Shown here one piece after another: positions 1 to 64,000 of a stretch of DNA of 64,000 nt. Every line of letters begins with the position of its first letter. The stretch's first letter is position 1. Origin of the DNA: Mucilaginibacter tundrae (GTDB lineage: Bacteria > Bacteroidota > Bacteroidia > Sphingobacteriales > Sphingobacteriaceae); the NCBI RefSeq assembly GCF_013408825.1, contig NZ_JACCBZ010000011.1, positions 73,953 to 137,952 of the forward strand. Direction: 5' to 3'. The notes under the pieces are model-generated. The model was not told the DNA's origin, did not search any database, and saw nothing but the letters and a program-made list of their open reading frames with translations. Position numbers and translations under genes: made by a program.

Positions 1-1386
1 GCACCCTTAAAACCAAGTAATACGTTCGGGCCAGCCGATAGTTACACTATTAATCCTGCATTGCCCAGCGGGCTATCATTGGATAAATTCGGAACGATTA
101 GTGGAACACCGCTTGTTGCTACCCCCGCGGCACTTTATACAGTAACGGCTACGAATGTTACGGGTAGTTCAACTTATGTATTAAGATTCAGCGTACAACC
201 GATGTCTCCGCATATAACTTATCCTCCTTTTGCAACCTTTATAGCTGGGGTTTGTATCCCCGATCTTGAAAAGGATCCGGTAAAAAAGGCTAATGATGAA
301 ACTACATTGGTGTATAACCATCAGCGTATTATACCACTAGTTTTAAGCCCTACTCCAGTAGCTACCGGTAGTCCTTCACCCATAAACTACTCAGTTTCGC
401 CAGCTCTGCCTGCAGGCCTGATACTAAACGCTTTAACAGGAGATATTTCGGGTACTCCTACCACGGCCACCCCTGTGGCTAAATATACTGTTACCGCTTC
501 TTACACAAATGATCCGCCAAGCACTGCTGACATTATGATCGCTGTAATTACAAATCCGGATATAGTTAGTACCCCTGCAACCATTTCATTTGTAGGCCAG
601 GGCGATATTCAGCAATCACTAACCACCGGTTCAAAAATACCGGCAAGCACCGGGATTGGGGTTGTTTACAGGGAGAACTCTAATATTAAATATAAATGGC
701 TGCACCACATCGAGATTGATTTTTCTGTAAATGTGGCCTCTACCGTTGATACGATAAAATCAGTTAATGACCCCACAACAAATATGGTTACCAACAAAAG
801 CGCGTTTGGTAATAGTGTTTTGCTCCCGCTTAATTCAGGCGAGGCGTTTTCATTTAGGGGGTTGGCTTATTTTACTGAACGGGGAGGGCCTAATGGGAAT
901 TATCAACGAAATGCAGGTGCAATACCGGTAGGAACTGTCTTGTCCGGCTTGGATATAGCCGTGCAGGGGTCAAACAGGAATTGGGAATATGACAGTAACG
1001 ATAAATCTGTAACACTTATACAGGCATCGCAATTAAGCGTGTATACAGGTATTTTTCACGAATTTATTACGCCTACAGCTGCTAATAGTTATGGCCAAAA
1101 TGCTTCGGTTACTATAGGGATAGGGTATTCAGGCAGGTTTATTATGGGCGATGTTGCCCAAACCAGTAACAGCGCGCTAAGGCAAAGTTTATTGGGCACG
1201 ACACAAACATCCTTTAATGGTTATGAAGTAAAACTAGGCTTGCGTTTTTATAATATACAGGCCGAAGTTCATTTGCCATTCTTAAGTGGCAAGTCGAGTG
1301 TACCGGGTCTATCAGGCGCGCAGCCTTATACATTTATCGGATTTACCGGTGGTTTCCCGATCGATCTGACCAGCAAATCTAATTAA
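1..1386 (+). CDS. Putative Ig (He_PIG) repeat surface protein, C-terminal part
   Basis: The frame is open from base 1 to a stop at 1386, so the gene begins upstream of the window and only its last 461 codons are seen. Two stretches have the 'LPxGLxLx...G.IsGTP' signature of the putative Ig (He_PIG) domain: around residues 20-35 (LPSGLSLDKFGTISGTP) and again near 135-155 (LPAGLILNALTGDISGTP). These domains are common in secreted and surface adhesin-like proteins of Bacteroidota. The C-terminal 270 residues have no motif I recognise and no obvious type IX sorting tail. The gene ends 34 bp before a patatin-like gene on the same strand, so co-transcription is possible. Function beyond cell-surface repeat protein is unknown. 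Confidence 0.6.
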   Translation, partial: APLKPSNTFGPADSYTINPALPSGLSLDKFGTISGTPLVATPAALYTVTATNVTGSSTYVLRFSVQPMSPHITYPPFATFIAGVCIPDLEKDPVKKANDETTLVYNHQRIIPLVLSPTPVATGSPSPINYSVSPALPAGLILNALTGDISGTPTTATPVAKYTVTASYTNDPPSTADIMIAVITNPDIVSTPATISFVGQGDIQQSLTTGSKIPASTGIGVVYRENSNIKYKWLHHIEIDFSVNVASTVDTIKSVNDPTTNMVTNKSAFGNSVLLPLNSGEAFSFRGLAYFTERGGPNGNYQRNAGAIPVGTVLSGLDIAVQGSNRNWEYDSNDKSVTLIQASQLSVYTGIFHEFITPTAANSYGQNASVTIGIGYSGRFIMGDVAQTSNSALRQSLLGTTQTSFNGYEVKLGLRFYNIQAEVHLPFLSGKSSVPGLSGAQPYTFIGFTGGFPIDLTSKSN

Positions 1387-1420
1387 ACCGATTAACTAAC
1401 CTGTTTAAAATCACAATATA

Positions 1421-3283
1421 ATGATTGATAACCCAATACTTGATAAACCCTTTGATAATATAGCGATAGCTTTCTCAGGGGGAGGGTTTCGCGCGGCAGC
1501 ATTCGCGCTTGGAACTTTATGTTACCTGGACAGAATTGGTTTAACCAACCAGATCAATTATGTATCGTCAGCATCCGGCGGCACCATAACTAATTTGTTA
1601 TACACGTCCAGCCTTAAACAGGATATACCATTTAATACGTTTTATAAAAATGCATTGGCTGCACTAGATGGTGAGCAACTGCTTACTGCAGTATTGACGC
1701 TTTTAAATGATGATAAACAATGGCCAGAACCTGGCAGCGAAAAGGAGCGAAACCTGATAAACTCTTTCGCCAGGGTATATGACAGCAATCTGTTTTTTAA
1801 CGGGCAAACTTTATCGGTATTTTGGAATGATAACAGAAAAGGACTGGAAATTTGTGCCAATACTACTGAATTTTACAGAGGGTTGAGCTTTCGTTTTCAA
1901 ACAGATGGTATCGATAGTTCAAAAGAGCTTACCGGGAATTTTTACCTGCATTTTGATGTTACCGGTCATGTAGAGACTTTAAAGAAAATTAAATTGGCAG
2001 ATATATTGGCCTCTTCGTCTTGCTTTCCGGCGGGGTTTGAACCTATATGCTATCCTTGTGATTTTAGCCATACTGATTTAAGTATTGATGAACTTAGGCA
2101 AGGTATGCTGTATACAGGGTATGACGAGATACAGCATCCGTTAAGTTTTGTCCCTCCGCCTCACGAGCATGATCCTAAACAGCAAAATTATATTGATTCA
2201 TTTGGTTTTATGGATGGCGGCATAACAGATAACCAGGGTTTGGCCAGCCTAATGCTGGCTGATAATAAAAGAAGGAATTCTACCAATGGCAGTCCGTTTG
2301 ATTTAATGATTATAACCGATGTGGCCAGCTATTTTATGGATAGCTATATAGCACCGGAGATAAAGCCACCTGTGGGCTGGCGCGGAAAGACGATAAATTA
2401 TTTTGAAAAAACAGTAAAAAAAATAGCCGCGGTGCCGACAACTATTCTATGGGTTAGTTTGCTGGCTGTAATTGCTTGTATAGTAATCGGTTTTATATCG
2501 CCTTGTGTTATTAAAACAATCATCTGCAGTGTTTTAACCGGGCTGTTTAGTGCGGTGTTTATTCTTTCATTATTGATCAAAACCACTAATCCCACAAAAG
2601 AAATAATAAACAATATTAAAGGATTTGACCTTGAACAGGAGCTGATAAGAGCAGCCAAGTTGAAAAATATCTTCTCGGCCCCAATCATCAGTAAGTTGAC
2701 ACAGTTTTTAAGCCAAACCAAGCTGAATATTTTTGAACAGATGCTAAAAGCAAGGATCAGCTCGATGTTAAGCATGGTTATGGACGTGAATTTAAAACAG
2801 GTACGCAGACTGATCTACCAAGCGTTTTATGCTAATACGAATTATGAGAACAGGAGGATGCCGAACTTTATTTATGAGCTGAGTTTACATAATTCAAACA
2901 GCAGAAATAATAGGATAAATGATCCTGCAAGATTGACATGGACTGCAACTGGTGCTGATAAAACTCTTTTATTAGGAAATTTACAATTGATAGAACCTAT
3001 TGCGGAAAACGCAAGATTAATGGGTACAACCCTTTGGTTTGAAGATGGAGCTGCGGGAAAGCAGCTAATGAAGGATGTTATCGCAACTGGCCAGTTTACC
3101 ACCTGCATGAATTTGATTGAGTACATCATTTCGCTGCAACGCAAAAATGTTCAACTCAGTCCAGAAAATACCCAAATGATGAATAACCTGTTAGTGCAAT
3201 TGGTGAATGACATAAACGAATTTAAAAAAGACCCTTATTGTATGTATAATGGAAAGATACCTGCTGTTGTTTTTAAGTATTAA
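1421..3283 (+). CDS. Patatin-like phospholipase with internal membrane segments
   Basis: 620 residues. The oxyanion-hole motif GGGFR is at residues 20-24 and the predicted nucleophile is Ser52 in SSASGG, where the first Gly of the usual GxSxG elbow is replaced by Ser. The second catalytic element, DGG in FMDGGITDNQG, lies near residue 265, and ASSSCFPAGF (about 203-212) is the usual patatin block before it. This supports a Ser-Asp dyad lipid acyl hydrolase. Unlike simple patatins it has two strongly hydrophobic stretches near residues 340-390, suggesting membrane anchoring, followed by about 230 residues without a recognised domain. It follows the Ig-repeat gene by 34 bp. The substrate cannot be told from sequence. 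Confidence 0.8.
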   Translation: MIDNPILDKPFDNIAIAFSGGGFRAAAFALGTLCYLDRIGLTNQINYVSSASGGTITNLLYTSSLKQDIPFNTFYKNALAALDGEQLLTAVLTLLNDDKQWPEPGSEKERNLINSFARVYDSNLFFNGQTLSVFWNDNRKGLEICANTTEFYRGLSFRFQTDGIDSSKELTGNFYLHFDVTGHVETLKKIKLADILASSSCFPAGFEPICYPCDFSHTDLSIDELRQGMLYTGYDEIQHPLSFVPPPHEHDPKQQNYIDSFGFMDGGITDNQGLASLMLADNKRRNSTNGSPFDLMIITDVASYFMDSYIAPEIKPPVGWRGKTINYFEKTVKKIAAVPTTILWVSLLAVIACIVIGFISPCVIKTIICSVLTGLFSAVFILSLLIKTTNPTKEIINNIKGFDLEQELIRAAKLKNIFSAPIISKLTQFLSQTKLNIFEQMLKARISSMLSMVMDVNLKQVRRLIYQAFYANTNYENRRMPNFIYELSLHNSNSRNNRINDPARLTWTATGADKTLLLGNLQLIEPIAENARLMGTTLWFEDGAAGKQLMKDVIATGQFTTCMNLIEYIISLQRKNVQLSPENTQMMNNLLVQLVNDINEFKKDPYCMYNGKIPAVVFKY

Positions 3284-3330
3284 AAAACGGGATAGTGATT
3301 TTTCCGTCTGATTTTTTGATACAATGCATC

Positions 3331-3378
3331 ATAAAAAAGAAGGGTTATCGTTTACAAACGATAACCCTTTCAAAAAAA
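3331..3378 (-). terminator. Strong hairpin terminator between convergent genes
   Basis: A 14-bp inverted repeat (3340-3353 / 3356-3369, arms AAGGGTTATCGTTT) has an A-run on its low-coordinate side, which becomes a U-tract for minus-strand transcripts. It lies between the patatin gene and the convergent LLM oxidoreductase gene and probably ends the latter. The stem may also stop plus-strand transcription. Confidence 0.8.
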
Positions 3379-3396
3379 CAATCAATCATTAAAAAA

Positions 3397-4401
3397 TCAG
3401 ACTTTCGCAAAAGTGCTTTTATGCACGGCCTCCGCGAATAGTTTGTAAGATCTTAAGCGCGCCTGGTGATCGAAAATATGCGAGGTTGCCATTATTTCAT
3501 CAATGCCGGTTTCATCTGCAAATTGCTGTAATTCACGGGTTATTTTTTCCGGACCGCCTATAAAAGCGTAGGCTAACATACCCATAATGTGATCTTTTTC
3601 AATTCCGTTCCAAATCGTACTCATATCTTTTACAGGCGGTTGCAATAAACGGCGCTTGCCGGTGATCACACCCATGAAAAATTGTTTAACCGAGGTAGAC
3701 AGATATTCCGCTTCCTCATCTGTATCAGCAGCTACCACATTTACACAAGCCATTACATAAGGCTTTTGCAGGTATTGCGATGGCTTAAAGTTGTTACGGT
3801 ATATTGCTATCGCTTCCCTAAAATAGGTTGGCGCGAAGTGACTTGCGAAAGCGTAAGGTAAGCCCATGGCGGCGGCAAGATGCGCGCTATCAGTACTGGA
3901 ACCTAGGATCCAGATCGGGATATCCAAACCTTCGCCCGGTATCGAGCGGACGGCTGCGTCCTGGTTATCGGCAGAGAAAAATTTAAGTAAACTTTTAACA
4001 TCATGCGGGAAATAATGTGGCGCATTCATGTTTTCGCCACGAATGGCTTTGGCGGTAACCTGGTCGGTGCCGGGCGCGCGGCCTAGGCCTAAATCAATAC
4101 GATTAGGGTATAAGGTAGCCAATGTTCCAAACTGTTCGGCAATAACTAAAGGAGCGTGATTAGGCAGCATAATACCGCCTGATCCGACACGAATTTTTTT
4201 AGTGTTACCGGCGATGTAACTAATTAATACCGATGTTGCCGAGCTGGCAACATTCATCATGTTATGATGTTCGGCAAACCAGTAGCGGGAATAGCCCAGC
4301 TCTTCGGCTTGCCTGGCAATTTCAAGGCTTCTATGATAGGTATCTGCTATGGAGTGCCCTTCGACTACCGTAGCGAGATCAAGTACTGAATAATTAAGCA
4401 T
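3397..4401 (-). CDS. LLM-class (luciferase-like) flavin-dependent oxidoreductase
   Basis: 334 residues, the usual length for single-component bacterial luciferase-like monooxygenases. Family marks include [12 protein letters not shown] near residues 38-49, the block [22 protein letters not shown] near 73-92, and [10 protein letters not shown] near 105, all typical of the 'MsnO8-like' group with a (beta/alpha)8 FMN-binding fold. It probably oxidises a small organic substrate using FMNH2 and oxygen; the substrate is unknown. It is monocistronic, with a hairpin terminator just downstream and about 110 bp to the next upstream gene. Confidence 0.88.
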
Positions 4402-4511
4402 GAATAAATTTAAGGCTAATCCTTAATTATTATGCAATGCTTTAAAGCGATATGACGGTAAAATGATAGGGGAAAGGCGGAATGACAATTGCGTTAAAAT
4501 TGACCGTGTTG

Positions 4512-4811
4512 TTACTCCGGCATAATATTAAGCGCCTGGTAAACCTCAGCATAAAGTAAACCGCTTCCGCCACCGTAATGTATGGCAATAGGTGTGCCTA
4601 TAAATGATTCTTTTATTATCAATGTTTCGTTATTATCAATACCGCCACCAATTAATACGAGGTCAAATTTTTGATCGCTGCCAAATGCCAATGCTTCGGT
4701 TAAGCTGCTGGCTCCGGTGGCTTGCCAGCCTGGTTTGTTATTTAACAGGCGTAAAATAACCGGTAGTATCTCAGTATTTGTTCCTATAGCTAATATGTTG
4801 ATCGGTTCCAT
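4512..4811 (-). CDS. Small receiver-like (degenerate CheY-fold) protein
   Basis: 99 residues. The beginning (INILAIGTNTEILPVILRLLN) and the middle (FDLVLIGGG) look like the first and third beta strands of a response-regulator receiver fold. The expected phospho-acceptor Asp after 'DLVL' is replaced by the IGGG loop, so phosphorylation is unlikely. It lies 17 bp downstream of the AraC gene on the same strand and is probably co-transcribed with it. It may be a non-phosphorylated partner domain. The fold assignment is inference from short pattern similarity. Confidence 0.5.
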   Translation of the reverse strand: MEPINILAIGTNTEILPVILRLLNNKPGWQATGASSLTEALAFGSDQKFDLVLIGGGIDNNETLIIKESFIGTPIAIHYGGGSGLLYAEVYQALNIMPE

Positions 4812-4827
4812 TAAGCTAAGCTACAAA

Positions 4828-5736
4828 TTAAGCCCGGAATGTTGCAGGAGTGAAGGACGTTTGTTTTTTGAAGAAGTTTGAAAAGTGCGAAAGATCATCA
4901 AAACCCAAAGTGTACGAGATCTCGGCAATGTTCCAGTTGGTTTGTTTAAGCAGGATCTTGGCTTCCTGTATTACCCGGTTGCTGATGATTTGCGTAGTGG
5001 TATGGCCGGTAACTTCTTTTAATACTTTATTCAGGTGGTTTACGTGAACCGCTAATCTGTCAGCATAATCCTTTGCGGTACGCAGATTTAGCCGCTGGTT
5101 CATTGATTCTAATGGGAATTGCCTTTCCAATAACTCAATAAATAAAGAAGAGATCCTCTCCGAAGCATTTTGCGCGGTGCTGATAGCCTGCATTGGTTGC
5201 AACTTTTGCCCGTAATGGATCAGTTCCAAAACCAAATTGCGCAGCAGGTCATATTTAAATTTATAATCAGCGCCTAACTCCCTTTGCATTTTGCGAAAAA
5301 TATATTCGATCTCTTTTGATTCCTCCGCGTCCAACTGAAAAACGGGCACTTGTCCCGGTTGAAAGATAGGCAAGTCATCCAAACTAACGCCAGCTTTATG
5401 CGGGGTCAAAAAATCCGCAGTAAAAATGCAGAACATCCCTGTTTGGTCGCTATCTGCAGGCACCCAGTTATAAGGGATTTTTGGTGTGGCGAACAGTAGT
5501 GCGTTTTCACTGATGTCGATCACTTTGTCAGCATATTCTGCTTTGCTTTTGCCGCGGATCCAGCTGATCTTATAATATTCCCTTCGGCTGTAAGGCATTA
5601 TCCTTGTGCCGGTTTTTTTATCAAATAGCTTTTCCGCTTCAAATACATTAAAATGTCCAATCTCCTTCGCGATACCGCCGGGGAGCGGGGCCGCGTTCCT
5701 TTTATAAAAGTCGTTGAGTGAAGTATTGGTGATCAT
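4828..5736 (-). CDS. AraC-family transcriptional regulator
   Basis: 302 residues: an N-terminal cupin-like sensor half and a C-terminal AraC DNA-binding half. The latter shows both helix-turn-helix parts, with the hallmark IAEISYTLGFDDLSHFSNFFKKQ followed by FTPATFR at the C-terminus. Proteins of this shape in Bacteroidota often control a neighbouring oxidoreductase. Here the SDR gene lies just upstream on the same strand, separated by a hairpin, which makes it a plausible target. The gene has its own promoter candidate 17 bp before the ATG. Confidence 0.9.
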   Translation of the reverse strand: MITNTSLNDFYKRNAAPLPGGIAKEIGHFNVFEAEKLFDKKTGTRIMPYSRREYYKISWIRGKSKAEYADKVIDISENALLFATPKIPYNWVPADSDQTGMFCIFTADFLTPHKAGVSLDDLPIFQPGQVPVFQLDAEESKEIEYIFRKMQRELGADYKFKYDLLRNLVLELIHYGQKLQPMQAISTAQNASERISSLFIELLERQFPLESMNQRLNLRTAKDYADRLAVHVNHLNKVLKEVTGHTTTQIISNRVIQEAKILLKQTNWNIAEISYTLGFDDLSHFSNFFKKQTSFTPATFRA

Positions 5737-5752
5737 TAGTATTTGTAATATT

Positions 5753-5781
5753 CAAAGTTAGGCATTTGGTAAGGACACAAA
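5753..5781 (-). promoter_or_regulatory. Bacteroidota-type promoter of the AraC gene
   Basis: On the minus strand TAACTTTG (5760-5753) matches the TAnnTTTG -7 box, with TTTG 17 bp further upstream (5781-5778) near the place of the -33 element. The ATG is at 5736, giving a short leader. The -33 part overlaps the hairpin at 5775-5815. Confidence 0.5.
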
Positions 5782-5815
5782 CAAACGAGGCTCGATTAGC
5801 CCCGTTTGTTTGTGT
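5775..5815. terminator. Hairpin between the SDR and AraC genes
   Basis: Near-perfect inverted repeat of 13 bp (arms of repeated ACAAAC type) plus an inner GGCT/AGCC stem, immediately after the SDR stop codon. It probably ends the SDR transcript, although no good U-tract follows on the minus strand. Confidence 0.6.
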
Positions 5816-5822
5816 TTATAGA

Positions 5823-6587
5823 TTAGAGTGCCATACCGCCGGCAACTTCTATGCGTTGCCCGTTAACCCAGCGGGCATCCTCGGTACAAAGAAAGGCTAC
5901 AACACCACCAACGTCTTCTGCAACGCCCGGCCTGCCTAAAGCAGTTACGCTGCTGATGAATTTCTGCAATTCTTCGCTGTTTCTCAGGTGAGCCCCGCCG
6001 AAGTCAGTCATGATAGCACCTGGCGCAATCACATTTGCGCGGATTCCGCGAGCGCCTAATTCTTTAGCCAAATAGCGGGTAAATACTTCGATAGCGCCTT
6101 TCATGGAAGCATAAGCTGATGAAGCGGGCACCGTAACACGGGTTAAGCCGGAAGATACATTCACAATGCCGCCGTCATCATTCATAAGCGTTACCATTTT
6201 TTGGGTGAGGAAATAAACACCTTTATAGTGGATGTTTAACATCTGATCAAATAGCTCTTCGGTCACATCAGCAAAGGGAGAGTAGCCGCCAACGCCGCCA
6301 TTATTTACTAAATAATCAAAGTGGGTAGTGCCGAAAGTATTTTGCAATACATCCTGTAACTGAGTGGAAAAAGTGGCAAAGCTTTTTAAGTCGCCGACAT
6401 TCAATTGAAGTGCCGCGGCTTTTTGTCCGGCTTGTTGTACCTGTGCTACTACTGCTTGCGCATCATCTGCCTGGCTGTTGTAGGTGATGATCACATCAAG
6501 GCCTTTTTCGGCAAGGCGAAGGACCATGTCTTTGCCCAATCCGCGGCTTCCGCCGGTTACCAGGGCTATTTTATTTTTGTTTTCCAT
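5823..6587 (-). CDS. SDR-family NAD(P)-dependent oxidoreductase
   Basis: 254 residues, classical short-chain dehydrogenase size. The Rossmann nucleotide-binding motif TGGSRGLG is near residues 11-18, the NNGG segment (variant of NNAG) near 93, and the active site has Ser in VNVSSG and the YASMK version of YxxxK near residue 159. The family reduces or oxidises carbonyl/alcohol substrates; the substrate here is unknown. The gene is flanked downstream by the AraC regulator. A perfect 8-bp palindrome abuts the start codon and may be an operator. Confidence 0.92.
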   Translation of the reverse strand: MENKNKIALVTGGSRGLGKDMVLRLAEKGLDVIITYNSQADDAQAVVAQVQQAGQKAAALQLNVGDLKSFATFSTQLQDVLQNTFGTTHFDYLVNNGGVGGYSPFADVTEELFDQMLNIHYKGVYFLTQKMVTLMNDDGGIVNVSSGLTRVTVPASSAYASMKGAIEVFTRYLAKELGARGIRANVIAPGAIMTDFGGAHLRNSEELQKFISSVTALGRPGVAEDVGGVVAFLCTEDARWVNGQRIEVAGGMAL

Positions 6588-6588
6588 C

Positions 6589-6610
6589 TTGTATTAAAAT
6601 TATAATACAA
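6589..6610. promoter_or_regulatory. Palindromic operator candidate at the SDR start
   Basis: Perfect inverted repeat TTGTATTA (6589-6596) and TAATACAA (6603-6610) with a 6-bp spacer, beginning 2 bp upstream of the SDR ATG. Size, spacing and position suit a dimeric repressor site, but no regulator is assigned to it. Confidence 0.35.
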
Positions 6611-6726
6611 AGGTGGGGGTTAATTGAATTGTTTGTTTGAAGGATTCAATCGATTATTTGCGAAATTCAAATAATTTAGTGTATGGAGTAAATATGCTAA
6701 AATAAATTAGAAGTAATGGATGTAAC

Positions 6727-6789
6727 CATGAGCGTAGTCGAAGGGTAAGCGCAGAGGCCTGCCCGCATACTTCGACTACGCTCAGCATG
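6727..6789. repeat. REP-like inverted repeat
   Basis: The arms GAGCGTAGTCGAAG (6730-6743) and CTTCGACTACGCTC (6770-6783) are perfect complements around a GC-richer loop. Elements with this arm sequence are, to my knowledge, dispersed intergenic repeats in many Bacteroidota genomes. It sits in the gap between efp and the SDR gene. Confidence 0.65.
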
Positions 6790-6825
6790 ACGCCTTTAGT
6801 TGTGGTAACCACCTCAATTCTAATG

Positions 6826-6855
6826 AATAAAAAAGCCCTGCATAATTGCAGGGCT
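6826..6855 (-). terminator. efp terminator
   Basis: Arms AGCCCTGCA (6834-6842) and TGCAGGGCT (6847-6855) with a 4-nt loop and an A-run on the low side, which is a U-run in the minus-strand transcript. It follows the efp stop codon by about 30 bp. Confidence 0.85.
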
Positions 6856-6883
6856 CTATATTAATCGAATTATTATTTAATAT

Positions 6884-7444
6884 TTATTTCACGCGCTCAA
6901 CGTAATCGCCGGTGCGGGTATCTACCTTAACTTTATCGCCCTGGTTTACAAAAAGAGGGACTTTGATTTCTATACCATTTTCAGTAGTCGCATTTTTTAA
7001 CGCGCCTGATGAGGTGTCGCCTTTAACAGCAGGTTCGGTGTAAGTAATTTCAAGCTCAACAAAGTTTGGTGCTTGTGCCATGATAGGTTCTTCGCTCTCG
7101 AATGAAACGATAACATCCATGTTTTCTTTCAGAAATCTGGCAGCCGGGCCAAATAAAGCTTTGGGTATGCTAAACTGTTCGTAAGATGTATTGTCCATAA
7201 TTACCAAATTATCACCTTCTTCATACAAATATTGGTAATCATTGGTTTCAACGCGGCAAATCTCAACCTGTTCGTCAGTTGCTAAACGGGCTTCCACAAT
7301 CCTGCCGGTTTTTATATTACGGAATTTATCTAAATAAAATGCGCCGCCTTTGCCCGGTGTACGGTGCAGTACTTCAATAACGGTTACCAGTTCGCCGTTG
7401 AAACGTAATATATTTCCTACTTTAACTTCAGATGCTTTAGCCAT
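6884..7444 (-). CDS. efp: Translation elongation factor P
   Basis: 186 residues, the standard EF-P length with three beta-barrel domains. The N-terminal domain has the conserved loop PGKGGAF (residues about 30-36), whose lysine is the position modified in some bacteria. The C-terminal domain has the conserved tail IKVPLFVNQGDKVKVDTRTG ending in YVERVK. EF-P binds the ribosome and relieves stalling at polyproline stretches. The gene stands alone, with its own promoter candidate and terminator. Confidence 0.97.
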   Translation of the reverse strand: MAKASEVKVGNILRFNGELVTVIEVLHRTPGKGGAFYLDKFRNIKTGRIVEARLATDEQVEICRVETNDYQYLYEEGDNLVIMDNTSYEQFSIPKALFGPAARFLKENMDVIVSFESEEPIMAQAPNFVELEITYTEPAVKGDTSSGALKNATTENGIEIKVPLFVNQGDKVKVDTRTGDYVERVK

Positions 7445-7470
7445 GAGAATATGATTGTAATTTTTGCGGT

Positions 7471-7478
7471 CAAAGATA
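7471..7478 (-). promoter_or_regulatory. efp promoter -7 box
   Basis: TATCTTTG on the minus strand is a perfect TAnnTTTG Bacteroidota -7 box, 26 bp upstream of the efp ATG at 7444. I see no clear -33 TTTG at the expected spacing. Confidence 0.5.
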
Positions 7479-7555
7479 TAAAGTTATGGGAATATTTAGG
7501 GTGTGTGGATTTTTTCGGTAGACGATAAGGTTACAACGGGTTTTGTGAACAGAAT

Positions 7556-8284
7556 TTAAAGATAAAGCTGCACCATCTTTCTCCAACTGCGCGGAGCGTG
7601 TGCATAACCATGCCATGTATGAAACTGATGGCGGATACCCTTCCATCCAAGCAATTCACTAAATTCGTAGTTATCGTTTCTGAATGGATCGGTTTCACCT
7701 ATTACCAGCAACATATCAAGCCTGCGGATGTGATTAAGCAAACATTCGTCATCCATATTAGCTACAAACTGACGGGGCATGTTAAAGTAAATGTTTTCAC
7801 TGTGGTAACCATCAAATAAGTCCTTAAAACATTGAACCGGCCGGGTAAGGTCATACCTGCCGCTCATGCAAACCAACTTATTAAACAGATGCGGATGTTT
7901 TAGGGCAATGTTGGCGGCATGGTAAGCACCCATGCTGCAACCCGCGACTTCGAAATCATTGTCGGGCTTTTTGATATTCATTAGCGGCAATACTTCGCAA
8001 AGGATGTATTGCTCATACTGCAAATGGCGATTGATCCTGGCATCAGGGTGCGACCAGCCGTTATAGAAGCTTTCCTCATCGACACTATCTACGCAAAAAA
8101 GTTGTAATTCGCCACGGTTTATGCGGTCGGACAGAGCAGCCACCACACCCCAGTTCTCATAATCGTAGAAACGGCCCATGCGGGGTGGAAAAAACAGTAC
8201 CGCCCTGCCTGCGTAACCAAAAACCAACAGTTCCATATCCCGGCCAAGTCGACCGCTATACCACCGGTAATATTCCCTGTTCAT
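7556..8284 (-). CDS. Alpha/beta-hydrolase esterase (esterase-D-like)
   Basis: 242 residues. The nucleophile elbow is GCSMG (AGCSMGAYHAANIALKHP, about residues 114-131), as in esterase D/antigen 85-like hydrolases. An acid residue follows in LVIGETDPF, and His is provided by HTWHGYAHAPRSW near the C-terminus. It has no signal peptide and is probably a cytoplasmic serine esterase of unknown substrate. It lies 64 bp downstream of an SGNH hydrolase gene on the same strand and may share its transcript. Confidence 0.85.
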   Translation of the reverse strand: MNREYYRWYSGRLGRDMELLVFGYAGRAVLFFPPRMGRFYDYENWGVVAALSDRINRGELQLFCVDSVDEESFYNGWSHPDARINRHLQYEQYILCEVLPLMNIKKPDNDFEVAGCSMGAYHAANIALKHPHLFNKLVCMSGRYDLTRPVQCFKDLFDGYHSENIYFNMPRQFVANMDDECLLNHIRRLDMLLVIGETDPFRNDNYEFSELLGWKGIRHQFHTWHGYAHAPRSWRKMVQLYL

Positions 8285-8348
8285 AAGCGCGGCTATTTTT
8301 CCTGAAATATCCCTGTAAGATATTAACTTTTTGTCAAAAAATAGTTAA

Positions 8349-8942
8349 TTATCTGTTTATTAGCGCGTTTTGAATAGTGTTTTTCCAAATGAGGTAACCT
8401 TTCTCACTCAGGTGAAGGCCATCGTTTAAATAATATTCGGTATTAGGGTGGCCGTCGATATTTAGCATCGCGCTAAAAATATCTATCCATCTCCAATCCG
8501 GATGATTGTTTTTGATCTCGGCGGCAATTATTTCATTAGTATAGGTGAACTGATCAACCATTGGCCAGCGGTTAATACTTGGCTTTAATGAAATAAAATA
8601 GCAAGGTAATGAACCAAACCGTTTAGTTACTCTTTCTGTAAATTCCTGAAAAAAAATAAAGACCTCTTCAGGATGCCTTCCATCCCCTAAGTCGTTATCT
8701 CCGGCATACAAAATCAGCCTTTCGGGTTGATATCCAGTCATAGCCCGGTCGAAAAACCAGGTGCACGCGGCCAGCGTAGAGCCACCAAACCCAAGATTAA
8801 CAGGTTTAAAGTCGCGGAAATCATCAGCTAAACCAGCCCATAACCTGATAGAAGAACTCCCATAAAACAAGGTTGCCGGTTGATAATTCATTTCGGCACG
8901 CTGCTTTTCTAAACGCTTTATTTCATCTTCATACCAAAACAT
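8349..8942 (-). CDS. SGNH/GDSL-type hydrolase
   Basis: 197 residues. Block I is FYGSSSIRLW, with the nucleophile Ser in a GSSS variant of GDSL. Block II Gly is in NLGFGGS, block III is YAGDNDLGDG, and block V supplies the Asp-His pair in NDGLHLSEKGY. This is the full SGNH catalytic set for a small esterase/lipase. No signal peptide is visible. It is the upstream member of a probable two-gene unit with the alpha/beta-hydrolase gene. Confidence 0.88.
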   Translation of the reverse strand: MFWYEDEIKRLEKQRAEMNYQPATLFYGSSSIRLWAGLADDFRDFKPVNLGFGGSTLAACTWFFDRAMTGYQPERLILYAGDNDLGDGRHPEEVFIFFQEFTERVTKRFGSLPCYFISLKPSINRWPMVDQFTYTNEIIAAEIKNNHPDWRWIDIFSAMLNIDGHPNTEYYLNDGLHLSEKGYLIWKNTIQNALINR

Positions 8943-9102
8943 TATTCTTGCTATTAAGTATTGCCAAACCTAAATAAATGATTTGAAAGAAGAAGTTTTT
9001 TACAGGATATTCCACACTGATTAATGATTTGCGAGTTGTGCAATTGGTTGGTTAACTGTTTCAATCTTTGCTAAAATTCAATCTAAAAGCGATAAAAAAC
9101 AC

Positions 9103-9307
9103 GTTATTTTTCATCAAAAATTGGCTAAAAATGATGTTTTTTAATGATTTTTTAGCTTAAAATAGGTGTTTTTGGACCAAAAATGACTTCAAAAACGATA
9201 TAAAAACCGCCTTTTTAAAGTCATTTAGGGCGTTTTTGGGGTGAAAAGTGTACCAAATGTACCAAGTGTTTCATATGTACCGTGATACAATACAGCAAAA
9301 AAAGACA
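9103..9307. repeat. Left copy of the long non-coding repeat flanking the 45-kb block
   Basis: This segment aligns with 54180-54400. The core at 9240-9274 is identical, base for base, to 54324-54358 and contains the tandem GTACCAAAT GTACCAAGT. Around it the copies share shorter blocks such as AAAAACCGCCTTTTTA and CATCAAAAA, and both run into a minus-strand terminator at about the same distance (42 and 44 bp from the core). Confidence 0.75.
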
Positions 9308-9332
9308 TAAAAAAAAGCCCGGTAGCCGTGCT
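9308..9332 (-). terminator. Minus-strand terminator of the left repeat
   Basis: AGCCCGG (9316-9322) and CCGTGCT (9326-9332) pair with one mismatch. The A-run at 9309-9316 gives a U-tract on the minus strand. The same arrangement occurs in the right-hand copy. Confidence 0.65.
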
Positions 9333-9434
9333 AAGGGAGCCCCTTTTGCTACAGGTTTAAAACCATACAATTTGCCCCGATACAACTCAGCCATAAATAG
9401 TTGAATTATTAACTGAATATCATTGTGTAAATAT

Positions 9435-9442
9435 TAAATTTG
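9435..9442 (+). promoter_or_regulatory. -7 box before the first B1-B2 pair
   Basis: TAAATTTG matches TAnnTTTG and lies 27 bp before the ATG of the PqqD-like gene at 9470. No -33 TTTG at good spacing is seen. Confidence 0.4.
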
Positions 9443-9469
9443 CTTTAGTATTATAAAAACTTTAAAAAG

Positions 9470-9766
9470 ATGTCTGTATCTGCTCCATTCAATTTAAATA
9501 CGATTATTCAGCGTAATGAAAATAATTTTTTGGCAAATTCATTAGGTGATGAAACCGTAATGATGGATATGGACAATGGTGAATACCTGGGTATTAATAG
9601 TGTGGGTACTGATATATGGAATTTGCTGCAGGAACCTATATCTGTACAGGAACTGATCAAAAAAATGCTTGATATATATGAGGTTAGCGAAGAAGAATGT
9701 ACTGCCGAAATAAATGCCTTTTTAAGCCGTATGATCAAACAGAATATGCTGGTTGTTCTGAAATAA
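9470..9766 (+). CDS. PqqD-like lasso precursor recognition protein (B1), set 1
   Basis: 98 residues, the size of stand-alone PqqD/RRE proteins. The pattern LGDETVMMDMDNGEYLGINSVG followed by IWNLL and a C-terminal helix pair (VSEEECTAEINAFLSRM) is the PqqD fold: a three-stranded sheet plus helices that binds leader peptides. Followed 43 bp later by a B2 peptidase gene, this is the split B1-B2 arrangement of lasso-peptide loci, so PQQ synthesis is not implied. It should bind the W-x-x-P-x-I leader motif of the precursor at 12,327. It shares the segment 'GDE.VMMDM..G.Y..(I/L)N' with the second B1 at 15,082. Confidence 0.88.
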   Translation: MSVSAPFNLNTIIQRNENNFLANSLGDETVMMDMDNGEYLGINSVGTDIWNLLQEPISVQELIKKMLDIYEVSEEECTAEINAFLSRMIKQNMLVVLK

Positions 9767-9809
9767 TAATCATTTTTTGGCAAATCGCGGTGGCTGTTAA
9801 AAATACAAT

Positions 9810-10253
9810 ATGAATTTAATTCGCAAAGTAAAAACTTTCGCTGCCTATCCGTTATCAATTAAATTGTTGTTTGCAGAAGCCCTGATCACCTCAGTAGGGG
9901 TTAAATTAACGCTTAAATTTTTCCCTTTTAAAAGGGTTATGAATTGGCTTGGCACTGCCCGGCGAGAAAGTGAAAGAGACGAAAGCCCATCAACATTATT
10001 AAAAAGAAAACAAATAAAAACCGCTTTGCAGCTTTGTAACCGCTACGCGTTTTGGCCAACGGAGTGCTATACTTTATCACTTACGGGCAAGTTGCTGCTA
10101 AAAAGAAGAAATATTGACAGCACTATTTATATAGGGTTTAATAAATCAGAAGACGGGAAATACAAGGGGCATGCCTGGTTAAGGGCTAATGATACTTACA
10201 TCTCAGGCATTAAGGAAGCAAGGGCATTCACGGTTCATTCATTATTTAGTTAA
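9810..10253 (+). CDS. Lasso peptide leader peptidase (B2, transglutaminase-like), set 1
   Basis: 147 residues, typical for lasso B2 cysteine proteases. The catalytic Cys is C86 in FWPTECYTLSL, His is H121 in GHAWL, and an acidic residue follows in NDTYISG (D128). These form the transglutaminase-type triad that cuts the leader from the core peptide. N-terminal residues 11-40 are hydrophobic, as often in B2 proteins. It lies downstream of a B1 gene and convergent with the cyclase gene at 10,278, 24 bp away. Confidence 0.88.
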   Translation: MNLIRKVKTFAAYPLSIKLLFAEALITSVGVKLTLKFFPFKRVMNWLGTARRESERDESPSTLLKRKQIKTALQLCNRYAFWPTECYTLSLTGKLLLKRRNIDSTIYIGFNKSEDGKYKGHAWLRANDTYISGIKEARAFTVHSLFS

Positions 10254-10277
10254 TAGCATGGCAAATATTAATCAACT

Positions 10278-12188
10278 CTAATGCCATTCGGGATTTTTTT
10301 CCAGCCATCTTAACAATTCCATTGAGGGTATGTTATTGGATTTAACCTTATGTAAAGCGGATTGGTCATCCTTTTTTATTTCCGAAGCATGTTTTGCTTT
10401 TTCTAAAATAGCATCTTTATTTTTTAATAAAGGATGATCCGTTCGCTGTAAAAGATCTATATACTGGTTCCAGTTATACTTATTTAACATTAAAAATGGA
10501 GCAACGCTGCCAAACTTGCTGTCTCTTTCCATTATAATAGGTGGTAAATATTGTTTAACGGCCTGCCTGTAGGTAGTACGGGCAAGTTCGCCGTCATATT
10601 TAAGATAATTAGGCATTGAAAGGTAAAACTGGGCCAGTCTTATATCGGCCATCGGGAAACGGGGCTCTGTTCTGAAATGCAATCCATAACGCGTTTCACT
10701 TTCCAGCCTTTGATTAACCTGTGGTTTAAGCAGCCGATATTTTTGTGTATGTCTGTAGCTTTTAAATTGTTCTTTATAATTTACATCCTGCCAAACGTTC
10801 TCTCTGTAATTTCGCTTGTATTTATTCGGAATATGATATATTTCAAGTGCCTCGTTCATCGCTGACCCGTACCTTTTAAATAATATTTTTAAACGATGCA
10901 GGCTGTATTTTAAAGGGTAAGGAAGTAATGGTTCCAGCTTATTTAAGCCGGGATCCTTTTTTTTGGCCAGGAAATATTTAAGATATTGATTTTTATCCCT
11001 GTAGTCGAGAAAATAATATTTACCCCGGTAGGTAACCAGTTCATCACCCGGAAAACCAGATAATAAGGTGCGGATATCATATTGCAAAGCGGCCTTTTTG
11101 ATCGGCAATTGCCATAAAGGGTTCCATCGTTCCATACCATCATTAACAAAAATTGAAAAATCCATTTCTTCAACATGATCTTTGAAGGCGGGTTCAGTTA
11201 TATAAATGGGATCTTTAATTTGATTATAGGCTGTTACGGCATCAATATATTTCCGCTCATCAAATTTGTTTATATTTTCGTCAAAAACACCATCAGGCAG
11301 CGTATTTGACAACGTGAACAAACGCTTGTTCTTTTCTTTCAAAAAGCGATTAGCTGCACCTGTTATGGCAGATGAATCCATTCCTCCACTTAATTCAACA
11401 CCAACTGGAAAATTTGACCGGGTACGGCATTTTACCGCCTCATTAAAAAGACGAAGTAATTCCTCGTAATATGCTTCTTTGGACGGTAGTGTTATCTCCG
11501 TTTCGGTATCAAGGGTCCAATATTGTTTTAATATCGATGGTTTTCCTGTAGCTGATACTATAAGGGAATGAGCAGGCGGCAGGCGTTTTATCTGCTGGTA
11601 TAATGTAGTATCTGTGCTTTGTTCTGGTCTGCTTAATAGCTGATTATAAAAAAACTGCTTATTAATGGTTTTATCAACGTCGGGTACTGTAAGTATCCCT
11701 TTTTTTTCACTGGCAAAAACAAAAAAACGATCGTCTGAATAGTAAAAAAATGGTTTAACACCCAGGTGATCTCGTGCGCAAAAAAGTTGCTGCCTGTTCT
11801 CATCCCAAATGGCAAATGCAAAATCGCCTATTAGATATTTAACGCAATGCTCGGCATATTGCTCATATGCCTTCAAGATCAGGCTGCTGTCTGGTATAGT
11901 TTTGCGGAGTAAGTGTGGTATATTAAGCCTGGCAAATAGTTCGTCACGATTGTCAATGCGGGCATCGGCTGTTATAGATAGCTTACTTTCGGGGTTATAA
12001 TATGGTAACTTTTCATGAAGCGATTCGGGGGTATTATATAACATTAGATGCCCCAGGCCGGTATGATGATTGTGCCACAGACCCGAGTCATCGGCATTCC
12101 AATGATTTAATACAATTTCCATCGGCACAAGATCACGCTCCTGCACTATTTCTTTATTAATATTTATTCTTCCGAATATAGCGCTCAT
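10278..12188 (-). CDS. Asparagine-synthetase-like lasso cyclase (C), set 1
   Basis: 636 residues. It has an N-terminal glutaminase-like domain beginning MSAIFG and a C-terminal synthetase domain with the PP-loop SGGMDSS (about residue 266). Position 2 is Ser, not the Cys required for glutamine hydrolysis, which is usual for lasso cyclases: they adenylate an Asp/Glu side chain and close the macrolactam with the peptide's own N-terminus rather than ammonia. The neighbours (divergent precursor 138 bp away, B1-B2 downstream) support this over asparagine synthesis. It is paralogous to the cyclase at 18,136. Confidence 0.88.
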   Translation of the reverse strand: MSAIFGRININKEIVQERDLVPMEIVLNHWNADDSGLWHNHHTGLGHLMLYNTPESLHEKLPYYNPESKLSITADARIDNRDELFARLNIPHLLRKTIPDSSLILKAYEQYAEHCVKYLIGDFAFAIWDENRQQLFCARDHLGVKPFFYYSDDRFFVFASEKKGILTVPDVDKTINKQFFYNQLLSRPEQSTDTTLYQQIKRLPPAHSLIVSATGKPSILKQYWTLDTETEITLPSKEAYYEELLRLFNEAVKCRTRSNFPVGVELSGGMDSSAITGAANRFLKEKNKRLFTLSNTLPDGVFDENINKFDERKYIDAVTAYNQIKDPIYITEPAFKDHVEEMDFSIFVNDGMERWNPLWQLPIKKAALQYDIRTLLSGFPGDELVTYRGKYYFLDYRDKNQYLKYFLAKKKDPGLNKLEPLLPYPLKYSLHRLKILFKRYGSAMNEALEIYHIPNKYKRNYRENVWQDVNYKEQFKSYRHTQKYRLLKPQVNQRLESETRYGLHFRTEPRFPMADIRLAQFYLSMPNYLKYDGELARTTYRQAVKQYLPPIIMERDSKFGSVAPFLMLNKYNWNQYIDLLQRTDHPLLKNKDAILEKAKHASEIKKDDQSALHKVKSNNIPSMELLRWLEKNPEWH

Positions 12189-12326
12189 TATGTGTGTGTT
12201 GCAAACTCTAGAGTAAATTGGACTAAGGAATTCCTTCGGGTAAATTGTTAAATTAATATATTAAATTAAGTTATTTGAAATAAATAAACTTTTTACTAAA
12301 TTGGCTTTTAATATATTAAAATAAAA

Positions 12327-12509
12327 ATGATGACAAATCAACCTAAACCCACAATGGAAAAAAACGAAACTGGTAATAAAAAAATTTGGAAAAGCCCTAC
12401 AATAGAAATAATTGGTCAGGATGCAGTTCAGAGCGGGAGTGTTACAGGAACAGAAGGTAAACATTTTACGCTGACTGGGAATCCTTACATTGGCGGGTCA
12501 ACTTCGTGA
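12327..12509 (+). CDS. Candidate lasso peptide precursor (A), set 1
   Basis: 60 codons. The leader contains KKIWKSPTIEIIG, matching the Y/W-x-x-P-x-(L/I)-x-x-x-G recognition motif of lasso leaders, with Trp21, Pro24, Ile26 and Gly30. A glycine/threonine-rich segment with Glu43 follows and then a tail with His46, Phe47, Tyr54 and Ile55. The best core guess starts at Gly37, giving a 7-residue ring closed on Glu43; a start at Ser36 gives an 8-residue ring. No Thr is at -2, so the cut site is uncertain. The C-terminus is Ser (GGSTS), a fit for C-terminal Ser kinases. In-frame ATGs at 12330 and 12354 are alternative starts. It is divergent from the cyclase gene. Confidence 0.8.
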   Translation: MMTNQPKPTMEKNETGNKKIWKSPTIEIIGQDAVQSGSVTGTEGKHFTLTGNPYIGGSTS

Positions 12510-12541
12510 TCGATAAAATAAAGTATCTTATAACTTGTTAA

Positions 12542-13405
12542 TTAAAGATAATCATATAATTCCATATATTTTTTATGGATTGATGTAATATCATTGATTT
12601 GCTCTGAATTTAATTCATTTTCCCAATTACCAGCCTTTCCTTTTCTGAAAAAGGAAGGGCTTCCAATAAATTTTTCTTTAAAGCCCTTCTCTTTCTCTTT
12701 TTTCTGTAATTGTTCAAAGCTACTGGCTATTATTGCTGCTTCAATTTGTTCTTTTGTAGCAGTTATCCCCATAAAATTTACTGCTTTGCTAAAAGCTGTA
12801 AGCGTATCGGCTATCATATCCTCGTATCTTATTAACAAAACCGGAAACGGTAGGTTACTTGTCCAGCTTTTTACATGCCCGCTCCAGCTTAGCATTAATT
12901 GTTTAAACTGGTTATATATATTTAAATTATTGCTTTGTTTTGCCAGGAAGCCATTTTCATTGCTCATCAACGTAATGGTTTGATCAATGGTACTGTTATT
13001 ATGATTGGCAAATGAACCTACGACATCTAAGGGATTGCGGATAAAATATATGGCACATCTTGTACATTCAGTCGGAACTATAGGCTGGTTATCCTGGTTA
13101 TAGGTGTAAGCATCATGAATTTTGACGAACAAATTCTCTTTTTCATAGGTCTTTTCCAGGTTTATAAAAACCTCCGGCAGTAATACTTTCACTTCCTCGT
13201 CGTAAAGATAAGTTGAATCGAGGTCAGTAAAATTATCAAATACTGGTCGTGACGAAAATATACCATCTGTCTTCATTTCATTAATATCCAGTTCGCCCTC
13301 ATTCAGCAAAGCAGTTAAAAATGCCCTAAACCAAGTGTTTCCACTTTTTGGATAAGATGCAAGCCAGATAATTTTTTTAGCCTTATCAATGTCATTATTG
13401 TCCAT
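12542..13405 (-). CDS. Sulfotransferase, tailoring enzyme 1
   Basis: 287 residues, a cytosolic sulfotransferase-family protein. The PAPS 5'-phosphosulfate loop is YPKSGNTW near residues 18-25, the 3'-phosphate site is RNPLDVVGS near 120, and the C-terminal RKGxxGxW motif is intact (FRKGKAGNW, about 260). The family moves sulfate from PAPS to an alcohol or amine. Its start overlaps the kinase gene upstream by 11 bp, so the two are co-translated. Given the context it probably acts on the lasso peptide, but the target is not shown by sequence. Confidence 0.85.
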   Translation of the reverse strand: MDNNDIDKAKKIIWLASYPKSGNTWFRAFLTALLNEGELDINEMKTDGIFSSRPVFDNFTDLDSTYLYDEEVKVLLPEVFINLEKTYEKENLFVKIHDAYTYNQDNQPIVPTECTRCAIYFIRNPLDVVGSFANHNNSTIDQTITLMSNENGFLAKQSNNLNIYNQFKQLMLSWSGHVKSWTSNLPFPVLLIRYEDMIADTLTAFSKAVNFMGITATKEQIEAAIIASSFEQLQKKEKEKGFKEKFIGSPSFFRKGKAGNWENELNSEQINDITSIHKKYMELYDYL

Positions 13406-14315
13406 TTGCGGTAAAGTTTAATTCAACTAAAGAAACTAATTGGGTAATGGTGTTTCGAGATTCAACTCTGCTTATATCATATACCGGGGTGTTTGCGGTT
13501 ATTTTTGATATTATATCAAAATGAATACCTCGTTTTTTCATGGAATTCATTTGAACAGGATGCTGGTTATTTCTTTGTATTTCGCGGAAAGCCGCAATGG
13601 AACTCAATTCCTTAATTTCGACTTCGATATTTTTATTTAATTTACGCAGTATAAAAATTCGCTTTATAAGTTTCGGTTTTATATTAAACTCGTCATGGCA
13701 AAAGCGGGCGTATTTAGGTAATTGAGGGCGAATTTTATTATCATCTTCCGGTATTTCAATACCTATTTTTTCAAAGCTATCTCTCCATAGGTGGATAGAA
13801 GGGTAAGATGAATAAGCATATACCTGCCCATTACTTTTATCAGCTTTCAACACGCATAAATCGTCCGAAAATAGCTTATAGCCTTTTTGCTGCAGCATTG
13901 CTACCGTAGTTGATTTTCCTGTTCCTGAACCGCCGCAAAATAAAATTACCCCATCTTCGTGTTCAATAGCTGATGCATGTAATGGGATCAAATCACGCTG
14001 GTGTAAAACAGCCGGCATTGCATTGGTCAACAAAAACAGCCTGATGCTTTTTTCATCAGCACCTGTCATGGGGTCTATAATAATCCTGTTGCCATCAGTT
14101 ACATAATAATTAGCAATATTTAAAAATTTAAGTAAGTATTTTGTAGGGCTGATAGATACTCTTGCCCGGTTTATTACATCTTCACCAATTAGTATTTGCG
14201 GGGTGATGCCAATACTGATATTTACATCGGGCAGATTGGGGAATTCGAAAGGTAAGAGTTCAGGAAATTCTATTTCGGATGCAATATGTAATCCAAATCC
14301 CCAGTAATTATACAT
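13395..14315 (-). CDS. HPr-kinase-like lasso peptide kinase, copy 1
   Basis: 306 residues. Walker A is GGSGTGKST (residues 128-136), preceded by LHASAI (His113) and followed by LFSDDLCVL near 150, the order seen in HPr kinase/PEPCK-fold proteins. It begins YNYWGFGL, a start shared with the two other copies here. True HPrK regulates sugar uptake, but in lasso loci this fold phosphorylates the C-terminal Ser of the precursor (PadeK, ThcoK). Both precursors here end in Ser. The gene overlaps the sulfotransferase gene by 11 bp. Confidence 0.82.
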   Translation of the reverse strand: MYNYWGFGLHIASEIEFPELLPFEFPNLPDVNISIGITPQILIGEDVINRARVSISPTKYLLKFLNIANYYVTDGNRIIIDPMTGADEKSIRLFLLTNAMPAVLHQRDLIPLHASAIEHEDGVILFCGGSGTGKSTTVAMLQQKGYKLFSDDLCVLKADKSNGQVYAYSSYPSIHLWRDSFEKIGIEIPEDDNKIRPQLPKYARFCHDEFNIKPKLIKRIFILRKLNKNIEVEIKELSSIAAFREIQRNNQHPVQMNSMKKRGIHFDIISKITANTPVYDISRVESRNTITQLVSLVELNFTANGQ

Positions 14316-14419
14316 TTATACAGATTGATTATAGAAAAGTTATACTACAATAATAAGCAAATTCAATTGATATATAGTTTTACTATTTTAGTGGAATCAT
14401 TTTCATTAGTAGATCTTTT

Positions 14420-14992
14420 ATGGAAAACAATTCGTGTATTATCTATACTGATTTTTTAGAGGACGATGTTAATTCAGAACTCTATAATCATACTATATCC
14501 ATTTCGGAAAAGTTTTCCCAAACAAAGCTTGGAAAAGGGATAATTAATGAAAAATGGAGAAAATCAAATGCCATTATTTCAAACGATTATTCTAAGTTTA
14601 GCGAGATAGTAAAGGAAAAAATCATTGAGAATTTTGTTGAAATATGTGAAAAATTAAAAATTGATATTTTTGATATTAAACGCATTGAAACGCATCTTAC
14701 CAGCCATAATAATGGCGAGTTTTATAAACCACACATAGATACGGGTACAGGAAAAATGGCAAGCAGGGTTATAACTTTTGTTTATTATTTTCATTCTATC
14801 CCTAAATTATTCACCGGCGGGCAGCTTCTTTTCCTTAAAAACCAGCCCCGGCCACTTATTGTAGAACCGGCCAATAATTCCATCGTTTTCTTTAATTCAT
14901 CGCTGGTGCATGCCGTACATCCGATAAATTGCCCTGACAAAAAATTTGAACACGGACGTTTCACTTTAAACGGATGGATTCATAGGAAATAG
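14420..14992 (+). CDS. 2OG-Fe(II) oxygenase (prolyl-4-hydroxylase-like)
   Basis: 190 residues with a complete facial triad: PHIDTG gives His105 and Asp107, VHAVHPI gives the distal His (164 or 167), and Arg180 in GRFTLNGW is placed to bind 2-oxoglutarate. The fold is the double-stranded beta helix of P4H-like hydroxylases. Lasso loci sometimes carry such enzymes that hydroxylate the core (for example Asp beta-hydroxylation), so peptide tailoring is the likely role. It stands alone between the kinase/sulfotransferase unit and the second B1 gene, 90 bp before the latter. Confidence 0.82.
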   Translation: MENNSCIIYTDFLEDDVNSELYNHTISISEKFSQTKLGKGIINEKWRKSNAIISNDYSKFSEIVKEKIIENFVEICEKLKIDIFDIKRIETHLTSHNNGEFYKPHIDTGTGKMASRVITFVYYFHSIPKLFTGGQLLFLKNQPRPLIVEPANNSIVFFNSSLVHAVHPINCPDKKFEHGRFTLNGWIHRK

Positions 14993-15081
14993 CACCTACC
15001 GACCTGAATTGTTTAATGTAATACTTTTATTGCAATTGAATTTTTCTAAAAAAAATAATTGCAGAGTACATATATTTGATT

Positions 15082-15375
15082 ATGTTAAATGATGAAAGCC
15101 TAACCTTAGAAACAGTACTTCAAAAAAATACCCAAAATTTGCTGATCAGTGAGGTTGGTGACGAATTGGTAATGATGGATATGGAAAAAGGAAACTATAT
15201 TAATCTGAATAAGATTGGCCGTATTATATGGGAACAAATTGAAAATCAGATAACAGTAATTGAGTTAATTAATTTATTAACAAACCGTTTTGATGTGCAA
15301 AAAGATGAATGTACTAAGGATACACTGGAATATTTGCAGAAAATGTATGATCAAAATCTTTTATCAGTTAAATAA
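15082..15375 (+). CDS. PqqD-like lasso precursor recognition protein (B1), set 2
   Basis: 97 residues from the ATG at 15082. A TTG two codons upstream is a weaker option. GDELVMMDMEKGNYINLNKIG then IIWEQI and a C-terminal helix (KDECTKDTLEYLQKMYDQNLL) repeat the pattern of the first B1 at 9470. It is presumably the leader-binding partner of the second B2 at 22,023 and cyclase at 18,136, though these are on the opposite strand several kb away. A TATATTTG string overlaps the start region. Confidence 0.85.
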   Translation: MLNDESLTLETVLQKNTQNLLISEVGDELVMMDMEKGNYINLNKIGRIIWEQIENQITVIELINLLTNRFDVQKDECTKDTLEYLQKMYDQNLLSVK

Positions 15376-15701
15376 TATCTATTTTATCAATACAACAGTT
15401 TAAAAAGCCAAGTACAAAGAAACAATCTATAAGAAAGTATCGTAAAAAAAGTTATAAATTTACAAAGCGGACCTATCATTCAGCTATTTAAAACGTTCAA
15501 TTTTTAAGAAAGGAGGTTTTAGGCATTTAACAAATAAATACCAAACCGGCTGTCCGCCGGGCTTATTTAAAGCTTTTTAATTTTGATTAAAATACCTTTG
15601 AATAAAAATATTATGTTTTATTAGATTTTAAAACCCCAATTTTAAAAATCTAAACCTGTTACCTAAACCTTTTAAATTTTTAAACCTTAATCTTTAAATT
15701 C
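15376..15701. other. Gap upstream of the tail-collar genes
   Basis: About 325 bp of AT-rich DNA. I found no small precursor-like frame on either strand. It contains a purine-rich AAGAAAGGAGG string at about 15508, a short CCGGC/GCCGG stem near 15546-15560 and the -7 box listed below. Confidence 0.5.
15593..15600 (+). promoter_or_regulatory. -7 box before the tail-collar genes
   Basis: TACCTTTG fits TAnnTTTG, 101 bp before the first collar gene. No spaced -33 box is clear. Confidence 0.35.
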
Positions 15702-16274
15702 ATGGATAATTACATTGGAGAAATCAAAGCTTTCCCTTTTAATTTTGTACCTGTCGGCTGGATCCCCTGTGACGGGAGGCAGCTGTTGATTCAACAGTAC
15801 ACTGTATTGTATGTCATTCTTGGCAGTCTTTATCAGCCAGCAGGCGTTCCTGTAAGCCCAACAACATTTTATGTACCTGACCTGCGTGGGGTTGTACCAA
15901 TTGGCTTTAACCCGGCAGGCCCTTTAAACACTATTCAGGGTCAAAAAGGTGGTGAAGAAACAGTTACGCTTACGCAAACCCAGATACCATCGCACAATCA
16001 CAACATACAGGCAGAGATATTTAGCCATACGTCTAATCCAGCCCAGTTAACCAATCAGCCAGGCAATACGGTTTATCTTACAAATGCAAGTACAGTGAGC
16101 GGAACAACTGTGGATAATATATATACCTATGCTGCTTCAAGCTCACCTGGTACAACGATGAATACTATTGCACTTGGTTTCACAGGTAATGGCGGAGCTC
16201 ATGAAAATAGGATGCCTTATCTACCGATGAATTTTGCGGTATGTGCTGAAGGTCTATATCCATCAAGACCATAA
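15702..16274 (+). CDS. Phage tail-collar domain protein (Mdp-like), copy 1
   Basis: 190 residues. The N-terminus (IGEIKAFPFNFVPVGWIPCDG, then YTVLYVILGSLY) and a central LPS-like motif (FYVPDLRGVVPIG) are the tail-collar domain (PF07484) of phage fibres and of the microcystin-dependent protein family. IPSHNHN and AHENRMPYLPMNFAVCAEG at the C-terminus are also typical. No signal peptide. It is the first of three tandem paralogues that share a transcript and end at a strong terminator. No other phage genes surround it, so a prophage is not supported. Its role in a lasso locus is unknown. Confidence 0.85.
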   Translation: MDNYIGEIKAFPFNFVPVGWIPCDGRQLLIQQYTVLYVILGSLYQPAGVPVSPTTFYVPDLRGVVPIGFNPAGPLNTIQGQKGGEETVTLTQTQIPSHNHNIQAEIFSHTSNPAQLTNQPGNTVYLTNASTVSGTTVDNIYTYAASSSPGTTMNTIALGFTGNGGAHENRMPYLPMNFAVCAEGLYPSRP

Positions 16275-16323
16275 TAGATCAGTTTTCAAATTAACAAAAT
16301 CCTAACCTCTTAAAAATAAAAAA

Positions 16324-16887
16324 ATGGATAATTATCTTGGCGAAATACGCATATTCCCGTATTCACATATTCCCAGCGGCTGGTTGCCCTGTAACGGACA
16401 AACCCTGCAATCGCAACAATATCAGGCCCTGTTTTCACTCCTGAGCAGCATATATGGCGGCAATGGCTCAACTAATTTTAACCTTCCTAATTTAAACGGA
16501 AAAGTAATAGTTGGGCAGGGTACAAGTACAACAGGTACGGCTTACCCTATAGGTGTCGCTGGCGCAGGTGGGTCAGCAAGCGTGGTGCTTGGCACAGCAA
16601 ACATCCCCTCGCATAACCATCTTGTAAATGCTGCAACCACATACGATTCAAACAACGCAACCAACGAGCTATTGGGTAATCCTAACGTTCCTACAAGCGC
16701 TACACAACCCCATATCAACGTAGCTGGTGCACAAATAAATTTGTATGGCCCCGGGCCTGCAAATACAACACTTAATGCAGGCAGCATAACTACTACCGGT
16801 ACTGCAGCGGCACACGAAAACCGCATGCCTTATATGGCTTTAATTTATTGTATTGCAACGTCAGGTCAGTATCCAACAAGATCTTAA
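16324..16887 (+). CDS. Phage tail-collar domain protein (Mdp-like), copy 2
   Basis: 187 residues, about the same length and order of motifs as copy 1: GEIRIFPYSHIPSGWLPCNG, YGGNGSTNFNLPNLNGKVIVG, IPSHNHL and AHENRMPYMALIYCIA. Copy 2 has the canonical YGGxGxxxFxLPxL string, which copy 1 lacks. It lies 49 bp after copy 1 and 46 bp before copy 3. The middle Thr/Asn/Ala-rich segment differs strongly between copies, as in variable tips of fibre proteins. Confidence 0.85.
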   Translation: MDNYLGEIRIFPYSHIPSGWLPCNGQTLQSQQYQALFSLLSSIYGGNGSTNFNLPNLNGKVIVGQGTSTTGTAYPIGVAGAGGSASVVLGTANIPSHNHLVNAATTYDSNNATNELLGNPNVPTSATQPHINVAGAQINLYGPGPANTTLNAGSITTTGTAAAHENRMPYMALIYCIATSGQYPTRS

Positions 16888-16933
16888 CCGCATATAGAAA
16901 TCAAATCAATTATTAACTTAAAATTTAGTTTAT

Positions 16934-17467
16934 ATGAATTATTATTTAGGAGAAATCATTGCTTATGCAGGCAATTATGTACCACAATATTTTCAATTGT
17001 GCGATGGATCGATGTTAAACATTAACGAATATCAGGCGTTATATACTTTATTAGGAACTACCTATGGCGGCGGAGCAGGAACTTTTGCTGTACCTAACCT
17101 AAAGAGCATTGTAGTTGTAGGTACAGATTCAGGCACCTCATATCCATTGGCTGCAACAGGGGGAGCAACTACCGTTACGCTGGCAGAAGCAAATTTGCCT
17201 GTACATACGCATGCCTTAAACGCAAGTACTGCTGCTGCAACTGCTGCTTCGCCAGCCGGCGCCTTCCTTGCTGCTTCTAATAGTCCAACCGGTTACCCTA
17301 ATGTATCTGCTTATTCAGCACCACCGGCAACACCGTCAACCATCTCGGGGATCCTGAATGCTGCATCCATTAACAACACAGGTGGCAGTGCTCCACATGA
17401 TAATATGATGCCATACCTTACTATTAATTATATGATATGCACCCAAGGGCTATTTCCAACTTCCTGA
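16934..17467 (+). CDS. Phage tail-collar domain protein (Mdp-like), copy 3
   Basis: 177 residues: GEIIAYAGNYVPQYFQLCDG, YGGGAGTFAVPNLKSIVVVG, LPVHTHALNAS and APHDNMMPYLTINYMICTQG. The usual 'P.GW..C.G' is changed to PQYFQLCDG, and IPSHNH to LPVHTH, making this the most divergent copy. It is the last gene of the three-gene unit, followed 46 bp later by a hairpin terminator. Confidence 0.85.
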   Translation: MNYYLGEIIAYAGNYVPQYFQLCDGSMLNINEYQALYTLLGTTYGGGAGTFAVPNLKSIVVVGTDSGTSYPLAATGGATTVTLAEANLPVHTHALNASTAAATAASPAGAFLAASNSPTGYPNVSAYSAPPATPSTISGILNAASINNTGGSAPHDNMMPYLTINYMICTQGLFPTS

Positions 17468-17512
17468 TACTAAGCATTAATATAGTAGTGACTGTTTAAA
17501 TTTTATCAATAT

Positions 17513-17555
17513 AACGCACTTGCATTTTGTTAACCGGGATGCAAGTGTGTTATTA
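17513..17555 (+). terminator. Terminator of the tail-collar operon
   Basis: Arms ACGCACTTGCAT (17514-17525) and ATGCAAGTGTGT (17539-17550) pair nearly perfectly and are followed by a T-rich stretch. Confidence 0.75.
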
Positions 17556-17803
17556 TAGTTTTCTACAGATATGTACTGTAAATCAATTATTTAGGTAAGT
17601 CAATTGCCTAAAAAGAAATTGCTATAGGAATCTTATGAATTGGCAATTCATAATGAGATTAAAAAAATAACTCAATAATAATAAAATAGACCTGATCCAT
17701 ATTAATAGATCAAGCCTAATAGTAAATATCCAAGAAAACCCTGTCGGCAATAGTGTTTAAAACACTTAATAAGCCACAGCTTAGTGGTAGTTACTATTCT
17801 TAC

Positions 17804-17947
17804 TTAACTGCCTGTAATGCCACTGTCTGATTGTACATCCCCAACACCTTGTGTCTCTGTTTCTATTGGTAAAAAATTCACTTCAGGTTTGCTCCAGTTT
17901 TCTTTAAGCTGATCGTTGTTGTTCGTAGTGGTGATTTCAGTTTTCAT
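17804..17947 (-). CDS. Candidate lasso peptide precursor (A), set 2; short unannotated gene
   Basis: 47 codons plus stop on the minus strand (ATG 17947-17945, TAA 17806-17804). The leader has NWSKPEVNFL, with Trp18, Pro21 and Val23 in the W-x-x-P-x-hydrophobic motif of the first precursor. Thr32 is at -2 of a possible core start at Gly34, and Asp41 would then close an 8-residue ring, leaving a 14-residue core (GVGDVQSDSGITGS) that ends in Ser. The tail has only one bulky residue (Ile), so threading is uncertain. VQSDSGITG resembles VQSGSVTG in the other precursor, which allows another alignment. It lies 188 bp downstream of cyclase 2 and has its own -7 box. Confidence 0.75.
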   Translation of the reverse strand: MKTEITTTNNNDQLKENWSKPEVNFLPIETETQGVGDVQSDSGITGS

Positions 17948-17983
17948 ATCAGTAGTTGATTATTGTTTAAGTAGCATTTTATA

Positions 17984-17991
17984 CAAATATA
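17984..17991 (-). promoter_or_regulatory. -7 box of the second precursor gene
   Basis: TATATTTG on the minus strand, a perfect TAnnTTTG, 36 bp upstream of the precursor ATG. This would let the peptide be expressed apart from, and above, the long operon upstream. The -33 element is not clear. Confidence 0.45.
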
Positions 17992-18135
17992 AATTATCTA
18001 TAGTAAATAAAAAAGATAAAATAAAAATTATTTTACTGAAGATATATTTTAATTACGTTATTTATAATTACAATAGGCATATAAAGTAAACTATCAATTA
18101 AATTAGCGAATAATTGCCGATTCTTGGAACGGTGT

Positions 18136-20028
18136 TTAAGTAAACAGATAGTTTTTTTTCTTTAAATAGCTAAATACTTTGCATGAAATGCCTGCCTGCA
18201 TCATTCTTATTCCCATAACTGATGTGGAGTTGCTGAAGCCGGCAAAAGGTTCGATCTGGTCAAAATGTTTTTCTATAATTTCTTTTGAGAAATATTTGTC
18301 AAAAACAAAGGCATAGTCTTCATGTGCCATCATGTCATTCAAAATTTCCCGGCTTTGTAAAGTCCGCCTGACAAAATCAGGCGTATAAGGCAGTTTATCT
18401 TTACGCCATTGTATTTCTGCGGGAATTACACCAGCCATGGCATGTCTTATAAATCCTCTTTTATAACCATTTTTGTTAAATAAATGCAGCGGTGCTTCCA
18501 TTAAAAACGCCATTATATTTTTATCGAACATCGGGTCGCTGCTGTTCATATTATAATAAGAGTTGCGGTTAGCAAACAAACCGGTTAAACGACCGATAAA
18601 ACCACTTTCTATTAACTTTTGCATATTAGCCTTATTATCTATCTTTTGTGAAAGATCAACAAAAGGCGAATATTTAGTTGTTAAGTCGTTTTTTAGAACA
18701 GTTTGTATTTGCCAGTTAACCTCATCAGGTTTTATAAGTTTGCGCAATCGCTTATAGAAGGCTGTATATACCGCATATTCTGTTCTTATTAATTGAAGCA
18801 GGTTCTTATCTTCCGTCTCTGAAAATTGCTTTAATAAATTCAAGGCAAGCTTAAGTTGTTTTTGTTGGATAAGCTGGTAAATAACCGTATTGCCTTTCCA
18901 AGACACCCAATGGTCACCCCCAAAACCTGTAAACAGGTTCCTGATCTTTTTTTCCTGTGCAGCCGCTAAAATAGCATGATCTATGTAGAAAAAACCATTG
19001 GGAAGGCATTCGTCTTTTTCAAAGGCATCTTCCACATTGTAAAAAGGCCCTTTGCCGGGTGCTTCCACATATGTTTGTATGATATTGGGGCAATGCTTAT
19101 TTACAATTTCGATATATTGCCGTTCATCCTGTTCGACACCGGTATGGTTTAGCGGTAATACTGAAGAAAAAGCATAAAGTGGTTTATTTTTTTTGGCGAG
19201 AAGCTCTGATAATATACAGCCAATACTGGTAGAATCAAGACCGCCGCTTAAGGTTATACCCACAGGCACATCTGGGTTCAGCCGTTTTTCAACGGCCTGA
19301 TATAGCAGATCTTTAAAGCAATTAATCCAGTCTTCATCTTTTAAAAAATGATATTTGTTTAATGATTTTGGCGTCCAATATTTTTCAATACTTGTTTTAC
19401 TATCAATTAATTTAAGTACACTACCACCGCATAAGGCAAATATTTCCTTATTATAAGTTTGGTTGGGAGGAGACTGCCTGAAATGATAATGCATTAAATG
19501 TGCTTCATTAAAATAATTGGGGGTGATTTTGGCCGCTACAACCCCTTTTATTTCGCTGCAAAAAATCAATTCGTCCGGACTGTCATAATAAAATACCGGC
19601 CGGAAACCGATATGATCAGTGGCCATAAAAAGCTGTTGAGATGTTTTATTCCAGATGGCAAAAACATATTCACCTTCCAGGTGATCAACACATTGTTCGC
19701 CCCATTTTTGATACGCTTTTAATATCAGGTAGGAGTCAGGTTCTGCCGCGTATTGCTGTTTATCCAAATTTAATGAACTATACAGTTCATCCCGGTTATC
19801 AATTCGGGCATCGGCAGTAAGTACAAGGTCTGCTGTTTCAACAGGCAATTGTTCATTAATTTGCTGCGGATAAACGATCAGCTTACAAAAACCAAGCGCT
19901 GCATAGTCACTTTGCCATAAGCCGCTGCCATTGGTAGCCCTGTGAGCAATAGCCTCCTTTATTCTATTGATGCTTTCCCCGTCAGTAAACTTGCTCTTTT
20001 TATTAATAATGCCAAATATTGCGCTCAT
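18136..20028 (-). CDS. Asparagine-synthetase-like lasso cyclase (C), set 2
   Basis: 630 residues, same architecture as the cyclase at 10,278: it starts MSAIFGIIN (Ser at position 2, so no glutaminase), has LTADARIDNRDEL in the N-terminal domain, and the ATP PP-loop SGGLDSTS (about residue 260). TGFGGDHW near 363 is the usual second synthetase motif. It should form the macrolactam of the precursor at 17,804, which is the next gene downstream. It belongs to a minus-strand run kinase-B2-kinase-sulfotransferase-cyclase-precursor. Confidence 0.87.
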   Translation of the reverse strand: MSAIFGIINKKSKFTDGESINRIKEAIAHRATNGSGLWQSDYAALGFCKLIVYPQQINEQLPVETADLVLTADARIDNRDELYSSLNLDKQQYAAEPDSYLILKAYQKWGEQCVDHLEGEYVFAIWNKTSQQLFMATDHIGFRPVFYYDSPDELIFCSEIKGVVAAKITPNYFNEAHLMHYHFRQSPPNQTYNKEIFALCGGSVLKLIDSKTSIEKYWTPKSLNKYHFLKDEDWINCFKDLLYQAVEKRLNPDVPVGITLSGGLDSTSIGCILSELLAKKNKPLYAFSSVLPLNHTGVEQDERQYIEIVNKHCPNIIQTYVEAPGKGPFYNVEDAFEKDECLPNGFFYIDHAILAAAQEKKIRNLFTGFGGDHWVSWKGNTVIYQLIQQKQLKLALNLLKQFSETEDKNLLQLIRTEYAVYTAFYKRLRKLIKPDEVNWQIQTVLKNDLTTKYSPFVDLSQKIDNKANMQKLIESGFIGRLTGLFANRNSYYNMNSSDPMFDKNIMAFLMEAPLHLFNKNGYKRGFIRHAMAGVIPAEIQWRKDKLPYTPDFVRRTLQSREILNDMMAHEDYAFVFDKYFSKEIIEKHFDQIEPFAGFSNSTSVMGIRMMQAGISCKVFSYLKKKNYLFT

Positions 20029-20102
20029 GCTATCTATAAATTATACGTATCGTACTTGTAAAATAATTTTCACCTGTTTTTAGTAATAATAAATGAATGT
20101 TA

Positions 20103-20148
20103 AGCCTCTTTCTAAATCTCTCCTTCTGGGGGAGATTTAGAAGAGGCT
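20103..20148. repeat. Long hairpin between sulfotransferase 2 and cyclase 2
   Basis: About 20-bp near-perfect arms (AGCCTCTTTCTAAATCTCTCC and its complement) around a small loop. It resembles dispersed intergenic palindromes of Bacteroidota. It may act as an attenuator or mRNA processing site inside the operon, since no U-tract follows. Confidence 0.6.
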
Positions 20149-20157
20149 GCAATTATA

Positions 20158-21009
20158 TTATAAATATTGATACCTTTTCATTACGCTGTGATGCTTTTGG
20201 GTAATATATTCAACCTGCGATGCAGCCAGTTCATGTTCCCAACCATTCATTTCCCCTTGTCTAAAAAAAGCTTGGTTTTTGGCGGAAAATCTTTCACCAA
20301 ACCCTTGTTCCTGTTCTTGTTTTTTCAGACTTGAAAAACTACTGGCCTCAATGGCCTTTAACAATTCATTATCATTGTACTTACCCGGATCGATATGCTG
20401 CATTAATTGCTTAAATGTATCAAAAGTATTAATAAGCATATCTTCATAGCGCACTGTAAAAACCGGGAATGGAGGCCTTAATGTCCAGCTTTCTACATGA
20501 AAGCTCCAGTTGGAGATGAATTGCCTGAACTGACTATCAGTATTAAGGTTATTATTTTGATTAAAAATGGCATAATCGTCATCAGCTAATCTTTTAACTG
20601 CATGGTCAATGGTTATACTACTATGATTAGCCAGCGAGCCGGCTATATCCAAAGGGTTTCGAACGAAATAAATGGCACAAAATGTACTTTCGGTTGGGAT
20701 AATGGGTTGATTTAAATGGCTAAATGTATAAGCATCATGTACTTTTACATAAAACCTTTCTTGTTTGTAAGAAGCAGCTAAATGGTTATACATTAGCGGT
20801 TGTGTTATTTTGGCTTCTTTATCAGTAAGGTATGTTGAGTTGAGATCTGTATGGTTAGTAAATATTTGACGCGAAGAAAACATTATTTTTTCCATTTGAT
20901 TAATATCAACTTCGCCATTATTCATTAAAGCTGAAAGGAAAGCCCTGAACCACGTATTGCCGCTTTTAGGATATGATGCCAGCCAGATAATTTTTTTTTG
21001 CAGATCCAT
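20158..21009 (-). CDS. Sulfotransferase, tailoring enzyme 2
   Basis: 283 residues, a close paralogue of the enzyme at 12,542. The PAPS 5' loop is SYPKSGNTWFRAF near residues 14-26 and the 3' site is RNPLDIAGS. The C-terminal motif has changed from RKGxxGxW to FRQGEMNGW, losing the Lys and the second Gly that normally help bind PAPS. It may therefore have weaker cofactor binding or a new role. It starts 12 bp after the kinase-2 stop, inside the second minus-strand lasso operon. Confidence 0.82.
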   Translation of the reverse strand: MDLQKKIIWLASYPKSGNTWFRAFLSALMNNGEVDINQMEKIMFSSRQIFTNHTDLNSTYLTDKEAKITQPLMYNHLAASYKQERFYVKVHDAYTFSHLNQPIIPTESTFCAIYFVRNPLDIAGSLANHSSITIDHAVKRLADDDYAIFNQNNNLNTDSQFRQFISNWSFHVESWTLRPPFPVFTVRYEDMLINTFDTFKQLMQHIDPGKYNDNELLKAIEASSFSSLKKQEQEQGFGERFSAKNQAFFRQGEMNGWEHELAASQVEYITQKHHSVMKRYQYL

Positions 21010-21020
21010 ATTTTGTTTTT

Positions 21021-21938
21021 TTATATAGCAAAAAAATCTTCAGATTCTAAAAATGCAATTATTTGTCTGATCGTATCCCTTTTAGCAGGCCGTTGAATTT
21101 TGATAATATTTTTACAAGAGGCAAGTAAATTTGTTAATGCATAAAAATAATTATTTCTTTTTTGCGTCCCGTTTATTTGAAATGGTCTAAATATATTTTT
21201 TTCCAGCTCTGCTAATACCCCGATTGTTGACAGCCTGGATGTCTGGATCTTTTCAAGTTGATTCTTTTTTTCTAAAAATATAATCCCTTTCACCAAAGCC
21301 GGATCTTTAGTAAATCCTGAATGAAAGGATAATCCATATTTAGGAAAATCAGGACGTAACATCAGCTCATTACCTGGTTTATTGATGCCTAATTTATCAA
21401 AACTGTCTTCCCATAAATTAATCACAGGATAAGAGGGTGTTACCCATGCCTTATTATCAGTATTATCAGGGCCAAATACGCACATATCGTCACAAAATAC
21501 TCGGTGCCCGCGGGCTTGCAATGCAGCGGCAAGCGTGGATTTTCCTGAACCGGGCTGCCCCAGGAACAGGCAAACCCCGCCACTTATATGTACGCCTGAA
21601 GCATAAAAGGGAATCAGGTTACGTTGAAGCAACAAGGCCGAGATTACGCTGTCCAGTAAAAATAACCTGACAGATCTATCGTCTGATGCAGCATCAGGCT
21701 GAACGGTTATCTCGTTTCCATTACGCACATAGTAAGCCGCAACACCCGTTATAAGTATCAGATATTCCCTTTCATTTATAGAAACATTTAAAGCGCTCAC
21801 CACATTATCTCCGTTTATTTCATCAGGAACGATACCTCTTCTGATGGCAATATCAGGTTTTGAAAAATGATGAGGAACCAATTCAGGGAAAGCTATTTCT
21901 GATTCGATATTCAACCCAAAGCCCCGGTAATAATTCAT
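21021..21938 (-). CDS. HPr-kinase-like protein, copy 2 (divergent)
   Basis: 305 residues from the ATG at 21938. This start was chosen because the encoded MNYYRGFGL matches the starts of both paralogues; an upstream in-frame ATG at 21974 would add 12 residues. Walker A is GQPGSGKST and FCDDMCVF follows. The LHASAI/FHASAI segment of the paralogues is FYASGV here, so the conserved His is replaced by Tyr. The protein may have lost kinase activity or changed its acceptor. It lies between B2 of set 2 (84 bp) and sulfotransferase 2 (12 bp). Confidence 0.78.
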   Translation of the reverse strand: MNYYRGFGLNIESEIAFPELVPHHFSKPDIAIRRGIVPDEINGDNVVSALNVSINEREYLILITGVAAYYVRNGNEITVQPDAASDDRSVRLFLLDSVISALLLQRNLIPFYASGVHISGGVCLFLGQPGSGKSTLAAALQARGHRVFCDDMCVFGPDNTDNKAWVTPSYPVINLWEDSFDKLGINKPGNELMLRPDFPKYGLSFHSGFTKDPALVKGIIFLEKKNQLEKIQTSRLSTIGVLAELEKNIFRPFQINGTQKRNNYFYALTNLLASCKNIIKIQRPAKRDTIRQIIAFLESEDFFAI

Positions 21939-22022
21939 TTCGTTAAAGTTTACTTGTAATAATTCAAGCGGCAACCAAATTTATCACTATTACTTAAAAT
22001 ATCAGATTATTATGTCTGTTTA

Positions 22023-22448
22023 TTAGCTTTCAAACCTGCTTAGAACTGTATAATTATCTAATTTACCATCACCTGTAATTATTACGGCATTACTTTTTAG
22101 CCATGCATGCGCAAGTAATTTATTGGTGTCGGTCTTGTACACTCCAAAGTAAATAACACTTTTAAAACCTCTTCTTTTCAGCATTATTTTAGCAGCCAGC
22201 GCCTGTTCAAAACATTTTGCCCGCCACGGGGAATAATGAGCGCCCCTTAAAATTGACATGCTTATTTTTTTAAGAACGTTATCATCATTGACTGGGAAAT
22301 TGCTTTCAAGGTTATCAGTTTTTACTTTGCCCATTAGCGGCACAATTTTTTTGAAAGGAAAAAACACCAGCATTATCCTCGCGAAAGCAAGTAAAAACCA
22401 GGCCTCGGTAAAGAGAACATATTCCTTAAACGTAACGGATGGTTTCAT
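22023..22448 (-). CDS. Lasso peptide leader peptidase (B2, transglutaminase-like), set 2
   Basis: 141 residues. Cys79 in WRAKCFEQALAAKIMLKRRG, His114 in LAHAWL and an acid residue at Asp127 (ITGDG) form the transglutaminase-type triad. The segment LKRRGFKSVIYFGV corresponds to LKRRNIDSTIYIGF in the set 1 enzyme. It cuts the leader from the core after binding via B1. It starts 3 bp after the stop of kinase 3, a tight operon junction. Confidence 0.88.
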   Translation of the reverse strand: MKPSVTFKEYVLFTEAWFLLAFARIMLVFFPFKKIVPLMGKVKTDNLESNFPVNDDNVLKKISMSILRGAHYSPWRAKCFEQALAAKIMLKRRGFKSVIYFGVYKTDTNKLLAHAWLKSNAVIITGDGKLDNYTVLSRFES

Positions 22449-22451
22449 TAA

Positions 22452-23387
22452 TTATAATAATCCTTCCAAATGTAGCAATAGTTGTTCCCTGGTTTCACCT
22501 GCCGGCCTGGTGATTTCATAAACTTTGCTGGTTTTTAGTAGCCCTGTAATAACACCAAAACGGATGTGTTTTAAATTATCACCCTTTAACAACTTAGCCC
22601 TGTAAACCTGTTCGTTAACAGCAACAAAGGCTTCTCCTCCTGATAATTCTCTGATTTTTAATTCAGTTCCCTCGCCTTTTTTTAAAACAATAATTTTGTC
22701 AATAGGATAGCTCTTTTTGTTGAAGCTATTATGAAAAAAGATACCATATTTATCCATTCCGGGTCTCACCAAAAAAGATCTGTCGTTAAACATCTCATGC
22801 TGCAGGTTATTTAACGTATCATTCCACAATTTGATCATTGGGTATGAAGCTGTTGCTAATATATCTCCCGAGCCATTTTTTTGCAGCACTACAACGTCAT
22901 CGCTAAAAATAGTGTATCCTTTTTTTATTAATCCCGCAGTAAGTGTTGATTTTCCGGCACCTGAGTCGCCAGTAATTAACAACAGACGATCATCCCTGAT
23001 AATGGCAGATGCATGAAATGGTAATAGGTCTCTTTGTAAAAGGATAGCAGCCATAACCGTGGCAAGTACAAAAAGCCTTACACTACGCATTTCGGTACTA
23101 TTAATATCAGGCTCAATAATTATACTATTGCCGTTTGTTGCATAATATCTTGCAACGTTTTTTACTTCAAAAGTGAGTTCTGTCTCATTAAGCAAGTGAA
23201 AAATATGCTTTCGATGGTTAAGGGTCGACTCATTATGAAAAGGCATTTTTCCAAGAACGATGGTTACGTCCGCCTTATCAAATTCAGAAGGCAATAATTC
23301 GGGAAATTCAATTTCTGATGAGATATTTAATCCGAACCCCCAATAATTATAATTAGACTTATGCTTAGTTAGGGAAGTTTTGTTCAT
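22452..23387 (-). CDS. HPr-kinase-like lasso peptide kinase, copy 3
   Basis: 311 residues. It shares the YNYWGFGLNISSEIEFPELL start, FHASAI with its His, Walker A GDSGAGKST and TIFSDDVVVL with copy 1, so its catalytic set looks intact. It is the first gene of the minus-strand operon kinase 3-B2-kinase 2-sulfotransferase 2-cyclase 2-precursor 2. The likely role is phosphorylation of the C-terminal Ser of a precursor, by analogy with PadeK/ThcoK. It is divergent from the ABC transporter gene (191 bp). Confidence 0.82.
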   Translation of the reverse strand: MNKTSLTKHKSNYNYWGFGLNISSEIEFPELLPSEFDKADVTIVLGKMPFHNESTLNHRKHIFHLLNETELTFEVKNVARYYATNGNSIIIEPDINSTEMRSVRLFVLATVMAAILLQRDLLPFHASAIIRDDRLLLITGDSGAGKSTLTAGLIKKGYTIFSDDVVVLQKNGSGDILATASYPMIKLWNDTLNNLQHEMFNDRSFLVRPGMDKYGIFFHNSFNKKSYPIDKIIVLKKGEGTELKIRELSGGEAFVAVNEQVYRAKLLKGDNLKHIRFGVITGLLKTSKVYEITRPAGETREQLLLHLEGLL

Positions 23388-23513
23388 TAGTTTTTAAAAT
23401 CGCTGCAATTAACAAAAAATGTGTAAACAATATACCGTAAATTATATTGTCTTTTTTTGTAATATATCGATTATAAAATTTCTTTAAGTTTAAATGTGTT
23501 TGCAAAAGTTTTA

Positions 23514-23521
23514 TAGGTTTG
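23514..23521 (+). promoter_or_regulatory. -7 box of the ABC transporter gene
   Basis: TAGGTTTG fits TAnnTTTG, 57 bp before the ATG at 23579. TTTG occurs 11 bp upstream, closer than a normal -33 element. Confidence 0.35.
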
Positions 23522-23578
23522 TTAGTATTAATATATAACTATGCAGTTAAGCCAACAGCCTTTAAAATTATTTCTTAA

Positions 23579-25351
23579 ATGAAGATTAAAGATAACATCA
23601 ATTATTTAAGAAAAGATCTGCTAAGGATATTCCTACTGCTATGGAAAGCCGATAAACATACTGCTTTTATTAATATTACTTTACAGTTTGCACAGGCGTT
23701 ACTGCCTGTTATCTCTTTATACTTCATTAAAGCACTTATTGACGCTTTAACAAAAGGTCACAGGCAATTTACGGATGTTATACCGATAATTATCGCATTT
23801 GGCGTTGTACAATTCTTATTATCCCTTGTTACCCAATATGCAAGTTATATAACTACTATCCATCAGGAAACACTAACAGACTATTTATCAGGTGAAGTTT
23901 TAAGTAAAGCCATTGATGTTGACTATGCCTATTATGAAAACCCCGACTATCATGATACCTTACATCTGGCGCAACAGCAGTCTTTATACAGAGCTACTGC
24001 GCTGTTAACTAATTTTAATTCTTTATTGCTCAATAGCTTATCGCTGATTTTTTTAGTGGCGTTCTTTTTTAGCCTGCACTCAACATTTGCTTTATTATTC
24101 ATGGTATTGTCTATTCCGCTTGCAATAATTAAATGGTATTCCGGCTTTTGGTTATTAAAGTTAGAAAGGCAGTTTGCTCCATTGGAAAGAGAAGCAAATT
24201 ACCTGCACCAAACGCTAACCGGGGTAAGTTTTGCTAAAGAAGTGCGCGTTTTTGGATTTGGCCAGTCATTTATTACCAAATTTAATAACATACGAAAATA
24301 CATCCATCATGAAAAAAAGAAATTGCACATCAGGCTAACGTGGTATAGTTTAATAGCCGAATCGATGGAAATTATTGCCATGACTTTTATTTTTGGTTTA
24401 TTAGCCAAATATACATGGGAAAAGACAATTACAATTGGCGTTTTTGTAATATATATCCAGGGCTTTCAGCGATTGCAAAGCACTTCAAAAAGCTTTTTAC
24501 AATCTGTAGTGCAAATTTTTCAGCAACGAATTTTCTTAAAAGACTTTTTTGCTTTTTTTGATATCGGGGTAAACAAAAATACTCTGGCTACTAAGCCATT
24601 TCCCGCCAAACTGGAAGGCATATCTGTGAGAAATTTATCTTTTACTTATCCCCAAACGAGTAAAACGGTATTAAAAGACATATCAATAGAATGTGCTCCG
24701 GGTAAAATTATAGCTATAGTTGGCGAAAATGGCTCGGGCAAATCAACACTTGTAAAGCTATTGGCACGTTTATACGAAGCTGAAGCAGGGGGGATAAAAA
24801 TTAATGATGAAGATATAAATGATATTTCAATAGACGATTTTAGAAATCATACTATATTTCTATTTCAGGACTTTGAAAAGTATTTTTTAACTATTGAAGA
24901 AAATATCATTCTTGGCGCTGATAAAAGTGACGTTCCGGATGCCTTGGAGAAAGCCGCAAAATTATCCGGCGCTCATCCTTTTATTTCAAAACTTTCAAAA
25001 GGATATAAAACCAAAATGGGTAGGTTATTTGAAGGCAGCGAACAAATTAGTGGCGGCCAATGGCAAAAATTAGTATTATCGCGTATATTTTATAAAAACA
25101 CTAAACTAGTAATTCTTGACGAGCCAACCAGCGCTCTGGATCCTACGGCAGAGTTTGAACTATTTAACAATTTGAAGGATGAATTAAAGGAAAAAATAGT
25201 AATTCTTATTACTCATCGTTTATATAATTTAAAGATTGCTGATTATGTATATTTAATGCAGGATGGCAGAATAGCCCAAGAAGGCACCTTTGAAGATTTG
25301 ATAAACAAGGATGGCGCTTTCAGCAAAATGTATGAAGCACAAAAATTGTAA
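23579..25351 (+). CDS. ABC transporter, fused permease-ATPase (lasso peptide exporter, D)
   Basis: 590 residues: an N-terminal membrane domain with about six transmembrane helices and a C-terminal ATPase. Walker A is GENGSGKST (about 381-389), the signature is ISGGQWQKL (about 488-496), Walker B VILDEPTSALD (about 510-520) and the switch His lies in ILITHRL. There is no N-terminal C39 peptidase domain, which agrees with leader removal by separate B2 enzymes. It is the only exporter in the locus, so it probably serves both peptides and gives self-immunity. Confidence 0.88.
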   Translation: MKIKDNINYLRKDLLRIFLLLWKADKHTAFINITLQFAQALLPVISLYFIKALIDALTKGHRQFTDVIPIIIAFGVVQFLLSLVTQYASYITTIHQETLTDYLSGEVLSKAIDVDYAYYENPDYHDTLHLAQQQSLYRATALLTNFNSLLLNSLSLIFLVAFFFSLHSTFALLFMVLSIPLAIIKWYSGFWLLKLERQFAPLEREANYLHQTLTGVSFAKEVRVFGFGQSFITKFNNIRKYIHHEKKKLHIRLTWYSLIAESMEIIAMTFIFGLLAKYTWEKTITIGVFVIYIQGFQRLQSTSKSFLQSVVQIFQQRIFLKDFFAFFDIGVNKNTLATKPFPAKLEGISVRNLSFTYPQTSKTVLKDISIECAPGKIIAIVGENGSGKSTLVKLLARLYEAEAGGIKINDEDINDISIDDFRNHTIFLFQDFEKYFLTIEENIILGADKSDVPDALEKAAKLSGAHPFISKLSKGYKTKMGRLFEGSEQISGGQWQKLVLSRIFYKNTKLVILDEPTSALDPTAEFELFNNLKDELKEKIVILITHRLYNLKIADYVYLMQDGRIAQEGTFEDLINKDGAFSKMYEAQKL

Positions 25352-25380
25352 TTACACTTAAATTTACTTAAGTTTTAACT

Positions 25381-26577
25381 TTATCTCTTACTGGGTTTTA
25401 TTACAGATCTGAAAGGTTTCATGATATAATATACAAAAAAAAGTTTTTCGGATAGTTGTATTTCACTAAAATCTGTGGGCCCCGGAATAAAGCGAAATTT
25501 ACCGCATAGCCAATAAAATTTTATCTTTTGTAGAAAAGAATCCTGTAAAAGCGCTATGTTTTTAATGAATTTTACCATATTCTCTTTCTTAAAGTGAAAT
25601 ACCTCCTGTGAGCAAACCTGGTCGCGAAAATGCTTAACTATATTTTCCGGATCGTTAAAATCAGGTGCTTGCGGCAATGAAATGCCCATCAATTGTTCTG
25701 AGAGCATGTTACTTACGCTTAAAGCTTTTTTTAATTCGAAATTTGTAAAGCTGTTAGTTAATAAATTGCCGGAAGCATGTATGGAAGGCTGGCGAATGCC
25801 CTGGCTTATATCTATAATATTTTTTAAAAACTTAAAGGTATCTTTTATAGAATGATGAATTAACATTGCAGAAAAATGCGCGGCGGGATCTAATCCTCTA
25901 ATGTTAGTCTTAAAAAAAACTATTTGTTCATTTGCCTGATAAAGTAATGTATTGACTTTCGCATTTACGCCTACCTCATTTTCCGCAATAGCCCAGTGTA
26001 ATTCTACGTGAAAATGTCTGATGTTCCCTTTAAATTTATTGAAATTATAATCCTTAAAATAATCAAAATATTTTGCTCCCAGATATTGATAAATATCATC
26101 AAGCTCGGGGCTATAACCGTCTTCTTTCAAAATTTGTATAGCTGCCGGCAAATCATCCGGTTGTATAATTAAATCAATATCACTGTTTTCACGTGAAATA
26201 AGATCACCAAAAAACTGCTTTGAAAACGCTGTGCCTTTGTAGGGAATTACCTCTATATTGCTTTTTTTTAAAAGCAGTATAATCCGTTCTGTTTCAGCTC
26301 CCTGCTTCCAGTTTTGCAATACAACTTCTCTATACTCTGTAGCAATAAAATCCTTTAATGGCGCAGGAATGTTTAATTGGCCAATTATTTTATAAACAAT
26401 AGGCCTTACCTTGTGTATTTTGGATAAATAAATAAAATTTTCCCAATTAATTTCATTATCAGTTACAAAAGCTGTTAACTCATCTTGGGTGCTAGTTTCA
26501 AAAAACACACGGCAACTTAAAATAAGGGTTGCTATTTCATTGCCATAGCTTTTTTTAATATCGTTAATTGCAATCAC
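25381..26577 (-). CDS. Nucleotidyltransferase-family protein, putative lasso tailoring enzyme
   Basis: 398 residues resembling the uncharacterised nucleotidyltransferase family NTP_transf_5. The motif is YKGTAFSKQFFGDLISRENSDIDLII (about 115-140), with an acidic NSDIDL pair for metal binding. Proteins of this family occur in kinase-bearing lasso loci (padeN/psmN type) and have been linked to further modification of the phosphorylated C-terminus. It is convergent with the ABC gene (29 bp gap). The role is inferred from family and context. Confidence 0.78.
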   Translation of the reverse strand: MIAINDIKKSYGNEIATLILSCRVFFETSTQDELTAFVTDNEINWENFIYLSKIHKVRPIVYKIIGQLNIPAPLKDFIATEYREVVLQNWKQGAETERIILLLKKSNIEVIPYKGTAFSKQFFGDLISRENSDIDLIIQPDDLPAAIQILKEDGYSPELDDIYQYLGAKYFDYFKDYNFNKFKGNIRHFHVELHWAIAENEVGVNAKVNTLLYQANEQIVFFKTNIRGLDPAAHFSAMLIHHSIKDTFKFLKNIIDISQGIRQPSIHASGNLLTNSFTNFELKKALSVSNMLSEQLMGISLPQAPDFNDPENIVKHFRDQVCSQEVFHFKKENMVKFIKNIALLQDSFLQKIKFYWLCGKFRFIPGPTDFSEIQLSEKLFFVYYIMKPFRSVIKPSKR

Positions 26578-26767
26578 AAGCGGTTGTAGATAGTTGTAAA
26601 TATAATGTATTCTGCTTGTTTAAAAAAAACGACAGGAAAAAATAAATTTTTAAGTTCGGATAGATGGAATACAGCACCTAACTAATTCAACCCTGCCCAA
26701 TATATATTGGATTTATGACTGGATAACTATATTTTTATGGCCTGATCTTTATCATGGTTTTCAAAAT

Positions 26768-27844
26768 ATGAAGCGAATTAGAAGCCTGGACGGCATACGG
26801 GCTGTATCAATTATAATGGTTTTACTTGCGCATGCAAGTGATACCATGCCAGAAATCATCTCAAAAAACAGATTTTTTTCGTTCATCGCTAATTCAGACT
26901 TGGGTGTAAAGGTCTTTTTTGCCATAAGCGGATACCTGATCACCAAGTTACTGATCGTTGAAAAAGAAAAGACAGGAAACGTTAGTCTGAAAAACTTTTA
27001 TATCAGGCGCGTGTTCCGCATTTTCCCCATATTTTATCTATATATAGTTGTTTTAATATTGCTGAAATGCTTTTACATTCCGACTGTTTTTGAAAGCTAT
27101 AAGCTACTTGGTGTTGCGGCCTTATACTTATGGAACTATGAGCATTTGATTAACATCCATATCACAGGAATTGATAACGGATTTTGGTTTTTTGGTCATT
27201 TTTGGACGCTATCGATGGAAGAGCAGTTTTACCTGCTATGGCCGCTGTTGTTCATAAAGGTTAAAGAACCATCGCTGAAAAAGGTTGTAATTGCTATGAT
27301 TATTGCCATGCCCTTTTTAAGAGTGCTTACTTATTTTTTTATGCCAGGCAGCTCGGGGCAAATGGGTATGATGCTGCAAACCGGGGGCGATACCATCCTG
27401 ATAGGATGCCTGGGCGCATTGGTAGAAAAAACGGAATTTTTTAAAGAGAAAGTGTTAAAAGCAATTCATTATAAGGGGCTAATTATTTGCCTGGCTGTAT
27501 TTTTATTTATTATTTCTCCGATTTTAGATAGCCATTTTAAAGGGATGTACAATCTTCCGATAGGCAGAAGCTTAGATAACCTATGCATCATTATGCTTAT
27601 TTTTTGGTGTGTGTATGTACCTTCAAAAGTATCCGATTTGCTCAACACCAAAGTACTGATCCAAATTGGACTTCTTTCTTATTCACTATATATATGGCAG
27701 CAACTGTTTTTTACCAACAGGATCCATTTTTGGGTTAATCAATTTCCACAAAACATATTCGTGGTATTTGCTGTTGGCTTTGTTTCCTATTATGGAATAG
27801 AAAAGCCTATTTTAAGCTTGAAAAAGAGATTTAAAAAGGTTTAG
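26768..27844 (+). CDS. Membrane acyltransferase (acyltransferase-3/OafA family) 1
   Basis: 358 residues, about ten hydrophobic segments. The N-terminus RSLDGIRAVSIIMVLLAHASD carries the R-x10-H catalytic/substrate motif, followed by LGVKVFFAISGYLITKLL. FWTLSMEEQFYLLWP is the family's conserved membrane-edge motif. Such enzymes move O-acetyl or other acyl groups to surface polysaccharides. It lies between the lasso locus and the export genes, on the strand of the polysaccharide cluster. Confidence 0.85.
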   Translation: MKRIRSLDGIRAVSIIMVLLAHASDTMPEIISKNRFFSFIANSDLGVKVFFAISGYLITKLLIVEKEKTGNVSLKNFYIRRVFRIFPIFYLYIVVLILLKCFYIPTVFESYKLLGVAALYLWNYEHLINIHITGIDNGFWFFGHFWTLSMEEQFYLLWPLLFIKVKEPSLKKVVIAMIIAMPFLRVLTYFFMPGSSGQMGMMLQTGGDTILIGCLGALVEKTEFFKEKVLKAIHYKGLIICLAVFLFIISPILDSHFKGMYNLPIGRSLDNLCIIMLIFWCVYVPSKVSDLLNTKVLIQIGLLSYSLYIWQQLFFTNRIHFWVNQFPQNIFVVFAVGFVSYYGIEKPILSLKKRFKKV

Positions 27845-28367
27845 TATGAAACGGGGAAGAACTTGATTTATACCAGACCTACATAGGCACGGCTCCAATG
27901 TTATTAAGTATAAGAACAGTTATTCATTATAGCAGCCAGTCAAACCCGGTGGCGTTCGGATAGCAATGAGTTTATTAATTTAGCACCATCTAAAAAACAA
28001 TAATAATGAACATTATAAATGTGAAAATTTAACTGTATTAGATAATACTTATATACGGGCTATATTATAGAATGATGATTTTGTTTTAAAAATTACACGA
28101 ATTAGGATAGATAAATTGCATTATTTTTTATAATTGGCAGGTAAAATAATTAATTTTATATAAGTGGGTTCATTTGCTTATATATATTATATTTGCTAGG
28201 TGAAAAATTAACGGGTTTTGTTACATCGCGATATAATGGTTTGATAAGTAATTTTACATCTGTTTGAAAATGTTAATTAGCGTGGTTCTACAATTTTTAT
28301 ATTAATAATTATCTCTGATTATAATAATGCTGATATACATTAAGCCTTTACATAACTAATTTTCTTC
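27845..28367. other. Intergenic region before the polysaccharide export genes
   Basis: About 520 bp, very AT-rich, without a convincing frame. A TATATTTG -7 box at 28188-28195 (plus strand) is the best promoter candidate for the large export operon; it would give a leader of roughly 165 nt. Confidence 0.5.
28188..28195 (+). promoter_or_regulatory. -7 box of the exopolysaccharide operon
   Basis: TATATTTG, a perfect TAnnTTTG. A TTTG lies 11 bp upstream, not at the usual distance. It is the only exact match I noted in this gap. Confidence 0.3.
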
Positions 28368-29168
28368 ATGATAAAACTTACGTTTAAAAATCTGCTTTTT
28401 TTTGGTTTAGTTGTAACTACTTTTTCTGCATGCATAAACGAAAAAAAATTGGTTTATTTTCAGAAATCAAATAATCATTCAGATACTCTCGAACTTGCAA
28501 AAGCCTATATTCCTAAAGTACAAACAGGCGATATCCTTTCTATCTATGTAAGCTCATTGAATCCTGAGGCCAGCAGTTTTTTTAATCCATACGCAGGAAC
28601 CACTAGCACCGCCAGTTCGGCAGGGGGCTCAGGTAATAGCTCTGTTCAGGCCAGCCAAACATCATCTACGGGCTATTTGGTTGACCCGTCTGGGATAATT
28701 GAATTGCCTCTTATCGGTAACATAAAAGTTAGCGGATACACAACAGCACAGGTTAGGGACACTATAAAAACTTTACTGAAAACTTATTTGAAAGAACCTA
28801 CTGTATTAGTGCGTTTTTTAAACTTTAAGATTTCAATTTTGGGTGAAGTAACCCGGCCGGATGTATATAGTATTCCTAATGAAATGATCACCCTTCCTGA
28901 AGCATTGAGCATGGCAGGTGATTTAACCCTGTACGCAAGAAGAGACAGCATCGAAATTATAAGAGATGTTAACGGTAAAAAGGAATTTGGCTATGTGGAT
29001 TTACGTAAACGCGATATTTTTAGTTCCCCTTATTACTATTTGCATGCTAACGATTTAATTTATGTTAAACCTGCAAAAACCAAAGCCGAGGAAACAGACA
29101 GAAGTATTCAGTATGTCTCGATAGGTGTAAGCTTACTCTCCATCCTCCTTGTTGTATTTAAAAAATAA
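28368..29168 (+). CDS. Polysaccharide export lipoprotein (Wza-like)
   Basis: 266 residues. A lipoprotein signal ends in the lipobox FSAC (Cys22). The poly-export domain begins with VQTGDILSIYVSSLNPEA and continues to LVDPSGIIELPLIGNI and the SLBB-like segment VLVRFLNFKISILGEVTRPDVYSIP. A hydrophobic C-terminal helix (VSIGVSLLSILLVVF) is typical for Bacteroidota Wza homologues. It forms the outer-membrane exit channel for exopolysaccharide. It lies 15 bp before the Wzc-like gene. Confidence 0.92.
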   Translation: MIKLTFKNLLFFGLVVTTFSACINEKKLVYFQKSNNHSDTLELAKAYIPKVQTGDILSIYVSSLNPEASSFFNPYAGTTSTASSAGGSGNSSVQASQTSSTGYLVDPSGIIELPLIGNIKVSGYTTAQVRDTIKTLLKTYLKEPTVLVRFLNFKISILGEVTRPDVYSIPNEMITLPEALSMAGDLTLYARRDSIEIIRDVNGKKEFGYVDLRKRDIFSSPYYYLHANDLIYVKPAKTKAEETDRSIQYVSIGVSLLSILLVVFKK

Positions 29169-29183
29169 TAGGCCAACTATAAA

Positions 29184-31523
29184 ATGAATCAAAATAGAGA
29201 ATTGTTTGGTGAAGGTAAAGGCACTGAACTTAATATACGCGAAATTGTTTATAAATACTTAAAAAACTGGAAATGGTTTGTTCTTTGTATTTTTATTTCA
29301 ATGGCACTGGGATATGTTTATATACAATCACAAATACCACAATATAAGGTTCAGATAGATATTTTAATAAAAGATAATAGGGGGAGTGCCGGCGATAAAG
29401 ATTTGTTGGATCAGCTTAATTTAAACTCCTCAGGTAAAATAATTGATAATGAAATAGAAATTTTAAAGTCAAATACATTAATGGAGCGGGTAGTAAGCGA
29501 TTTAAGCTTGGAAAACTCTTACTATATCCAAAATCGTATTTCGAAGAAAGTTCTATATAAAAATATTGGCCTTAAAATTGAAGTTCTGAAAGAAAGTGTT
29601 TACACCTTTAGGCAACCGTGGACTTTTAAATATATTGATAGCACTAAAGCGGAATTTAATGGGAAAATAGTTCCATTAAATCATCCGGTAGAAACAGAGG
29701 CCGGCCTTATTCTGATCACACCAGATGGTGTGCCCACCTTTAATCATATTATATATGTTAATTTTGGCAGGGTGCCTAATGTTGCAGAGGGTTATATAGC
29801 CCGTTTGAAAATTGAAGCTGCCAGTAAGCAATCAACCGTTTTAATAATTACTTTAGAAGATGCTGATGTACAGCGCGGGAAAGATGTATTGAACAGGCTG
29901 GTTGATGAATATAACCAGGCTGCCATTGAAGATAAAAATTTAACTTCGGCTAACCAATTAAACTTTTTGACCGAAAGGATTAAGTCAATAGCGATAGAGC
30001 TAAACTCTGTTGAAAAAAATGTCCAGGATTTTAAATCAGCTAATGGAATTACCGATTTAGCTGCCACAACCTCTGTTCCCTTTCAAGCTGCCGTACAATC
30101 TAATAACGAAGATGTAAACAGAATTAAAATACAGCAGGTTACTTTAAACAATCTTGAGAATTATTTAAAAGCTCCAGATAACGCTCCGGTTAAATTGCCC
30201 GCTATGCTAGGCGTTCTTGACCCCACTTTGCTGGATTTGGTGAAGGAATTAGGTGATGCACAGATAAAAAAAGAAAGTTTATTAAGAACCATACCGGAAA
30301 CAAACCCGGTTATTAGTTCTATTAATGACGAAATAAAGGCTTTAAAGAAATCAATTTTCCAAACGCTTCAAAATTTAAAAGCAGGCATAGCTTTAACTCA
30401 ACAACAATTAAAGGCACAGGGTGACGAGTTTCAATCAGTTATAAAAGGTGTTCCTTCGAAAGAACGTGGATTGGCAGATATTATGCGTGAAGCATCCGTT
30501 AAAAATAATTTGTTTACCTATTTGCTTCAAAAACGTGAAGAAACCGCTTTGTCTTTAGCGTCAACCGTTGCTGACAGCCGGATTATCGATAAAGCGAAAG
30601 GTAGTAATTTTCCTTTTAAACCTGTTAAAACGTCCCTTTACTTAACCTTCTTATTATTGGGCTTGTTTATTCCATTTGCGGTAATTGCAGTAAAAGAAAC
30701 ATTAAATATTAAAGTAAGGAACCATGGAGATATTGAAAAATACACCGACGCTACTATCCTGGCTGATATAGTGCAGACGGATGACTTTGACCCACTTATT
30801 GTTGTATCAAAACCTCGGTCAATGATTGCTGAGCAGGTCAGGGCGTTGCGTTCTAATCTTCAGTATATAAGCCCTGAACTTGATCACAAAGTTTTATTAT
30901 TTACTTCAAGTATAAGTGGTGAAGGAAAATCATTTGTTTCATTGAATCTTGGGGCTAGTTTAGCAACAACCGATAAAAAAGTAATTATCCTGGAACTCGA
31001 TCTTAGAAAGCCAAAGCTGAATGTTGCTTTAGGTATGGACAATAGCACCGGAATATCAAATTACCTGATAGGCCAGGTTGATTACCGAGACATTATAAAA
31101 CCTATCCCCCAGCAGGCAAATTATTCTATTATTACCAGTGGTCCAAATCCTCCGAACCCGGCCGAGTTGTTACTAAACGGCCGCATAGAACATCTTATCA
31201 ACGAATTAAAAAAGGAATATGACTATGTGTTATTGGACGCTCCGCCTGTTGGTTTGGTAACTGACGCCCAAATATTAGCCAATTTTTCTGATGCCACTTT
31301 GTTTATGGTGAGGTATAACTACACAATAAAATCTCAGATCCGCATTATTGATGAGCTTGTCCAAAGACAAATGTTTAAAAACCTGAATATTATATTTAAT
31401 GCCGTTGATGCCAAAGCTATGAGTTATGGATATGGTTATGGCTACGGTTACGGATATTACTCAGAAGACAGTCGCTCAGTTAAAAATCCTTTGTTAAACA
31501 TATTTGGGAGTAAAAAGAGATAA
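29184..31523 (+). CDS. Polysaccharide co-polymerase/tyrosine autokinase (Wzc-like)
   Basis: 779 residues. An N-terminal Wzz domain is bounded by membrane helices near residues 35-50 and 485-505, with coiled-coil periplasmic segments between. The C-terminal bacterial tyrosine kinase has Walker A SSISGEGKS (about 574-582), Walker A' VIILELDLRKP (about 600) and Walker B YVLLDAPP. The end has a run of alternating Gly-Tyr (YGYGYGYGYGYY, about 747-758), the autophosphorylated tyrosine cluster. It controls chain length and export with Wza. Confidence 0.93.
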   Translation: MNQNRELFGEGKGTELNIREIVYKYLKNWKWFVLCIFISMALGYVYIQSQIPQYKVQIDILIKDNRGSAGDKDLLDQLNLNSSGKIIDNEIEILKSNTLMERVVSDLSLENSYYIQNRISKKVLYKNIGLKIEVLKESVYTFRQPWTFKYIDSTKAEFNGKIVPLNHPVETEAGLILITPDGVPTFNHIIYVNFGRVPNVAEGYIARLKIEAASKQSTVLIITLEDADVQRGKDVLNRLVDEYNQAAIEDKNLTSANQLNFLTERIKSIAIELNSVEKNVQDFKSANGITDLAATTSVPFQAAVQSNNEDVNRIKIQQVTLNNLENYLKAPDNAPVKLPAMLGVLDPTLLDLVKELGDAQIKKESLLRTIPETNPVISSINDEIKALKKSIFQTLQNLKAGIALTQQQLKAQGDEFQSVIKGVPSKERGLADIMREASVKNNLFTYLLQKREETALSLASTVADSRIIDKAKGSNFPFKPVKTSLYLTFLLLGLFIPFAVIAVKETLNIKVRNHGDIEKYTDATILADIVQTDDFDPLIVVSKPRSMIAEQVRALRSNLQYISPELDHKVLLFTSSISGEGKSFVSLNLGASLATTDKKVIILELDLRKPKLNVALGMDNSTGISNYLIGQVDYRDIIKPIPQQANYSIITSGPNPPNPAELLLNGRIEHLINELKKEYDYVLLDAPPVGLVTDAQILANFSDATLFMVRYNYTIKSQIRIIDELVQRQMFKNLNIIFNAVDAKAMSYGYGYGYGYGYYSEDSRSVKNPLLNIFGSKKR

Positions 31524-31565
31524 TTAAATATTACCGTTTTTAAATAACAGGTACAATCTTTTAAA

Positions 31566-32870
31566 ATGAACGGACGTGTTCAAAGTCTGAAAAATAAAAT
31601 GCCAAATTATTCAAAGACTTTTGAATGGATTAAACTTATCACTATTACCAGTTCTGCTCAAATAATTGTTCAGCTTGTTGGCTTGGTAGGAGGTATTATT
31701 ATTATTCACCTGCTTCCAACCAAAGAGTACGCTTTGTACACCCTTGCCAATACAATGCTGGGCACTATGACGGTGCTGGCAGATAGCGGCATATCTGCAG
31801 GGGTAATGGCCCAGGGAGCCAAAGTTTGGCAGGACAGGGAAAAATTAGGAAGTGTTATAGTTACCGGGCTGGAATTAAGGCGAAAATTCGCGATCTATAG
31901 CCTTGCAATTTCGTTGCCGATTTTATTTTATTTTCTGCGGAGCCATGGAGCAGGTATCGTATTCACTATTCTAATTGTTTTATCGGTAATTCCTTCATTT
32001 TATGCTGCCTTGTCTGATAATATTTTAGAAATAGCATCAAAGCTGCGGCAGGATATCCCCAGGCTGCAAAAAAACCAGATTGCAGCCGGAGTTGGCCGTT
32101 TTTTGTTGATCACGGCATCATTGTTTGTATTTCCATGGACCTTTATCGCTATATTAGGAAACGGTATCCCACGCATCTGGGCTAATATGCGCTTAAAAAA
32201 AATATCGGCAGAATATGCAGATCCTGAACAAAAAGCTGATCCGGCAGTTAGAAAAGAAATTCTTTCGGTTGTAAAAAGGATCATTCCAGGTTCAATTTAT
32301 TATTGTTTATCAGGGCAAATTACCATTTGGATTATTTCTATATTCGGATCTACTGACAATATAGCCCAGGCAGGCGCACTATCCCGCTTGTCAATGATGC
32401 TAACCGTCTTTACCGTGCTCAACAGCACTTTAATCCTTCCGCGATTTGCGCGGATCCCTAACAATCGCAAGCTTATTTTTACCCGTTATGTACAGATACA
32501 ACTAATTTTAATTTTGTTCAGCCTTTTCATTATAGGAATTGTTTGGCTGTTTCCGGCTCAAACGTTATGGGTATTAGGAAAACATTATTCAAATTTAAAA
32601 ACTGAAGTTGTATTGAATATCGCGGTGAGCTGTATTAACCTGATAGCCGGAATATGTTTCGGTTTATGTACAGCCAGGGGATGGACAGTGAACCCTATTC
32701 TTTCCATTTCATTAAATATATTGTCTATTATAGTTGGAGTAATTTTTATAAATATTTCAACACTTAAAGGTGTATTAATATTAAATATATTTATTGGTTC
32801 GGTAGATGTGCTGATGTATTTTATATATACACTTTTAAAAATACGGGCAGTAAAACCAGCTTATACTTAA
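31566..32870 (+). CDS. Polysaccharide flippase (Wzx-like)
   Basis: 434 residues with about twelve hydrophobic segments and few charged residues in them, the pattern of MATE/MVF-type oligosaccharide flippases. The start region (LITITSSAQIIVQLVGLVGGIIIIHLLPTKEYALY) is characteristic of the polysaccharide_synt/Wzx family. It should flip undecaprenyl-linked repeat units across the inner membrane. It lies 42 bp after the Wzc-like gene. Confidence 0.85.
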   Translation: MNGRVQSLKNKMPNYSKTFEWIKLITITSSAQIIVQLVGLVGGIIIIHLLPTKEYALYTLANTMLGTMTVLADSGISAGVMAQGAKVWQDREKLGSVIVTGLELRRKFAIYSLAISLPILFYFLRSHGAGIVFTILIVLSVIPSFYAALSDNILEIASKLRQDIPRLQKNQIAAGVGRFLLITASLFVFPWTFIAILGNGIPRIWANMRLKKISAEYADPEQKADPAVRKEILSVVKRIIPGSIYYCLSGQITIWIISIFGSTDNIAQAGALSRLSMMLTVFTVLNSTLILPRFARIPNNRKLIFTRYVQIQLILILFSLFIIGIVWLFPAQTLWVLGKHYSNLKTEVVLNIAVSCINLIAGICFGLCTARGWTVNPILSISLNILSIIVGVIFINISTLKGVLILNIFIGSVDVLMYFIYTLLKIRAVKPAYT

Positions 32871-32944
32871 CATTTTATTATTCTTTAATAAAATGTTAAA
32901 TAGATATAAAATTATCAGAACATACATTTTATAAAACAACGCGC

Positions 32945-33889
32945 ATGCCATCCGTTATTTGTACACTATTTGAAGGTAATTATCACAAAGGAGTAGCCGG
33001 ACTGGTTAATTCTCTTTATTATTTTGATTTCAGGGGCGATGTTTTTATAGGTTATAGGGGAGCGCTTCCGCAATGGGCTGATGCTGCAGAAAATAACCCC
33101 TCATTAAATTGGGCCAATGCCAAAATACTTAAAGCTGCTGATGGCTTGAATCTGCATTTTTTACCTGTTGATACACATTTCCATTTTACAACTTATAAGC
33201 CATATTTTATGTTGCAACTATTGGAAGGTGTGGCAAAGGATGCTGATGGTGTAATGTATTTTGACCCGGACATAATAGTAAAATGCAAATGGGATTTTTA
33301 CGAAAAATGGATAACTTTTGGAGTAGGCATCATACATGAAATTATCAATAACGATATGCCGCCAAATCACCCTGTGCGTTTAATGTGGAAAGACAGGATT
33401 GAACAAAGTGGAAAAGAGGTAACCCGGTTATTACACTCCTACATTAATGCTGGCTTTTGTGGAGTTTCAAGAAGCCACATTGAATTTATTAAGACGTGGT
33501 GTTATATGATCGATTTTGCTATTGAACACTTCGAGTTTGACCCGGCTACCTTCTTACTTGACGATCCGTCGTCGATATTTCGCGGAGATCAGGATGCATT
33601 AAATATGGCTGCCATGTGCAGCCAATCTCCTGTAAGCGAAATGGGTCCACAGGCAATGGGCTTTATACATGGCGGTTATACAATGTCTCATGCTGTCGGT
33701 TCGCCTAAGCCCTGGAATAAGAGATTTATTTTTTCCGCGCTTAAAGGTTATCCGCCGGGTACGGCTGATAAGGATTTTTGGTTGCATGCGAAATCTCCTA
33801 TAAAAATTTATAGTGATCAGCAGGTAAGGTTAAAGCGGTTGTCTATTTCAGCCGCGGCTTTTATGAGCCGTTTTTATAAAAGAAATTAA
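32945..33889 (+). CDS. Glycosyltransferase (GT-A type, DxD)
   Basis: 314 residues. VICTLFEGNYHKGVAGLVNSL at the start and VMYFDPDIIVKCKW around residue 100-115 resemble GT8-like retaining transferases, with DPD as the metal-binding DxD. RGDQDALNMAA in the C-terminal half is also typical of that fold. No signal or membrane segment. The sugar donor cannot be told. Third gene of the assembly cluster after the flippase. Confidence 0.72.
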   Translation: MPSVICTLFEGNYHKGVAGLVNSLYYFDFRGDVFIGYRGALPQWADAAENNPSLNWANAKILKAADGLNLHFLPVDTHFHFTTYKPYFMLQLLEGVAKDADGVMYFDPDIIVKCKWDFYEKWITFGVGIIHEIINNDMPPNHPVRLMWKDRIEQSGKEVTRLLHSYINAGFCGVSRSHIEFIKTWCYMIDFAIEHFEFDPATFLLDDPSSIFRGDQDALNMAAMCSQSPVSEMGPQAMGFIHGGYTMSHAVGSPKPWNKRFIFSALKGYPPGTADKDFWLHAKSPIKIYSDQQVRLKRLSISAAAFMSRFYKRN

Positions 33890-33919
33890 TAAAATAATTA
33901 TTGTTTGTAACTTGTTGCC

Positions 33920-34462
33920 TTGGGACGTATTAAATATATATTATCTGAATTTAAAATTTGGTTTTGTAATTTTATAATTGCCTACATACCATCGCATGCT
34001 ATAAGATTAGCTTATTATCGTTATATTATGGGTTTTAAGATAGGCAAGGGGTCAAGCATACTTTTAGGTTGTCGTTTTAACACATCCGGATTATTTATTA
34101 TAAAAGAAAATAGTACCATTAATCAGTTTTGCCACCTGGATAATCGTGGAGGGATCGAGATCGGAAGTAATGTATCTATCTCTCCTAAAGTAAGTTTAAT
34201 AACAGCCGATCATGATTTAAACAGTAAAGATTTTATCGGCAGATCAGCCGCTATAATTATTGAGGATTATGTTTTTGTAGGATATGGGGCTATTGTTTTA
34301 AAAAATTGTGATCTGAAAATTGGATCAGTACTTGGCGCCGCATCTTTATTAGCACATTCAACAGAAAGCTATGGGATTTATATGGGAGTACCGGCTAAGT
34401 TAATAAAATACAGAACGAAAGATTTTGATTACACATGCAATTATAAAAGGCTTTTTAATTAG
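33920..34462 (+). CDS. Hexapeptide-repeat acyltransferase 1
   Basis: 180 residues from a TTG start. An in-frame stop lies only three codons upstream, so the start must be here or later. A hydrophobic N-terminus is followed by left-handed beta-helix repeats (IGKGSSILLGCRF, IEIGSNVSISPKVSLITADHD), and the catalytic His is in TADHDLN. VGYGAIVLKNCDLKIGSVLGAASL and GVPAKLIKYR close the domain. WcaF/NodL-type O-acetyltransferases of this kind decorate sugar precursors or repeat units. Confidence 0.82.
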   Translation: MGRIKYILSEFKIWFCNFIIAYIPSHAIRLAYYRYIMGFKIGKGSSILLGCRFNTSGLFIIKENSTINQFCHLDNRGGIEIGSNVSISPKVSLITADHDLNSKDFIGRSAAIIIEDYVFVGYGAIVLKNCDLKIGSVLGAASLLAHSTESYGIYMGVPAKLIKYRTKDFDYTCNYKRLFN

Positions 34463-34568
34463 TAAAGTTATAGCCTAATGTATACATGTATGTATGTGAC
34501 AGCTAAGATACGCGGTAAGTAAAATGTTTATCAAGTAATTATAATTCATTATTAAACAATATAACCTT

Positions 34569-35375
34569 ATGAAACGTGTTTATATTGAAAATAGCTGGAA
34601 AGATAGCTGGAAATACTCTTATCCCTACGATCTTCTGGAGATTTATGGAGAAGATAAAGGAAACGAAGGCTACTCGTATGCTTATCAGAAGAGACGCGAC
34701 AATACCATATCTCTTATAAAAAGTGTTACAAAAAACGGTGATTGTATTTTAGATGTAGCAGCTGCACAAGGCAATTTTTCTTTAAAATTGGCTGAGTTAG
34801 GTTATAATGTAATATGGAACGACATCAGGGAAGATCTTGCTGAATACGTTGAAATGAAAAGAGAGACGGGCAATATTGTATACAAGCCTGGTAATGCATT
34901 TGATGTAAAGTTTGATAAGCTTTTTGATCTGGTGCTCGCAACAGAAGTTATTGAGCATGTCGCTCATCCTGATGAATTTCTTTTAAACCTTTCAAAACTG
35001 GTAAAGCCGGGTGGATATGTAGTGATCTCAACCCCTTTAGGCTCCTATTTTAAAAACAATCTTCCAAAATTCAGCGAATTTGCAAACCCTGACATATTTG
35101 AATCAAGGCAATTTGGGCCAAACTCTGATGATCACATTTTTCTTCTTCATCTGGATGAAATTCCGGCATTAGCGGAAAAAGCCAAATTGCAAATAGTAAA
35201 TATTAAATATTGTACTAATACTTTAACTAATGGGCACTTCAAATTAAGTCCTTTATTAAAGTTGTTGCCCAAAAAATGGGTGTTCAACTTTGAGGCTTTT
35301 ACGCAGAAGCTGCCAAAGTTTATTGGGAAACGTATTCATACCAATTTTGCCGTGTTATTAAAAAGAACGGTATAA
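34569..35375 (+). CDS. Class I SAM-dependent methyltransferase
   Basis: 268 residues. Motif I is ILDVAAAQGNFSLKLAELG (about 58-76), the acidic residue follows in VIWNDIRED, and LFDLVLATEVIEHVAHPDEFL is the typical motif II-III region. Fold type is Methyltransf_11/23. Within this cluster it probably methylates a sugar hydroxyl or a lipid-linked intermediate. Confidence 0.85.
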   Translation: MKRVYIENSWKDSWKYSYPYDLLEIYGEDKGNEGYSYAYQKRRDNTISLIKSVTKNGDCILDVAAAQGNFSLKLAELGYNVIWNDIREDLAEYVEMKRETGNIVYKPGNAFDVKFDKLFDLVLATEVIEHVAHPDEFLLNLSKLVKPGGYVVISTPLGSYFKNNLPKFSEFANPDIFESRQFGPNSDDHIFLLHLDEIPALAEKAKLQIVNIKYCTNTLTNGHFKLSPLLKLLPKKWVFNFEAFTQKLPKFIGKRIHTNFAVLLKRTV

Positions 35376-35557
35376 GTAGCTGTGGACTGTATAAGTTGCT
35401 CTAAAACAGGGTAGGAGTACTAATAGTTTTGTCGTTTTGTATTTATAAATATTATTTTTCAATATCCTTTAGTTTAACGTTTATAGAACATTTTGATGAT
35501 TATTAAAATACTTTCCTTTTAAATTATTAATATTATAGCTTATTTGCTTTTGTTGCA

Positions 35558-36520
35558 ATGAAAACAGCATTTATTACAGGAATTACCGGGCAGGACGGAG
35601 CATATTTAGCTCAGTTACTAATTCAAAAAAAATATCAGGTTATTGGTTTAACCAGAAGCTATAATAATATTAATGTAACTAATTTTAAGTATCTTAATAT
35701 CGATGGGCAAATCACATTTGAAGAGTGTGATCTGCTTGATTTTTCAAGCATAATAAAATTATTGTTACGGTACCGCCCGGATGAGTTTTATAATTTAGCT
35801 GCACAAAGCTCTGTCGGGGTTTCATTTGAACAACCTATTGGAACCATTAATTATAATACACAGTCAGTGCTTAATATTTTGGAGAGTATTAGATTGTTAA
35901 AATTAGATACTAAAGTATACCAGGCATCAAGCAGTGAAATGTTTGGCCGGGTTAATACGTTACCGGTAAATGAACAAACTCCTCTGCATCCACTCAGTCC
36001 TTATGCTATATCAAAAGCGTCTGCCTATTGGATAGGAATAAATTACAGGGAATCATATAACGTTAATTGCGTAAATGGTATTTTATTTAATCATGAGTCC
36101 TATTTAAGGAGCCCCAATTTTTTTGTAAAAAAAGTAATTCGTACTTCTTTAGAAATAAAACACAAAAATAAAGACAGCTTACATGTTGGTGATATCGATA
36201 TAAAAAGAGATTTTGGGTACGCTCCCGACTATGTGAAAGCAATGTGGCTTTCCCTGCAGCAGGATAAACCCTATGATTATATTATATGTTCAGGTACATC
36301 AATTTATCTTCGCGAAATAATTGATTACGTGTTTGATTATCTGAGTATATCAAAAGATAAACTTATTGAAGATCCTGCATTATTCAGGCCGACAGAAATT
36401 GTTGATATCTATGGCGATAACACGAAAGCTAAAACTATGTTGAATTGGGAGTATGATAAATCATTTTTTGATGTTTTAGATATTTTAATTCATGAAGAAT
36501 CCGCGAATATGAAGGTATAA
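35558..36520 (+). CDS. GDP-mannose 4,6-dehydratase-like sugar-nucleotide enzyme
   Basis: 320 residues, somewhat short for GMD (usually about 345-370). NADP-binding TGITGQDGAYL at the start, YNLAAQSSVGVSFEQP, SSSEMFG and the catalytic SPYAISKASAYW (YxxxK) plus NGILFNHES are clear GMD-family marks. The usual 'RGETF' after NHES is replaced by LRSPNF, and the C-terminus is short, so a related reaction such as 4-keto reduction is possible. It would feed 6-deoxy sugars into the polymer. Confidence 0.8.
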   Translation: MKTAFITGITGQDGAYLAQLLIQKKYQVIGLTRSYNNINVTNFKYLNIDGQITFEECDLLDFSSIIKLLLRYRPDEFYNLAAQSSVGVSFEQPIGTINYNTQSVLNILESIRLLKLDTKVYQASSSEMFGRVNTLPVNEQTPLHPLSPYAISKASAYWIGINYRESYNVNCVNGILFNHESYLRSPNFFVKKVIRTSLEIKHKNKDSLHVGDIDIKRDFGYAPDYVKAMWLSLQQDKPYDYIICSGTSIYLREIIDYVFDYLSISKDKLIEDPALFRPTEIVDIYGDNTKAKTMLNWEYDKSFFDVLDILIHEESANMKV

Positions 36521-36603
36521 CGATTGAAATTTTGATTTTTGTTTGTCAGGCGTAATTTATTCATTTTGATCACTTACCACATTTAAAAACATTTTTTGAA
36601 ATA

Positions 36604-37749
36604 GTGAAAATTTTATTCATTTGCAGTTCCCTTGAACAAGGAAAAGATGGGGTTGGGGATTATACACGCAGGCTTGCTGTTGAAATGATCAGAAACGGGC
36701 ACCAGGTAGCAGCCCTTACTTTAAACGATAAACATATTACCAAGGAGGACGACACCAGCCAGGGTGCTGACGGGATCACATTGCGTGTTCTTCGTATCCC
36801 TTCAATTTATACTGTGGAACAACGGTATAGCAAATTATCTGTTTTTTTTAATGACTTTAACCCCGACCTGGTGAGCCTCCAGTACTCTGGTTTTGGCTTT
36901 CACAAATATGGGTTACCATTTGATATGCTTACCAGGTTCAGATCTGTAATAGGTAAAACGAAACTGCATATCATGTTTCACGAGCTTTGGTGCGGGATGG
37001 CAGCAAGCGCGGGTATAAAAGAACGAATATTAGGTAAATTGCAGGAGCTTTTTTTAAAATTGCTATTGACGAAATTGAAACCGGATAGCGTTTTTACCAG
37101 TATCCAATATTATGCTGATTGTTTAAAACAACTGGGCATTTATTCGAGCGTTGTGCCGATTTTTGGTACTATTAGTTTGGATGAATTTGGGAGTGAAGCA
37201 GAGCTTAGTGAGCTAGCTGACAGAATAGGTTTATCTGATGCATTAAACAGCCCTTCAAACTGGCTCATACTTGGTTTTTTTGGGACCGTTTATCCTTGTA
37301 TGGGATTAGACGCCTTGATCCAAAATGCCGCCACAGCCGCTACTCAAATAAACAAAAAGCTGGGTATTCTTTTAATAGGGCATAATCGCGGGCAGGATAT
37401 TAATGCCCTTGTTCAAAACATGGATAATGTTACTGTTTGGAAAACCGGATTGCTTAACGAAGCGATGATCAATCAAATGATGCGCACTGCAGATATTGGC
37501 GTAGTTACAAGCGCAGTTGATGGTTTAAATAAAAGTACAACCGCCATAGCGTGGATGGAGCGGGGCATTCCGGTGATCGTTTCGGGAGAAGACCAAGCTT
37601 ACAGCAAGGAACAGATGCAACTATTGGGGGTTTACCAGATAAAAACAGAAACTGATGTTAAAGACGCCTTTAACAATAAGGGAAGTTTGATGCCTGCCGG
37701 TAGAATAGCCTATGTTGCCGACGAATATGGTAAATTAGATAAGGTGTAA
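36604..37749 (+). CDS. Glycosyltransferase, GT4-like 1
   Basis: 381 residues with a GTG start. The N-terminus MKILFICSSLEQGKDGVGDYTRRLAVEM is typical of GT-B transferases binding the acceptor, and LGFFGTVYPCMGLDALI with ILLIGHNRG in the C-terminal half marks the donor domain. The usual E-x7-E donor motif is weak here (MERGIPVIVSGED), so activity and donor are uncertain. Confidence 0.78.
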   Translation: MKILFICSSLEQGKDGVGDYTRRLAVEMIRNGHQVAALTLNDKHITKEDDTSQGADGITLRVLRIPSIYTVEQRYSKLSVFFNDFNPDLVSLQYSGFGFHKYGLPFDMLTRFRSVIGKTKLHIMFHELWCGMAASAGIKERILGKLQELFLKLLLTKLKPDSVFTSIQYYADCLKQLGIYSSVVPIFGTISLDEFGSEAELSELADRIGLSDALNSPSNWLILGFFGTVYPCMGLDALIQNAATAATQINKKLGILLIGHNRGQDINALVQNMDNVTVWKTGLLNEAMINQMMRTADIGVVTSAVDGLNKSTTAIAWMERGIPVIVSGEDQAYSKEQMQLLGVYQIKTETDVKDAFNNKGSLMPAGRIAYVADEYGKLDKV

Positions 37750-37878
37750 TACCTATAAAAGTTTAGAAATTTTTATATTTTTGAGAAGGTTGTATGTGCA
37801 TCTATTATAAATATTGCATATACCCTTAAAAAAACTTATAAAATATTCAATGCAAAGGCTTGAATTGTGTGATAAATT

Positions 37879-39036
37879 ATGAAAGATCGTGCTTCACAAA
37901 CGTATGGACATGAAAGTGTAAGTAAAAAAAAAAAAATACTTTTAATGGGCCACGTTGATGGTTTAGGGGGCGCTCAAACCGCTTATAAGGAATTATATGA
38001 ATTTGTTAACACCGAAGGGTTTGAAGTTAAATTTATAAGTATTACCGATTACGCAACTATTAAGGAGCCATTTAACAGCGCTCACCTCATTGGCAAAATT
38101 GAACACAAGAGCGTCGGCCTGATCAGTAAAATTAAAAAATGGAAATCATTGCTATTAGTAGGTGTCGGTTCAAAATTTTTTAATCCTGATATATTCATAA
38201 GTGTAGGGTTATCTAATTCTTCCATTTTTATTTCCAGGTTTTTAAATAAAAATTGCTTTAAAATTGCTCAGGATTTTATTGCCGACAGATCTAAAAATGA
38301 AAGGATCTGGAATTTGAGTCGTGCCAGATTCAACGGCATTGCGGTTCAGGCACCATCAATGGTAAATTATTGGCGTAATCTTGAATCTGATGTTAAAGGC
38401 ATAAACTGGCTGCCATGTTTTCCTGAACAACCAATAGAAGGCGTTACACGAAAAAATGGAAAAGAAGCCGGTCACGAGGTACGGCTCGCTTATTTTGGCC
38501 GTTTGGCAGGCAACAAAGGATTGCCATTATTGCTACATGCGCTCGCTTCATTACCGGCAACAGACAATACAACACTTGATTTATGGGGTACGGGTGAAGA
38601 AGAAGCTAATCTGCGCGAATTGACCGAACAGCTTACATTAGGCAACAAAATAAAATTTGCCGGAAGTTACCCCTTTGGGAAAGAAGGCGCTCAGTTAATG
38701 GTTTCATATGATGCAATAGTACTTACCTCAACTAAAACAGAAGGTTTGCCGCTTATTTTGCTAGAGGCAATGGCTTATGGATTACCATTTTTGGCCACGG
38801 ATATTGGTGCAATTCAGGATTGCTGTATCAATAACCCGGATACAATTTTGGTACAACCAGTACAGGAGGATATTACAAAGGGGCTATCTGTTTTAATCGA
38901 TCGGATAAAAAATAATGAATTTGACACTGAACGTTTAATGTCATTTTATCAAAAAACATTTTCCTACGAAGTTATGTCTATTCGTTGGCGCGAATGTTTT
39001 AATAATCCAAAACTATTTTTTTATGGGAATGAATAA
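37879..39036 (+). CDS. Glycosyltransferase, GT4 family 2
   Basis: 385 residues. N-terminal GGAQTAYKELYEFV and C-terminal LAYFGRLAGNKGLPLLLHAL, LDLWGTGEEEANL and TSTKTEGLPLILLEAMAYGLP (E-x7-E motif) are standard GT4 features. Its last 14 bases overlap the next gene, an epimerase, showing translational coupling. Confidence 0.87.
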   Translation: MKDRASQTYGHESVSKKKKILLMGHVDGLGGAQTAYKELYEFVNTEGFEVKFISITDYATIKEPFNSAHLIGKIEHKSVGLISKIKKWKSLLLVGVGSKFFNPDIFISVGLSNSSIFISRFLNKNCFKIAQDFIADRSKNERIWNLSRARFNGIAVQAPSMVNYWRNLESDVKGINWLPCFPEQPIEGVTRKNGKEAGHEVRLAYFGRLAGNKGLPLLLHALASLPATDNTTLDLWGTGEEEANLRELTEQLTLGNKIKFAGSYPFGKEGAQLMVSYDAIVLTSTKTEGLPLILLEAMAYGLPFLATDIGAIQDCCINNPDTILVQPVQEDITKGLSVLIDRIKNNEFDTERLMSFYQKTFSYEVMSIRWRECFNNPKLFFYGNE

Positions 39037-39955
39037 AACGGTACTTATAACCGGGGCCTCTGGGTTTTTAGGTACGTGGGTTGCAGAAGTATTTACCAGA
39101 AAAGGTTACAAACTGATAGGAATCGATCTGAGGGCTCCCGACAAGCCCCAGCTATGGGATAGGTTTGCTACCTCATCTCTTGAATCTGTTGACTTAGATC
39201 ATTTATTGATGGATTGCCAACTGTTTGCTGTTTGCCATTTAGCTGGCGGGGCTTCTGTCGCGTCTTCGGTTAATGATCCATTCGGCGATTTTTCGAGCCT
39301 ATTGCCTGGGACGGTGCGGTTGGCTATTTATTTAATGCGCGCCCAGCCTAAAGCACGCCTGGTGTTGTTTTCAAGTGCCGCCGTTTACGGCAATCCGCAA
39401 CAGTTGCCTATAACGGAAACTACTCCTATACTCCCAATTTCTCCATATGGGATACATAAAGCCGGTGCAGAATTCTTGTTGGAGAATTACTCTAGAGCTT
39501 TTGGACTGAATGTTACAATTTTTAGAATTTTCTCGGTATATGGTCCGGGCCTGCGCAAGCAATTGATATATGATGTAAGCCAGCGGGCATTAAAAGCTTC
39601 TGCGGAAGGAAAAAGTGAGATTATGCTTTTTGGAACCGGAAATGAAAGCCGCGATTTTATTTATGTAGAAGATTTATGTGAGGCAACGCATATTTTACTT
39701 GAAAGCGAATCTAAAACTAATTTTTCTGTTTACAACATGGCATCCGGAATTGAGAGCACCGTTGCCGATGTAGCAAATAATTTAATAAGGCACTTAAACA
39801 TCGACATAAAAATAAAATTTAACGGGGAAGTACCTAAAGGCGACCCTATTAATTGGCGGGCTGATATTACGAAATTGTTTGAACTTGGCTTCACACCCAA
39901 ATACACTATTGATAAAGGTTTGGAAAAGATTGCCGATTGGGCTAAAATGGAATAA
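39023..39955 (+). CDS. NAD-dependent epimerase/dehydratase
   Basis: 310 residues, extended SDR. The Rossmann motif is TGASGFLG (about 9-16), the catalytic Ser lies in FSSAAVYG and the YxxxK motif in SPYGIHKAGAEF. SRDFIYVEDLCEA follows, as in UDP-glucose 4-epimerase and related enzymes. A second ATG at 39029 is an alternative start. It would supply an epimerised or dehydrated sugar nucleotide. It overlaps the upstream glycosyltransferase by 14 bp. Confidence 0.88.
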   Translation: MGMNKTVLITGASGFLGTWVAEVFTRKGYKLIGIDLRAPDKPQLWDRFATSSLESVDLDHLLMDCQLFAVCHLAGGASVASSVNDPFGDFSSLLPGTVRLAIYLMRAQPKARLVLFSSAAVYGNPQQLPITETTPILPISPYGIHKAGAEFLLENYSRAFGLNVTIFRIFSVYGPGLRKQLIYDVSQRALKASAEGKSEIMLFGTGNESRDFIYVEDLCEATHILLESESKTNFSVYNMASGIESTVADVANNLIRHLNIDIKIKFNGEVPKGDPINWRADITKLFELGFTPKYTIDKGLEKIADWAKME

Positions 39956-39996
39956 ATAGATAGATAAACTAACTATGGTTAATACCACACGTTTAC

Positions 39997-41139
39997 ATGA
40001 AATATAATCCGGAGTTAGATTCTCTTAGAGCATTAGCTGCTATTGCCGTAATTGCAGCTCATTATACACTTTTTCCATGCGGCTGGATCGGTGTTCAATT
40101 CTTTTTCGTTCTTTCAGGTTTTTTAATTTCGAGCATTATTTTAAAAGGAAAAGAAAATTATATAAAAGGTACTGGTTTAGATTTTTTTTTAAAGTTTTAT
40201 TCAAGAAGAATATTGCGGTTATTTCCTTTGTATTTCGGTTATTTAGCAATATTAGCAGCTATTTATTTAGTATTTAAAAAACCACTTTCTTTTGGTCAGG
40301 AATGGCCCTCGCTGTTTACATATACCCTTAATTTCAGATGGTTGTTTAAAGATTATATATTTCATCCTTTTTACGGGCATTTATGGAGTTTATGTGTTGA
40401 ATGGCAATTTTATCTATTGTGGCCATTCTTTATCTGGTTTTTGCCTCGCAAATATTTACTCAATATACTTTTATGGCTAATTCCCTTGGCCATGCTCATC
40501 CGGGTAGCTGAGTGCTGGATATGCATGCATATTAGTGGAAGTATTTCATTCCATGGCAGCCCTGAAGACAGGGTACTTGCTTCCTATGTGCTTCCTTTTT
40601 CACATGTTGATGCATTTGTATTTGGTGCTATACTTTATAATGAAAAAATTAGGCTTTTTTTGGCTAAGCCAATTGTGCTGTTAACCTGCCTTTGTAGTTG
40701 TTTAATTGCAGGTGCAATTCTTTTAGTTATATATTTACCTACCGGTAATTATTATACTTTACCTTCATTAGGATGGCCTAATAAAATGCCATTTGGCTAT
40801 CAATGGGTGTGGGGTTACAGCTTATTGAACCTTACAAGCGCATCGGTAATTGCGGCTGTTATGGAACGGTCTTCTTCATGGCTGGCTTTTACCCGGTCAC
40901 GGATACTCCAATATCTAGGGAAAATCTCGTATGGGATTTACGTTTTCCATTTGATGATCGTTTCAACTATTCTTGGAGTAATGCAAAAGATAAAACCATT
41001 TCCTGGTGAGCGGTTGTTAGGGCTTTTAGTAGCAATTGTTACTACTTGTGTTATTGCTCATATATCCTACAAGTATTGGGAACAAAGATTTTTAAAACTA
41101 AAGGCAAAGGTGAAAATGCCCGCACCAAATACAAATTAA
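39997..41139 (+). CDS. Membrane acyltransferase (OafA family) 2
   Basis: 380 residues, about ten membrane segments. LDSLRALAAIAVIAAHYTLF has the R-x10-H motif and GVQFFFVLSGFLIS follows. LWSLCVEWQFYLLWPFF is the conserved loop motif. The basic RRILRLFPLYFGYL region is typical too. It is followed 7 bp later by another member of the same family, a tandem pair probably adding acyl groups to different sugars. Confidence 0.87.
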   Translation: MKYNPELDSLRALAAIAVIAAHYTLFPCGWIGVQFFFVLSGFLISSIILKGKENYIKGTGLDFFLKFYSRRILRLFPLYFGYLAILAAIYLVFKKPLSFGQEWPSLFTYTLNFRWLFKDYIFHPFYGHLWSLCVEWQFYLLWPFFIWFLPRKYLLNILLWLIPLAMLIRVAECWICMHISGSISFHGSPEDRVLASYVLPFSHVDAFVFGAILYNEKIRLFLAKPIVLLTCLCSCLIAGAILLVIYLPTGNYYTLPSLGWPNKMPFGYQWVWGYSLLNLTSASVIAAVMERSSSWLAFTRSRILQYLGKISYGIYVFHLMIVSTILGVMQKIKPFPGERLLGLLVAIVTTCVIAHISYKYWEQRFLKLKAKVKMPAPNTN

Positions 41140-41146
41140 CAAACCT

Positions 41147-42271
41147 GTGGAAATGGATTATAACATTAAAAGATTTTACTGGCTTGATATTTTACGGGGA
41201 GTAGCCGCCTTAAGTGTCGTATTCTGGCATTGGCAGCATTTCTTTTTTAATGGCACCTTTAATGATATGATGGGTAAAATTATTGACAAAAGTCATTATC
41301 CGCTTTATCATATTTTCAGGCCGTTTTATGGGCAGGGCTGGCGAGCGGTAGAATTGTTTTTTACACTTTCGGGCTTTATATTCTTCTGGTTATATTCATC
41401 TAAAATATCAAATAAAGAAGTTGGGTTTGAAAAATATTTAACGCTTCGTATCTCCCGGTTATATCCGTTGCATGTGCTAACTCTATTTGTAGTAATAATT
41501 GCCCAGTATTGTTTGTATCATACCAAAGGGTACAATTTTGTATACAATGATTTTAGTGCCGGAGCATTTTTGGCGAATATTACCCTTACGTTTGACTGGT
41601 TCTCTTCTGCCATTACCTTTAACGGCCCGTCATGGTCCCTTTCCGTTGAAATGTTTTTATATTTGGTTTTTTTCTTGTTTTGTATTATAAAATTTAACCG
41701 CTGGTGGTATGCACTGCCGATGATTTTTATAGGCTATTTATTAAGAGGAACTTTCTTAGATTCGATGGGCACAGGTATTATGTCATTTTTTGCAGGGGGA
41801 TGTATATTTTATTTATTTAACTGGCAAATGAATACATGGAGTAAAAAATGGCGTATTTATTTTGCTATTTTCAGCATGCCGCTTATTATAATAGGGTCGA
41901 TAATATTCAGGTATATAGCTAAAATAGAATTACCAGCATACTTTTTTGAATTAGCTATTTTTCCTTCAATAATTTTAACTATTTCCCTTCTCGAAGCTTC
42001 ACTTGGTTATGGAATAGGTAAACATTTAGCGTTTATAGGTGATATCAGTTATTCCACCTATTTATGGCATTTCCCGCTCCAAATTATTTTTGTACTTGCA
42101 GTTAACTTTATTGGCAAAACCCGGGCGGTTTTCTATTCTCCCGTTACGTTGTTATTGTTTTTTGTTGTACTGATAACCATTTCAATTTTAAGTTATCATT
42201 ACTTTGAGAAACCTATGCAAAATTACTTAAGGCAAAAATGGAATAACCGTCGTTTATCTTTTCGTAATTAA
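41147..42271 (+). CDS. Membrane acyltransferase (OafA family) 3
   Basis: 374 residues. YWLDILRGVAALSVVFWHWQHF has the R-x10-H motif, AVELFFTLSGFIFFWLY follows, and GPSWSLSVEMFLYLVFF is the family loop motif. It is clearly diverged from its neighbour at 39,997, so the pair is not a recent duplication. The role is O-acylation of the exopolysaccharide or its repeat unit. Confidence 0.87.
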   Translation: MEMDYNIKRFYWLDILRGVAALSVVFWHWQHFFFNGTFNDMMGKIIDKSHYPLYHIFRPFYGQGWRAVELFFTLSGFIFFWLYSSKISNKEVGFEKYLTLRISRLYPLHVLTLFVVIIAQYCLYHTKGYNFVYNDFSAGAFLANITLTFDWFSSAITFNGPSWSLSVEMFLYLVFFLFCIIKFNRWWYALPMIFIGYLLRGTFLDSMGTGIMSFFAGGCIFYLFNWQMNTWSKKWRIYFAIFSMPLIIIGSIIFRYIAKIELPAYFFELAIFPSIILTISLLEASLGYGIGKHLAFIGDISYSTYLWHFPLQIIFVLAVNFIGKTRAVFYSPVTLLLFFVVLITISILSYHYFEKPMQNYLRQKWNNRRLSFRN

Positions 42272-42293
42272 TAACAAATATTAGATAATAATA

Positions 42294-43394
42294 ATGGTTA
42301 ATAAGAAACTAATAGTAATTGCAAAATCAGCCCCGCCCGCCTTTTGCGGCATGAGTGATTACTCTTATCAGGTGGCCAAATCATTATCCCGTTTTTATGA
42401 ATCTGTTGAAATTGCTGTAGCAGAACTACCACCCCTTGTACCTGAAAGCACTAATCAGTTTCCGGTTAAACTATTTAGCGAGGTATTGAATAAGGTAATA
42501 AAATCTGCAGATGCTTATGATGTTTTATTAAATTATACGCCGGCTAGTTATGCTCGTTCTGGTTGGCCGATAAAGCTAATTTCATTATTGAATAAAGTAA
42601 AAAAAGCAAATGTCAACAATAAACTTTTTGTTCATTTTCATGAATCGTGGAATGGAGGGGCAAATTTAAAGTTACACCATGCTATCCGCGATAAGTTTAC
42701 CAAATCATCTATGCACAGGATAGGTAAAATGGCTGATAAAATTGCGGTATTTACCGAAGGACAGAAAGAGAAATTTGAAACTTTAGGATTTAAGAACATC
42801 CACTTTGCTCCAATTGGTTCAAGCATTAGTCCTTTAACAGAAGATGCTGGTTTACAAAGTATCAGAAAAGAGGGCTATTGGATTGTTTTTGGTTTGGCTC
42901 ATACACGTTTGTGGACGTTTGAAGCCCATTTGCAGTTTCTTAAAAAGATGTATGCGGATGGTACTTTACGTCATTTAATAACAGTTGGGCCAGTTGATGA
43001 CAGCAACGCAATTAAAGAAGCTGAGCTGATAGCCAATAACCTGGATAAAGAAGTATTAATGCAGTTGGGGCCGCTTCCGCCGGAGGAAGTATCGGGCCAG
43101 CTTCTTAACGCGCAGGCAGCGCTGATTGGGCAAAATTTCGGTAATCTGCAAAAATCATCTAGCTTCGCGGCGTTGGCAGCACATGCTATACCGGTGATTT
43201 GTGAGGTTCCTGAAACAATGTCTATCCCACCTGCTAACACCATCTTTTTACCATCAGATGTAATTTCAAATGCCGCGGTTCTTTCTAATAAAGAAGGCTA
43301 CCAGAAACGTAAATTATTGCATGAATGGTTTTGGGCAACCCGTAGCTGGGATGCCATTGGTGAAAATATGCATAACTGGATGGTAAACGAATAA
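42294..43394 (+). CDS. Glycosyltransferase (GT-B type) 3
   Basis: 366 residues. KSAPPAFCGMSDYSYQVAKSL at the start is like GT4 acceptor-site helices with a CG(M/V)xDYS loop. The C-terminal half has VFGLAHTRLWTFEAH and LITVGPVDDSNAI, but no clear E-x7-E. Probably a transferase of the same broad group as the gene at 36,604. Donor unknown. Confidence 0.7.
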   Translation: MVNKKLIVIAKSAPPAFCGMSDYSYQVAKSLSRFYESVEIAVAELPPLVPESTNQFPVKLFSEVLNKVIKSADAYDVLLNYTPASYARSGWPIKLISLLNKVKKANVNNKLFVHFHESWNGGANLKLHHAIRDKFTKSSMHRIGKMADKIAVFTEGQKEKFETLGFKNIHFAPIGSSISPLTEDAGLQSIRKEGYWIVFGLAHTRLWTFEAHLQFLKKMYADGTLRHLITVGPVDDSNAIKEAELIANNLDKEVLMQLGPLPPEEVSGQLLNAQAALIGQNFGNLQKSSSFAALAAHAIPVICEVPETMSIPPANTIFLPSDVISNAAVLSNKEGYQKRKLLHEWFWATRSWDAIGENMHNWMVNE

Positions 43395-43431
43395 TTTTTA
43401 GAATGTATTTAACAAAGGAAGTTACTGGTAA

Positions 43432-44685
43432 ATGTCAGTGTTTATAACCCACCCAACAGGTAATCAAAATGTTCGTGCTGTTTTGAAGGCACTGGTAAAA
43501 TCCGGTAAGCTGGCAAAATTTGGTACTACGTTAGCAGCAGATCCATCAGCCACCTGGCTCAGGTTATTACCTGCCGGGATGCGCCAGGAATGGCTTCGGC
43601 GTACTTTTCCGATTGGTGGTGATCAAATCTGGACACATCCGGTATTGGAAGTAGCCCGTATGGTATTACCCAAAATAGGATTGAGCTATTACGCCCGTCA
43701 TGAAAAAGGTATGGCTTCGGTAGATGCAGTATACAGAAATTTTGATATGGCAGCTTCCCGACAATTGCTCAAATTAAAAAAAGAATGCCAAATTAATGCT
43801 GTATATGCTTATGAGGATGGTGCCTTGGCTACTTTTATAAAGGCTAAAGAATTAGGTTTAAAATGCATTTATGATTTACCTATTGCTTACTGGCAAAAAG
43901 GGCGGGAGTTGATGTTGCAGGAAGCGGCACGCTTGCCAATATGGGCGGCAACTTTGGGTGGGGGAATTATAGATTCAAACGAAAAACTTGATCGTAAAAC
44001 CCGCGAACTAGAGTTAGCGGATTTAATTGTATGCCCGGGGCAGTTTGTAAGAGATTCCATTCCGGCATGGGCCAGCAATAAAAAAACAGTTATGGCTCCT
44101 TTCGGATCTCCGCAATTAATAACCGACGGTAAATTAAACTTAAACAAGGAGTATGATGTTACCCGTCCGTTACGTATATTGTTTGCAGGGTCAATGGGTC
44201 AGCGTAAAGGGCTTGGAGATTTATTTGCTGCTATAAAGCTTCTCAACAGAAAAGATATCGAATTGGTTGTAATGGGATCGTTATTAGCGCCGATGGAGTT
44301 TTACAGAAATGAACTTTCGGATTTTACCTATGAGCCCGGCAGGCCAAATGAACAGGTATTGGCTTTAATGCGCTCATGTGATGTATTTTGCCTTCCATCC
44401 ATTGTTGAAGGGAGGGCGTTAGTCACCCAGGAAGCCATGAGCCAGGGCTTGCCAGTAATTATTACAGCCAATACCGGAGGAGAAGATATGGTGATAGAAG
44501 GCGTTACCGGCTTTTTGGTACCTGTACGCTCTCCTGAAGCTATCGCTCAAAAAATTAATTGGTTTATTGAGCACCGTTCACAAATACCAGAGATGGGTAA
44601 AATGGCTAAATTGCATGCGCAAAAATATACATGGGAAAACTATGGCATGCAAATTATTGAAGCGATAGATGGGCTTTTTACATAA
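43432..44685 (+). CDS. Glycosyltransferase, GT4 family 4
   Basis: 417 residues. C-terminal donor domain with LFAGSMGQRKGLGDLFAAI, LPSIVEGRALVTQEAMSQGLPVIIT (E-x7-E) and GVTGFLVPVRSPEAIAQKI. Longer N-terminal domain than the others, with a region rich in Trp and Arg near residues 40-70. Start chosen at the ATG 37 bp after the previous gene. Donor and acceptor are unknown. Confidence 0.88.
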   Translation: MSVFITHPTGNQNVRAVLKALVKSGKLAKFGTTLAADPSATWLRLLPAGMRQEWLRRTFPIGGDQIWTHPVLEVARMVLPKIGLSYYARHEKGMASVDAVYRNFDMAASRQLLKLKKECQINAVYAYEDGALATFIKAKELGLKCIYDLPIAYWQKGRELMLQEAARLPIWAATLGGGIIDSNEKLDRKTRELELADLIVCPGQFVRDSIPAWASNKKTVMAPFGSPQLITDGKLNLNKEYDVTRPLRILFAGSMGQRKGLGDLFAAIKLLNRKDIELVVMGSLLAPMEFYRNELSDFTYEPGRPNEQVLALMRSCDVFCLPSIVEGRALVTQEAMSQGLPVIITANTGGEDMVIEGVTGFLVPVRSPEAIAQKINWFIEHRSQIPEMGKMAKLHAQKYTWENYGMQIIEAIDGLFT

Positions 44686-44828
44686 ATTAATTTAATAGTA
44701 AAGTTTGGAGTAACAGATAAAAAAAAAGTAATTTTAATTCAATACAGAATTGATATTATATATTATTATTTCAAATTATAATGAAGCCTTGTATTTTGCT
44801 TAAAACTTAGTTGATCTGTAACTTTTAG

Positions 44829-46241
44829 ATGGATATATCAGATAATTCAAAATCATTAACACCAGGAATCAATTCAGCCAGGCTGGCTTATGACTCTGTA
44901 AAAAGAGGGGTGAGTAAAGATCCTGACAGTATTTTAAGAAAAGGAATATGGATATATTTTATATTACTGATTTTTGAGGGCGCTTTACGTAAATGGATTT
45001 TTCCGGGCTTAGCGACCCCTTTATTACTTATTCGTGATCCGTTGGCAATATGGTTGATAATAGCCGGCTGGAGACGGGGAATGCTGAATGGTAATATGTA
45101 TGTGGTTGTTATGTTTCTGGTAGGCACATTGGCTATTTTTACCGCAATATTTTTGGGTCATGGAAATATCCTGGTTGCGCTGTACGGCGCTCGGGTTTTA
45201 ATAGTCCATTTTCCGCTTATTTTTATTGTTTATTGTGTATTTGACAAGGAAGATATTATAAAAATAGGCAAGTTTATGGTATGGCTAACTATTCCGATGG
45301 CCATATTGCTTGTTTTTCAGTTTTATAGCCCTCAAACAGCATGGGTAAACCGGGGGATAGGCGGAGATACCTCAGGCGGCGGATTTGAAGGGGCTTTGAA
45401 CTTTTTTCGCGGACCCACAACCTTTTCCTTTACTACAGGTACGGCTCTTTTTTTTGGTTTATCCGCCTGTTTTATTTTTTACTTTTGGTTGGACCCCAAA
45501 AAGCATATTGGCAGGCCATTATTAATATGTGCTTCAATAGCGCTTTTAATGTCTATTCCGTTTTCAATCAGCCGCACGCTGCTTCTTTCTGTAGGGATTA
45601 CGGCGGCGTTTGTTTTATTAGCAGTTTCCAGAAATCCTAGGTTTTTCGGAAAAGTAGTAATTATTACCATCGTTTTATTGATGATGTTTGTTGGATTAAG
45701 CCAGCTTGGCATTTTTCAAACGGCAACGAACGCGTTTAGCTTTAGGGTTAACGCGGCAAGCGATACAGAAGGAGGGGTTCAAGGCATTGTTGGCGGTCGT
45801 GTTCTTAATGCATTCCTGGGCGCGTATACCTCATCAGATGATATACCTTTTTTCGGATACGGCATTGGTATGGGAACAAATGTTGGGAGTACTTTACTCA
45901 CCGGGAAAACCCAGTTTTTAATAGCAGAAGGAGAATGGGGAAGATTAATCGGGGAAATGGGTTTGGTTATGGGGACTATTGTTATTTTTATTCGTTTATC
46001 ATTGTTTTATAAAATTGCTGTTGCATCTTTTAAGCGATTAAAACATGGCGATTTTTTGCCGTGGTTGTTATTAAGTAATACATTGCTCATATTCCCGCAA
46101 TTATCATGGTCGCAACCAACTGAGCTTGGTTTCTGTGTTATTATTGCTGGTTTTACAGTGGCTTCAACCCGGGTGCGGAGTGTTCCTGTAACTACACAAC
46201 CCTCAGAAACTGCTGTTGATAAGAAATTTGTACATGCATAA
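44829..46241 (+). CDS. O-antigen polymerase/ligase-like protein (Wzy-like)
   Basis: 470 residues with ten or more hydrophobic segments and one larger hydrophilic loop (about residues 290-345), the layout of Wzy polymerases and WaaL ligases. RKWIFPGLATPLLLIRDPLAIW near the start is common in Bacteroidota and cyanobacterial members. With Wzx, Wzc and Wza genes in the same cluster it is the likely repeat-unit polymerase. Confidence 0.8.
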   Translation: MDISDNSKSLTPGINSARLAYDSVKRGVSKDPDSILRKGIWIYFILLIFEGALRKWIFPGLATPLLLIRDPLAIWLIIAGWRRGMLNGNMYVVVMFLVGTLAIFTAIFLGHGNILVALYGARVLIVHFPLIFIVYCVFDKEDIIKIGKFMVWLTIPMAILLVFQFYSPQTAWVNRGIGGDTSGGGFEGALNFFRGPTTFSFTTGTALFFGLSACFIFYFWLDPKKHIGRPLLICASIALLMSIPFSISRTLLLSVGITAAFVLLAVSRNPRFFGKVVIITIVLLMMFVGLSQLGIFQTATNAFSFRVNAASDTEGGVQGIVGGRVLNAFLGAYTSSDDIPFFGYGIGMGTNVGSTLLTGKTQFLIAEGEWGRLIGEMGLVMGTIVIFIRLSLFYKIAVASFKRLKHGDFLPWLLLSNTLLIFPQLSWSQPTELGFCVIIAGFTVASTRVRSVPVTTQPSETAVDKKFVHA

Positions 46242-46345
46242 ACATCTATAAATAATTTCTTATAGCTGTTATAATTTTAATGATCCAAGAAAAATCAGAA
46301 TAGAAATATAATCAATGCACCGAATTGATTAAATAAGTACCCCTA

Positions 46346-47356
46346 ATGACCGAAAGGAAAATAAAAGTTAATTTTTTTCAACGTAAGCCGCGTAAGGGCT
46401 TTAGTTTTAGCCTTGAATTTATTTTTGATGATATTAGAAAAAGATTGGTTGATAAGATTGATGCCAAAGTTTATATATCAAAATGTTATAACGACGGATA
46501 TTACAGTAAATTTATAAACATTGCAGAGGCGGCCTTAAGGCAGGGCAACGATATAAATCATATCACTGGCGAAGTTCATTTTCTTGATCTTTTAATGAAA
46601 AAAGACCGGGTGGTACTAACCGTTTTGGATTGCGGGATGATGATAAGAAAAGCGGGAATATCAAAAAAGATCATTCAATGGTTATATCTCTCGGCGCCAG
46701 TAAAAAAAGCAAAAGTGGTAACGGCTATTTCAGAAGTTACCAGGCAGGAAATTATCCGCTATACCGGTGTCAACCCTGATAAAATATGTGTGATACCCGT
46801 GGCCGTAAGCCCGCGCTATAAGCCTAACCCCAAAGTTTTTAATAAAGAAAAGCCTGTAATACTACATATTGGCACCGGTTATAATAAAAATTTATTGAGA
46901 TTAATTGAAGCGCTCAAAGGGCTCAGCTGTCATTTAACAATTGTGGGGAAGCTATCAGATGAACACCTTTTAGTATTACAAGAAAATAAAATTGATTATA
47001 GTAATGAATACGACATATCAGACGAAAGGATTTTAGAGAAATACCATGAATGTGATATACTTGCTTTTGTTTCTACATTTGAAGGATTTGGAATGCCAAT
47101 AGTTGAAGCAAATGCGGTGGAGCGGGTAGTAGTTACCAGTAATGTTTCATCCATGCCAGAAGTAGCCAGAAATGCCGCCTGCCTTGTTAACCCACTTGTA
47201 ATTGACGATATCCGATCAGGAATTATGAAAGTAATTAATGATGATTCGTTCAGGGATTTGCTGATTGCAAACGGAAAGATAAATAAGTCCAGGTTTGACG
47301 CTGATAACATTGCCAACATGTATTTTGAATTGTACAAAGAAGTATTACACAGCTAA
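46346..47356 (+). CDS. Glycosyltransferase, GT4 family 5
   Basis: 336 residues. Donor domain marks: ILHIGTGYNKNLLRLIEAL, LTIVGKLSDEHL and FVSTFEGFGMPIVEANAVERVVVT (E-x7-E type). The N-terminal domain is short. A 286-bp gap follows before the next gene, the longest inside the assembly cluster. Confidence 0.86.
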   Translation: MTERKIKVNFFQRKPRKGFSFSLEFIFDDIRKRLVDKIDAKVYISKCYNDGYYSKFINIAEAALRQGNDINHITGEVHFLDLLMKKDRVVLTVLDCGMMIRKAGISKKIIQWLYLSAPVKKAKVVTAISEVTRQEIIRYTGVNPDKICVIPVAVSPRYKPNPKVFNKEKPVILHIGTGYNKNLLRLIEALKGLSCHLTIVGKLSDEHLLVLQENKIDYSNEYDISDERILEKYHECDILAFVSTFEGFGMPIVEANAVERVVVTSNVSSMPEVARNAACLVNPLVIDDIRSGIMKVINDDSFRDLLIANGKINKSRFDADNIANMYFELYKEVLHS

Positions 47357-47642
47357 ATTTTTTATAGAATCGAAACAATAATACTGAGATATCGTTGCAT
47401 TACAGTTCAGTATTAATAGCCGGATTGGTGTACTATAAGGATCAAATTTTTATATTCGCATTTCTTAATAGCCCCGCCAATGATTTTACCCCTAATCGTT
47501 GTATTTTGAAAATAGTTGGTTAAACTTTATCTTAATATAATGGCTCGTTTAATTTTTTCTGTACGGACAGATAAAACTGTCTTATGAAACAGAATTGTTG
47601 AAAGTAACTAAAGAGATGATTTTTGATATATACAAACGCTAA

Positions 47643-48848
47643 ATGCACATACTTCATGTTATAACCACTATGAATCCGGCCGATGGCGGCCCGTCTCAAG
47701 GAATAAGAAACCTTGATAAAGCGATGCGGGAAATGGGAGTAGTTAGGGAGGTAATGTGTATGGATGCACCGGGTTCACCTTATTTAGATAATAATGGCTT
47801 TAAAATCCACGTTGTGGGGCCTGCAGGAGGTTGGTGGCATTATAGTTCAGCATTAATTCCGTGGCTGACAGAAAATATAAGCAGGTTTGACGTAGTTATT
47901 ATTAACGGGTTATGGTTATATCATAGCTATGCCACCTGGAAAGTAATCAAAAAGCTTAAAAAAACTGCTCCGGATAAAAAGTTGCCCCGCGTATTGGTAA
48001 TGCCACATGGTATGCTCGACCCTTATTTTCAAGTAGCGAAAGAAAGAAGATTAAAAGCGATAAGAAACTGGATCTACTGGAAACTGATAGAAAGTAAAGT
48101 AGTAAATGATGCTGACGGATTGTTGTTTACATGTGAAACAGAAATGCTGCTGGCCCGCGAAACATTTAGCCCTTATCATCCAAAAAATGAATATAATATA
48201 GGTTATGGTATAGAAGCGCCGCCTATCTATGAGCCGCAGATGTCAGTAACGTTCAATGCCCATTGCCCTGATTTAAATGGAGCTCCCTATTTGCTTTTTC
48301 TAAGTCGTATCCATCAAAAAAAGGGAGTTGATTTGCTGGTGAAAGCCTATATATATCTATACAAAAGCAGAAAACCAGAAGATACAAAATTGCCAAAGTT
48401 GGTAATAGCCGGTCCTGGATTGGATAGCCATTTTGGGAAAAAACTTCGTGATGAGGTTAACAAATTTCCGGAAATCAAAGCAAATATATTTTTTCCGGGG
48501 ATGTTAACCGGGGATGCCAAGTGGGGTGCGTTTTACGGATGTGAAGCATTTGTATTACCAAGCCATCAGGAGAATTTTGGTATTGCTGTTGCAGAGGCAC
48601 TTGCCTGTTACAAACCCGTACTGATCTCTGACCAGGTAAATATATGGCGCGAAATTAAAAATGGCGGTTTTGTTAGCCCAGACACTTTTGAAGGGACAAG
48701 ATCAATAATAGAAAAATGGCTTAATTTAAGTGTGATTGATAAAAAACAAATGGAGCAAAATGCCTGGAATGTCTACCACGAAAATTTTCAAAATGTTCCC
48801 GCAGCCCTAAAATTCTTCAAAGCTTTAAGTATTATTGAAGAAAATTGA
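47643..48848 (+). CDS. Glycosyltransferase, GT4 family 6
   Basis: 401 residues. N-terminal TMNPADGGPSQGIRNLDKAM and MPHGMLDPYFQ with FLSRIHQKKGVDLLVKAY and LPSHQENFGIAVAEALACYKPVLIS are typical of GT4 enzymes next to WcaF-like acetyltransferases in exopolysaccharide clusters. The next gene is indeed a WcaF-like acetyltransferase, 36 bp on. Confidence 0.9.
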   Translation: MHILHVITTMNPADGGPSQGIRNLDKAMREMGVVREVMCMDAPGSPYLDNNGFKIHVVGPAGGWWHYSSALIPWLTENISRFDVVIINGLWLYHSYATWKVIKKLKKTAPDKKLPRVLVMPHGMLDPYFQVAKERRLKAIRNWIYWKLIESKVVNDADGLLFTCETEMLLARETFSPYHPKNEYNIGYGIEAPPIYEPQMSVTFNAHCPDLNGAPYLLFLSRIHQKKGVDLLVKAYIYLYKSRKPEDTKLPKLVIAGPGLDSHFGKKLRDEVNKFPEIKANIFFPGMLTGDAKWGAFYGCEAFVLPSHQENFGIAVAEALACYKPVLISDQVNIWREIKNGGFVSPDTFEGTRSIIEKWLNLSVIDKKQMEQNAWNVYHENFQNVPAALKFFKALSIIEEN

Positions 48849-48884
48849 TTTATATTCAACATAAACAAAGCAGCAGTTTAATAA

Positions 48885-49472
48885 ATGTTTTCAAATCATC
48901 AACACGATAGCCAGGATGCGCTGCTAAGGCCAGTTTTTTCTTTCAAAGACAAGCTTCGCCGTTTTACCTGGAATATAACCTGGTTTGTTTTTTGCAAATG
49001 GACGCCCAATCCTATGCATAAATGGCGGATTAGTGTTTTACGCCTTTTTGGAGCAAAAATTGGCGATAAAAATTTTATTTATCCGAATTGCAAAATATGG
49101 GCACCATGGCTATTACAAACAGATGATGTGGTTACCATTGGCTCAGGAGTAGAAGTTTATAACCCCGGTGGTGTTGTAATAGGTCACCACGCTATTCTTT
49201 CGCAGGATGCATTTATATGTGGCGCAACCCATGATTATAACACCTCTGATTTTACTTATATAAAGAAACAAATAACTATTGATGCTCATGTTTGGATCTG
49301 TGCGAGAGCAGTTGTTTTACCCGGTGTACATTGTAAAGAAGGCAGTGTGCTGGGCGCAGCTGCAGTTATATCAAAAGATATGGAACCATGGACAGTATAT
49401 GCAGGTAACCCGGCTAAAGAGATTACTAAACGTGAAAACTTTTTAATACGGAAAGCGGTTAGCAGTCTATGA
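48885..49472 (+). CDS. WcaF-like hexapeptide acetyltransferase 2
   Basis: 195 residues, left-handed beta-helix family. ICGATHDYNTSDF carries the catalytic His (HDYN) and ARAVVLPGVHCKEGSVLGAAAV the coenzyme A-side repeats, ending with VYAGNPAKEITKRE. This is the pattern of putative colanic acid biosynthesis acetyltransferase WcaF. It overlaps the following oxidoreductase gene by 4 bp. Confidence 0.88.
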   Translation: MFSNHQHDSQDALLRPVFSFKDKLRRFTWNITWFVFCKWTPNPMHKWRISVLRLFGAKIGDKNFIYPNCKIWAPWLLQTDDVVTIGSGVEVYNPGGVVIGHHAILSQDAFICGATHDYNTSDFTYIKKQITIDAHVWICARAVVLPGVHCKEGSVLGAAAVISKDMEPWTVYAGNPAKEITKRENFLIRKAVSSL

Positions 49473-51118
49473 AATCGGAATTTGATGATCAGGTAATTTA
49501 TGACCTTTGTATAATTGGGAGCGGGCCGGCCGGTATCATTACAGCACTTGAATATTCGCGCCTTGATCCGGGAAAAAGGGTGTTGCTTATTGAATACGGG
49601 ATTAAAGAACAGCCGGTTGAAAATGATCTGGATAATTCTATCCAAAATACTAATCCTATAAATCATCATGACCCCTATGAGTGTACAAATAAAGGCCTTG
49701 GCGGCTCTTCGGCTACATGGGGCGGAAGATGTGTTATGTATGATGAGGTAGACTTTATTGACAGGCCTGCGCTTTCTGGAGGCTGTACCTGGGATAGTGC
49801 TTTATTTGATGAGACAAAAAAATATATCCCTGCAGCTGCGGCATACTTTGAATGTGGCGATCCTGTTTTCAATTTAAACGATATGCCGGAATTTTCAGAA
49901 ACAAAAATCGCTGATAATTTTAGGGAAGGGGTAGTAACCGATAGTGTTGTTGAACGATGGAGCATGCCCACGCGCTTTGGCACACGTTATGAAAAGGAAT
50001 TAGCCGAACGCGAGAATTTAACGCTACTAATGGGGTACGAAGCAAGGGATTTCTCTGAGCCTGATGAAAGCGGAAATGTTTCTTTATTGAAAGTGAGAAA
50101 CATAAGCACTAAAAATATTTCGGAGGTTAGTGCCAAAAAGTTTGTATTGTCAGCCGGAACGCAGGAAACAACCCGGATATTGCTACGTAATTTACAATTA
50201 TTTAATTCACTGCAAGAAGTTCCGCCGGCTTTAGGTAAATATTATCAGGGACACCTTTCCGGTAAAATAGCATCTGTTGTTTTTAAGGGCGAGCCTAAAA
50301 ATATCGATTATGGATTTTTGCGCAATGCCGATGGATCTTATATGAGGCGGCGGTTCCAGTTCACATCAAAATATTTAGTTGATAATAATTTACTTAATAC
50401 GGCAATATGGCTTGATAACCCTCTTTACTTTGATCCTGTGCATAAAAGCGGGGCAATGTCTTTTATGTACCTTGCCATGATAACACCTATTTTAGGAAAA
50501 AAACTTGCTCCGCCTGCCATCGCGCATTCTATTACCAAAGGTGAAGTAAAAGGTGTAGGAAAGCACATCCTGAATATAATTAAAGATTTCCCCGGATCAT
50601 TAATAACACCGGCATCCATTTTTTATAAAAGATATTGTCTTAAACGTAAACTGCCCGGCGTGTTTTTATACAGTCCAAAAAATAATTATGCCCTTCATTT
50701 TCATTCGGAACAGATACCATTTGAAGGCAACCGTATGGAACTTGGCGCCGATGGTGAAAAGCTGATCATCCATTATGAGCTTACGGATACGGATATAAAT
50801 TCGGTAATTAAGCTTCATGATACGCTTGACAAATGGCTTAGGGAGTGTAATTGCGGCGAATTGCAATATTGGTTTAAAGAAGATGAATTATTTGATGCCA
50901 TAAAAAAAATATCAAAAGACGGCATTCACCAATCAGGCACTACCCGCATTGCCGACTCATCAAAAGAAGGCGTTGTAGACCGTGATTTAAGGCTTTGGGG
51001 GACAAAAAATGTATTTGTGTGCAGCAGCTCAGTTTTCCCAACTTCCGGGCAGGCTAATCCAACGTTCTATTTAGGCGTTTTTGCCGTCAGATTAGCAAAT
51101 CATCTAAATAAAATTTAA
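49469..51118 (+). CDS. GMC-type FAD-dependent oxidoreductase
   Basis: 549 residues. The FAD-binding motif is IIGSGPAGIITALEYSRLDP (GxGxxG, about 15-34), then GLGGSSATWGGRC (about 75-87), and the C-terminal GMC domain is seen in VVDRDLRLWGTKNVFVCSS and FPTSGQANPTFYLGVFAVRLA. The family oxidises alcohols, often of sugars. It overlaps its neighbours on both sides (4 bp and 1 bp), so it is tightly coupled to the WcaF-like enzyme and the aldo/keto reductase. Oxidation of a sugar hydroxyl is the likely role. Confidence 0.88.
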   Translation: MKSEFDDQVIYDLCIIGSGPAGIITALEYSRLDPGKRVLLIEYGIKEQPVENDLDNSIQNTNPINHHDPYECTNKGLGGSSATWGGRCVMYDEVDFIDRPALSGGCTWDSALFDETKKYIPAAAAYFECGDPVFNLNDMPEFSETKIADNFREGVVTDSVVERWSMPTRFGTRYEKELAERENLTLLMGYEARDFSEPDESGNVSLLKVRNISTKNISEVSAKKFVLSAGTQETTRILLRNLQLFNSLQEVPPALGKYYQGHLSGKIASVVFKGEPKNIDYGFLRNADGSYMRRRFQFTSKYLVDNNLLNTAIWLDNPLYFDPVHKSGAMSFMYLAMITPILGKKLAPPAIAHSITKGEVKGVGKHILNIIKDFPGSLITPASIFYKRYCLKRKLPGVFLYSPKNNYALHFHSEQIPFEGNRMELGADGEKLIIHYELTDTDINSVIKLHDTLDKWLRECNCGELQYWFKEDELFDAIKKISKDGIHQSGTTRIADSSKEGVVDRDLRLWGTKNVFVCSSSVFPTSGQANPTFYLGVFAVRLANHLNKI

Positions 51119-51975
51119 TGAAAACTGTTGAACTTACTCCAAATATACACTCTTCGGTTCTTGGATTTGGTTGCGCGCCCATCTTAGGGTCGGTAAGTGC
51201 AAAAACGGCTAAGCTTGCGCTTGATTTTGGTGTTGATAACGGGATTAATCACCTCGATATTGCCCGTTCTTATGGATATGGTGAGGCTGAAAAATTTGTT
51301 GGGAAATTAATAGCAGGAAAAAGGCAAGAAATGGTGCTCGCCAGTAAATTTGGCATCACAGCTAATTGGAAGGCTTCGTTACTTAATACATTAAAGCCTT
51401 TCGTCAGGGAAGTCCGAAATCAGATTAAAAAAAATAAAAAAGATACTGCAATTGTTCGCGGACCACAAAAAGTAAATCTTGCTGACAATTTTTTTGATCG
51501 TATAGTCCCGCTTCGTGGCAAGGATATGCGTATTAGTTTAGAAAAAAGCCTGAAAGAATTGAGGACCGATTATTTGGATTATTTTTTTATTCATGAACCT
51601 CACCAAACGCTTACTTCTTTTGAAGATCTACAGGAAACAAGCGAAAAATTGAAGGCGGAAGGCAAAATACGAGCCTGGGGAATTGCCTATATGCAATCAC
51701 AGGAGCAAATGCACCAGGCATATATTAATAAGTTCGACCTGTTACAATTTAACAATTCACCCGGAATGCCTGATTATGATAAAACAGTTTTAACCAGGGG
51801 AAAGGAATCAAATATAATCTTCTCGCCTTTTAGTGGTGGATCTGCCGACATAAAACCTGTTGAAAAATTAAAGAAGCTTTTGGGCGATTTTCCGGAAAGC
51901 GTAATTCTTTGCTCTATGTTTAACCTGGAGCATCTGAAACAAAATATAACCACCGTCAATAATTTTAATTATTGA
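51118..51975 (+). CDS. Aldo/keto reductase
   Basis: 285 residues. LGFGCAPILGS opens the barrel and HLDIARSYGYGEAEKFVGK has the catalytic Asp and Tyr. LASKFG gives the Lys and FIHEPH replaces the usual active-site His loop. It is a 1-bp overlap (TAATG) downstream of the GMC oxidoreductase. Together the two could oxidise and then reduce a sugar carbon, which inverts a stereocentre; this is inference from coupling. Confidence 0.88.
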   Translation: MKTVELTPNIHSSVLGFGCAPILGSVSAKTAKLALDFGVDNGINHLDIARSYGYGEAEKFVGKLIAGKRQEMVLASKFGITANWKASLLNTLKPFVREVRNQIKKNKKDTAIVRGPQKVNLADNFFDRIVPLRGKDMRISLEKSLKELRTDYLDYFFIHEPHQTLTSFEDLQETSEKLKAEGKIRAWGIAYMQSQEQMHQAYINKFDLLQFNNSPGMPDYDKTVLTRGKESNIIFSPFSGGSADIKPVEKLKKLLGDFPESVILCSMFNLEHLKQNITTVNNFNY

Positions 51976-52067
51976 TATTAAATTATTGAGAGTTATCTTG
52001 AATAAAGGTTTATTTTAATTCATATTATTATAAATTTAACAAACGGACTGAGATCTAAATTGTCAAT

Positions 52068-52889
52068 ATGCTCGATTTAACTATTGCGATACCTGTTAAA
52101 AATGAAGAAACAAATTTACCTGGCTGCCTGGGATCAATTGGTCATGATCTGGCTAAAAGTATCGTAATAATTGATTCAGGGAGTACCGATAATACCAAAA
52201 AGATAGCGGAAGAATTTGGCGCGGATGTAGTAGATTTTATATGGGACGGTAAGTTTCCAAAAAAGCGCAATTGGTTTTTGCGTAATCACACCCCTCAAAC
52301 TAAGTGGGTTTTATTTTTAGATGCCGATGAGTATTTAACACCTGACTTTATAGCAGAATTACAACAGTCGCTTGATAAGGATGATAAAGCAGGGTATTGG
52401 TTAAATTATACTATATATTTTTTAGGGAAGCGATTACGCGGCGGTTACCCGTTACATAAGCTTGCACTTTTTAAAGTAGGCGCAGGTGAGTATGAGCGAA
52501 TTGATGAAGAACGCTGGAGCAAACTGGATATGGAAGTGCATGAACATCCGGTACTTGAGGGCGAAATTGGACGGATACACAGTAAGATAGATCATCGGGA
52601 TTATCGAGGAGTGTCTCATTATGTTATTAAACATAATGAATATGCCACGTGGGAGGCAGAACGCTTTCTTAAAGCATACAATGAGGGTAACTTCCATAAT
52701 TTAACTTGGAAACAAAAGATAAAATACAGGTTGATGAAGAGTGTATTTATTGGGCCCGTGTATTTTTTGGGAAGCTTTTTTGTGTTAGGCGGTTTTAAAG
52801 ATGGCGCCAGGGGATTCGCCTTTGCCATATTGAAAATGGCATATTTTACACAAATATATTGTAAGATAAAAGAAATTGAAAATAATTAA
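52068..52889 (+). CDS. Glycosyltransferase, GT2 family
   Basis: 273 residues. IAIPVKNEETNLPGCLGSI at the start, IIDSGSTDNT for nucleotide binding and LFLDADEYLTPDF (DxD) are standard GT2 features, and RNWFLRNH is typical of the WaaE/KdtX-like group. A hydrophobic stretch near the C-terminus (VFIGPVYFLGSFFVLGG) may touch the membrane. Inverting transferase, donor unknown. Confidence 0.9.
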   Translation: MLDLTIAIPVKNEETNLPGCLGSIGHDLAKSIVIIDSGSTDNTKKIAEEFGADVVDFIWDGKFPKKRNWFLRNHTPQTKWVLFLDADEYLTPDFIAELQQSLDKDDKAGYWLNYTIYFLGKRLRGGYPLHKLALFKVGAGEYERIDEERWSKLDMEVHEHPVLEGEIGRIHSKIDHRDYRGVSHYVIKHNEYATWEAERFLKAYNEGNFHNLTWKQKIKYRLMKSVFIGPVYFLGSFFVLGGFKDGARGFAFAILKMAYFTQIYCKIKEIENN

Positions 52890-52906
52890 AATGAACGTAC
52901 TAATAA

Positions 52907-54055
52907 ATGAATAACAACCTTAATCATAAGCATATAATAGCATTAGATGGTTTGCGGGGGATGGCAGTTTTGTTTGTAATGATCTATCATTTTAATTTTA
53001 TAGATAAGATATCACATACGGTTCCTGATAATATTTTTAATTATATAATATCAGCTGGCTGGATAGGAGTTGATCTGTTTTTTGTGCTTTCCGGATTTTT
53101 AATCACCGGGATTTTAATTAGTAATAAAGGGAAGAGCAACTACTTTATTTCTTTTTATTACAGGCGTACATTACGGATCTTTCCATTGTATTATTTATAC
53201 CTGATTTTACTGTTTGTATTCTTTTATCCTTTTATAGTTTCAAGAGTTGACGCGGTCGAGGTTCAAAAAATTCACTTTACACAAAGTATCCAGGTGTGGT
53301 TCTGGACTTATTTATCAAATATAAAGCAGGGAATTGACGGTACGTTTTCTACTGCCGGCTCGTCTCATTTATGGTCTCTTGCCATTGAAGAACAATTTTA
53401 TCTTATTTGGCCTTTCATCGTTTTTATAACCTCGGTAAAGCAACTCAAAAACATAAGCATAATTGTAATAATTTTATCCTTACTCCTTCGTATCTACTTA
53501 TATTTTATAGGTTGGAGCGCCCAATCTATTTATATATTTACTTTTACACGAATAGATTCATTGGCTTTTGGCTCATTGATAGCCACTTTAATAAGATCTG
53601 GTTACGTTATCCCATATAAAAAATTCACTTATGTATTTTATGGACTTTTAATATGCCTGCTGATTATTTTTTGTTTTTTTGATACTGATTACCATCGCAG
53701 CCCCATTATTTACTTGTTTTCTTTTACCCTGCTAGGCGCCACTTTTGGTGTTTTGGTATTGTTGCTTCAATCGTCCGATAGTTTTAAATTTCCTTTAAAG
53801 TCAATATTTTTAAAAAGAGGACTCGTCTTTTTAGGGAAATATAGTTATGCTTTATATATTTTTCATCCCTTTGTTCGGTTTGCTCTTGCAAAGGTTATGG
53901 GAAGGCCTAAATTGTTTTATAACAGTGAAATACTATGGCAACTATTCTTTTTTGCGTTGTGTTTTTTACTCTCTATAATTATTGCTCAGTTAAGCTGGCA
54001 TTTATATGAAAAGCATTTTCTTAAACTAAAAGACAGATTTTTTTTGAAAAGATAA
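52907..54055 (+). CDS. Membrane acyltransferase (OafA family) 4
   Basis: 382 residues. IIALDGLRGMAVLFVMIYHFNF has the R-x10-H motif and GVDLFFVLSGFLITGIL follows; HLWSLAIEEQFYLIWPF is the loop motif. Fourth member of this family in the cluster. It is the last gene before a 1.2-kb non-coding stretch with tRNA remnants, and ends the plus-strand run. Confidence 0.88.
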   Translation: MNNNLNHKHIIALDGLRGMAVLFVMIYHFNFIDKISHTVPDNIFNYIISAGWIGVDLFFVLSGFLITGILISNKGKSNYFISFYYRRTLRIFPLYYLYLILLFVFFYPFIVSRVDAVEVQKIHFTQSIQVWFWTYLSNIKQGIDGTFSTAGSSHLWSLAIEEQFYLIWPFIVFITSVKQLKNISIIVIILSLLLRIYLYFIGWSAQSIYIFTFTRIDSLAFGSLIATLIRSGYVIPYKKFTYVFYGLLICLLIIFCFFDTDYHRSPIIYLFSFTLLGATFGVLVLLLQSSDSFKFPLKSIFLKRGLVFLGKYSYALYIFHPFVRFALAKVMGRPKLFYNSEILWQLFFFALCFLLSIIIAQLSWHLYEKHFLKLKDRFFLKR

Positions 54056-54179
54056 TCGATAGCGAACTGGTATAACAGAGAGGCAATAGCCACTTTTTTT
54101 GTTTAGGCTATGGCTATATTATATTCAGCTCTCCCTGATCTGTATCAGATCGCTAGGCAAAAGCTATAAAAACACCTGT

Positions 54180-54400
54180 TTTTTACATCAAAAACATGCG
54201 AAAAATGAATAAAAAGTAGCATTTTTTAATTGTTTTCGACCCGAAATTGGCGTTTTTGAGCTTAAAATCGCCTCAAAAACAATCTAAAAACCGCCTTTTT
54301 AGTACTATTTCTGGCATTTTTACGGTGAAAAGTGTACCAAATGTACCAAGTGTTTCATGTGTAGCGTGATACAGCACGGGTAGAAAGAGTAAATAAGCGC
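54180..54400. repeat. Right copy of the long non-coding repeat
   Basis: Counterpart of 9103-9307. The identical core is at 54324-54358. Same orientation as the left copy. It is followed by a minus-strand terminator and then a tRNA-like remnant; no such tRNA-like sequence is clear at the left copy. Confidence 0.75.
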
Positions 54401-54402
54401 AT

Positions 54403-54430
54403 AAAAAAGCCCCACAGACATGTGGGGCTT
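54403..54430 (-). terminator. Terminator downstream of the tRNA-like remnant
   Basis: AAGCCCCACA (54407-54416) pairs with TGTGGGGCTT (54421-54430), 4-nt loop, with an A-run at 54403-54408 that is a U-tract on the minus strand. It directly follows the 3' end of the tRNA-like sequence. Confidence 0.85.
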
Positions 54431-54432
54431 GC

Positions 54433-54495
54433 TTCCTGAGCCTGGACTCGAACCGGGGGATCCTCTGAATTCGCAGCCATTGGGCTATCGAAAAC
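54433..54495 (-). pseudogene. Degenerate tRNA-like remnant
   Basis: Its 3' part (acceptor CTCAGGA and a T arm with TTCGAGT) shares 21 identical bases with the tRNA-Asn fragment at 55028-55048. The T stem has one mismatch, the segment before it is about 12 bases too short for a D plus anticodon arm, and position 33 is not T in any register. TAGCCCAATGG further upstream looks like a D-arm piece. Not a working tRNA. It may be an old attachment-site scar. Confidence 0.5.
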
Positions 54496-54979
54496 AACCT
54501 CCATTGGACACTCAGCATGCTTTTTAGAGAAGACCACTCGCTCAAAAAGAAAGGAGAATCGGCTATAAACTATAATATCATAGCCAAAATGGCCTTGAAT
54601 ATTATTGAATGCGAAACAGAATCGAAAAGCAGTAAATCACAAAAGAGAAAAACGGGCAGCTTTGGATGACGAGTTTAGAAGCAAGTTACCCGCTTGCTAA
54701 AAAAGTTAAAAGCGATTTCCCTGACCATACCAAGCTTACCAAGTTTCTTGTCCTTATTTTCTAGCATGAAAGACCCGCGCAGAACAAACAAAGGGCATCA
54801 TCTTTACCCACTGTGTTTAAATACTTTAAATTTCATTAACTGATTGCCTCTCGGTGCCCGCACTATGTATAATGGTGACATTCTTAGTCAGTTTATTTGT
54901 CCCTAAAAGATCATAAAATGCTTTTTAGAGCATGCACAAAATTATGCGTGCTTTTAAAAGTTTAAAAATGTGTGAGAAA

Positions 54980-55008
54980 CAAAAAACCCAACTCGCCAGA
55001 GTTGGGTT
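54980..55008 (-). terminator. Terminator downstream of the tRNA-Asn fragment
   Basis: AACCCAACTC (54985-54994) pairs with GAGTTGGGTT (54999-55008), 4-nt loop, A-run on the low side giving a minus-strand U-tract. It lies 18 bp past the 3' end of the tRNA fragment, as expected for a tRNA terminator carried with the att site. Confidence 0.85.
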
Positions 55009-55026
55009 AAATCATTGATTTTGAAG

Positions 55027-55070
55027 CTCCTGAGCCTGGACTCGAACCAGGTACCCTCTGATTAACAGTC
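55027..55070 (-). pseudogene. 3' half of tRNA-Asn(GUU), attachment-site duplicate
   Basis: The minus strand gives the anticodon loop CTGTTAA, stem strand TCAGA, a 5-nt variable region, a perfect T arm (CCTGG-TTCGAGT-CCAGG), acceptor CTCAGGA and discriminator G, with CCA not encoded. From the first anticodon base to the discriminator is exactly 40 nt, as in a normal tRNA. Upstream of the anticodon loop the sequence no longer pairs (ATAGA opposite TCAGA), so the 5' half is missing. This is the classic footprint of integration at a tRNA anticodon region. Confidence 0.8.
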
Positions 55071-55291
55071 TATGGGAGGCACTTTTCGATGCTTTGTTTT
55101 TTTATTAAATACTTATATATCAATATTTTATGTAAAATTCATTTTGTGATATTTTGCTGTTTTTTGCCATTTTTTGCCCATTTGTGTGAGAAATGTGTGA
55201 GAGTAAAATAGGCGATTTTGTGGGAAATTTGCGTAATTTCGCATGTTCTAAAAAATTTGTGTGAGAGAAATAGGCATTTTACCTAATTTTA

Positions 55292-56539
55292 ATGAAAATG
55301 GCAGTAAAAGTTAACTTATATTTAGATGAACGGAAGGTTGAAACCGGTAAAAAGGCACCGGTAAAAATCAGGTTATATATATCCCGAACAGATATCAGGC
55401 ACTATCCAACAGACATTCACCTGACGGCTCAACAGTTTCAACAATCCTATTTAACTGAAAAACCTAAAAAAGCTTTTCAGGAGATAAAAATATCTTTAGG
55501 TGCGATAGAGGCTCGGGCGAATAAGATCATTACCAAAATGGACGGCATATTTATCCTTGATAAATTTGAGCGGGAAATGTTTCGGTCGCAAGCCAGCACC
55601 ACAGATGTATGTGCCTACTATCACGATTACATAGATGAATTAACCAGATACGGTCGTGCCGGCACCGCTTCTAATTACCGGTTAAGCTTAAAGTCTATAT
55701 TGGAGTTTTCCGGAAAGGATAATAAACCAGCGTCAAGCCTATCATTTTCTCGCATTACGGTCGATTTTCTAAACAGGTATGAAAATTGGATGGTCGCCGC
55801 CGACAAATCCAAAACAACGGTGGGTATCTACTTACGGCCTTTAAGGGCTATATTTAATAAAGCTATGGAAGAAGGCAGCATAGCTGTGGAACTCTATCCT
55901 TTCAAAAAATATAAAATACCTACAGGGCAAAACATAAAGAAGGCATTAAGTAAAGACGAATTAAAAAAATTATATACTGCTCCAGTTGAACCAGGCAGCC
56001 CGAAAGAAAAAGCAAGGGATTTTTGGTTTTTTAGTTACCAGTGTAATGGAATGAATTTCCGGGATATTGCAGAATTGAAGTATAAAAACATCAATAAAAA
56101 GTCTATTTCATTTTTGCGACATAAAACGCTTCATACCACTAAAGACAAGCCCAAGCCCATTATTATTCCTTTAACAGAAACGATTAAAGCAGTAATAGAA
56201 CGCTACGGCACTCGCCCTTTTTTGCCTGACAATTATGTATTTCCGATATTAACTAAGAAGATGGATGAAGCTGAGAAGCTAAGGGTAAACCAAAACTTTA
56301 TTCGGTTTGTCAACCAGCATATTCAAAAACTGGCGAAAGATTTGGAATTGGATGCCGATATATCTACCTATTACGCAAGGCATTCCTTCACAACGGCAGC
56401 TATACGTAATGGCGCTAAAATGGAATTAATACAGGAAAGTTTAGGCCATCGTAGTTTAAATACCACCCAAAACTACTGGGCTGGTTTTGAGGATAATGTA
56501 AAGCAAGAAATAGCTGATAAACTGATGGATTTTGGATAA
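55292..56539 (+). CDS. Tyrosine-type site-specific integrase
   Basis: 415 residues, Bacteroidota integrase architecture: N-terminal arm-binding domain, SAM-like core-binding domain (about 100-200) and catalytic domain. Catalytic marks are Lys in FLRHKTLHTT, Arg-His in YYARHSFTTA (about 360), LGHRSL and the nucleophile Tyr in NTTQNYW (about 396). The first Arg of the family is not seen: the site reads CNGMNFRDIAEL. CTnDOT IntDOT also lacks this Arg, so activity is still likely. An alternative start is the ATG two codons later. It stands next to the tRNA-Asn fragment, so it probably integrates at that tRNA. Confidence 0.92.
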   Translation: MKMAVKVNLYLDERKVETGKKAPVKIRLYISRTDIRHYPTDIHLTAQQFQQSYLTEKPKKAFQEIKISLGAIEARANKIITKMDGIFILDKFEREMFRSQASTTDVCAYYHDYIDELTRYGRAGTASNYRLSLKSILEFSGKDNKPASSLSFSRITVDFLNRYENWMVAADKSKTTVGIYLRPLRAIFNKAMEEGSIAVELYPFKKYKIPTGQNIKKALSKDELKKLYTAPVEPGSPKEKARDFWFFSYQCNGMNFRDIAELKYKNINKKSISFLRHKTLHTTKDKPKPIIIPLTETIKAVIERYGTRPFLPDNYVFPILTKKMDEAEKLRVNQNFIRFVNQHIQKLAKDLELDADISTYYARHSFTTAAIRNGAKMELIQESLGHRSLNTTQNYWAGFEDNVKQEIADKLMDFG

Positions 56540-56543
56540 ATCA

Positions 56544-56578
56544 AGTTCGCAACCCGCATTTTGCGAACTATTATTTTT
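56544..56578 (+). terminator. Integrase terminator
   Basis: AGTTCGCAA (56544-56552) pairs with TTGCGAACT (56561-56569), 8-nt loop, followed by ATTATTTTTA. It lies 5 bp after the integrase stop codon. Confidence 0.75.
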
Positions 56579-56704
56579 AAAGCTTGTAGATCATCTCCAT
56601 TAGTCAGGAAATGAGCACACCATCACATATTTACCACTTAAGCAACCAACAGCGCGAGCCGGGTAAATAGTCAAGGCCGGGCCGCCTCTGAAAAGAAAAA
56701 CACA

Positions 56705-56824
56705 ATGGCCCGCTCTGCATGGCCTTTACTTTTTATCCTGGCGGCGGGCTATTTTTGCGGATGTGGTGAATATGAAATACAAGTCAATTTCCAGGTGCAA
56801 TGGTACAATAGCATACCATCATAA
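56705..56824 (+). CDS. Possible 39-residue lipoprotein-like small protein
   Basis: The ATG at 56705 opens a 39-codon frame beginning MARSAWPLLFILAAGYFCGC, with a basic/hydrophobic start and Cys18/Cys20 after a hydrophobic run, somewhat like a lipoprotein signal. The rest is short and polar with Trp and Tyr. No clear ribosome binding site and no homologue known to me. It could be a chance frame or an end of a decayed gene. Confidence 0.25.
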   Translation: MARSAWPLLFILAAGYFCGCGEYEIQVNFQVQWYNSIPS

Positions 56825-57046
56825 TTAGAATAGAGTGTAACTTGATCGGGTACTGGAAAATCGAAAGTTCGATTCATTTCATCCAAACAGGAACAATCAA
56901 GTTCAATGAACCCAACCCATAAAGGTTTGTATTTGGTCTAATATTTTTTTGGGTAGTGGTATCAATTTTTTCGTGCTTTAAAAAAACATACTTAGCCATA
57001 AGTATATTTATTAAATTCGTCATTCAATCATCAGCTTAAACCCGAC

Positions 57047-59833
57047 ATGAACCTTCCAAAAAGATTAAAAAACAAGTTAGAAGAAGAACCTTTGCTGGAT
57101 GGTATTGTAAAAACAGCACTCTCGCAATTTGGTAAAATACTGACCGATAACAAGTTGTATTTTTTCGAAGAATATACAGAACATGGCACCGCGCATATCG
57201 AAGGGGTGATTTTTTCCTCTGATAATTTGATCAAAGACGATACTTTCCAAAATATATTGAAACAAAAAGATATCGCTTTTTACATCTTGTCAGTGATCCT
57301 TCACGATTTAGGTATGCATTTAAGGCCAGAAGGCTTCTCAGCCCTCTTAAATGGTTCCTTCGATAAGATCAGAAATGAAAAACTTGATCATTTAACTTGG
57401 AATAATCTCTGGGAAGAATACCTAAACGAAGCTAAGCGGTTTAATGAGAAACAATTACTGGCAATTTTTGGCGATGCAACCTACGTCGTGACCATACCAC
57501 CGGTTGATAGGCCGGCGGAATTAACGGGTCATCATCGTCAATTGATAGGAGAATTTATACGCCGTAATCATCCCCGTCTGGCACATGAAGTAGCTTTGGC
57601 TGGTTTTCCAGGTGAAACAATATTGCCATTTGCGGCCGGTCTAACTGAACAAGAACGCAATCTTATAGGTCTGATCGCACGAAGCCACGGTACAGACCTT
57701 CGTTTTTGCGCAGATTACCTCGAAGAAGTTTTTGGTAAGCATGTTCGGCGCGTCCCACTCAACGTACATGCGATTTACCTTATGGTATTATTGAGAATTG
57801 CCGACTATATCCAAATTGATCGTGACCGTACTTCGGAGATTCTTATTCGACTCAAGACCTTCAGTAGTCCAATTTCTGAAATGGAGCACAATGCTCATTT
57901 AGCAATCACAGTTATTGATAATGAATATCAGGATGATCCAGAACGAATTTATGTAACGACCGCACCAAAGGATAGCAGAATGTATTTCAAATTACGGAAT
58001 CTTTTTGCAGGTATCCAAGGCGAATTAGACCGTTCATGGGCGGTATTGGGCGAATTATACGGTGATCGCCCTAATAAACCGGAGATTCGTTTTCGTAGGA
58101 TAGATTCTAATCTTGCTGAACCACAGTTGTTTGATAGTTTGGATTTTATCCCGGAACAGCTTTCATTTAAAGCTAATGAAGAATTGATCAAGTTGCTGAT
58201 TGCCCCATTATATGGAGATGACCCTACTTTCGGTGTTCGCGAATTACTACAAAACGCGGTTGACGCTTGTCGTGAACGGAAAGTGCTAGAAAATAATTTT
58301 GACTATCAAGGTGTTATAGATATTTCGATCGAAAGAACCGATGGTCAGATCTGGTTTACAATTACAGACAATGGAACCGGAATGGATACTGATATAATAA
58401 AAAAATATTTTTTAACAGTAGGAGCTTCTTTCAGAAAGAGTATGAATTGGCAAAAGGCCTTTGTAAGTGATAGCCGCCATACAAAAGTTAACCGAAGCGG
58501 TCGTTTTGGTATTGGTGTTCTGGCGGCATTTCTGTTGGGTGAGGAAATAGAAGTATCGACGCGAAAATTTGATACTACCGCGGGATTCCGCTTCACAACC
58601 GATATAAACACCGCACAAATCGAGTTGAAAAAAGATAATTCGTTGGTGGCTGGTACGCAAATCCGCGTTAAGTTAAATTTAGATACTTATCATAAACTTG
58701 ATCCTAGCCAAAAGAAAAGCGGAAGCGTTTCCTGGTTATCTTGGTATACGTTGGCCGAACCGAAAATAATATATAATTATAACAATAGCAGATATGGCGT
58801 AGAACATCCTAATCCCGGTTTAGAAAATCCGCTACCAGTCGATTGGAATGCTATAGAAGCTAAGGGTTACACAAAGTTGCTATGGACCTACAGTAATAAT
58901 TCGAACCCTGCACGATTTATATGCAATGGTTTAGTCATTCCTGCTGACCCACTTTCCGCGGGTTTGAAAATGAGCGCCATGAATAACCTTCCAAAGATCA
59001 GTGTTTTTGATAACGACGCTATCTTACCACTCAACCTCAGTCGAAATGCATTTACTGGTAAACTTGACTTTAAAGAAGTATTGGAAAAAGATGTCTATTG
59101 CGACTTTCTTGCGTACGTCTTGGCAACTCCAATTCGGTCGACATTTAGTGATAATGAATTCAGCTTGATGAAACAGTCGCTTCGTTATCCCGGCTTAACA
59201 CAAAAGTTCACGTATGATAGTTATGCCTTTGGCCCTATCGCCTATACTAGACTTGGCTATCCAGCAATGTTAAAACAACCGCTGCTTGGCAAGGAAGGGT
59301 TTATGTTGGATTACAATTATTTCATAAAGAAAAAAAGGTCAATAAATGGCCTCTTTATTCACACCAAAGGAAATAATCTACTAAACATGAAACTCAATAT
59401 AAAGGACTACTTCATCAAATTTGCCGCGAGTAAGTTGAGTGTCATTGATGATTATAAGACCGTTCTTCAGCCTATGAAAGAAAGCCAGGACTCGGTTGGT
59501 TACGCTTTAATGTTAAAGAAAGAAATTTATGATTACCTTTTTGACCCCAAAATTAAACGATTAAATAATGGCGTAAAAAAAAGGTCAAAGATCTTTTTTG
59601 AAGAATATGGCTGGATTGGCGTGAATCTAGGACTGGGTAAGCAATCGGTATTAAATAAAACTTTTCTTGAGGAAAATGTTGATTCAATCAACCTAATTCG
59701 CGAGTTTGAAATTAAGTCGGGAGCCGTAGGCAATAAAGTTTTTAACGAAATATTGGAGCGTTACATTGGTGATGATGTGGTGATCCCATATGACGTTGAG
59801 GAAAGGAAAAAAAAAGTACCCCTTAGCATTTGA
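57047..59833 (+). CDS. HD-domain protein fused to Hsp90-like (GHKL) ATPase; defence candidate
   Basis: 928 residues. The N-terminal part is an HD phosphohydrolase-like domain: EHGTAHIEGV (His46, His50), ILHDLGMH (His86-Asp87), further His residues near 165-180, and RIADYIQID near 250. The middle is an Hsp90-type ATPase: FGVRELLQNAVDACRER (Glu/Asn of the N box, about 395-411), TDNGTGM (about 440-446) and SGRFGIGVLAAF (about 484-496). The last 400 residues are unassigned. HD plus Hsp90-like fusions occur in predicted bacterial conflict systems, and this gene is integrative-element cargo beside an AbiE pair. The role is inference. Confidence 0.75.
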   Translation: MNLPKRLKNKLEEEPLLDGIVKTALSQFGKILTDNKLYFFEEYTEHGTAHIEGVIFSSDNLIKDDTFQNILKQKDIAFYILSVILHDLGMHLRPEGFSALLNGSFDKIRNEKLDHLTWNNLWEEYLNEAKRFNEKQLLAIFGDATYVVTIPPVDRPAELTGHHRQLIGEFIRRNHPRLAHEVALAGFPGETILPFAAGLTEQERNLIGLIARSHGTDLRFCADYLEEVFGKHVRRVPLNVHAIYLMVLLRIADYIQIDRDRTSEILIRLKTFSSPISEMEHNAHLAITVIDNEYQDDPERIYVTTAPKDSRMYFKLRNLFAGIQGELDRSWAVLGELYGDRPNKPEIRFRRIDSNLAEPQLFDSLDFIPEQLSFKANEELIKLLIAPLYGDDPTFGVRELLQNAVDACRERKVLENNFDYQGVIDISIERTDGQIWFTITDNGTGMDTDIIKKYFLTVGASFRKSMNWQKAFVSDSRHTKVNRSGRFGIGVLAAFLLGEEIEVSTRKFDTTAGFRFTTDINTAQIELKKDNSLVAGTQIRVKLNLDTYHKLDPSQKKSGSVSWLSWYTLAEPKIIYNYNNSRYGVEHPNPGLENPLPVDWNAIEAKGYTKLLWTYSNNSNPARFICNGLVIPADPLSAGLKMSAMNNLPKISVFDNDAILPLNLSRNAFTGKLDFKEVLEKDVYCDFLAYVLATPIRSTFSDNEFSLMKQSLRYPGLTQKFTYDSYAFGPIAYTRLGYPAMLKQPLLGKEGFMLDYNYFIKKKRSINGLFIHTKGNNLLNMKLNIKDYFIKFAASKLSVIDDYKTVLQPMKESQDSVGYALMLKKEIYDYLFDPKIKRLNNGVKKRSKIFFEEYGWIGVNLGLGKQSVLNKTFLEENVDSINLIREFEIKSGAVGNKVFNEILERYIGDDVVIPYDVEERKKKVPLSI

Positions 59834-60112
59834 GGAACTCAAACAACACATGAAAAAGTATCTTCACGCAGATTTACCTACATTGCATTAAATTCATAAA
59901 ACGCTTCGGAGACTCTTGAATTCAGATAGTTCGATCTTAGATTTATCTTTGTAAATCCTTATCAGATGGTTACCTAAGAATCAATTTCTTTTAAAATCGA
60001 AAGAAGATTTTTTTTTGCGAAATTTAAATTTCTACTTGTGCAGCGGCGAAGCTAGAGGTGAAAAATTGAACCCACGTGGTGCAATGAAGCCACCTGCCGC
60101 AACTGCCTGGCT

Positions 60113-60979
60113 TCAATTGTTATTAAATATTTTTTTAAACAACAATAATAACTCTTCTTTCACCTGACTATAAGGTGGTAATTGTTCATGCGGTATTTGA
60201 TGTGCAAGGCTATTTTTCCACGCTCCCGTAAGTTTTTTATCTACATCATCATTTAAAAATTGATTTATGGTAGTAAACTCCAAGTTTTTAAATTTCATTT
60301 TCTCATGAAATGCATCAACTATTACCAGCCATTCAATTTCAGTAAGCTTTTTTGATAGATACCATATATCAAAGTAATCCCTCGGTGCAGAATAGGAACG
60401 TTGTATTAACGCTCTCAATTTCTCCGACATTACCTCTTTTAAATCATAACAAGGGATAGTTTCATCTGCTAAGGCCAGTTTATCAGAATACGCATGTGTT
60501 ATGGGGCATATGCTAATAGGGAATAACATTTTTTCATAAAGGATGATCTCTATTTTTACGCTCGTTGCCCATCTTTCCGGGGGAGGTGGTGCCTGGTTCT
60601 TTAAATGATCGGCACCCCAAAACTTAATGATTGCTGCATAGCCGGTAGGCATATCCTTATGCTTCAATTTTTTTATAGAATCGATAAATAAAGGGATTTC
60701 TGTCCGTTGTGTTATCAGTTCGGTTATTTCCTGAAATAATTCCCGGTTTAATACAAATTCAGGGTTTACAGATGTAAAGTCCAGGTCTTCTGAAAATCGG
60801 TAATCAGGTATATAACACTTCTTCAAACAGGTGCCGCCTTTAAATATAAGACTATCCCGGCATATTGGAATGGAGAATATAGCATCAATGAAATGACCTA
60901 ATACCCAATCCTTATCTACTGTACTACGGGATACATTTTCATGCAGCGCAATTTTCTCTATTTCCTTCTTTAGTATCAT
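60113..60979 (-). CDS. abiEii: AbiEii/AbiGii-type nucleotidyltransferase toxin
   Basis: 288 residues. FKGGTCLKKCYIPDYRFSEDLDFTS (about 44-68) is the GG-T...R-x-S-x-D-x-D motif of DNA polymerase beta-like nucleotidyltransferases in the AbiEii family. A Lys/Tyr-rich PRDYFDIWYLSKKL segment near 205 is also typical. In type IV AbiE systems the toxin arrests growth on phage infection. Its ATG overlaps the stop of the AbiEi gene by 1 bp. Confidence 0.9.
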   Translation of the reverse strand: MILKKEIEKIALHENVSRSTVDKDWVLGHFIDAIFSIPICRDSLIFKGGTCLKKCYIPDYRFSEDLDFTSVNPEFVLNRELFQEITELITQRTEIPLFIDSIKKLKHKDMPTGYAAIIKFWGADHLKNQAPPPPERWATSVKIEIILYEKMLFPISICPITHAYSDKLALADETIPCYDLKEVMSEKLRALIQRSYSAPRDYFDIWYLSKKLTEIEWLVIVDAFHEKMKFKNLEFTTINQFLNDDVDKKLTGAWKNSLAHQIPHEQLPPYSQVKEELLLLFKKIFNNN

Positions 60980-61779
60980 TAATATTGTTTGTCTGTTAGA
61001 TTAAGCAATTCATCTTTGCTGATATTCAGCCTCAACTTCCAAGCTGCTACAAATTCACCTTTCTCTGTTCCCTGCGGATCAAAAAGGTTATACTTTCCAT
61101 TTATCTGCGCTTTTGCAAAAGCAATAAATTTATCCATCGATGGCTTTTCAAATAGTTCCACCAAAAATCCCATCCTTTTTGTAGCAGCACCATTGCCAAC
61201 CGATTTGCAATAATTGATCATCTTATCAGGATTAATCTCTGCCTGGGATAAAGCCCTTATTAGTTCAGCATAACCACCAGAATATTGTGGTTGATCAAAA
61301 CAGTCTATAATAGTCTTTTCAATATCCGTTATAGGATATTTTGTATTACCATAGCCGTTGTACATAATACCGGTTCGCTTACCAGGATTTATAGTGACAA
61401 ATTTATAAGTGGTTCCTAAAAGGGTTTTATCAGTCTTTCTATGTGTGGTCTGAATAAATATTGTATTAGAAAATTGTTCAGTTAATCCGTGTAGATTTAG
61501 CGCTGACCAATAAGCTACCGCACTGTTTTTTACCACAAATGTGCCGATCACGTTTTCATCACGAAAATTGACCTTGCAAAACTTCCCCCGTTCTATACGG
61601 GAAAGCAGTTCTTTATGGACTAAATTTTCAAGGACTTCGTTAAGGTTATCAAACTTTCTATTGATTTGATTTTCAATCTCATCAAATTCAAACAGCTCAA
61701 TTTCATAGTCATCCAGCAACTTCATAAATTCAAGTTGTTGCTGTGTGAGGTTGGATGATATGTAAACGCCATGTGCCAT
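60979..61779 (-). CDS. abiEi: AbiEi-type antitoxin and autoregulator
   Basis: 266 residues. The N-terminal winged helix-turn-helix spans about 10-75 (QQQLEFMKLLDDYEIELFEFDEI, ENLVHKELLSRIERGKF), followed by the AbiEi C-terminal domain with TTHRKTDKTLLGTTYKFVTI and DIEKTIIDCFDQPQYSGG. These are standard AbiEi features. The protein blocks the toxin and represses its own promoter by binding inverted repeats. A palindrome lies 19 bp upstream of its ATG. Confidence 0.9.
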   Translation of the reverse strand: MAHGVYISSNLTQQQLEFMKLLDDYEIELFEFDEIENQINRKFDNLNEVLENLVHKELLSRIERGKFCKVNFRDENVIGTFVVKNSAVAYWSALNLHGLTEQFSNTIFIQTTHRKTDKTLLGTTYKFVTINPGKRTGIMYNGYGNTKYPITDIEKTIIDCFDQPQYSGGYAELIRALSQAEINPDKMINYCKSVGNGAATKRMGFLVELFEKPSMDKFIAFAKAQINGKYNLFDPQGTEKGEFVAAWKLRLNISKDELLNLTDKQY

Positions 61780-61797
61780 ATTACTTCGAATGTCATT

Positions 61798-61822
61798 ATA
61801 AGACCTAAAAAATGGGTCTTAT
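61798..61822. promoter_or_regulatory. Palindromic operator candidate upstream of abiEi
   Basis: ATAAGACC (61798-61805) and GGTCTTAT (61815-61822) are perfect complements with a 9-bp spacer, 19 bp before the abiEi ATG. Position fits autoregulation by AbiEi, as known for other AbiE loci. It could also be a stem-loop in the leader. Confidence 0.45.
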
Positions 61823-62120
61823 CGTTACACAAAAAGTAAATGTACAAAGTTTCTTTTAAATACCCAACATTATTTAGAGCAGTCTTTGATAAACAAGCAG
61901 CCGCTTTTGTGACTGCTTGTTTACTTAATAAGCTTATTCAACAGCAAATAAACCATAATCAAAAAAAATAAAACCTAATATGCCTCATACCGTTATTTTG
62001 TAATATTCGGAGCTTCTCTTTTGTTCTGGGAATATTTGAAACCTTATATACTTAGTAACCGGCTTTGGCTCCTTCTCAATAGTTTGATTGATGGTAAACA
62101 AACTACTGGCTAATGTTTAG
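61823..62120. other. Gap between the AbiE operon and a regulator remnant
   Basis: About 300 bp. No coding frame of note. An AAACTTTG string (minus strand, about 61845-61852) is near the Bacteroidota -7 consensus but has A instead of T at the first place. Confidence 0.4.
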
Positions 62121-62645
62121 TTAACCACGATACAGTTGAGTGTATATGACGATAAATTAATGCTGTGGAACCCCGGCAAACTACCAGCCGACATTCCTTA
62201 GGAAAAGCTAACCCAAAAACATGCCTCCCATCCGCGTAACAAGCACATTGCAGAAGTATTTTTCCGTGCAGGCTATATAGAATCCTGGGGACGGGGCATC
62301 GAAACTATCTTATCAGCATGTCAGACAGCTGGTCTGCCCGAACCGTCATTTGAGGAAGCCTGGGGCGGTGTGGTAGTGACATTCTTCAAAGATATTTATA
62401 CGGAAGAATATTTGACGGGGTTAGGTCTGGATGAGCGGTTTAGGAAAGTATTACTAACAGTGAAAGCTAAAGGAATCATTTACAATTCTCAATATCAGGA
62501 ACTCTTTGGGGTTTCTAAGCGCACCGCATCGAATGACCTCAAAATACTGACTGAAAAGAAATTACTGTTAAAGATGGGAACCACAGGAAAGGGTACATAT
62601 TACACGTTGTATTGGGGCAATAAAGGGGCAAAAAAAACCTTATAG
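62121..62645 (+). pseudogene. Remnant of an AlbA/RecG-like ATP-binding transcriptional regulator
   Basis: One frame reads SVYDDKLMLWNPGKLPADIP, then a TAG at 62199-62201, then HPRNKHIAEVFFRAGYIESWGRGIETILSACQTAGLPEPSF and a C-terminal winged helix (QELFGVSKRTASNDLKILTEKKLL). This is the C-terminal half of the family 'ATP-binding protein/RecG C-terminal (HATPase_c_4)', whose normal text has WNPGGLP...HPS.PRNP.IA..F. The N-terminal AlbA_2 domain is missing and an in-frame stop at 62118 precedes the remnant. An ATG at 62370 could still make a 91-residue winged-helix protein. Confidence 0.75.
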
Positions 62646-62793
62646 GGGCAATTGCCACATAGCCCAGCGAGTATAGTTACAATATAACCATGACTGAAAA
62701 AGTTCGATTTTAGGTTTTTTAGCATCTGATACCATTGCTATCAGATCATACTTCGCTACCGTCCCAATCCTCACGAGCTTCCAAATCCATGAT

Positions 62794-63552
62794 TTAAAGT
62801 TCGATACATTTATCACTATTAAAAGATAGATTTTCATTCTGTTGAACATATCCAAGTTGATTAGTCAACATTTTTGTGTGACCTATTTTAAATTCAGGAA
62901 TATTCCGGTGGTGATGTCCATAAATCCAATAATCCGGCGTGGTATCCAAAATCAAATCATCTAGCACTGTTGCAAAAGCCTCGTTTAAATAGTCGCTTTT
63001 ATATTCAGGCGGATAATGTTTAAAAGTAGGGAGATGATGTGTGACCACTACTTTTTTGCCCTTTGTATCTACTTCTAAAGCATCGCGCAGAAACGTAAGA
63101 CATTTTTCGTGAAAGTCATTATAATCAGGAATTTGAAAGCGTTTCCCATTATAACTAATTTGATAGAAATCATTCAAGCCACGTTCTATCCGCCAGCCAT
63201 TTAACAGACTGATGGAAGACCACAACGTAGAAAATATCAGCTTATTTGTGCCAAAATTTTTAACTACGTTATTTACCAGATATACATTGTTTCTGATTTT
63301 TTCTTCAAATGAACCCGATCTATTTGAAATATCGCTTTGATAATATTCGTGGTTTCCAGGTATCCAATACGTTTCCTTAAAATGATCACTGATATAATTA
63401 AAAAAGTCTTTTTGCCTGTCTATCCTGGTAAACAAAGTAACATCGCCAGCCAATATCAAAATGTCGCCTATGGGCTTAATGGGGTTAGCTTTTATATAGG
63501 CTTCATTTTGGGGAAACTCTAAATGAAGATCGGAGCAGTACTGTAAAATCAT
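62794..63552 (-). CDS. Calcineurin-like metallophosphoesterase
   Basis: 252 residues with all metal-binding blocks: QYCSDLHLEF (D-x-H, about 5-14), ILAGDVTLF (GD), WIPGNHEYY (GNHE), VVVTHHLPTF and YGHHHRNI (GHxH). A predicted phosphodiesterase/phosphatase acting in the cytoplasm; the substrate is unknown. It is single-gene, convergent with the regulator remnant. It may be cargo of the integrative element. Confidence 0.9.
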   Translation of the reverse strand: MILQYCSDLHLEFPQNEAYIKANPIKPIGDILILAGDVTLFTRIDRQKDFFNYISDHFKETYWIPGNHEYYQSDISNRSGSFEEKIRNNVYLVNNVVKNFGTNKLIFSTLWSSISLLNGWRIERGLNDFYQISYNGKRFQIPDYNDFHEKCLTFLRDALEVDTKGKKVVVTHHLPTFKHYPPEYKSDYLNEAFATVLDDLILDTTPDYWIYGHHHRNIPEFKIGHTKMLTNQLGYVQQNENLSFNSDKCIEL

Positions 63553-63934
63553 GACGTTCCAAAAATAGAAAAAGAGACTTTAAAACCATTATACAGGCCA
63601 ATTATTTGACGTAACTTTTTAAATTCGCTTATTTGTATCGTTTATAAATTGGAATGATATTAAAATAAATTGACATAGAAATTACCATTACAATAATTCT
63701 ATCCGGGCTTTATTTATTGATTTTTTTATATTTGCAATATAATTTGCTGCCCGCAAGATAGCAAACTTAATAAAGCTTGTTTTTGGGCCTTACAGAAAAA
63801 GTCGGCTGTTATACAGCCAAAACCTTATCTTCTGTATTGTTTCGTGACCTGACTCCGAAGCAATTTTTTCAATATTTTGCCTCAATTAACCCCTTTACTT
63901 TGTTGTGGAGATTATGATGAATGAGACCACACCA
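63553..63934. other. Non-coding region before the IS21-like repeats
   Basis: About 380 bp, AT-rich. It holds a GGCTGTTATACAGCC inverted repeat near 63804-63818 and a TATATTTG string near 63728-63735 on the plus strand. No gene seen. Confidence 0.4.
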
Positions 63935-64000
63935 TTTCGGCGCAAGCTGACCCACTGTTTCGGGGCAAACTGACCAGGGCATTTCGGGGCAAACTGACCC
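63935..64000. repeat. IS21-like multiple terminal repeats (end of an insertion sequence)
   Basis: Three copies of TTTCGG(G/C)GCAA(A/G)CTGACC at 63935, 63958 and 63982, period about 23-24 bp. Several short repeats at each end are a feature of IS21-family elements. The transposase genes would lie past the window. The leftmost copy is the least conserved, which suits the outer end of the series. Confidence 0.6.

What the first reader, a model, noticed from the sequence alone, without database searches (positions are those of the whole stretch)
9470..26577. Double lasso-peptide locus with two complete A-B1-B2-C sets
Two cyclases, two B1, two B2, two candidate precursors and one exporter lie in 17 kb, mixed over both strands. 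The sets are diverged paralogues, so this is not a recent duplication. Known family roles: B1 binds the leader, B2 cuts it, C closes the macrolactam, D exports. Two peptides sharing one exporter and a large tailoring set is unusual and, as far as I know, not described in detail for Bacteroidota.
Basis: partly seen in the sequence, partly recalled or inferred. Interest (0 to 1): 0.9.

Follow-up and report, generated by a model that had tools for sequence, protein, structure and literature searches.

The report
Two interleaved lasso-peptide pathways
One bacterium carries, in a single 17 kb stretch, what look like complete gene sets for two different knotted (lasso) peptides, each with kinase and sulfate-transferring enzymes, wrapped around three genes that resemble virus tail tips and that also turn up beside such peptide genes in unrelated bacteria.

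Summary
Window 9470-26577 encodes two complete lasso-peptide sets (precursor, B1, B2, cyclase). Their B1, B2 and cyclases are only 29-37% identical. The cyclases lack the glutaminase Cys2 and fall in separate clades, C1 with 8 relatives and C2 with 4 (both SH-aLRT 100). Both precursor types have relatives beside the matching cyclase type, though 3 of 8 set-1 relatives show none. Of 123 stretches examined (a few overlapping), only the window holds two B1, two B2 and two cyclases.

The kinase lies directly upstream of the sulfotransferase in 68 of 80 related loci; 71 of the 80 hold lasso genes. APS kinase, which makes the sulfate donor, lies near lasso B2 in 7 of 19 genomes searched.

Three ordered paralogues with a phage tail-collar domain (15702-17467) sit inside the locus. 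In the 79 genomes of those loci, 16 of 41 collar clusters lie beside the locus (0.16 expected; six phyla). No held paper joins the two terms.

A new variant of a known kind; the collar trio's role is open.

The parts
9470..9766 (+). B1a: PqqD/RRE leader-binding protein, set 1
   Evidence: PF05402 E 1.8e-17; nearest to B1 of L028/L029, 125/124 bits
9810..10253 (+). B2a: transglutaminase-like leader peptidase, set 1
   Evidence: NF033537 83.9 bits, cut-off 33; Cys and His kept (72 of 72 B2 proteins)
10278..12188 (-). C1: lasso macrolactam cyclase, set 1
   Evidence: NF033535 439.7 bits against asn synthase 218.9; no Cys2; 9-row clade, SH-aLRT 100
12327..12509 (+). P1: lasso precursor, set 1; core from Ser36 or Gly37, only core acidic residue Glu43, C-terminal Ser60
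   Evidence: ORF; 89% identical JGI homologue with an in-frame tail indel; P1-type precursors beside C1-type cyclases
12542..13405 (-). S1: PAPS-type sulfotransferase
   Evidence: PF00685 E 9.4e-27; best-scoring solved structure Teg12; conserved motifs
13395..14315 (-). K1: HprK-like kinase, H-K-D-D intact, overlaps S1
   Evidence: HprK-related models, weak and under cut-off; HKDD
14420..14992 (+). OG: 2OG-Fe(II) oxygenase, possible hydroxylase
   Evidence: PF13640 E 2.4e-15; homologue in set-1 relative L029 (251 bits)
15076..15375 (+). B1b: PqqD/RRE protein, set 2
   Evidence: PF05402 E 3.1e-17; nearest to B1 of L026/L046, 117/116 bits
15702..16274 (+). M1: phage tail-collar-domain protein, first of trio
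   Evidence: PF07484 E 2.9e-16; PHROG tail families; its best hit in another trio is a third, not a first, member
16324..16887 (+). M2: tail-collar protein, second of trio
   Evidence: PF07484 E 1.1e-24; best fold matches are phage tail fibres, low-confidence model
16934..17467 (+). M3: tail-collar protein, third of trio
   Evidence: PF07484 E 3e-20; position-specific best hits in trios, 80 of 96
17804..17947 (-). P2: lasso precursor, set 2; T(-2)Q(-1)|Gly34, ring to Asp41 (position 8), C-terminal Ser47
   Evidence: ORF; relatives beside C2-type cyclases in L026, L046
18136..20028 (-). C2: lasso macrolactam cyclase, set 2
   Evidence: NF033535 374.4 bits; 5-row clade, SH-aLRT 100
20158..21009 (-). 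S2: PAPS-type sulfotransferase
   Evidence: PF00685 E 2e-21
21021..21974 (-). K2: HprK-like protein with Tyr in place of the catalytic His; probably not an active kinase
   Evidence: YKDD, against HKDD in 103 of 117 homologues; long end branch
22023..22448 (-). B2b: leader peptidase, set 2
   Evidence: NF033537 91.6 bits; nearest to L046/L026 B2 (169/148 bits)
22452..23387 (-). K3: HprK-like kinase, H-K-D-D intact, set 2
   Evidence: groups with K of L026/L046, SH-aLRT 100
23579..25351 (+). D: ABC exporter, the only one in the locus
   Evidence: PF00005 E 1.3e-29; 869 bits to D of set-1 relative L050
25381..26577 (-). N: PF14907 nucleotidyltransferase (PsmN-type)
   Evidence: PF14907 E 1.3e-34; 455/442 bits to N of set-2 relatives L026/L046

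Best explanation
Two separate lasso-peptide pathways of different ancestry have been interleaved in one locus. Set 1 is B1a, B2a, C1, P1, K1, S1, probably with OG, the collar trio and the exporter D. Set 2 is B1b, B2b, C2, P2, K3, with K2, S2 and the nucleotidyltransferase N. In each set B1 holds the leader of its own precursor, B2 cuts it, and C activates the acidic acceptor (Glu43 in P1, Asp41 in P2) and closes the macrolactam over the threaded tail. HprK-like kinases (K1, K3) phosphorylate the C-terminal Ser. The sulfotransferases add sulfate from PAPS to a hydroxyl of the peptide. N adds a hexose to the phosphate. One ABC exporter serves both products. Shown here: the genes, their family membership, the separate ancestry of B1, B2, C, K3 and N, the matching of precursor and cyclase types, and the K-S pairing. 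Inferred: threading, the modifications, the order of steps and the shared export.
For: Profiles and catalytic residues. C1 and C2 fall in separate clades with single-set loci; B1, B2, K3 and N follow the same split. The 12 precursors that I recognised in the window and its set-1 and set-2 relatives all end in Ser, the residue that lasso HprK kinases modify (reviews PMC8498205 and PMC9266682, passages). K lies directly upstream of S in 68 of 80 sulfotransferase loci, and 71 of 80 hold B1, B2 or C. An APS kinase is present in 18 of 19 lasso genomes searched, and lies within about 20 kb of B2 on the same contig in 7 of 19, so the sulfate donor is available and often encoded nearby.
Against: K2 lacks the catalytic His, and the K beside S in M. 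rivuli has Asn there, so the kinase of a K-S pair need not act as a kinase. The K-S pair does not follow the set split cleanly: in M. rivuli, a set-2 locus, K and S are nearer K1/S1 (302/367 bits) than K2/S2 (199/306). P1 does not have Thr at position -2. No precursor was recognised in 3 of 8 set-1 relatives. P2 found only itself in the large protein search. In more distant kinase loci not every candidate precursor ends in Ser (L079, L082). NF033535 and NF033536 scores are under their cut-offs. The set-2 relative L046 has no recognised S, although its genome (G379) is one of the 7 with APS kinase near B2. The window genome's only APS kinase match is on another contig (C8). No product is known.
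Confidence: 0.85

Rival explanations
1. Only one set is live and the other is being lost; the double locus is a passing stage, as with the third lasso locus of this genome, whose B2 is already broken.
For: A third lasso locus on contig C3 has a B2 with stops. K2 has lost its catalytic His. Lasso loci are sporadic: B2 in 15 of 149 genomes of the genus.
Against: The core genes of both sets in the window are open and of the length usual for their families, with catalytic Cys/His of B2 and the H-K-D-D motifs of K1 and K3 kept. P1 has an 89% identical homologue that kept the frame through a tail indel.
Confidence: 0.12
2. The two sets work as one pathway: enzymes of the two sets act on both precursors (shared B2, kinases, sulfotransferases), so the locus makes a small mixed family of peptides. 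This is partly compatible with the best explanation.
For: The genes are interleaved (B1b between OG and the trio; D between K3 and N). There is one D and one N. G422 has two cyclases and two precursors with one recognised B1 and one B2. K-S pairs do not follow the set split.
Against: B1, B2, C and precursor types split into two lineages that occur alone in other genomes. Leader ends differ (TQ|G against VQ|SG).
Confidence: 0.3
3. The cyclases are ordinary asparagine synthetases, or make a non-lasso macrolactam.
For: They carry the same Asn_synthase and GATase domains; lasso model scores are under the curated cut-off.
Against: No Cys2. They score much better on the lasso model and sit with B1, B2 and lasso-like precursors.
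Confidence: 0.03

Closest known systems
Paeninodin-type lasso clusters with HprK-like kinase (Firmicutes, Proteobacteria)
   Same: A-B1-B2-C-D with a kinase for the C-terminal Ser; H-K-D-D motif in K1 and K3 (reviews PMC8498205, PMC9266682, passages)
   Different: Two sets in one locus; each with a kinase-sulfotransferase pair; a kinase homologue without His; collar trio
Pseudomycoidin cluster (PsmK, PsmN)
   Same: Kinase plus nucleotidyltransferase-like protein that leads to hexosylated phosphoserine (review passages)
   Different: Adds sulfotransferases and a second full set; relation of N to PsmN rests on the family name, not on an alignment; hexosylation not tested
Firmicutes lasso clusters with a putative sulfotransferase (Zhu et al. 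2016, seen only through a passage of the review PMC8498205)
   Same: A sulfotransferase gene in a lasso cluster
   Different: Here the K-S pair is followed across several phyla; no sulfated lasso peptide turned up
Phage tail-collar / T4 gp12-like receptor-binding tips
   Same: PF07484 domain; PHROG tail families; fold matches to phage tail fibres
   Different: Stand-alone 177-190 aa proteins in a trio; no other phage gene among the 20 proteins of the locus scanned with Pfam

Membership tests
Lasso peptide biosynthetic cluster | B1 (PqqD/RRE) protein | tested here: met
   PF05402 over cut-off for both; NF033536 73.7 bits, under its 80
Lasso peptide biosynthetic cluster | B2 transglutaminase-like peptidase with catalytic Cys and His | tested here: met
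   NF033537 over cut-off; Cys and His in 72 of 72 B2 proteins incl. both of the window; third residue not tested
Lasso peptide biosynthetic cluster | Asn-synthase-like cyclase without glutaminase Cys2 | tested here: met
   Both begin MSAIFG; NF033535 439.7 and 374.4 bits, under cut-off 525, above TIGR01536
Lasso peptide biosynthetic cluster | Precursor with Thr at -2 of the core (feature recalled) | tested here: inconclusive
   P2: met (Thr32). P1: not met (Val34 or Gln35); P1-type relatives share Val/Ile-Gln/Lys there
Lasso peptide biosynthetic cluster | Asp/Glu acceptor at core position 7-9 (feature recalled) | tested here: met
   P2 Asp41 = position 8; P1 Glu43 = position 8 (from Ser36) or 7 (from Gly37)
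Lasso peptide biosynthetic cluster | Threaded lariat product | not testable with these tools
   Needs expression and MS/NMR
Paeninodin/pseudomycoidin-type tailoring | HprK-like kinase with His-Lys-Asp-Asp | tested here: met
   K1 and K3 HKDD; K2 YKDD, not met for K2
Paeninodin/pseudomycoidin-type tailoring | Precursor ends in Ser | tested here: met
   P1 and P2, and 10 of 10 recognised precursors of their set-1/set-2 relatives
Paeninodin/pseudomycoidin-type tailoring | PF14907 nucleotidyltransferase attaches hexose | not testable with these tools
   Gene present; activity untested
PAPS-dependent sulfotransferase | PAPS motifs (YPKSGNTW, K-x-H, RNP-x-D, C-terminal R-x-G...W; roles recalled) | tested here: met
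   Conserved in alignment A2 of 12; YPKSG[NT]TW in 92 of 96 S proteins
PAPS-dependent sulfotransferase | APS kinase in the genome | tested here: met
   G000:C8:148198-148641, E 1.2e-65
Phage tail-collar protein | PF07484 domain over cut-off | tested here: met
   59.6, 86.5, 72.4 bits, cut-off 24

The most novel reading that the evidence does not exclude
The tail-collar trio is a working part of these lasso systems: three ordered, position-specific paralogues form a hetero-trimeric, phage-tip-like protein that binds, displays or delivers the phosphorylated and sulfated lasso peptide, or shields the producer from it. That would be a hybrid of a RiPP with a tail-tip module, spread over several phyla and, as far as my searches go, not described.
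Probability: 0.25. Interest if true: 0.85.

Novelty: new variant of a known kind. Interest (0 to 1): 0.6.

Why it matters
If right, the locus is a natural test bed for how two lasso pathways keep their leaders, peptidases and cyclases apart in one cell. It points to a wide class of lasso peptides that may carry both phosphate and sulfate. It also ties lasso systems to an unexplained three-gene phage-tip-like module, which gives that module a testable context.

Tried and rejected
Recent tandem duplication: rejected, since the doubled core components are 29-37% identical and the sulfotransferases 50%, and the cyclases sit in different clades. True asparagine synthetases: rejected. Prophage remnant: considered because of the collar genes; Pfam scans of 20 proteins between 9470 and 27844 show no other phage gene, and collar genes recur beside lasso genes in other phyla. 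PHROGs were run only on the three collar proteins. Collar trio specific to lasso loci: rejected. Of 20 further collar stretches of the genus fetched, 19 hold no recognised B1, B2 or full cyclase; the collar loci already known to be beside lasso genes were not among those 20. A formyltransferase lies in 18 of 24 collar stretches (15 of 20 plus L029, L031, L054). Literature for the trio: no held paper has both 'tail collar' and 'lasso peptide'; the search on MdpB names listed unrelated papers among the 20 of 414 shown. The M2 model is weak past about residue 60 (mean pLDDT 68; TM-scores 0.40 or less), so the matches support only a tail-fibre kinship. Single or double loss of the kinase His could not be told apart on the tree. 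No insertion-site analysis of the locus was made. Two papers were opened to check for sulfated lasso peptides (PMC12325987, PMC13352647; term searches only) and showed none.
Full report
WHAT IS THERE. In order along the window: B1a 9470+, B2a 9810+, C1 10278-, P1 12327+, sulfotransferase S1 12542-, HprK-like K1 13395- (overlapping S1), 2OG oxygenase OG 14420+, B1b 15076+, collar-domain M1-M2-M3 15702-17467+, P2 17804-, C2 18136-, S2 20158-, K2 21021-, B2b 22023-, K3 22452-, ABC exporter D 23579+, PF14907 nucleotidyltransferase N 25381-.

ARE THE CYCLASES LASSO CYCLASES. C1 and C2 score 439.7 and 374.4 bits with the lasso cyclase model NF033535 and 218.9 and 204.5 with asparagine synthase. Both lasso scores are under that model's own cut-off of 525. 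Both proteins begin MSAIFG, so the Cys2 of working glutaminases is absent (the role of Cys2 is recalled knowledge). They are 29% identical. In a tree of 81 cyclases, C1 sits in a 9-row clade (SH-aLRT 100) with relatives in the family and in Sediminibacterium. C2 sits in a 5-row clade (100) with M. rivuli, G379 and the two cyclases of G422. The tree is a quick one, with warnings about long branches and letter make-up.

TWO LINEAGES, INTERLEAVED. Set 1 proteins match L028, L029, L031, L047, L049 and L050 best (L028 has no cyclase in its stretch); set 2 proteins match L026 (M. rivuli) and L046 best. N is closest to the set-2 relatives (455 and 442 bits, against 122 or less in the other loci scored in those calls). 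D is closest to the set-1 relative L050 (869 bits); the D and N of G422 were called only by HMM and not compared. The K-S pairs do not follow the split: in M. rivuli they are nearer K1/S1 than K2/S2. In the window B1b of set 2 lies between OG and the collar trio, and D lies between K3 and N, so the two sets are mixed rather than side by side. Of 123 stretches (the window and 122 loci, a few overlapping) only the window has two B1, two B2 and two full cyclases. Five have two or more cyclases of any kind (window, L090, L128, L134, L141; one of L134's begins MCGI like an asparagine synthetase) and two have two B2 (window, L048). The other stretches are at most 21 kb and many are cut by contig ends. 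G422 is the nearest parallel: two cyclases, two precursors, two K-S pairs, two formyltransferases, one collar trio, one recognised B1 and one B2.

PRECURSORS. P2 has the W-x-x-P leader motif (its role is recalled), Thr at -2, Gly at 1, Asp at 8 and Ser at the end. L026 has one such gene and L046 two beside C2-type cyclases. P1 has one acidic residue in its core, Glu43, so the ring runs from Ser36 (8 residues) or Gly37 (7). L031, L056, L057 and L058 carry P1-like precursors with Val/Ile-Gln/Lys before a small residue and Gly. L029 has a more doubtful one. None was recognised in L047, L049 and L050. A protein search found P1 itself and one homologue in JGI data, 89% identical, with a changed tail of different length and an unchanged end. 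P2 found only itself. The 12 precursors recognised in the window and these relatives all end in Ser. In more distant loci some candidates do not (L079, L082).

TAILORING. S1 and S2 are sulfotransferases with the PAPS motifs; the best-scoring solved structures for S1 are the glycopeptide sulfotransferase Teg12, a cytosolic sulfotransferase and Teg14. K is present in 76 of 80 and directly upstream of S in 68 of 80. B1, B2 or C is found in 71 of 80 and all three in 42 of 80. APS kinase is found in 18 of 19 lasso genomes searched (of 23 with a B2 match). In 7 of 19 it lies on the same contig within about 20 kb of B2 (G422, G444, G379, G297, G340, G135, G165), which I read off by comparing places. 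One of these, G379, has no recognised sulfotransferase in its 20 kb stretch, and in the window's own genome the APS kinase is on another contig. The sulfotransferases are therefore likely to have a donor, though nothing shows which group they modify. A review states that some Firmicutes lasso clusters hold a putative sulfotransferase (PMC8498205, passage), so a sulfotransferase in a lasso cluster is not new. I found no sulfated lasso peptide (listings; term searches in two papers).

THE ODD KINASE. Lasso kinases need His-Lys-Asp-Asp (review PMC9266682, passage). In my alignment 103 of 117 kinase homologues have it. K1 and K3 have it; K2 has Tyr for His. In M. rivuli the K beside S has Asn for His, while its K3 has HKDD (this locus is counted twice there as L026 and L055). 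K2 also has a long end branch. So in both close set-2 loci that carry S, the kinase homologue beside S looks catalytically dead, and it may serve S as a partner. In G422, which belongs to the wider C2 clade, the kinases keep HKDD. The tree does not tell whether the His was lost once or twice.

THE COLLAR TRIO. M1-M3 carry the phage tail-collar domain PF07484 and match PHROG tail families. The best fold matches of an M2 model are a cyanophage tail fibre and T4 gp12, but the model is uncertain past residue 60. Trios are ordered: for 80 of 96 proteins from 32 trios the best match in another trio sits at the same position (the window's own M1 is one of the 16 exceptions), which suggests an obligate three-part complex. 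They are not bound to lasso loci: 76 of 149 genomes of the genus have collar genes and 15 of 149 have B2. Yet 7 of those 15 have a trio within 30 kb of B2 on the same contig (G000, G014, G374, G388, G422, G165, G297; read off, the former with a cut list of places). The other 8 do not (in G340 it is 66 kb away). For the 80 sulfotransferase loci (79 genomes, about 338 Mb) I counted by hand 41 clusters of collar genes with at least one frame of 130-265 aa, leaving out 7 lone matches in longer frames. Sixteen of the 41 lie in the locus or, for L112, just beyond its end, about 10 kb from S. Two of the 16 are single genes (L084 and, at a contig end, L097). The loci cover 1.31 Mb, so 0.16 would be expected (one search gives a binomial tail near 2.5e-28, ignoring relatedness). 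Clusters on contigs that I did not match to a locus were counted as elsewhere. The 16 span Bacteroidota, Pseudomonadota, Thermodesulfobacteriota, Verrucomicrobiota, Cyanobacteriota and Walliibacteriota and fall in several separate cyclase clades. Still, 64 of the 80 loci show no such cluster beside them. In L056, L057 and G422 the order is trio, formyltransferase, cyclase on one strand. I take the association as shown and its function as open.

MECHANISM AND VERDICT. The best account is two lasso pathways with phosphate, sulfate and possibly hexose added, and one exporter. The double lasso gene content is close to certain; the modifications are inferred. A mixed, cross-acting pathway is the main rival. 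Novelty lies in the full double set, the K-S pair as a marker of lasso loci in several phyla, and above all the recurrent collar trio.

Noticed in passing
L025 (G000:C3:619-622 kb): A third lasso locus in the same genome with cyclase, B1 and precursor, but its B2 is interrupted by stops.
   Followed up: partly
L135 (G000:C3:19.5-20.9 kb): A second collar trio in the same genome, beside a formyltransferase homologue and without recognised lasso genes in the stretch.
   Followed up: partly
L141 and L155 (G422): A composite locus in another genome of the genus: two cyclases, two precursors, two kinase-sulfotransferase pairs, two formyltransferases, one collar trio, one recognised B1 and B2.
   Followed up: yes
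24 collar stretches (L029, L031, L052, L054, L135-L154): A formyltransferase homologue (PF00551/PF02911) is found in 18 of 24 collar stretches and stands between trio and cyclase in L056, L057 and L141.
   Followed up: partly
G422, G444, G379, G297, G340, G135, G165: APS kinase gene on the same contig within about 20 kb of the lasso B2 gene.
   Followed up: partly
L028 (G121): A set-1 type locus with B1, B2, K and S but no cyclase or recognised precursor in 20 kb: perhaps a remnant.
   Followed up: no
L027 (G135): Six precursor-like genes in a row before one cyclase, with differing cores; one has no acidic residue in its core.
   Followed up: no
window 28368-32870: A likely exopolysaccharide export region starts after the lasso locus (judged from the translations of 28368-31523, not by a profile search).
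   Followed up: no
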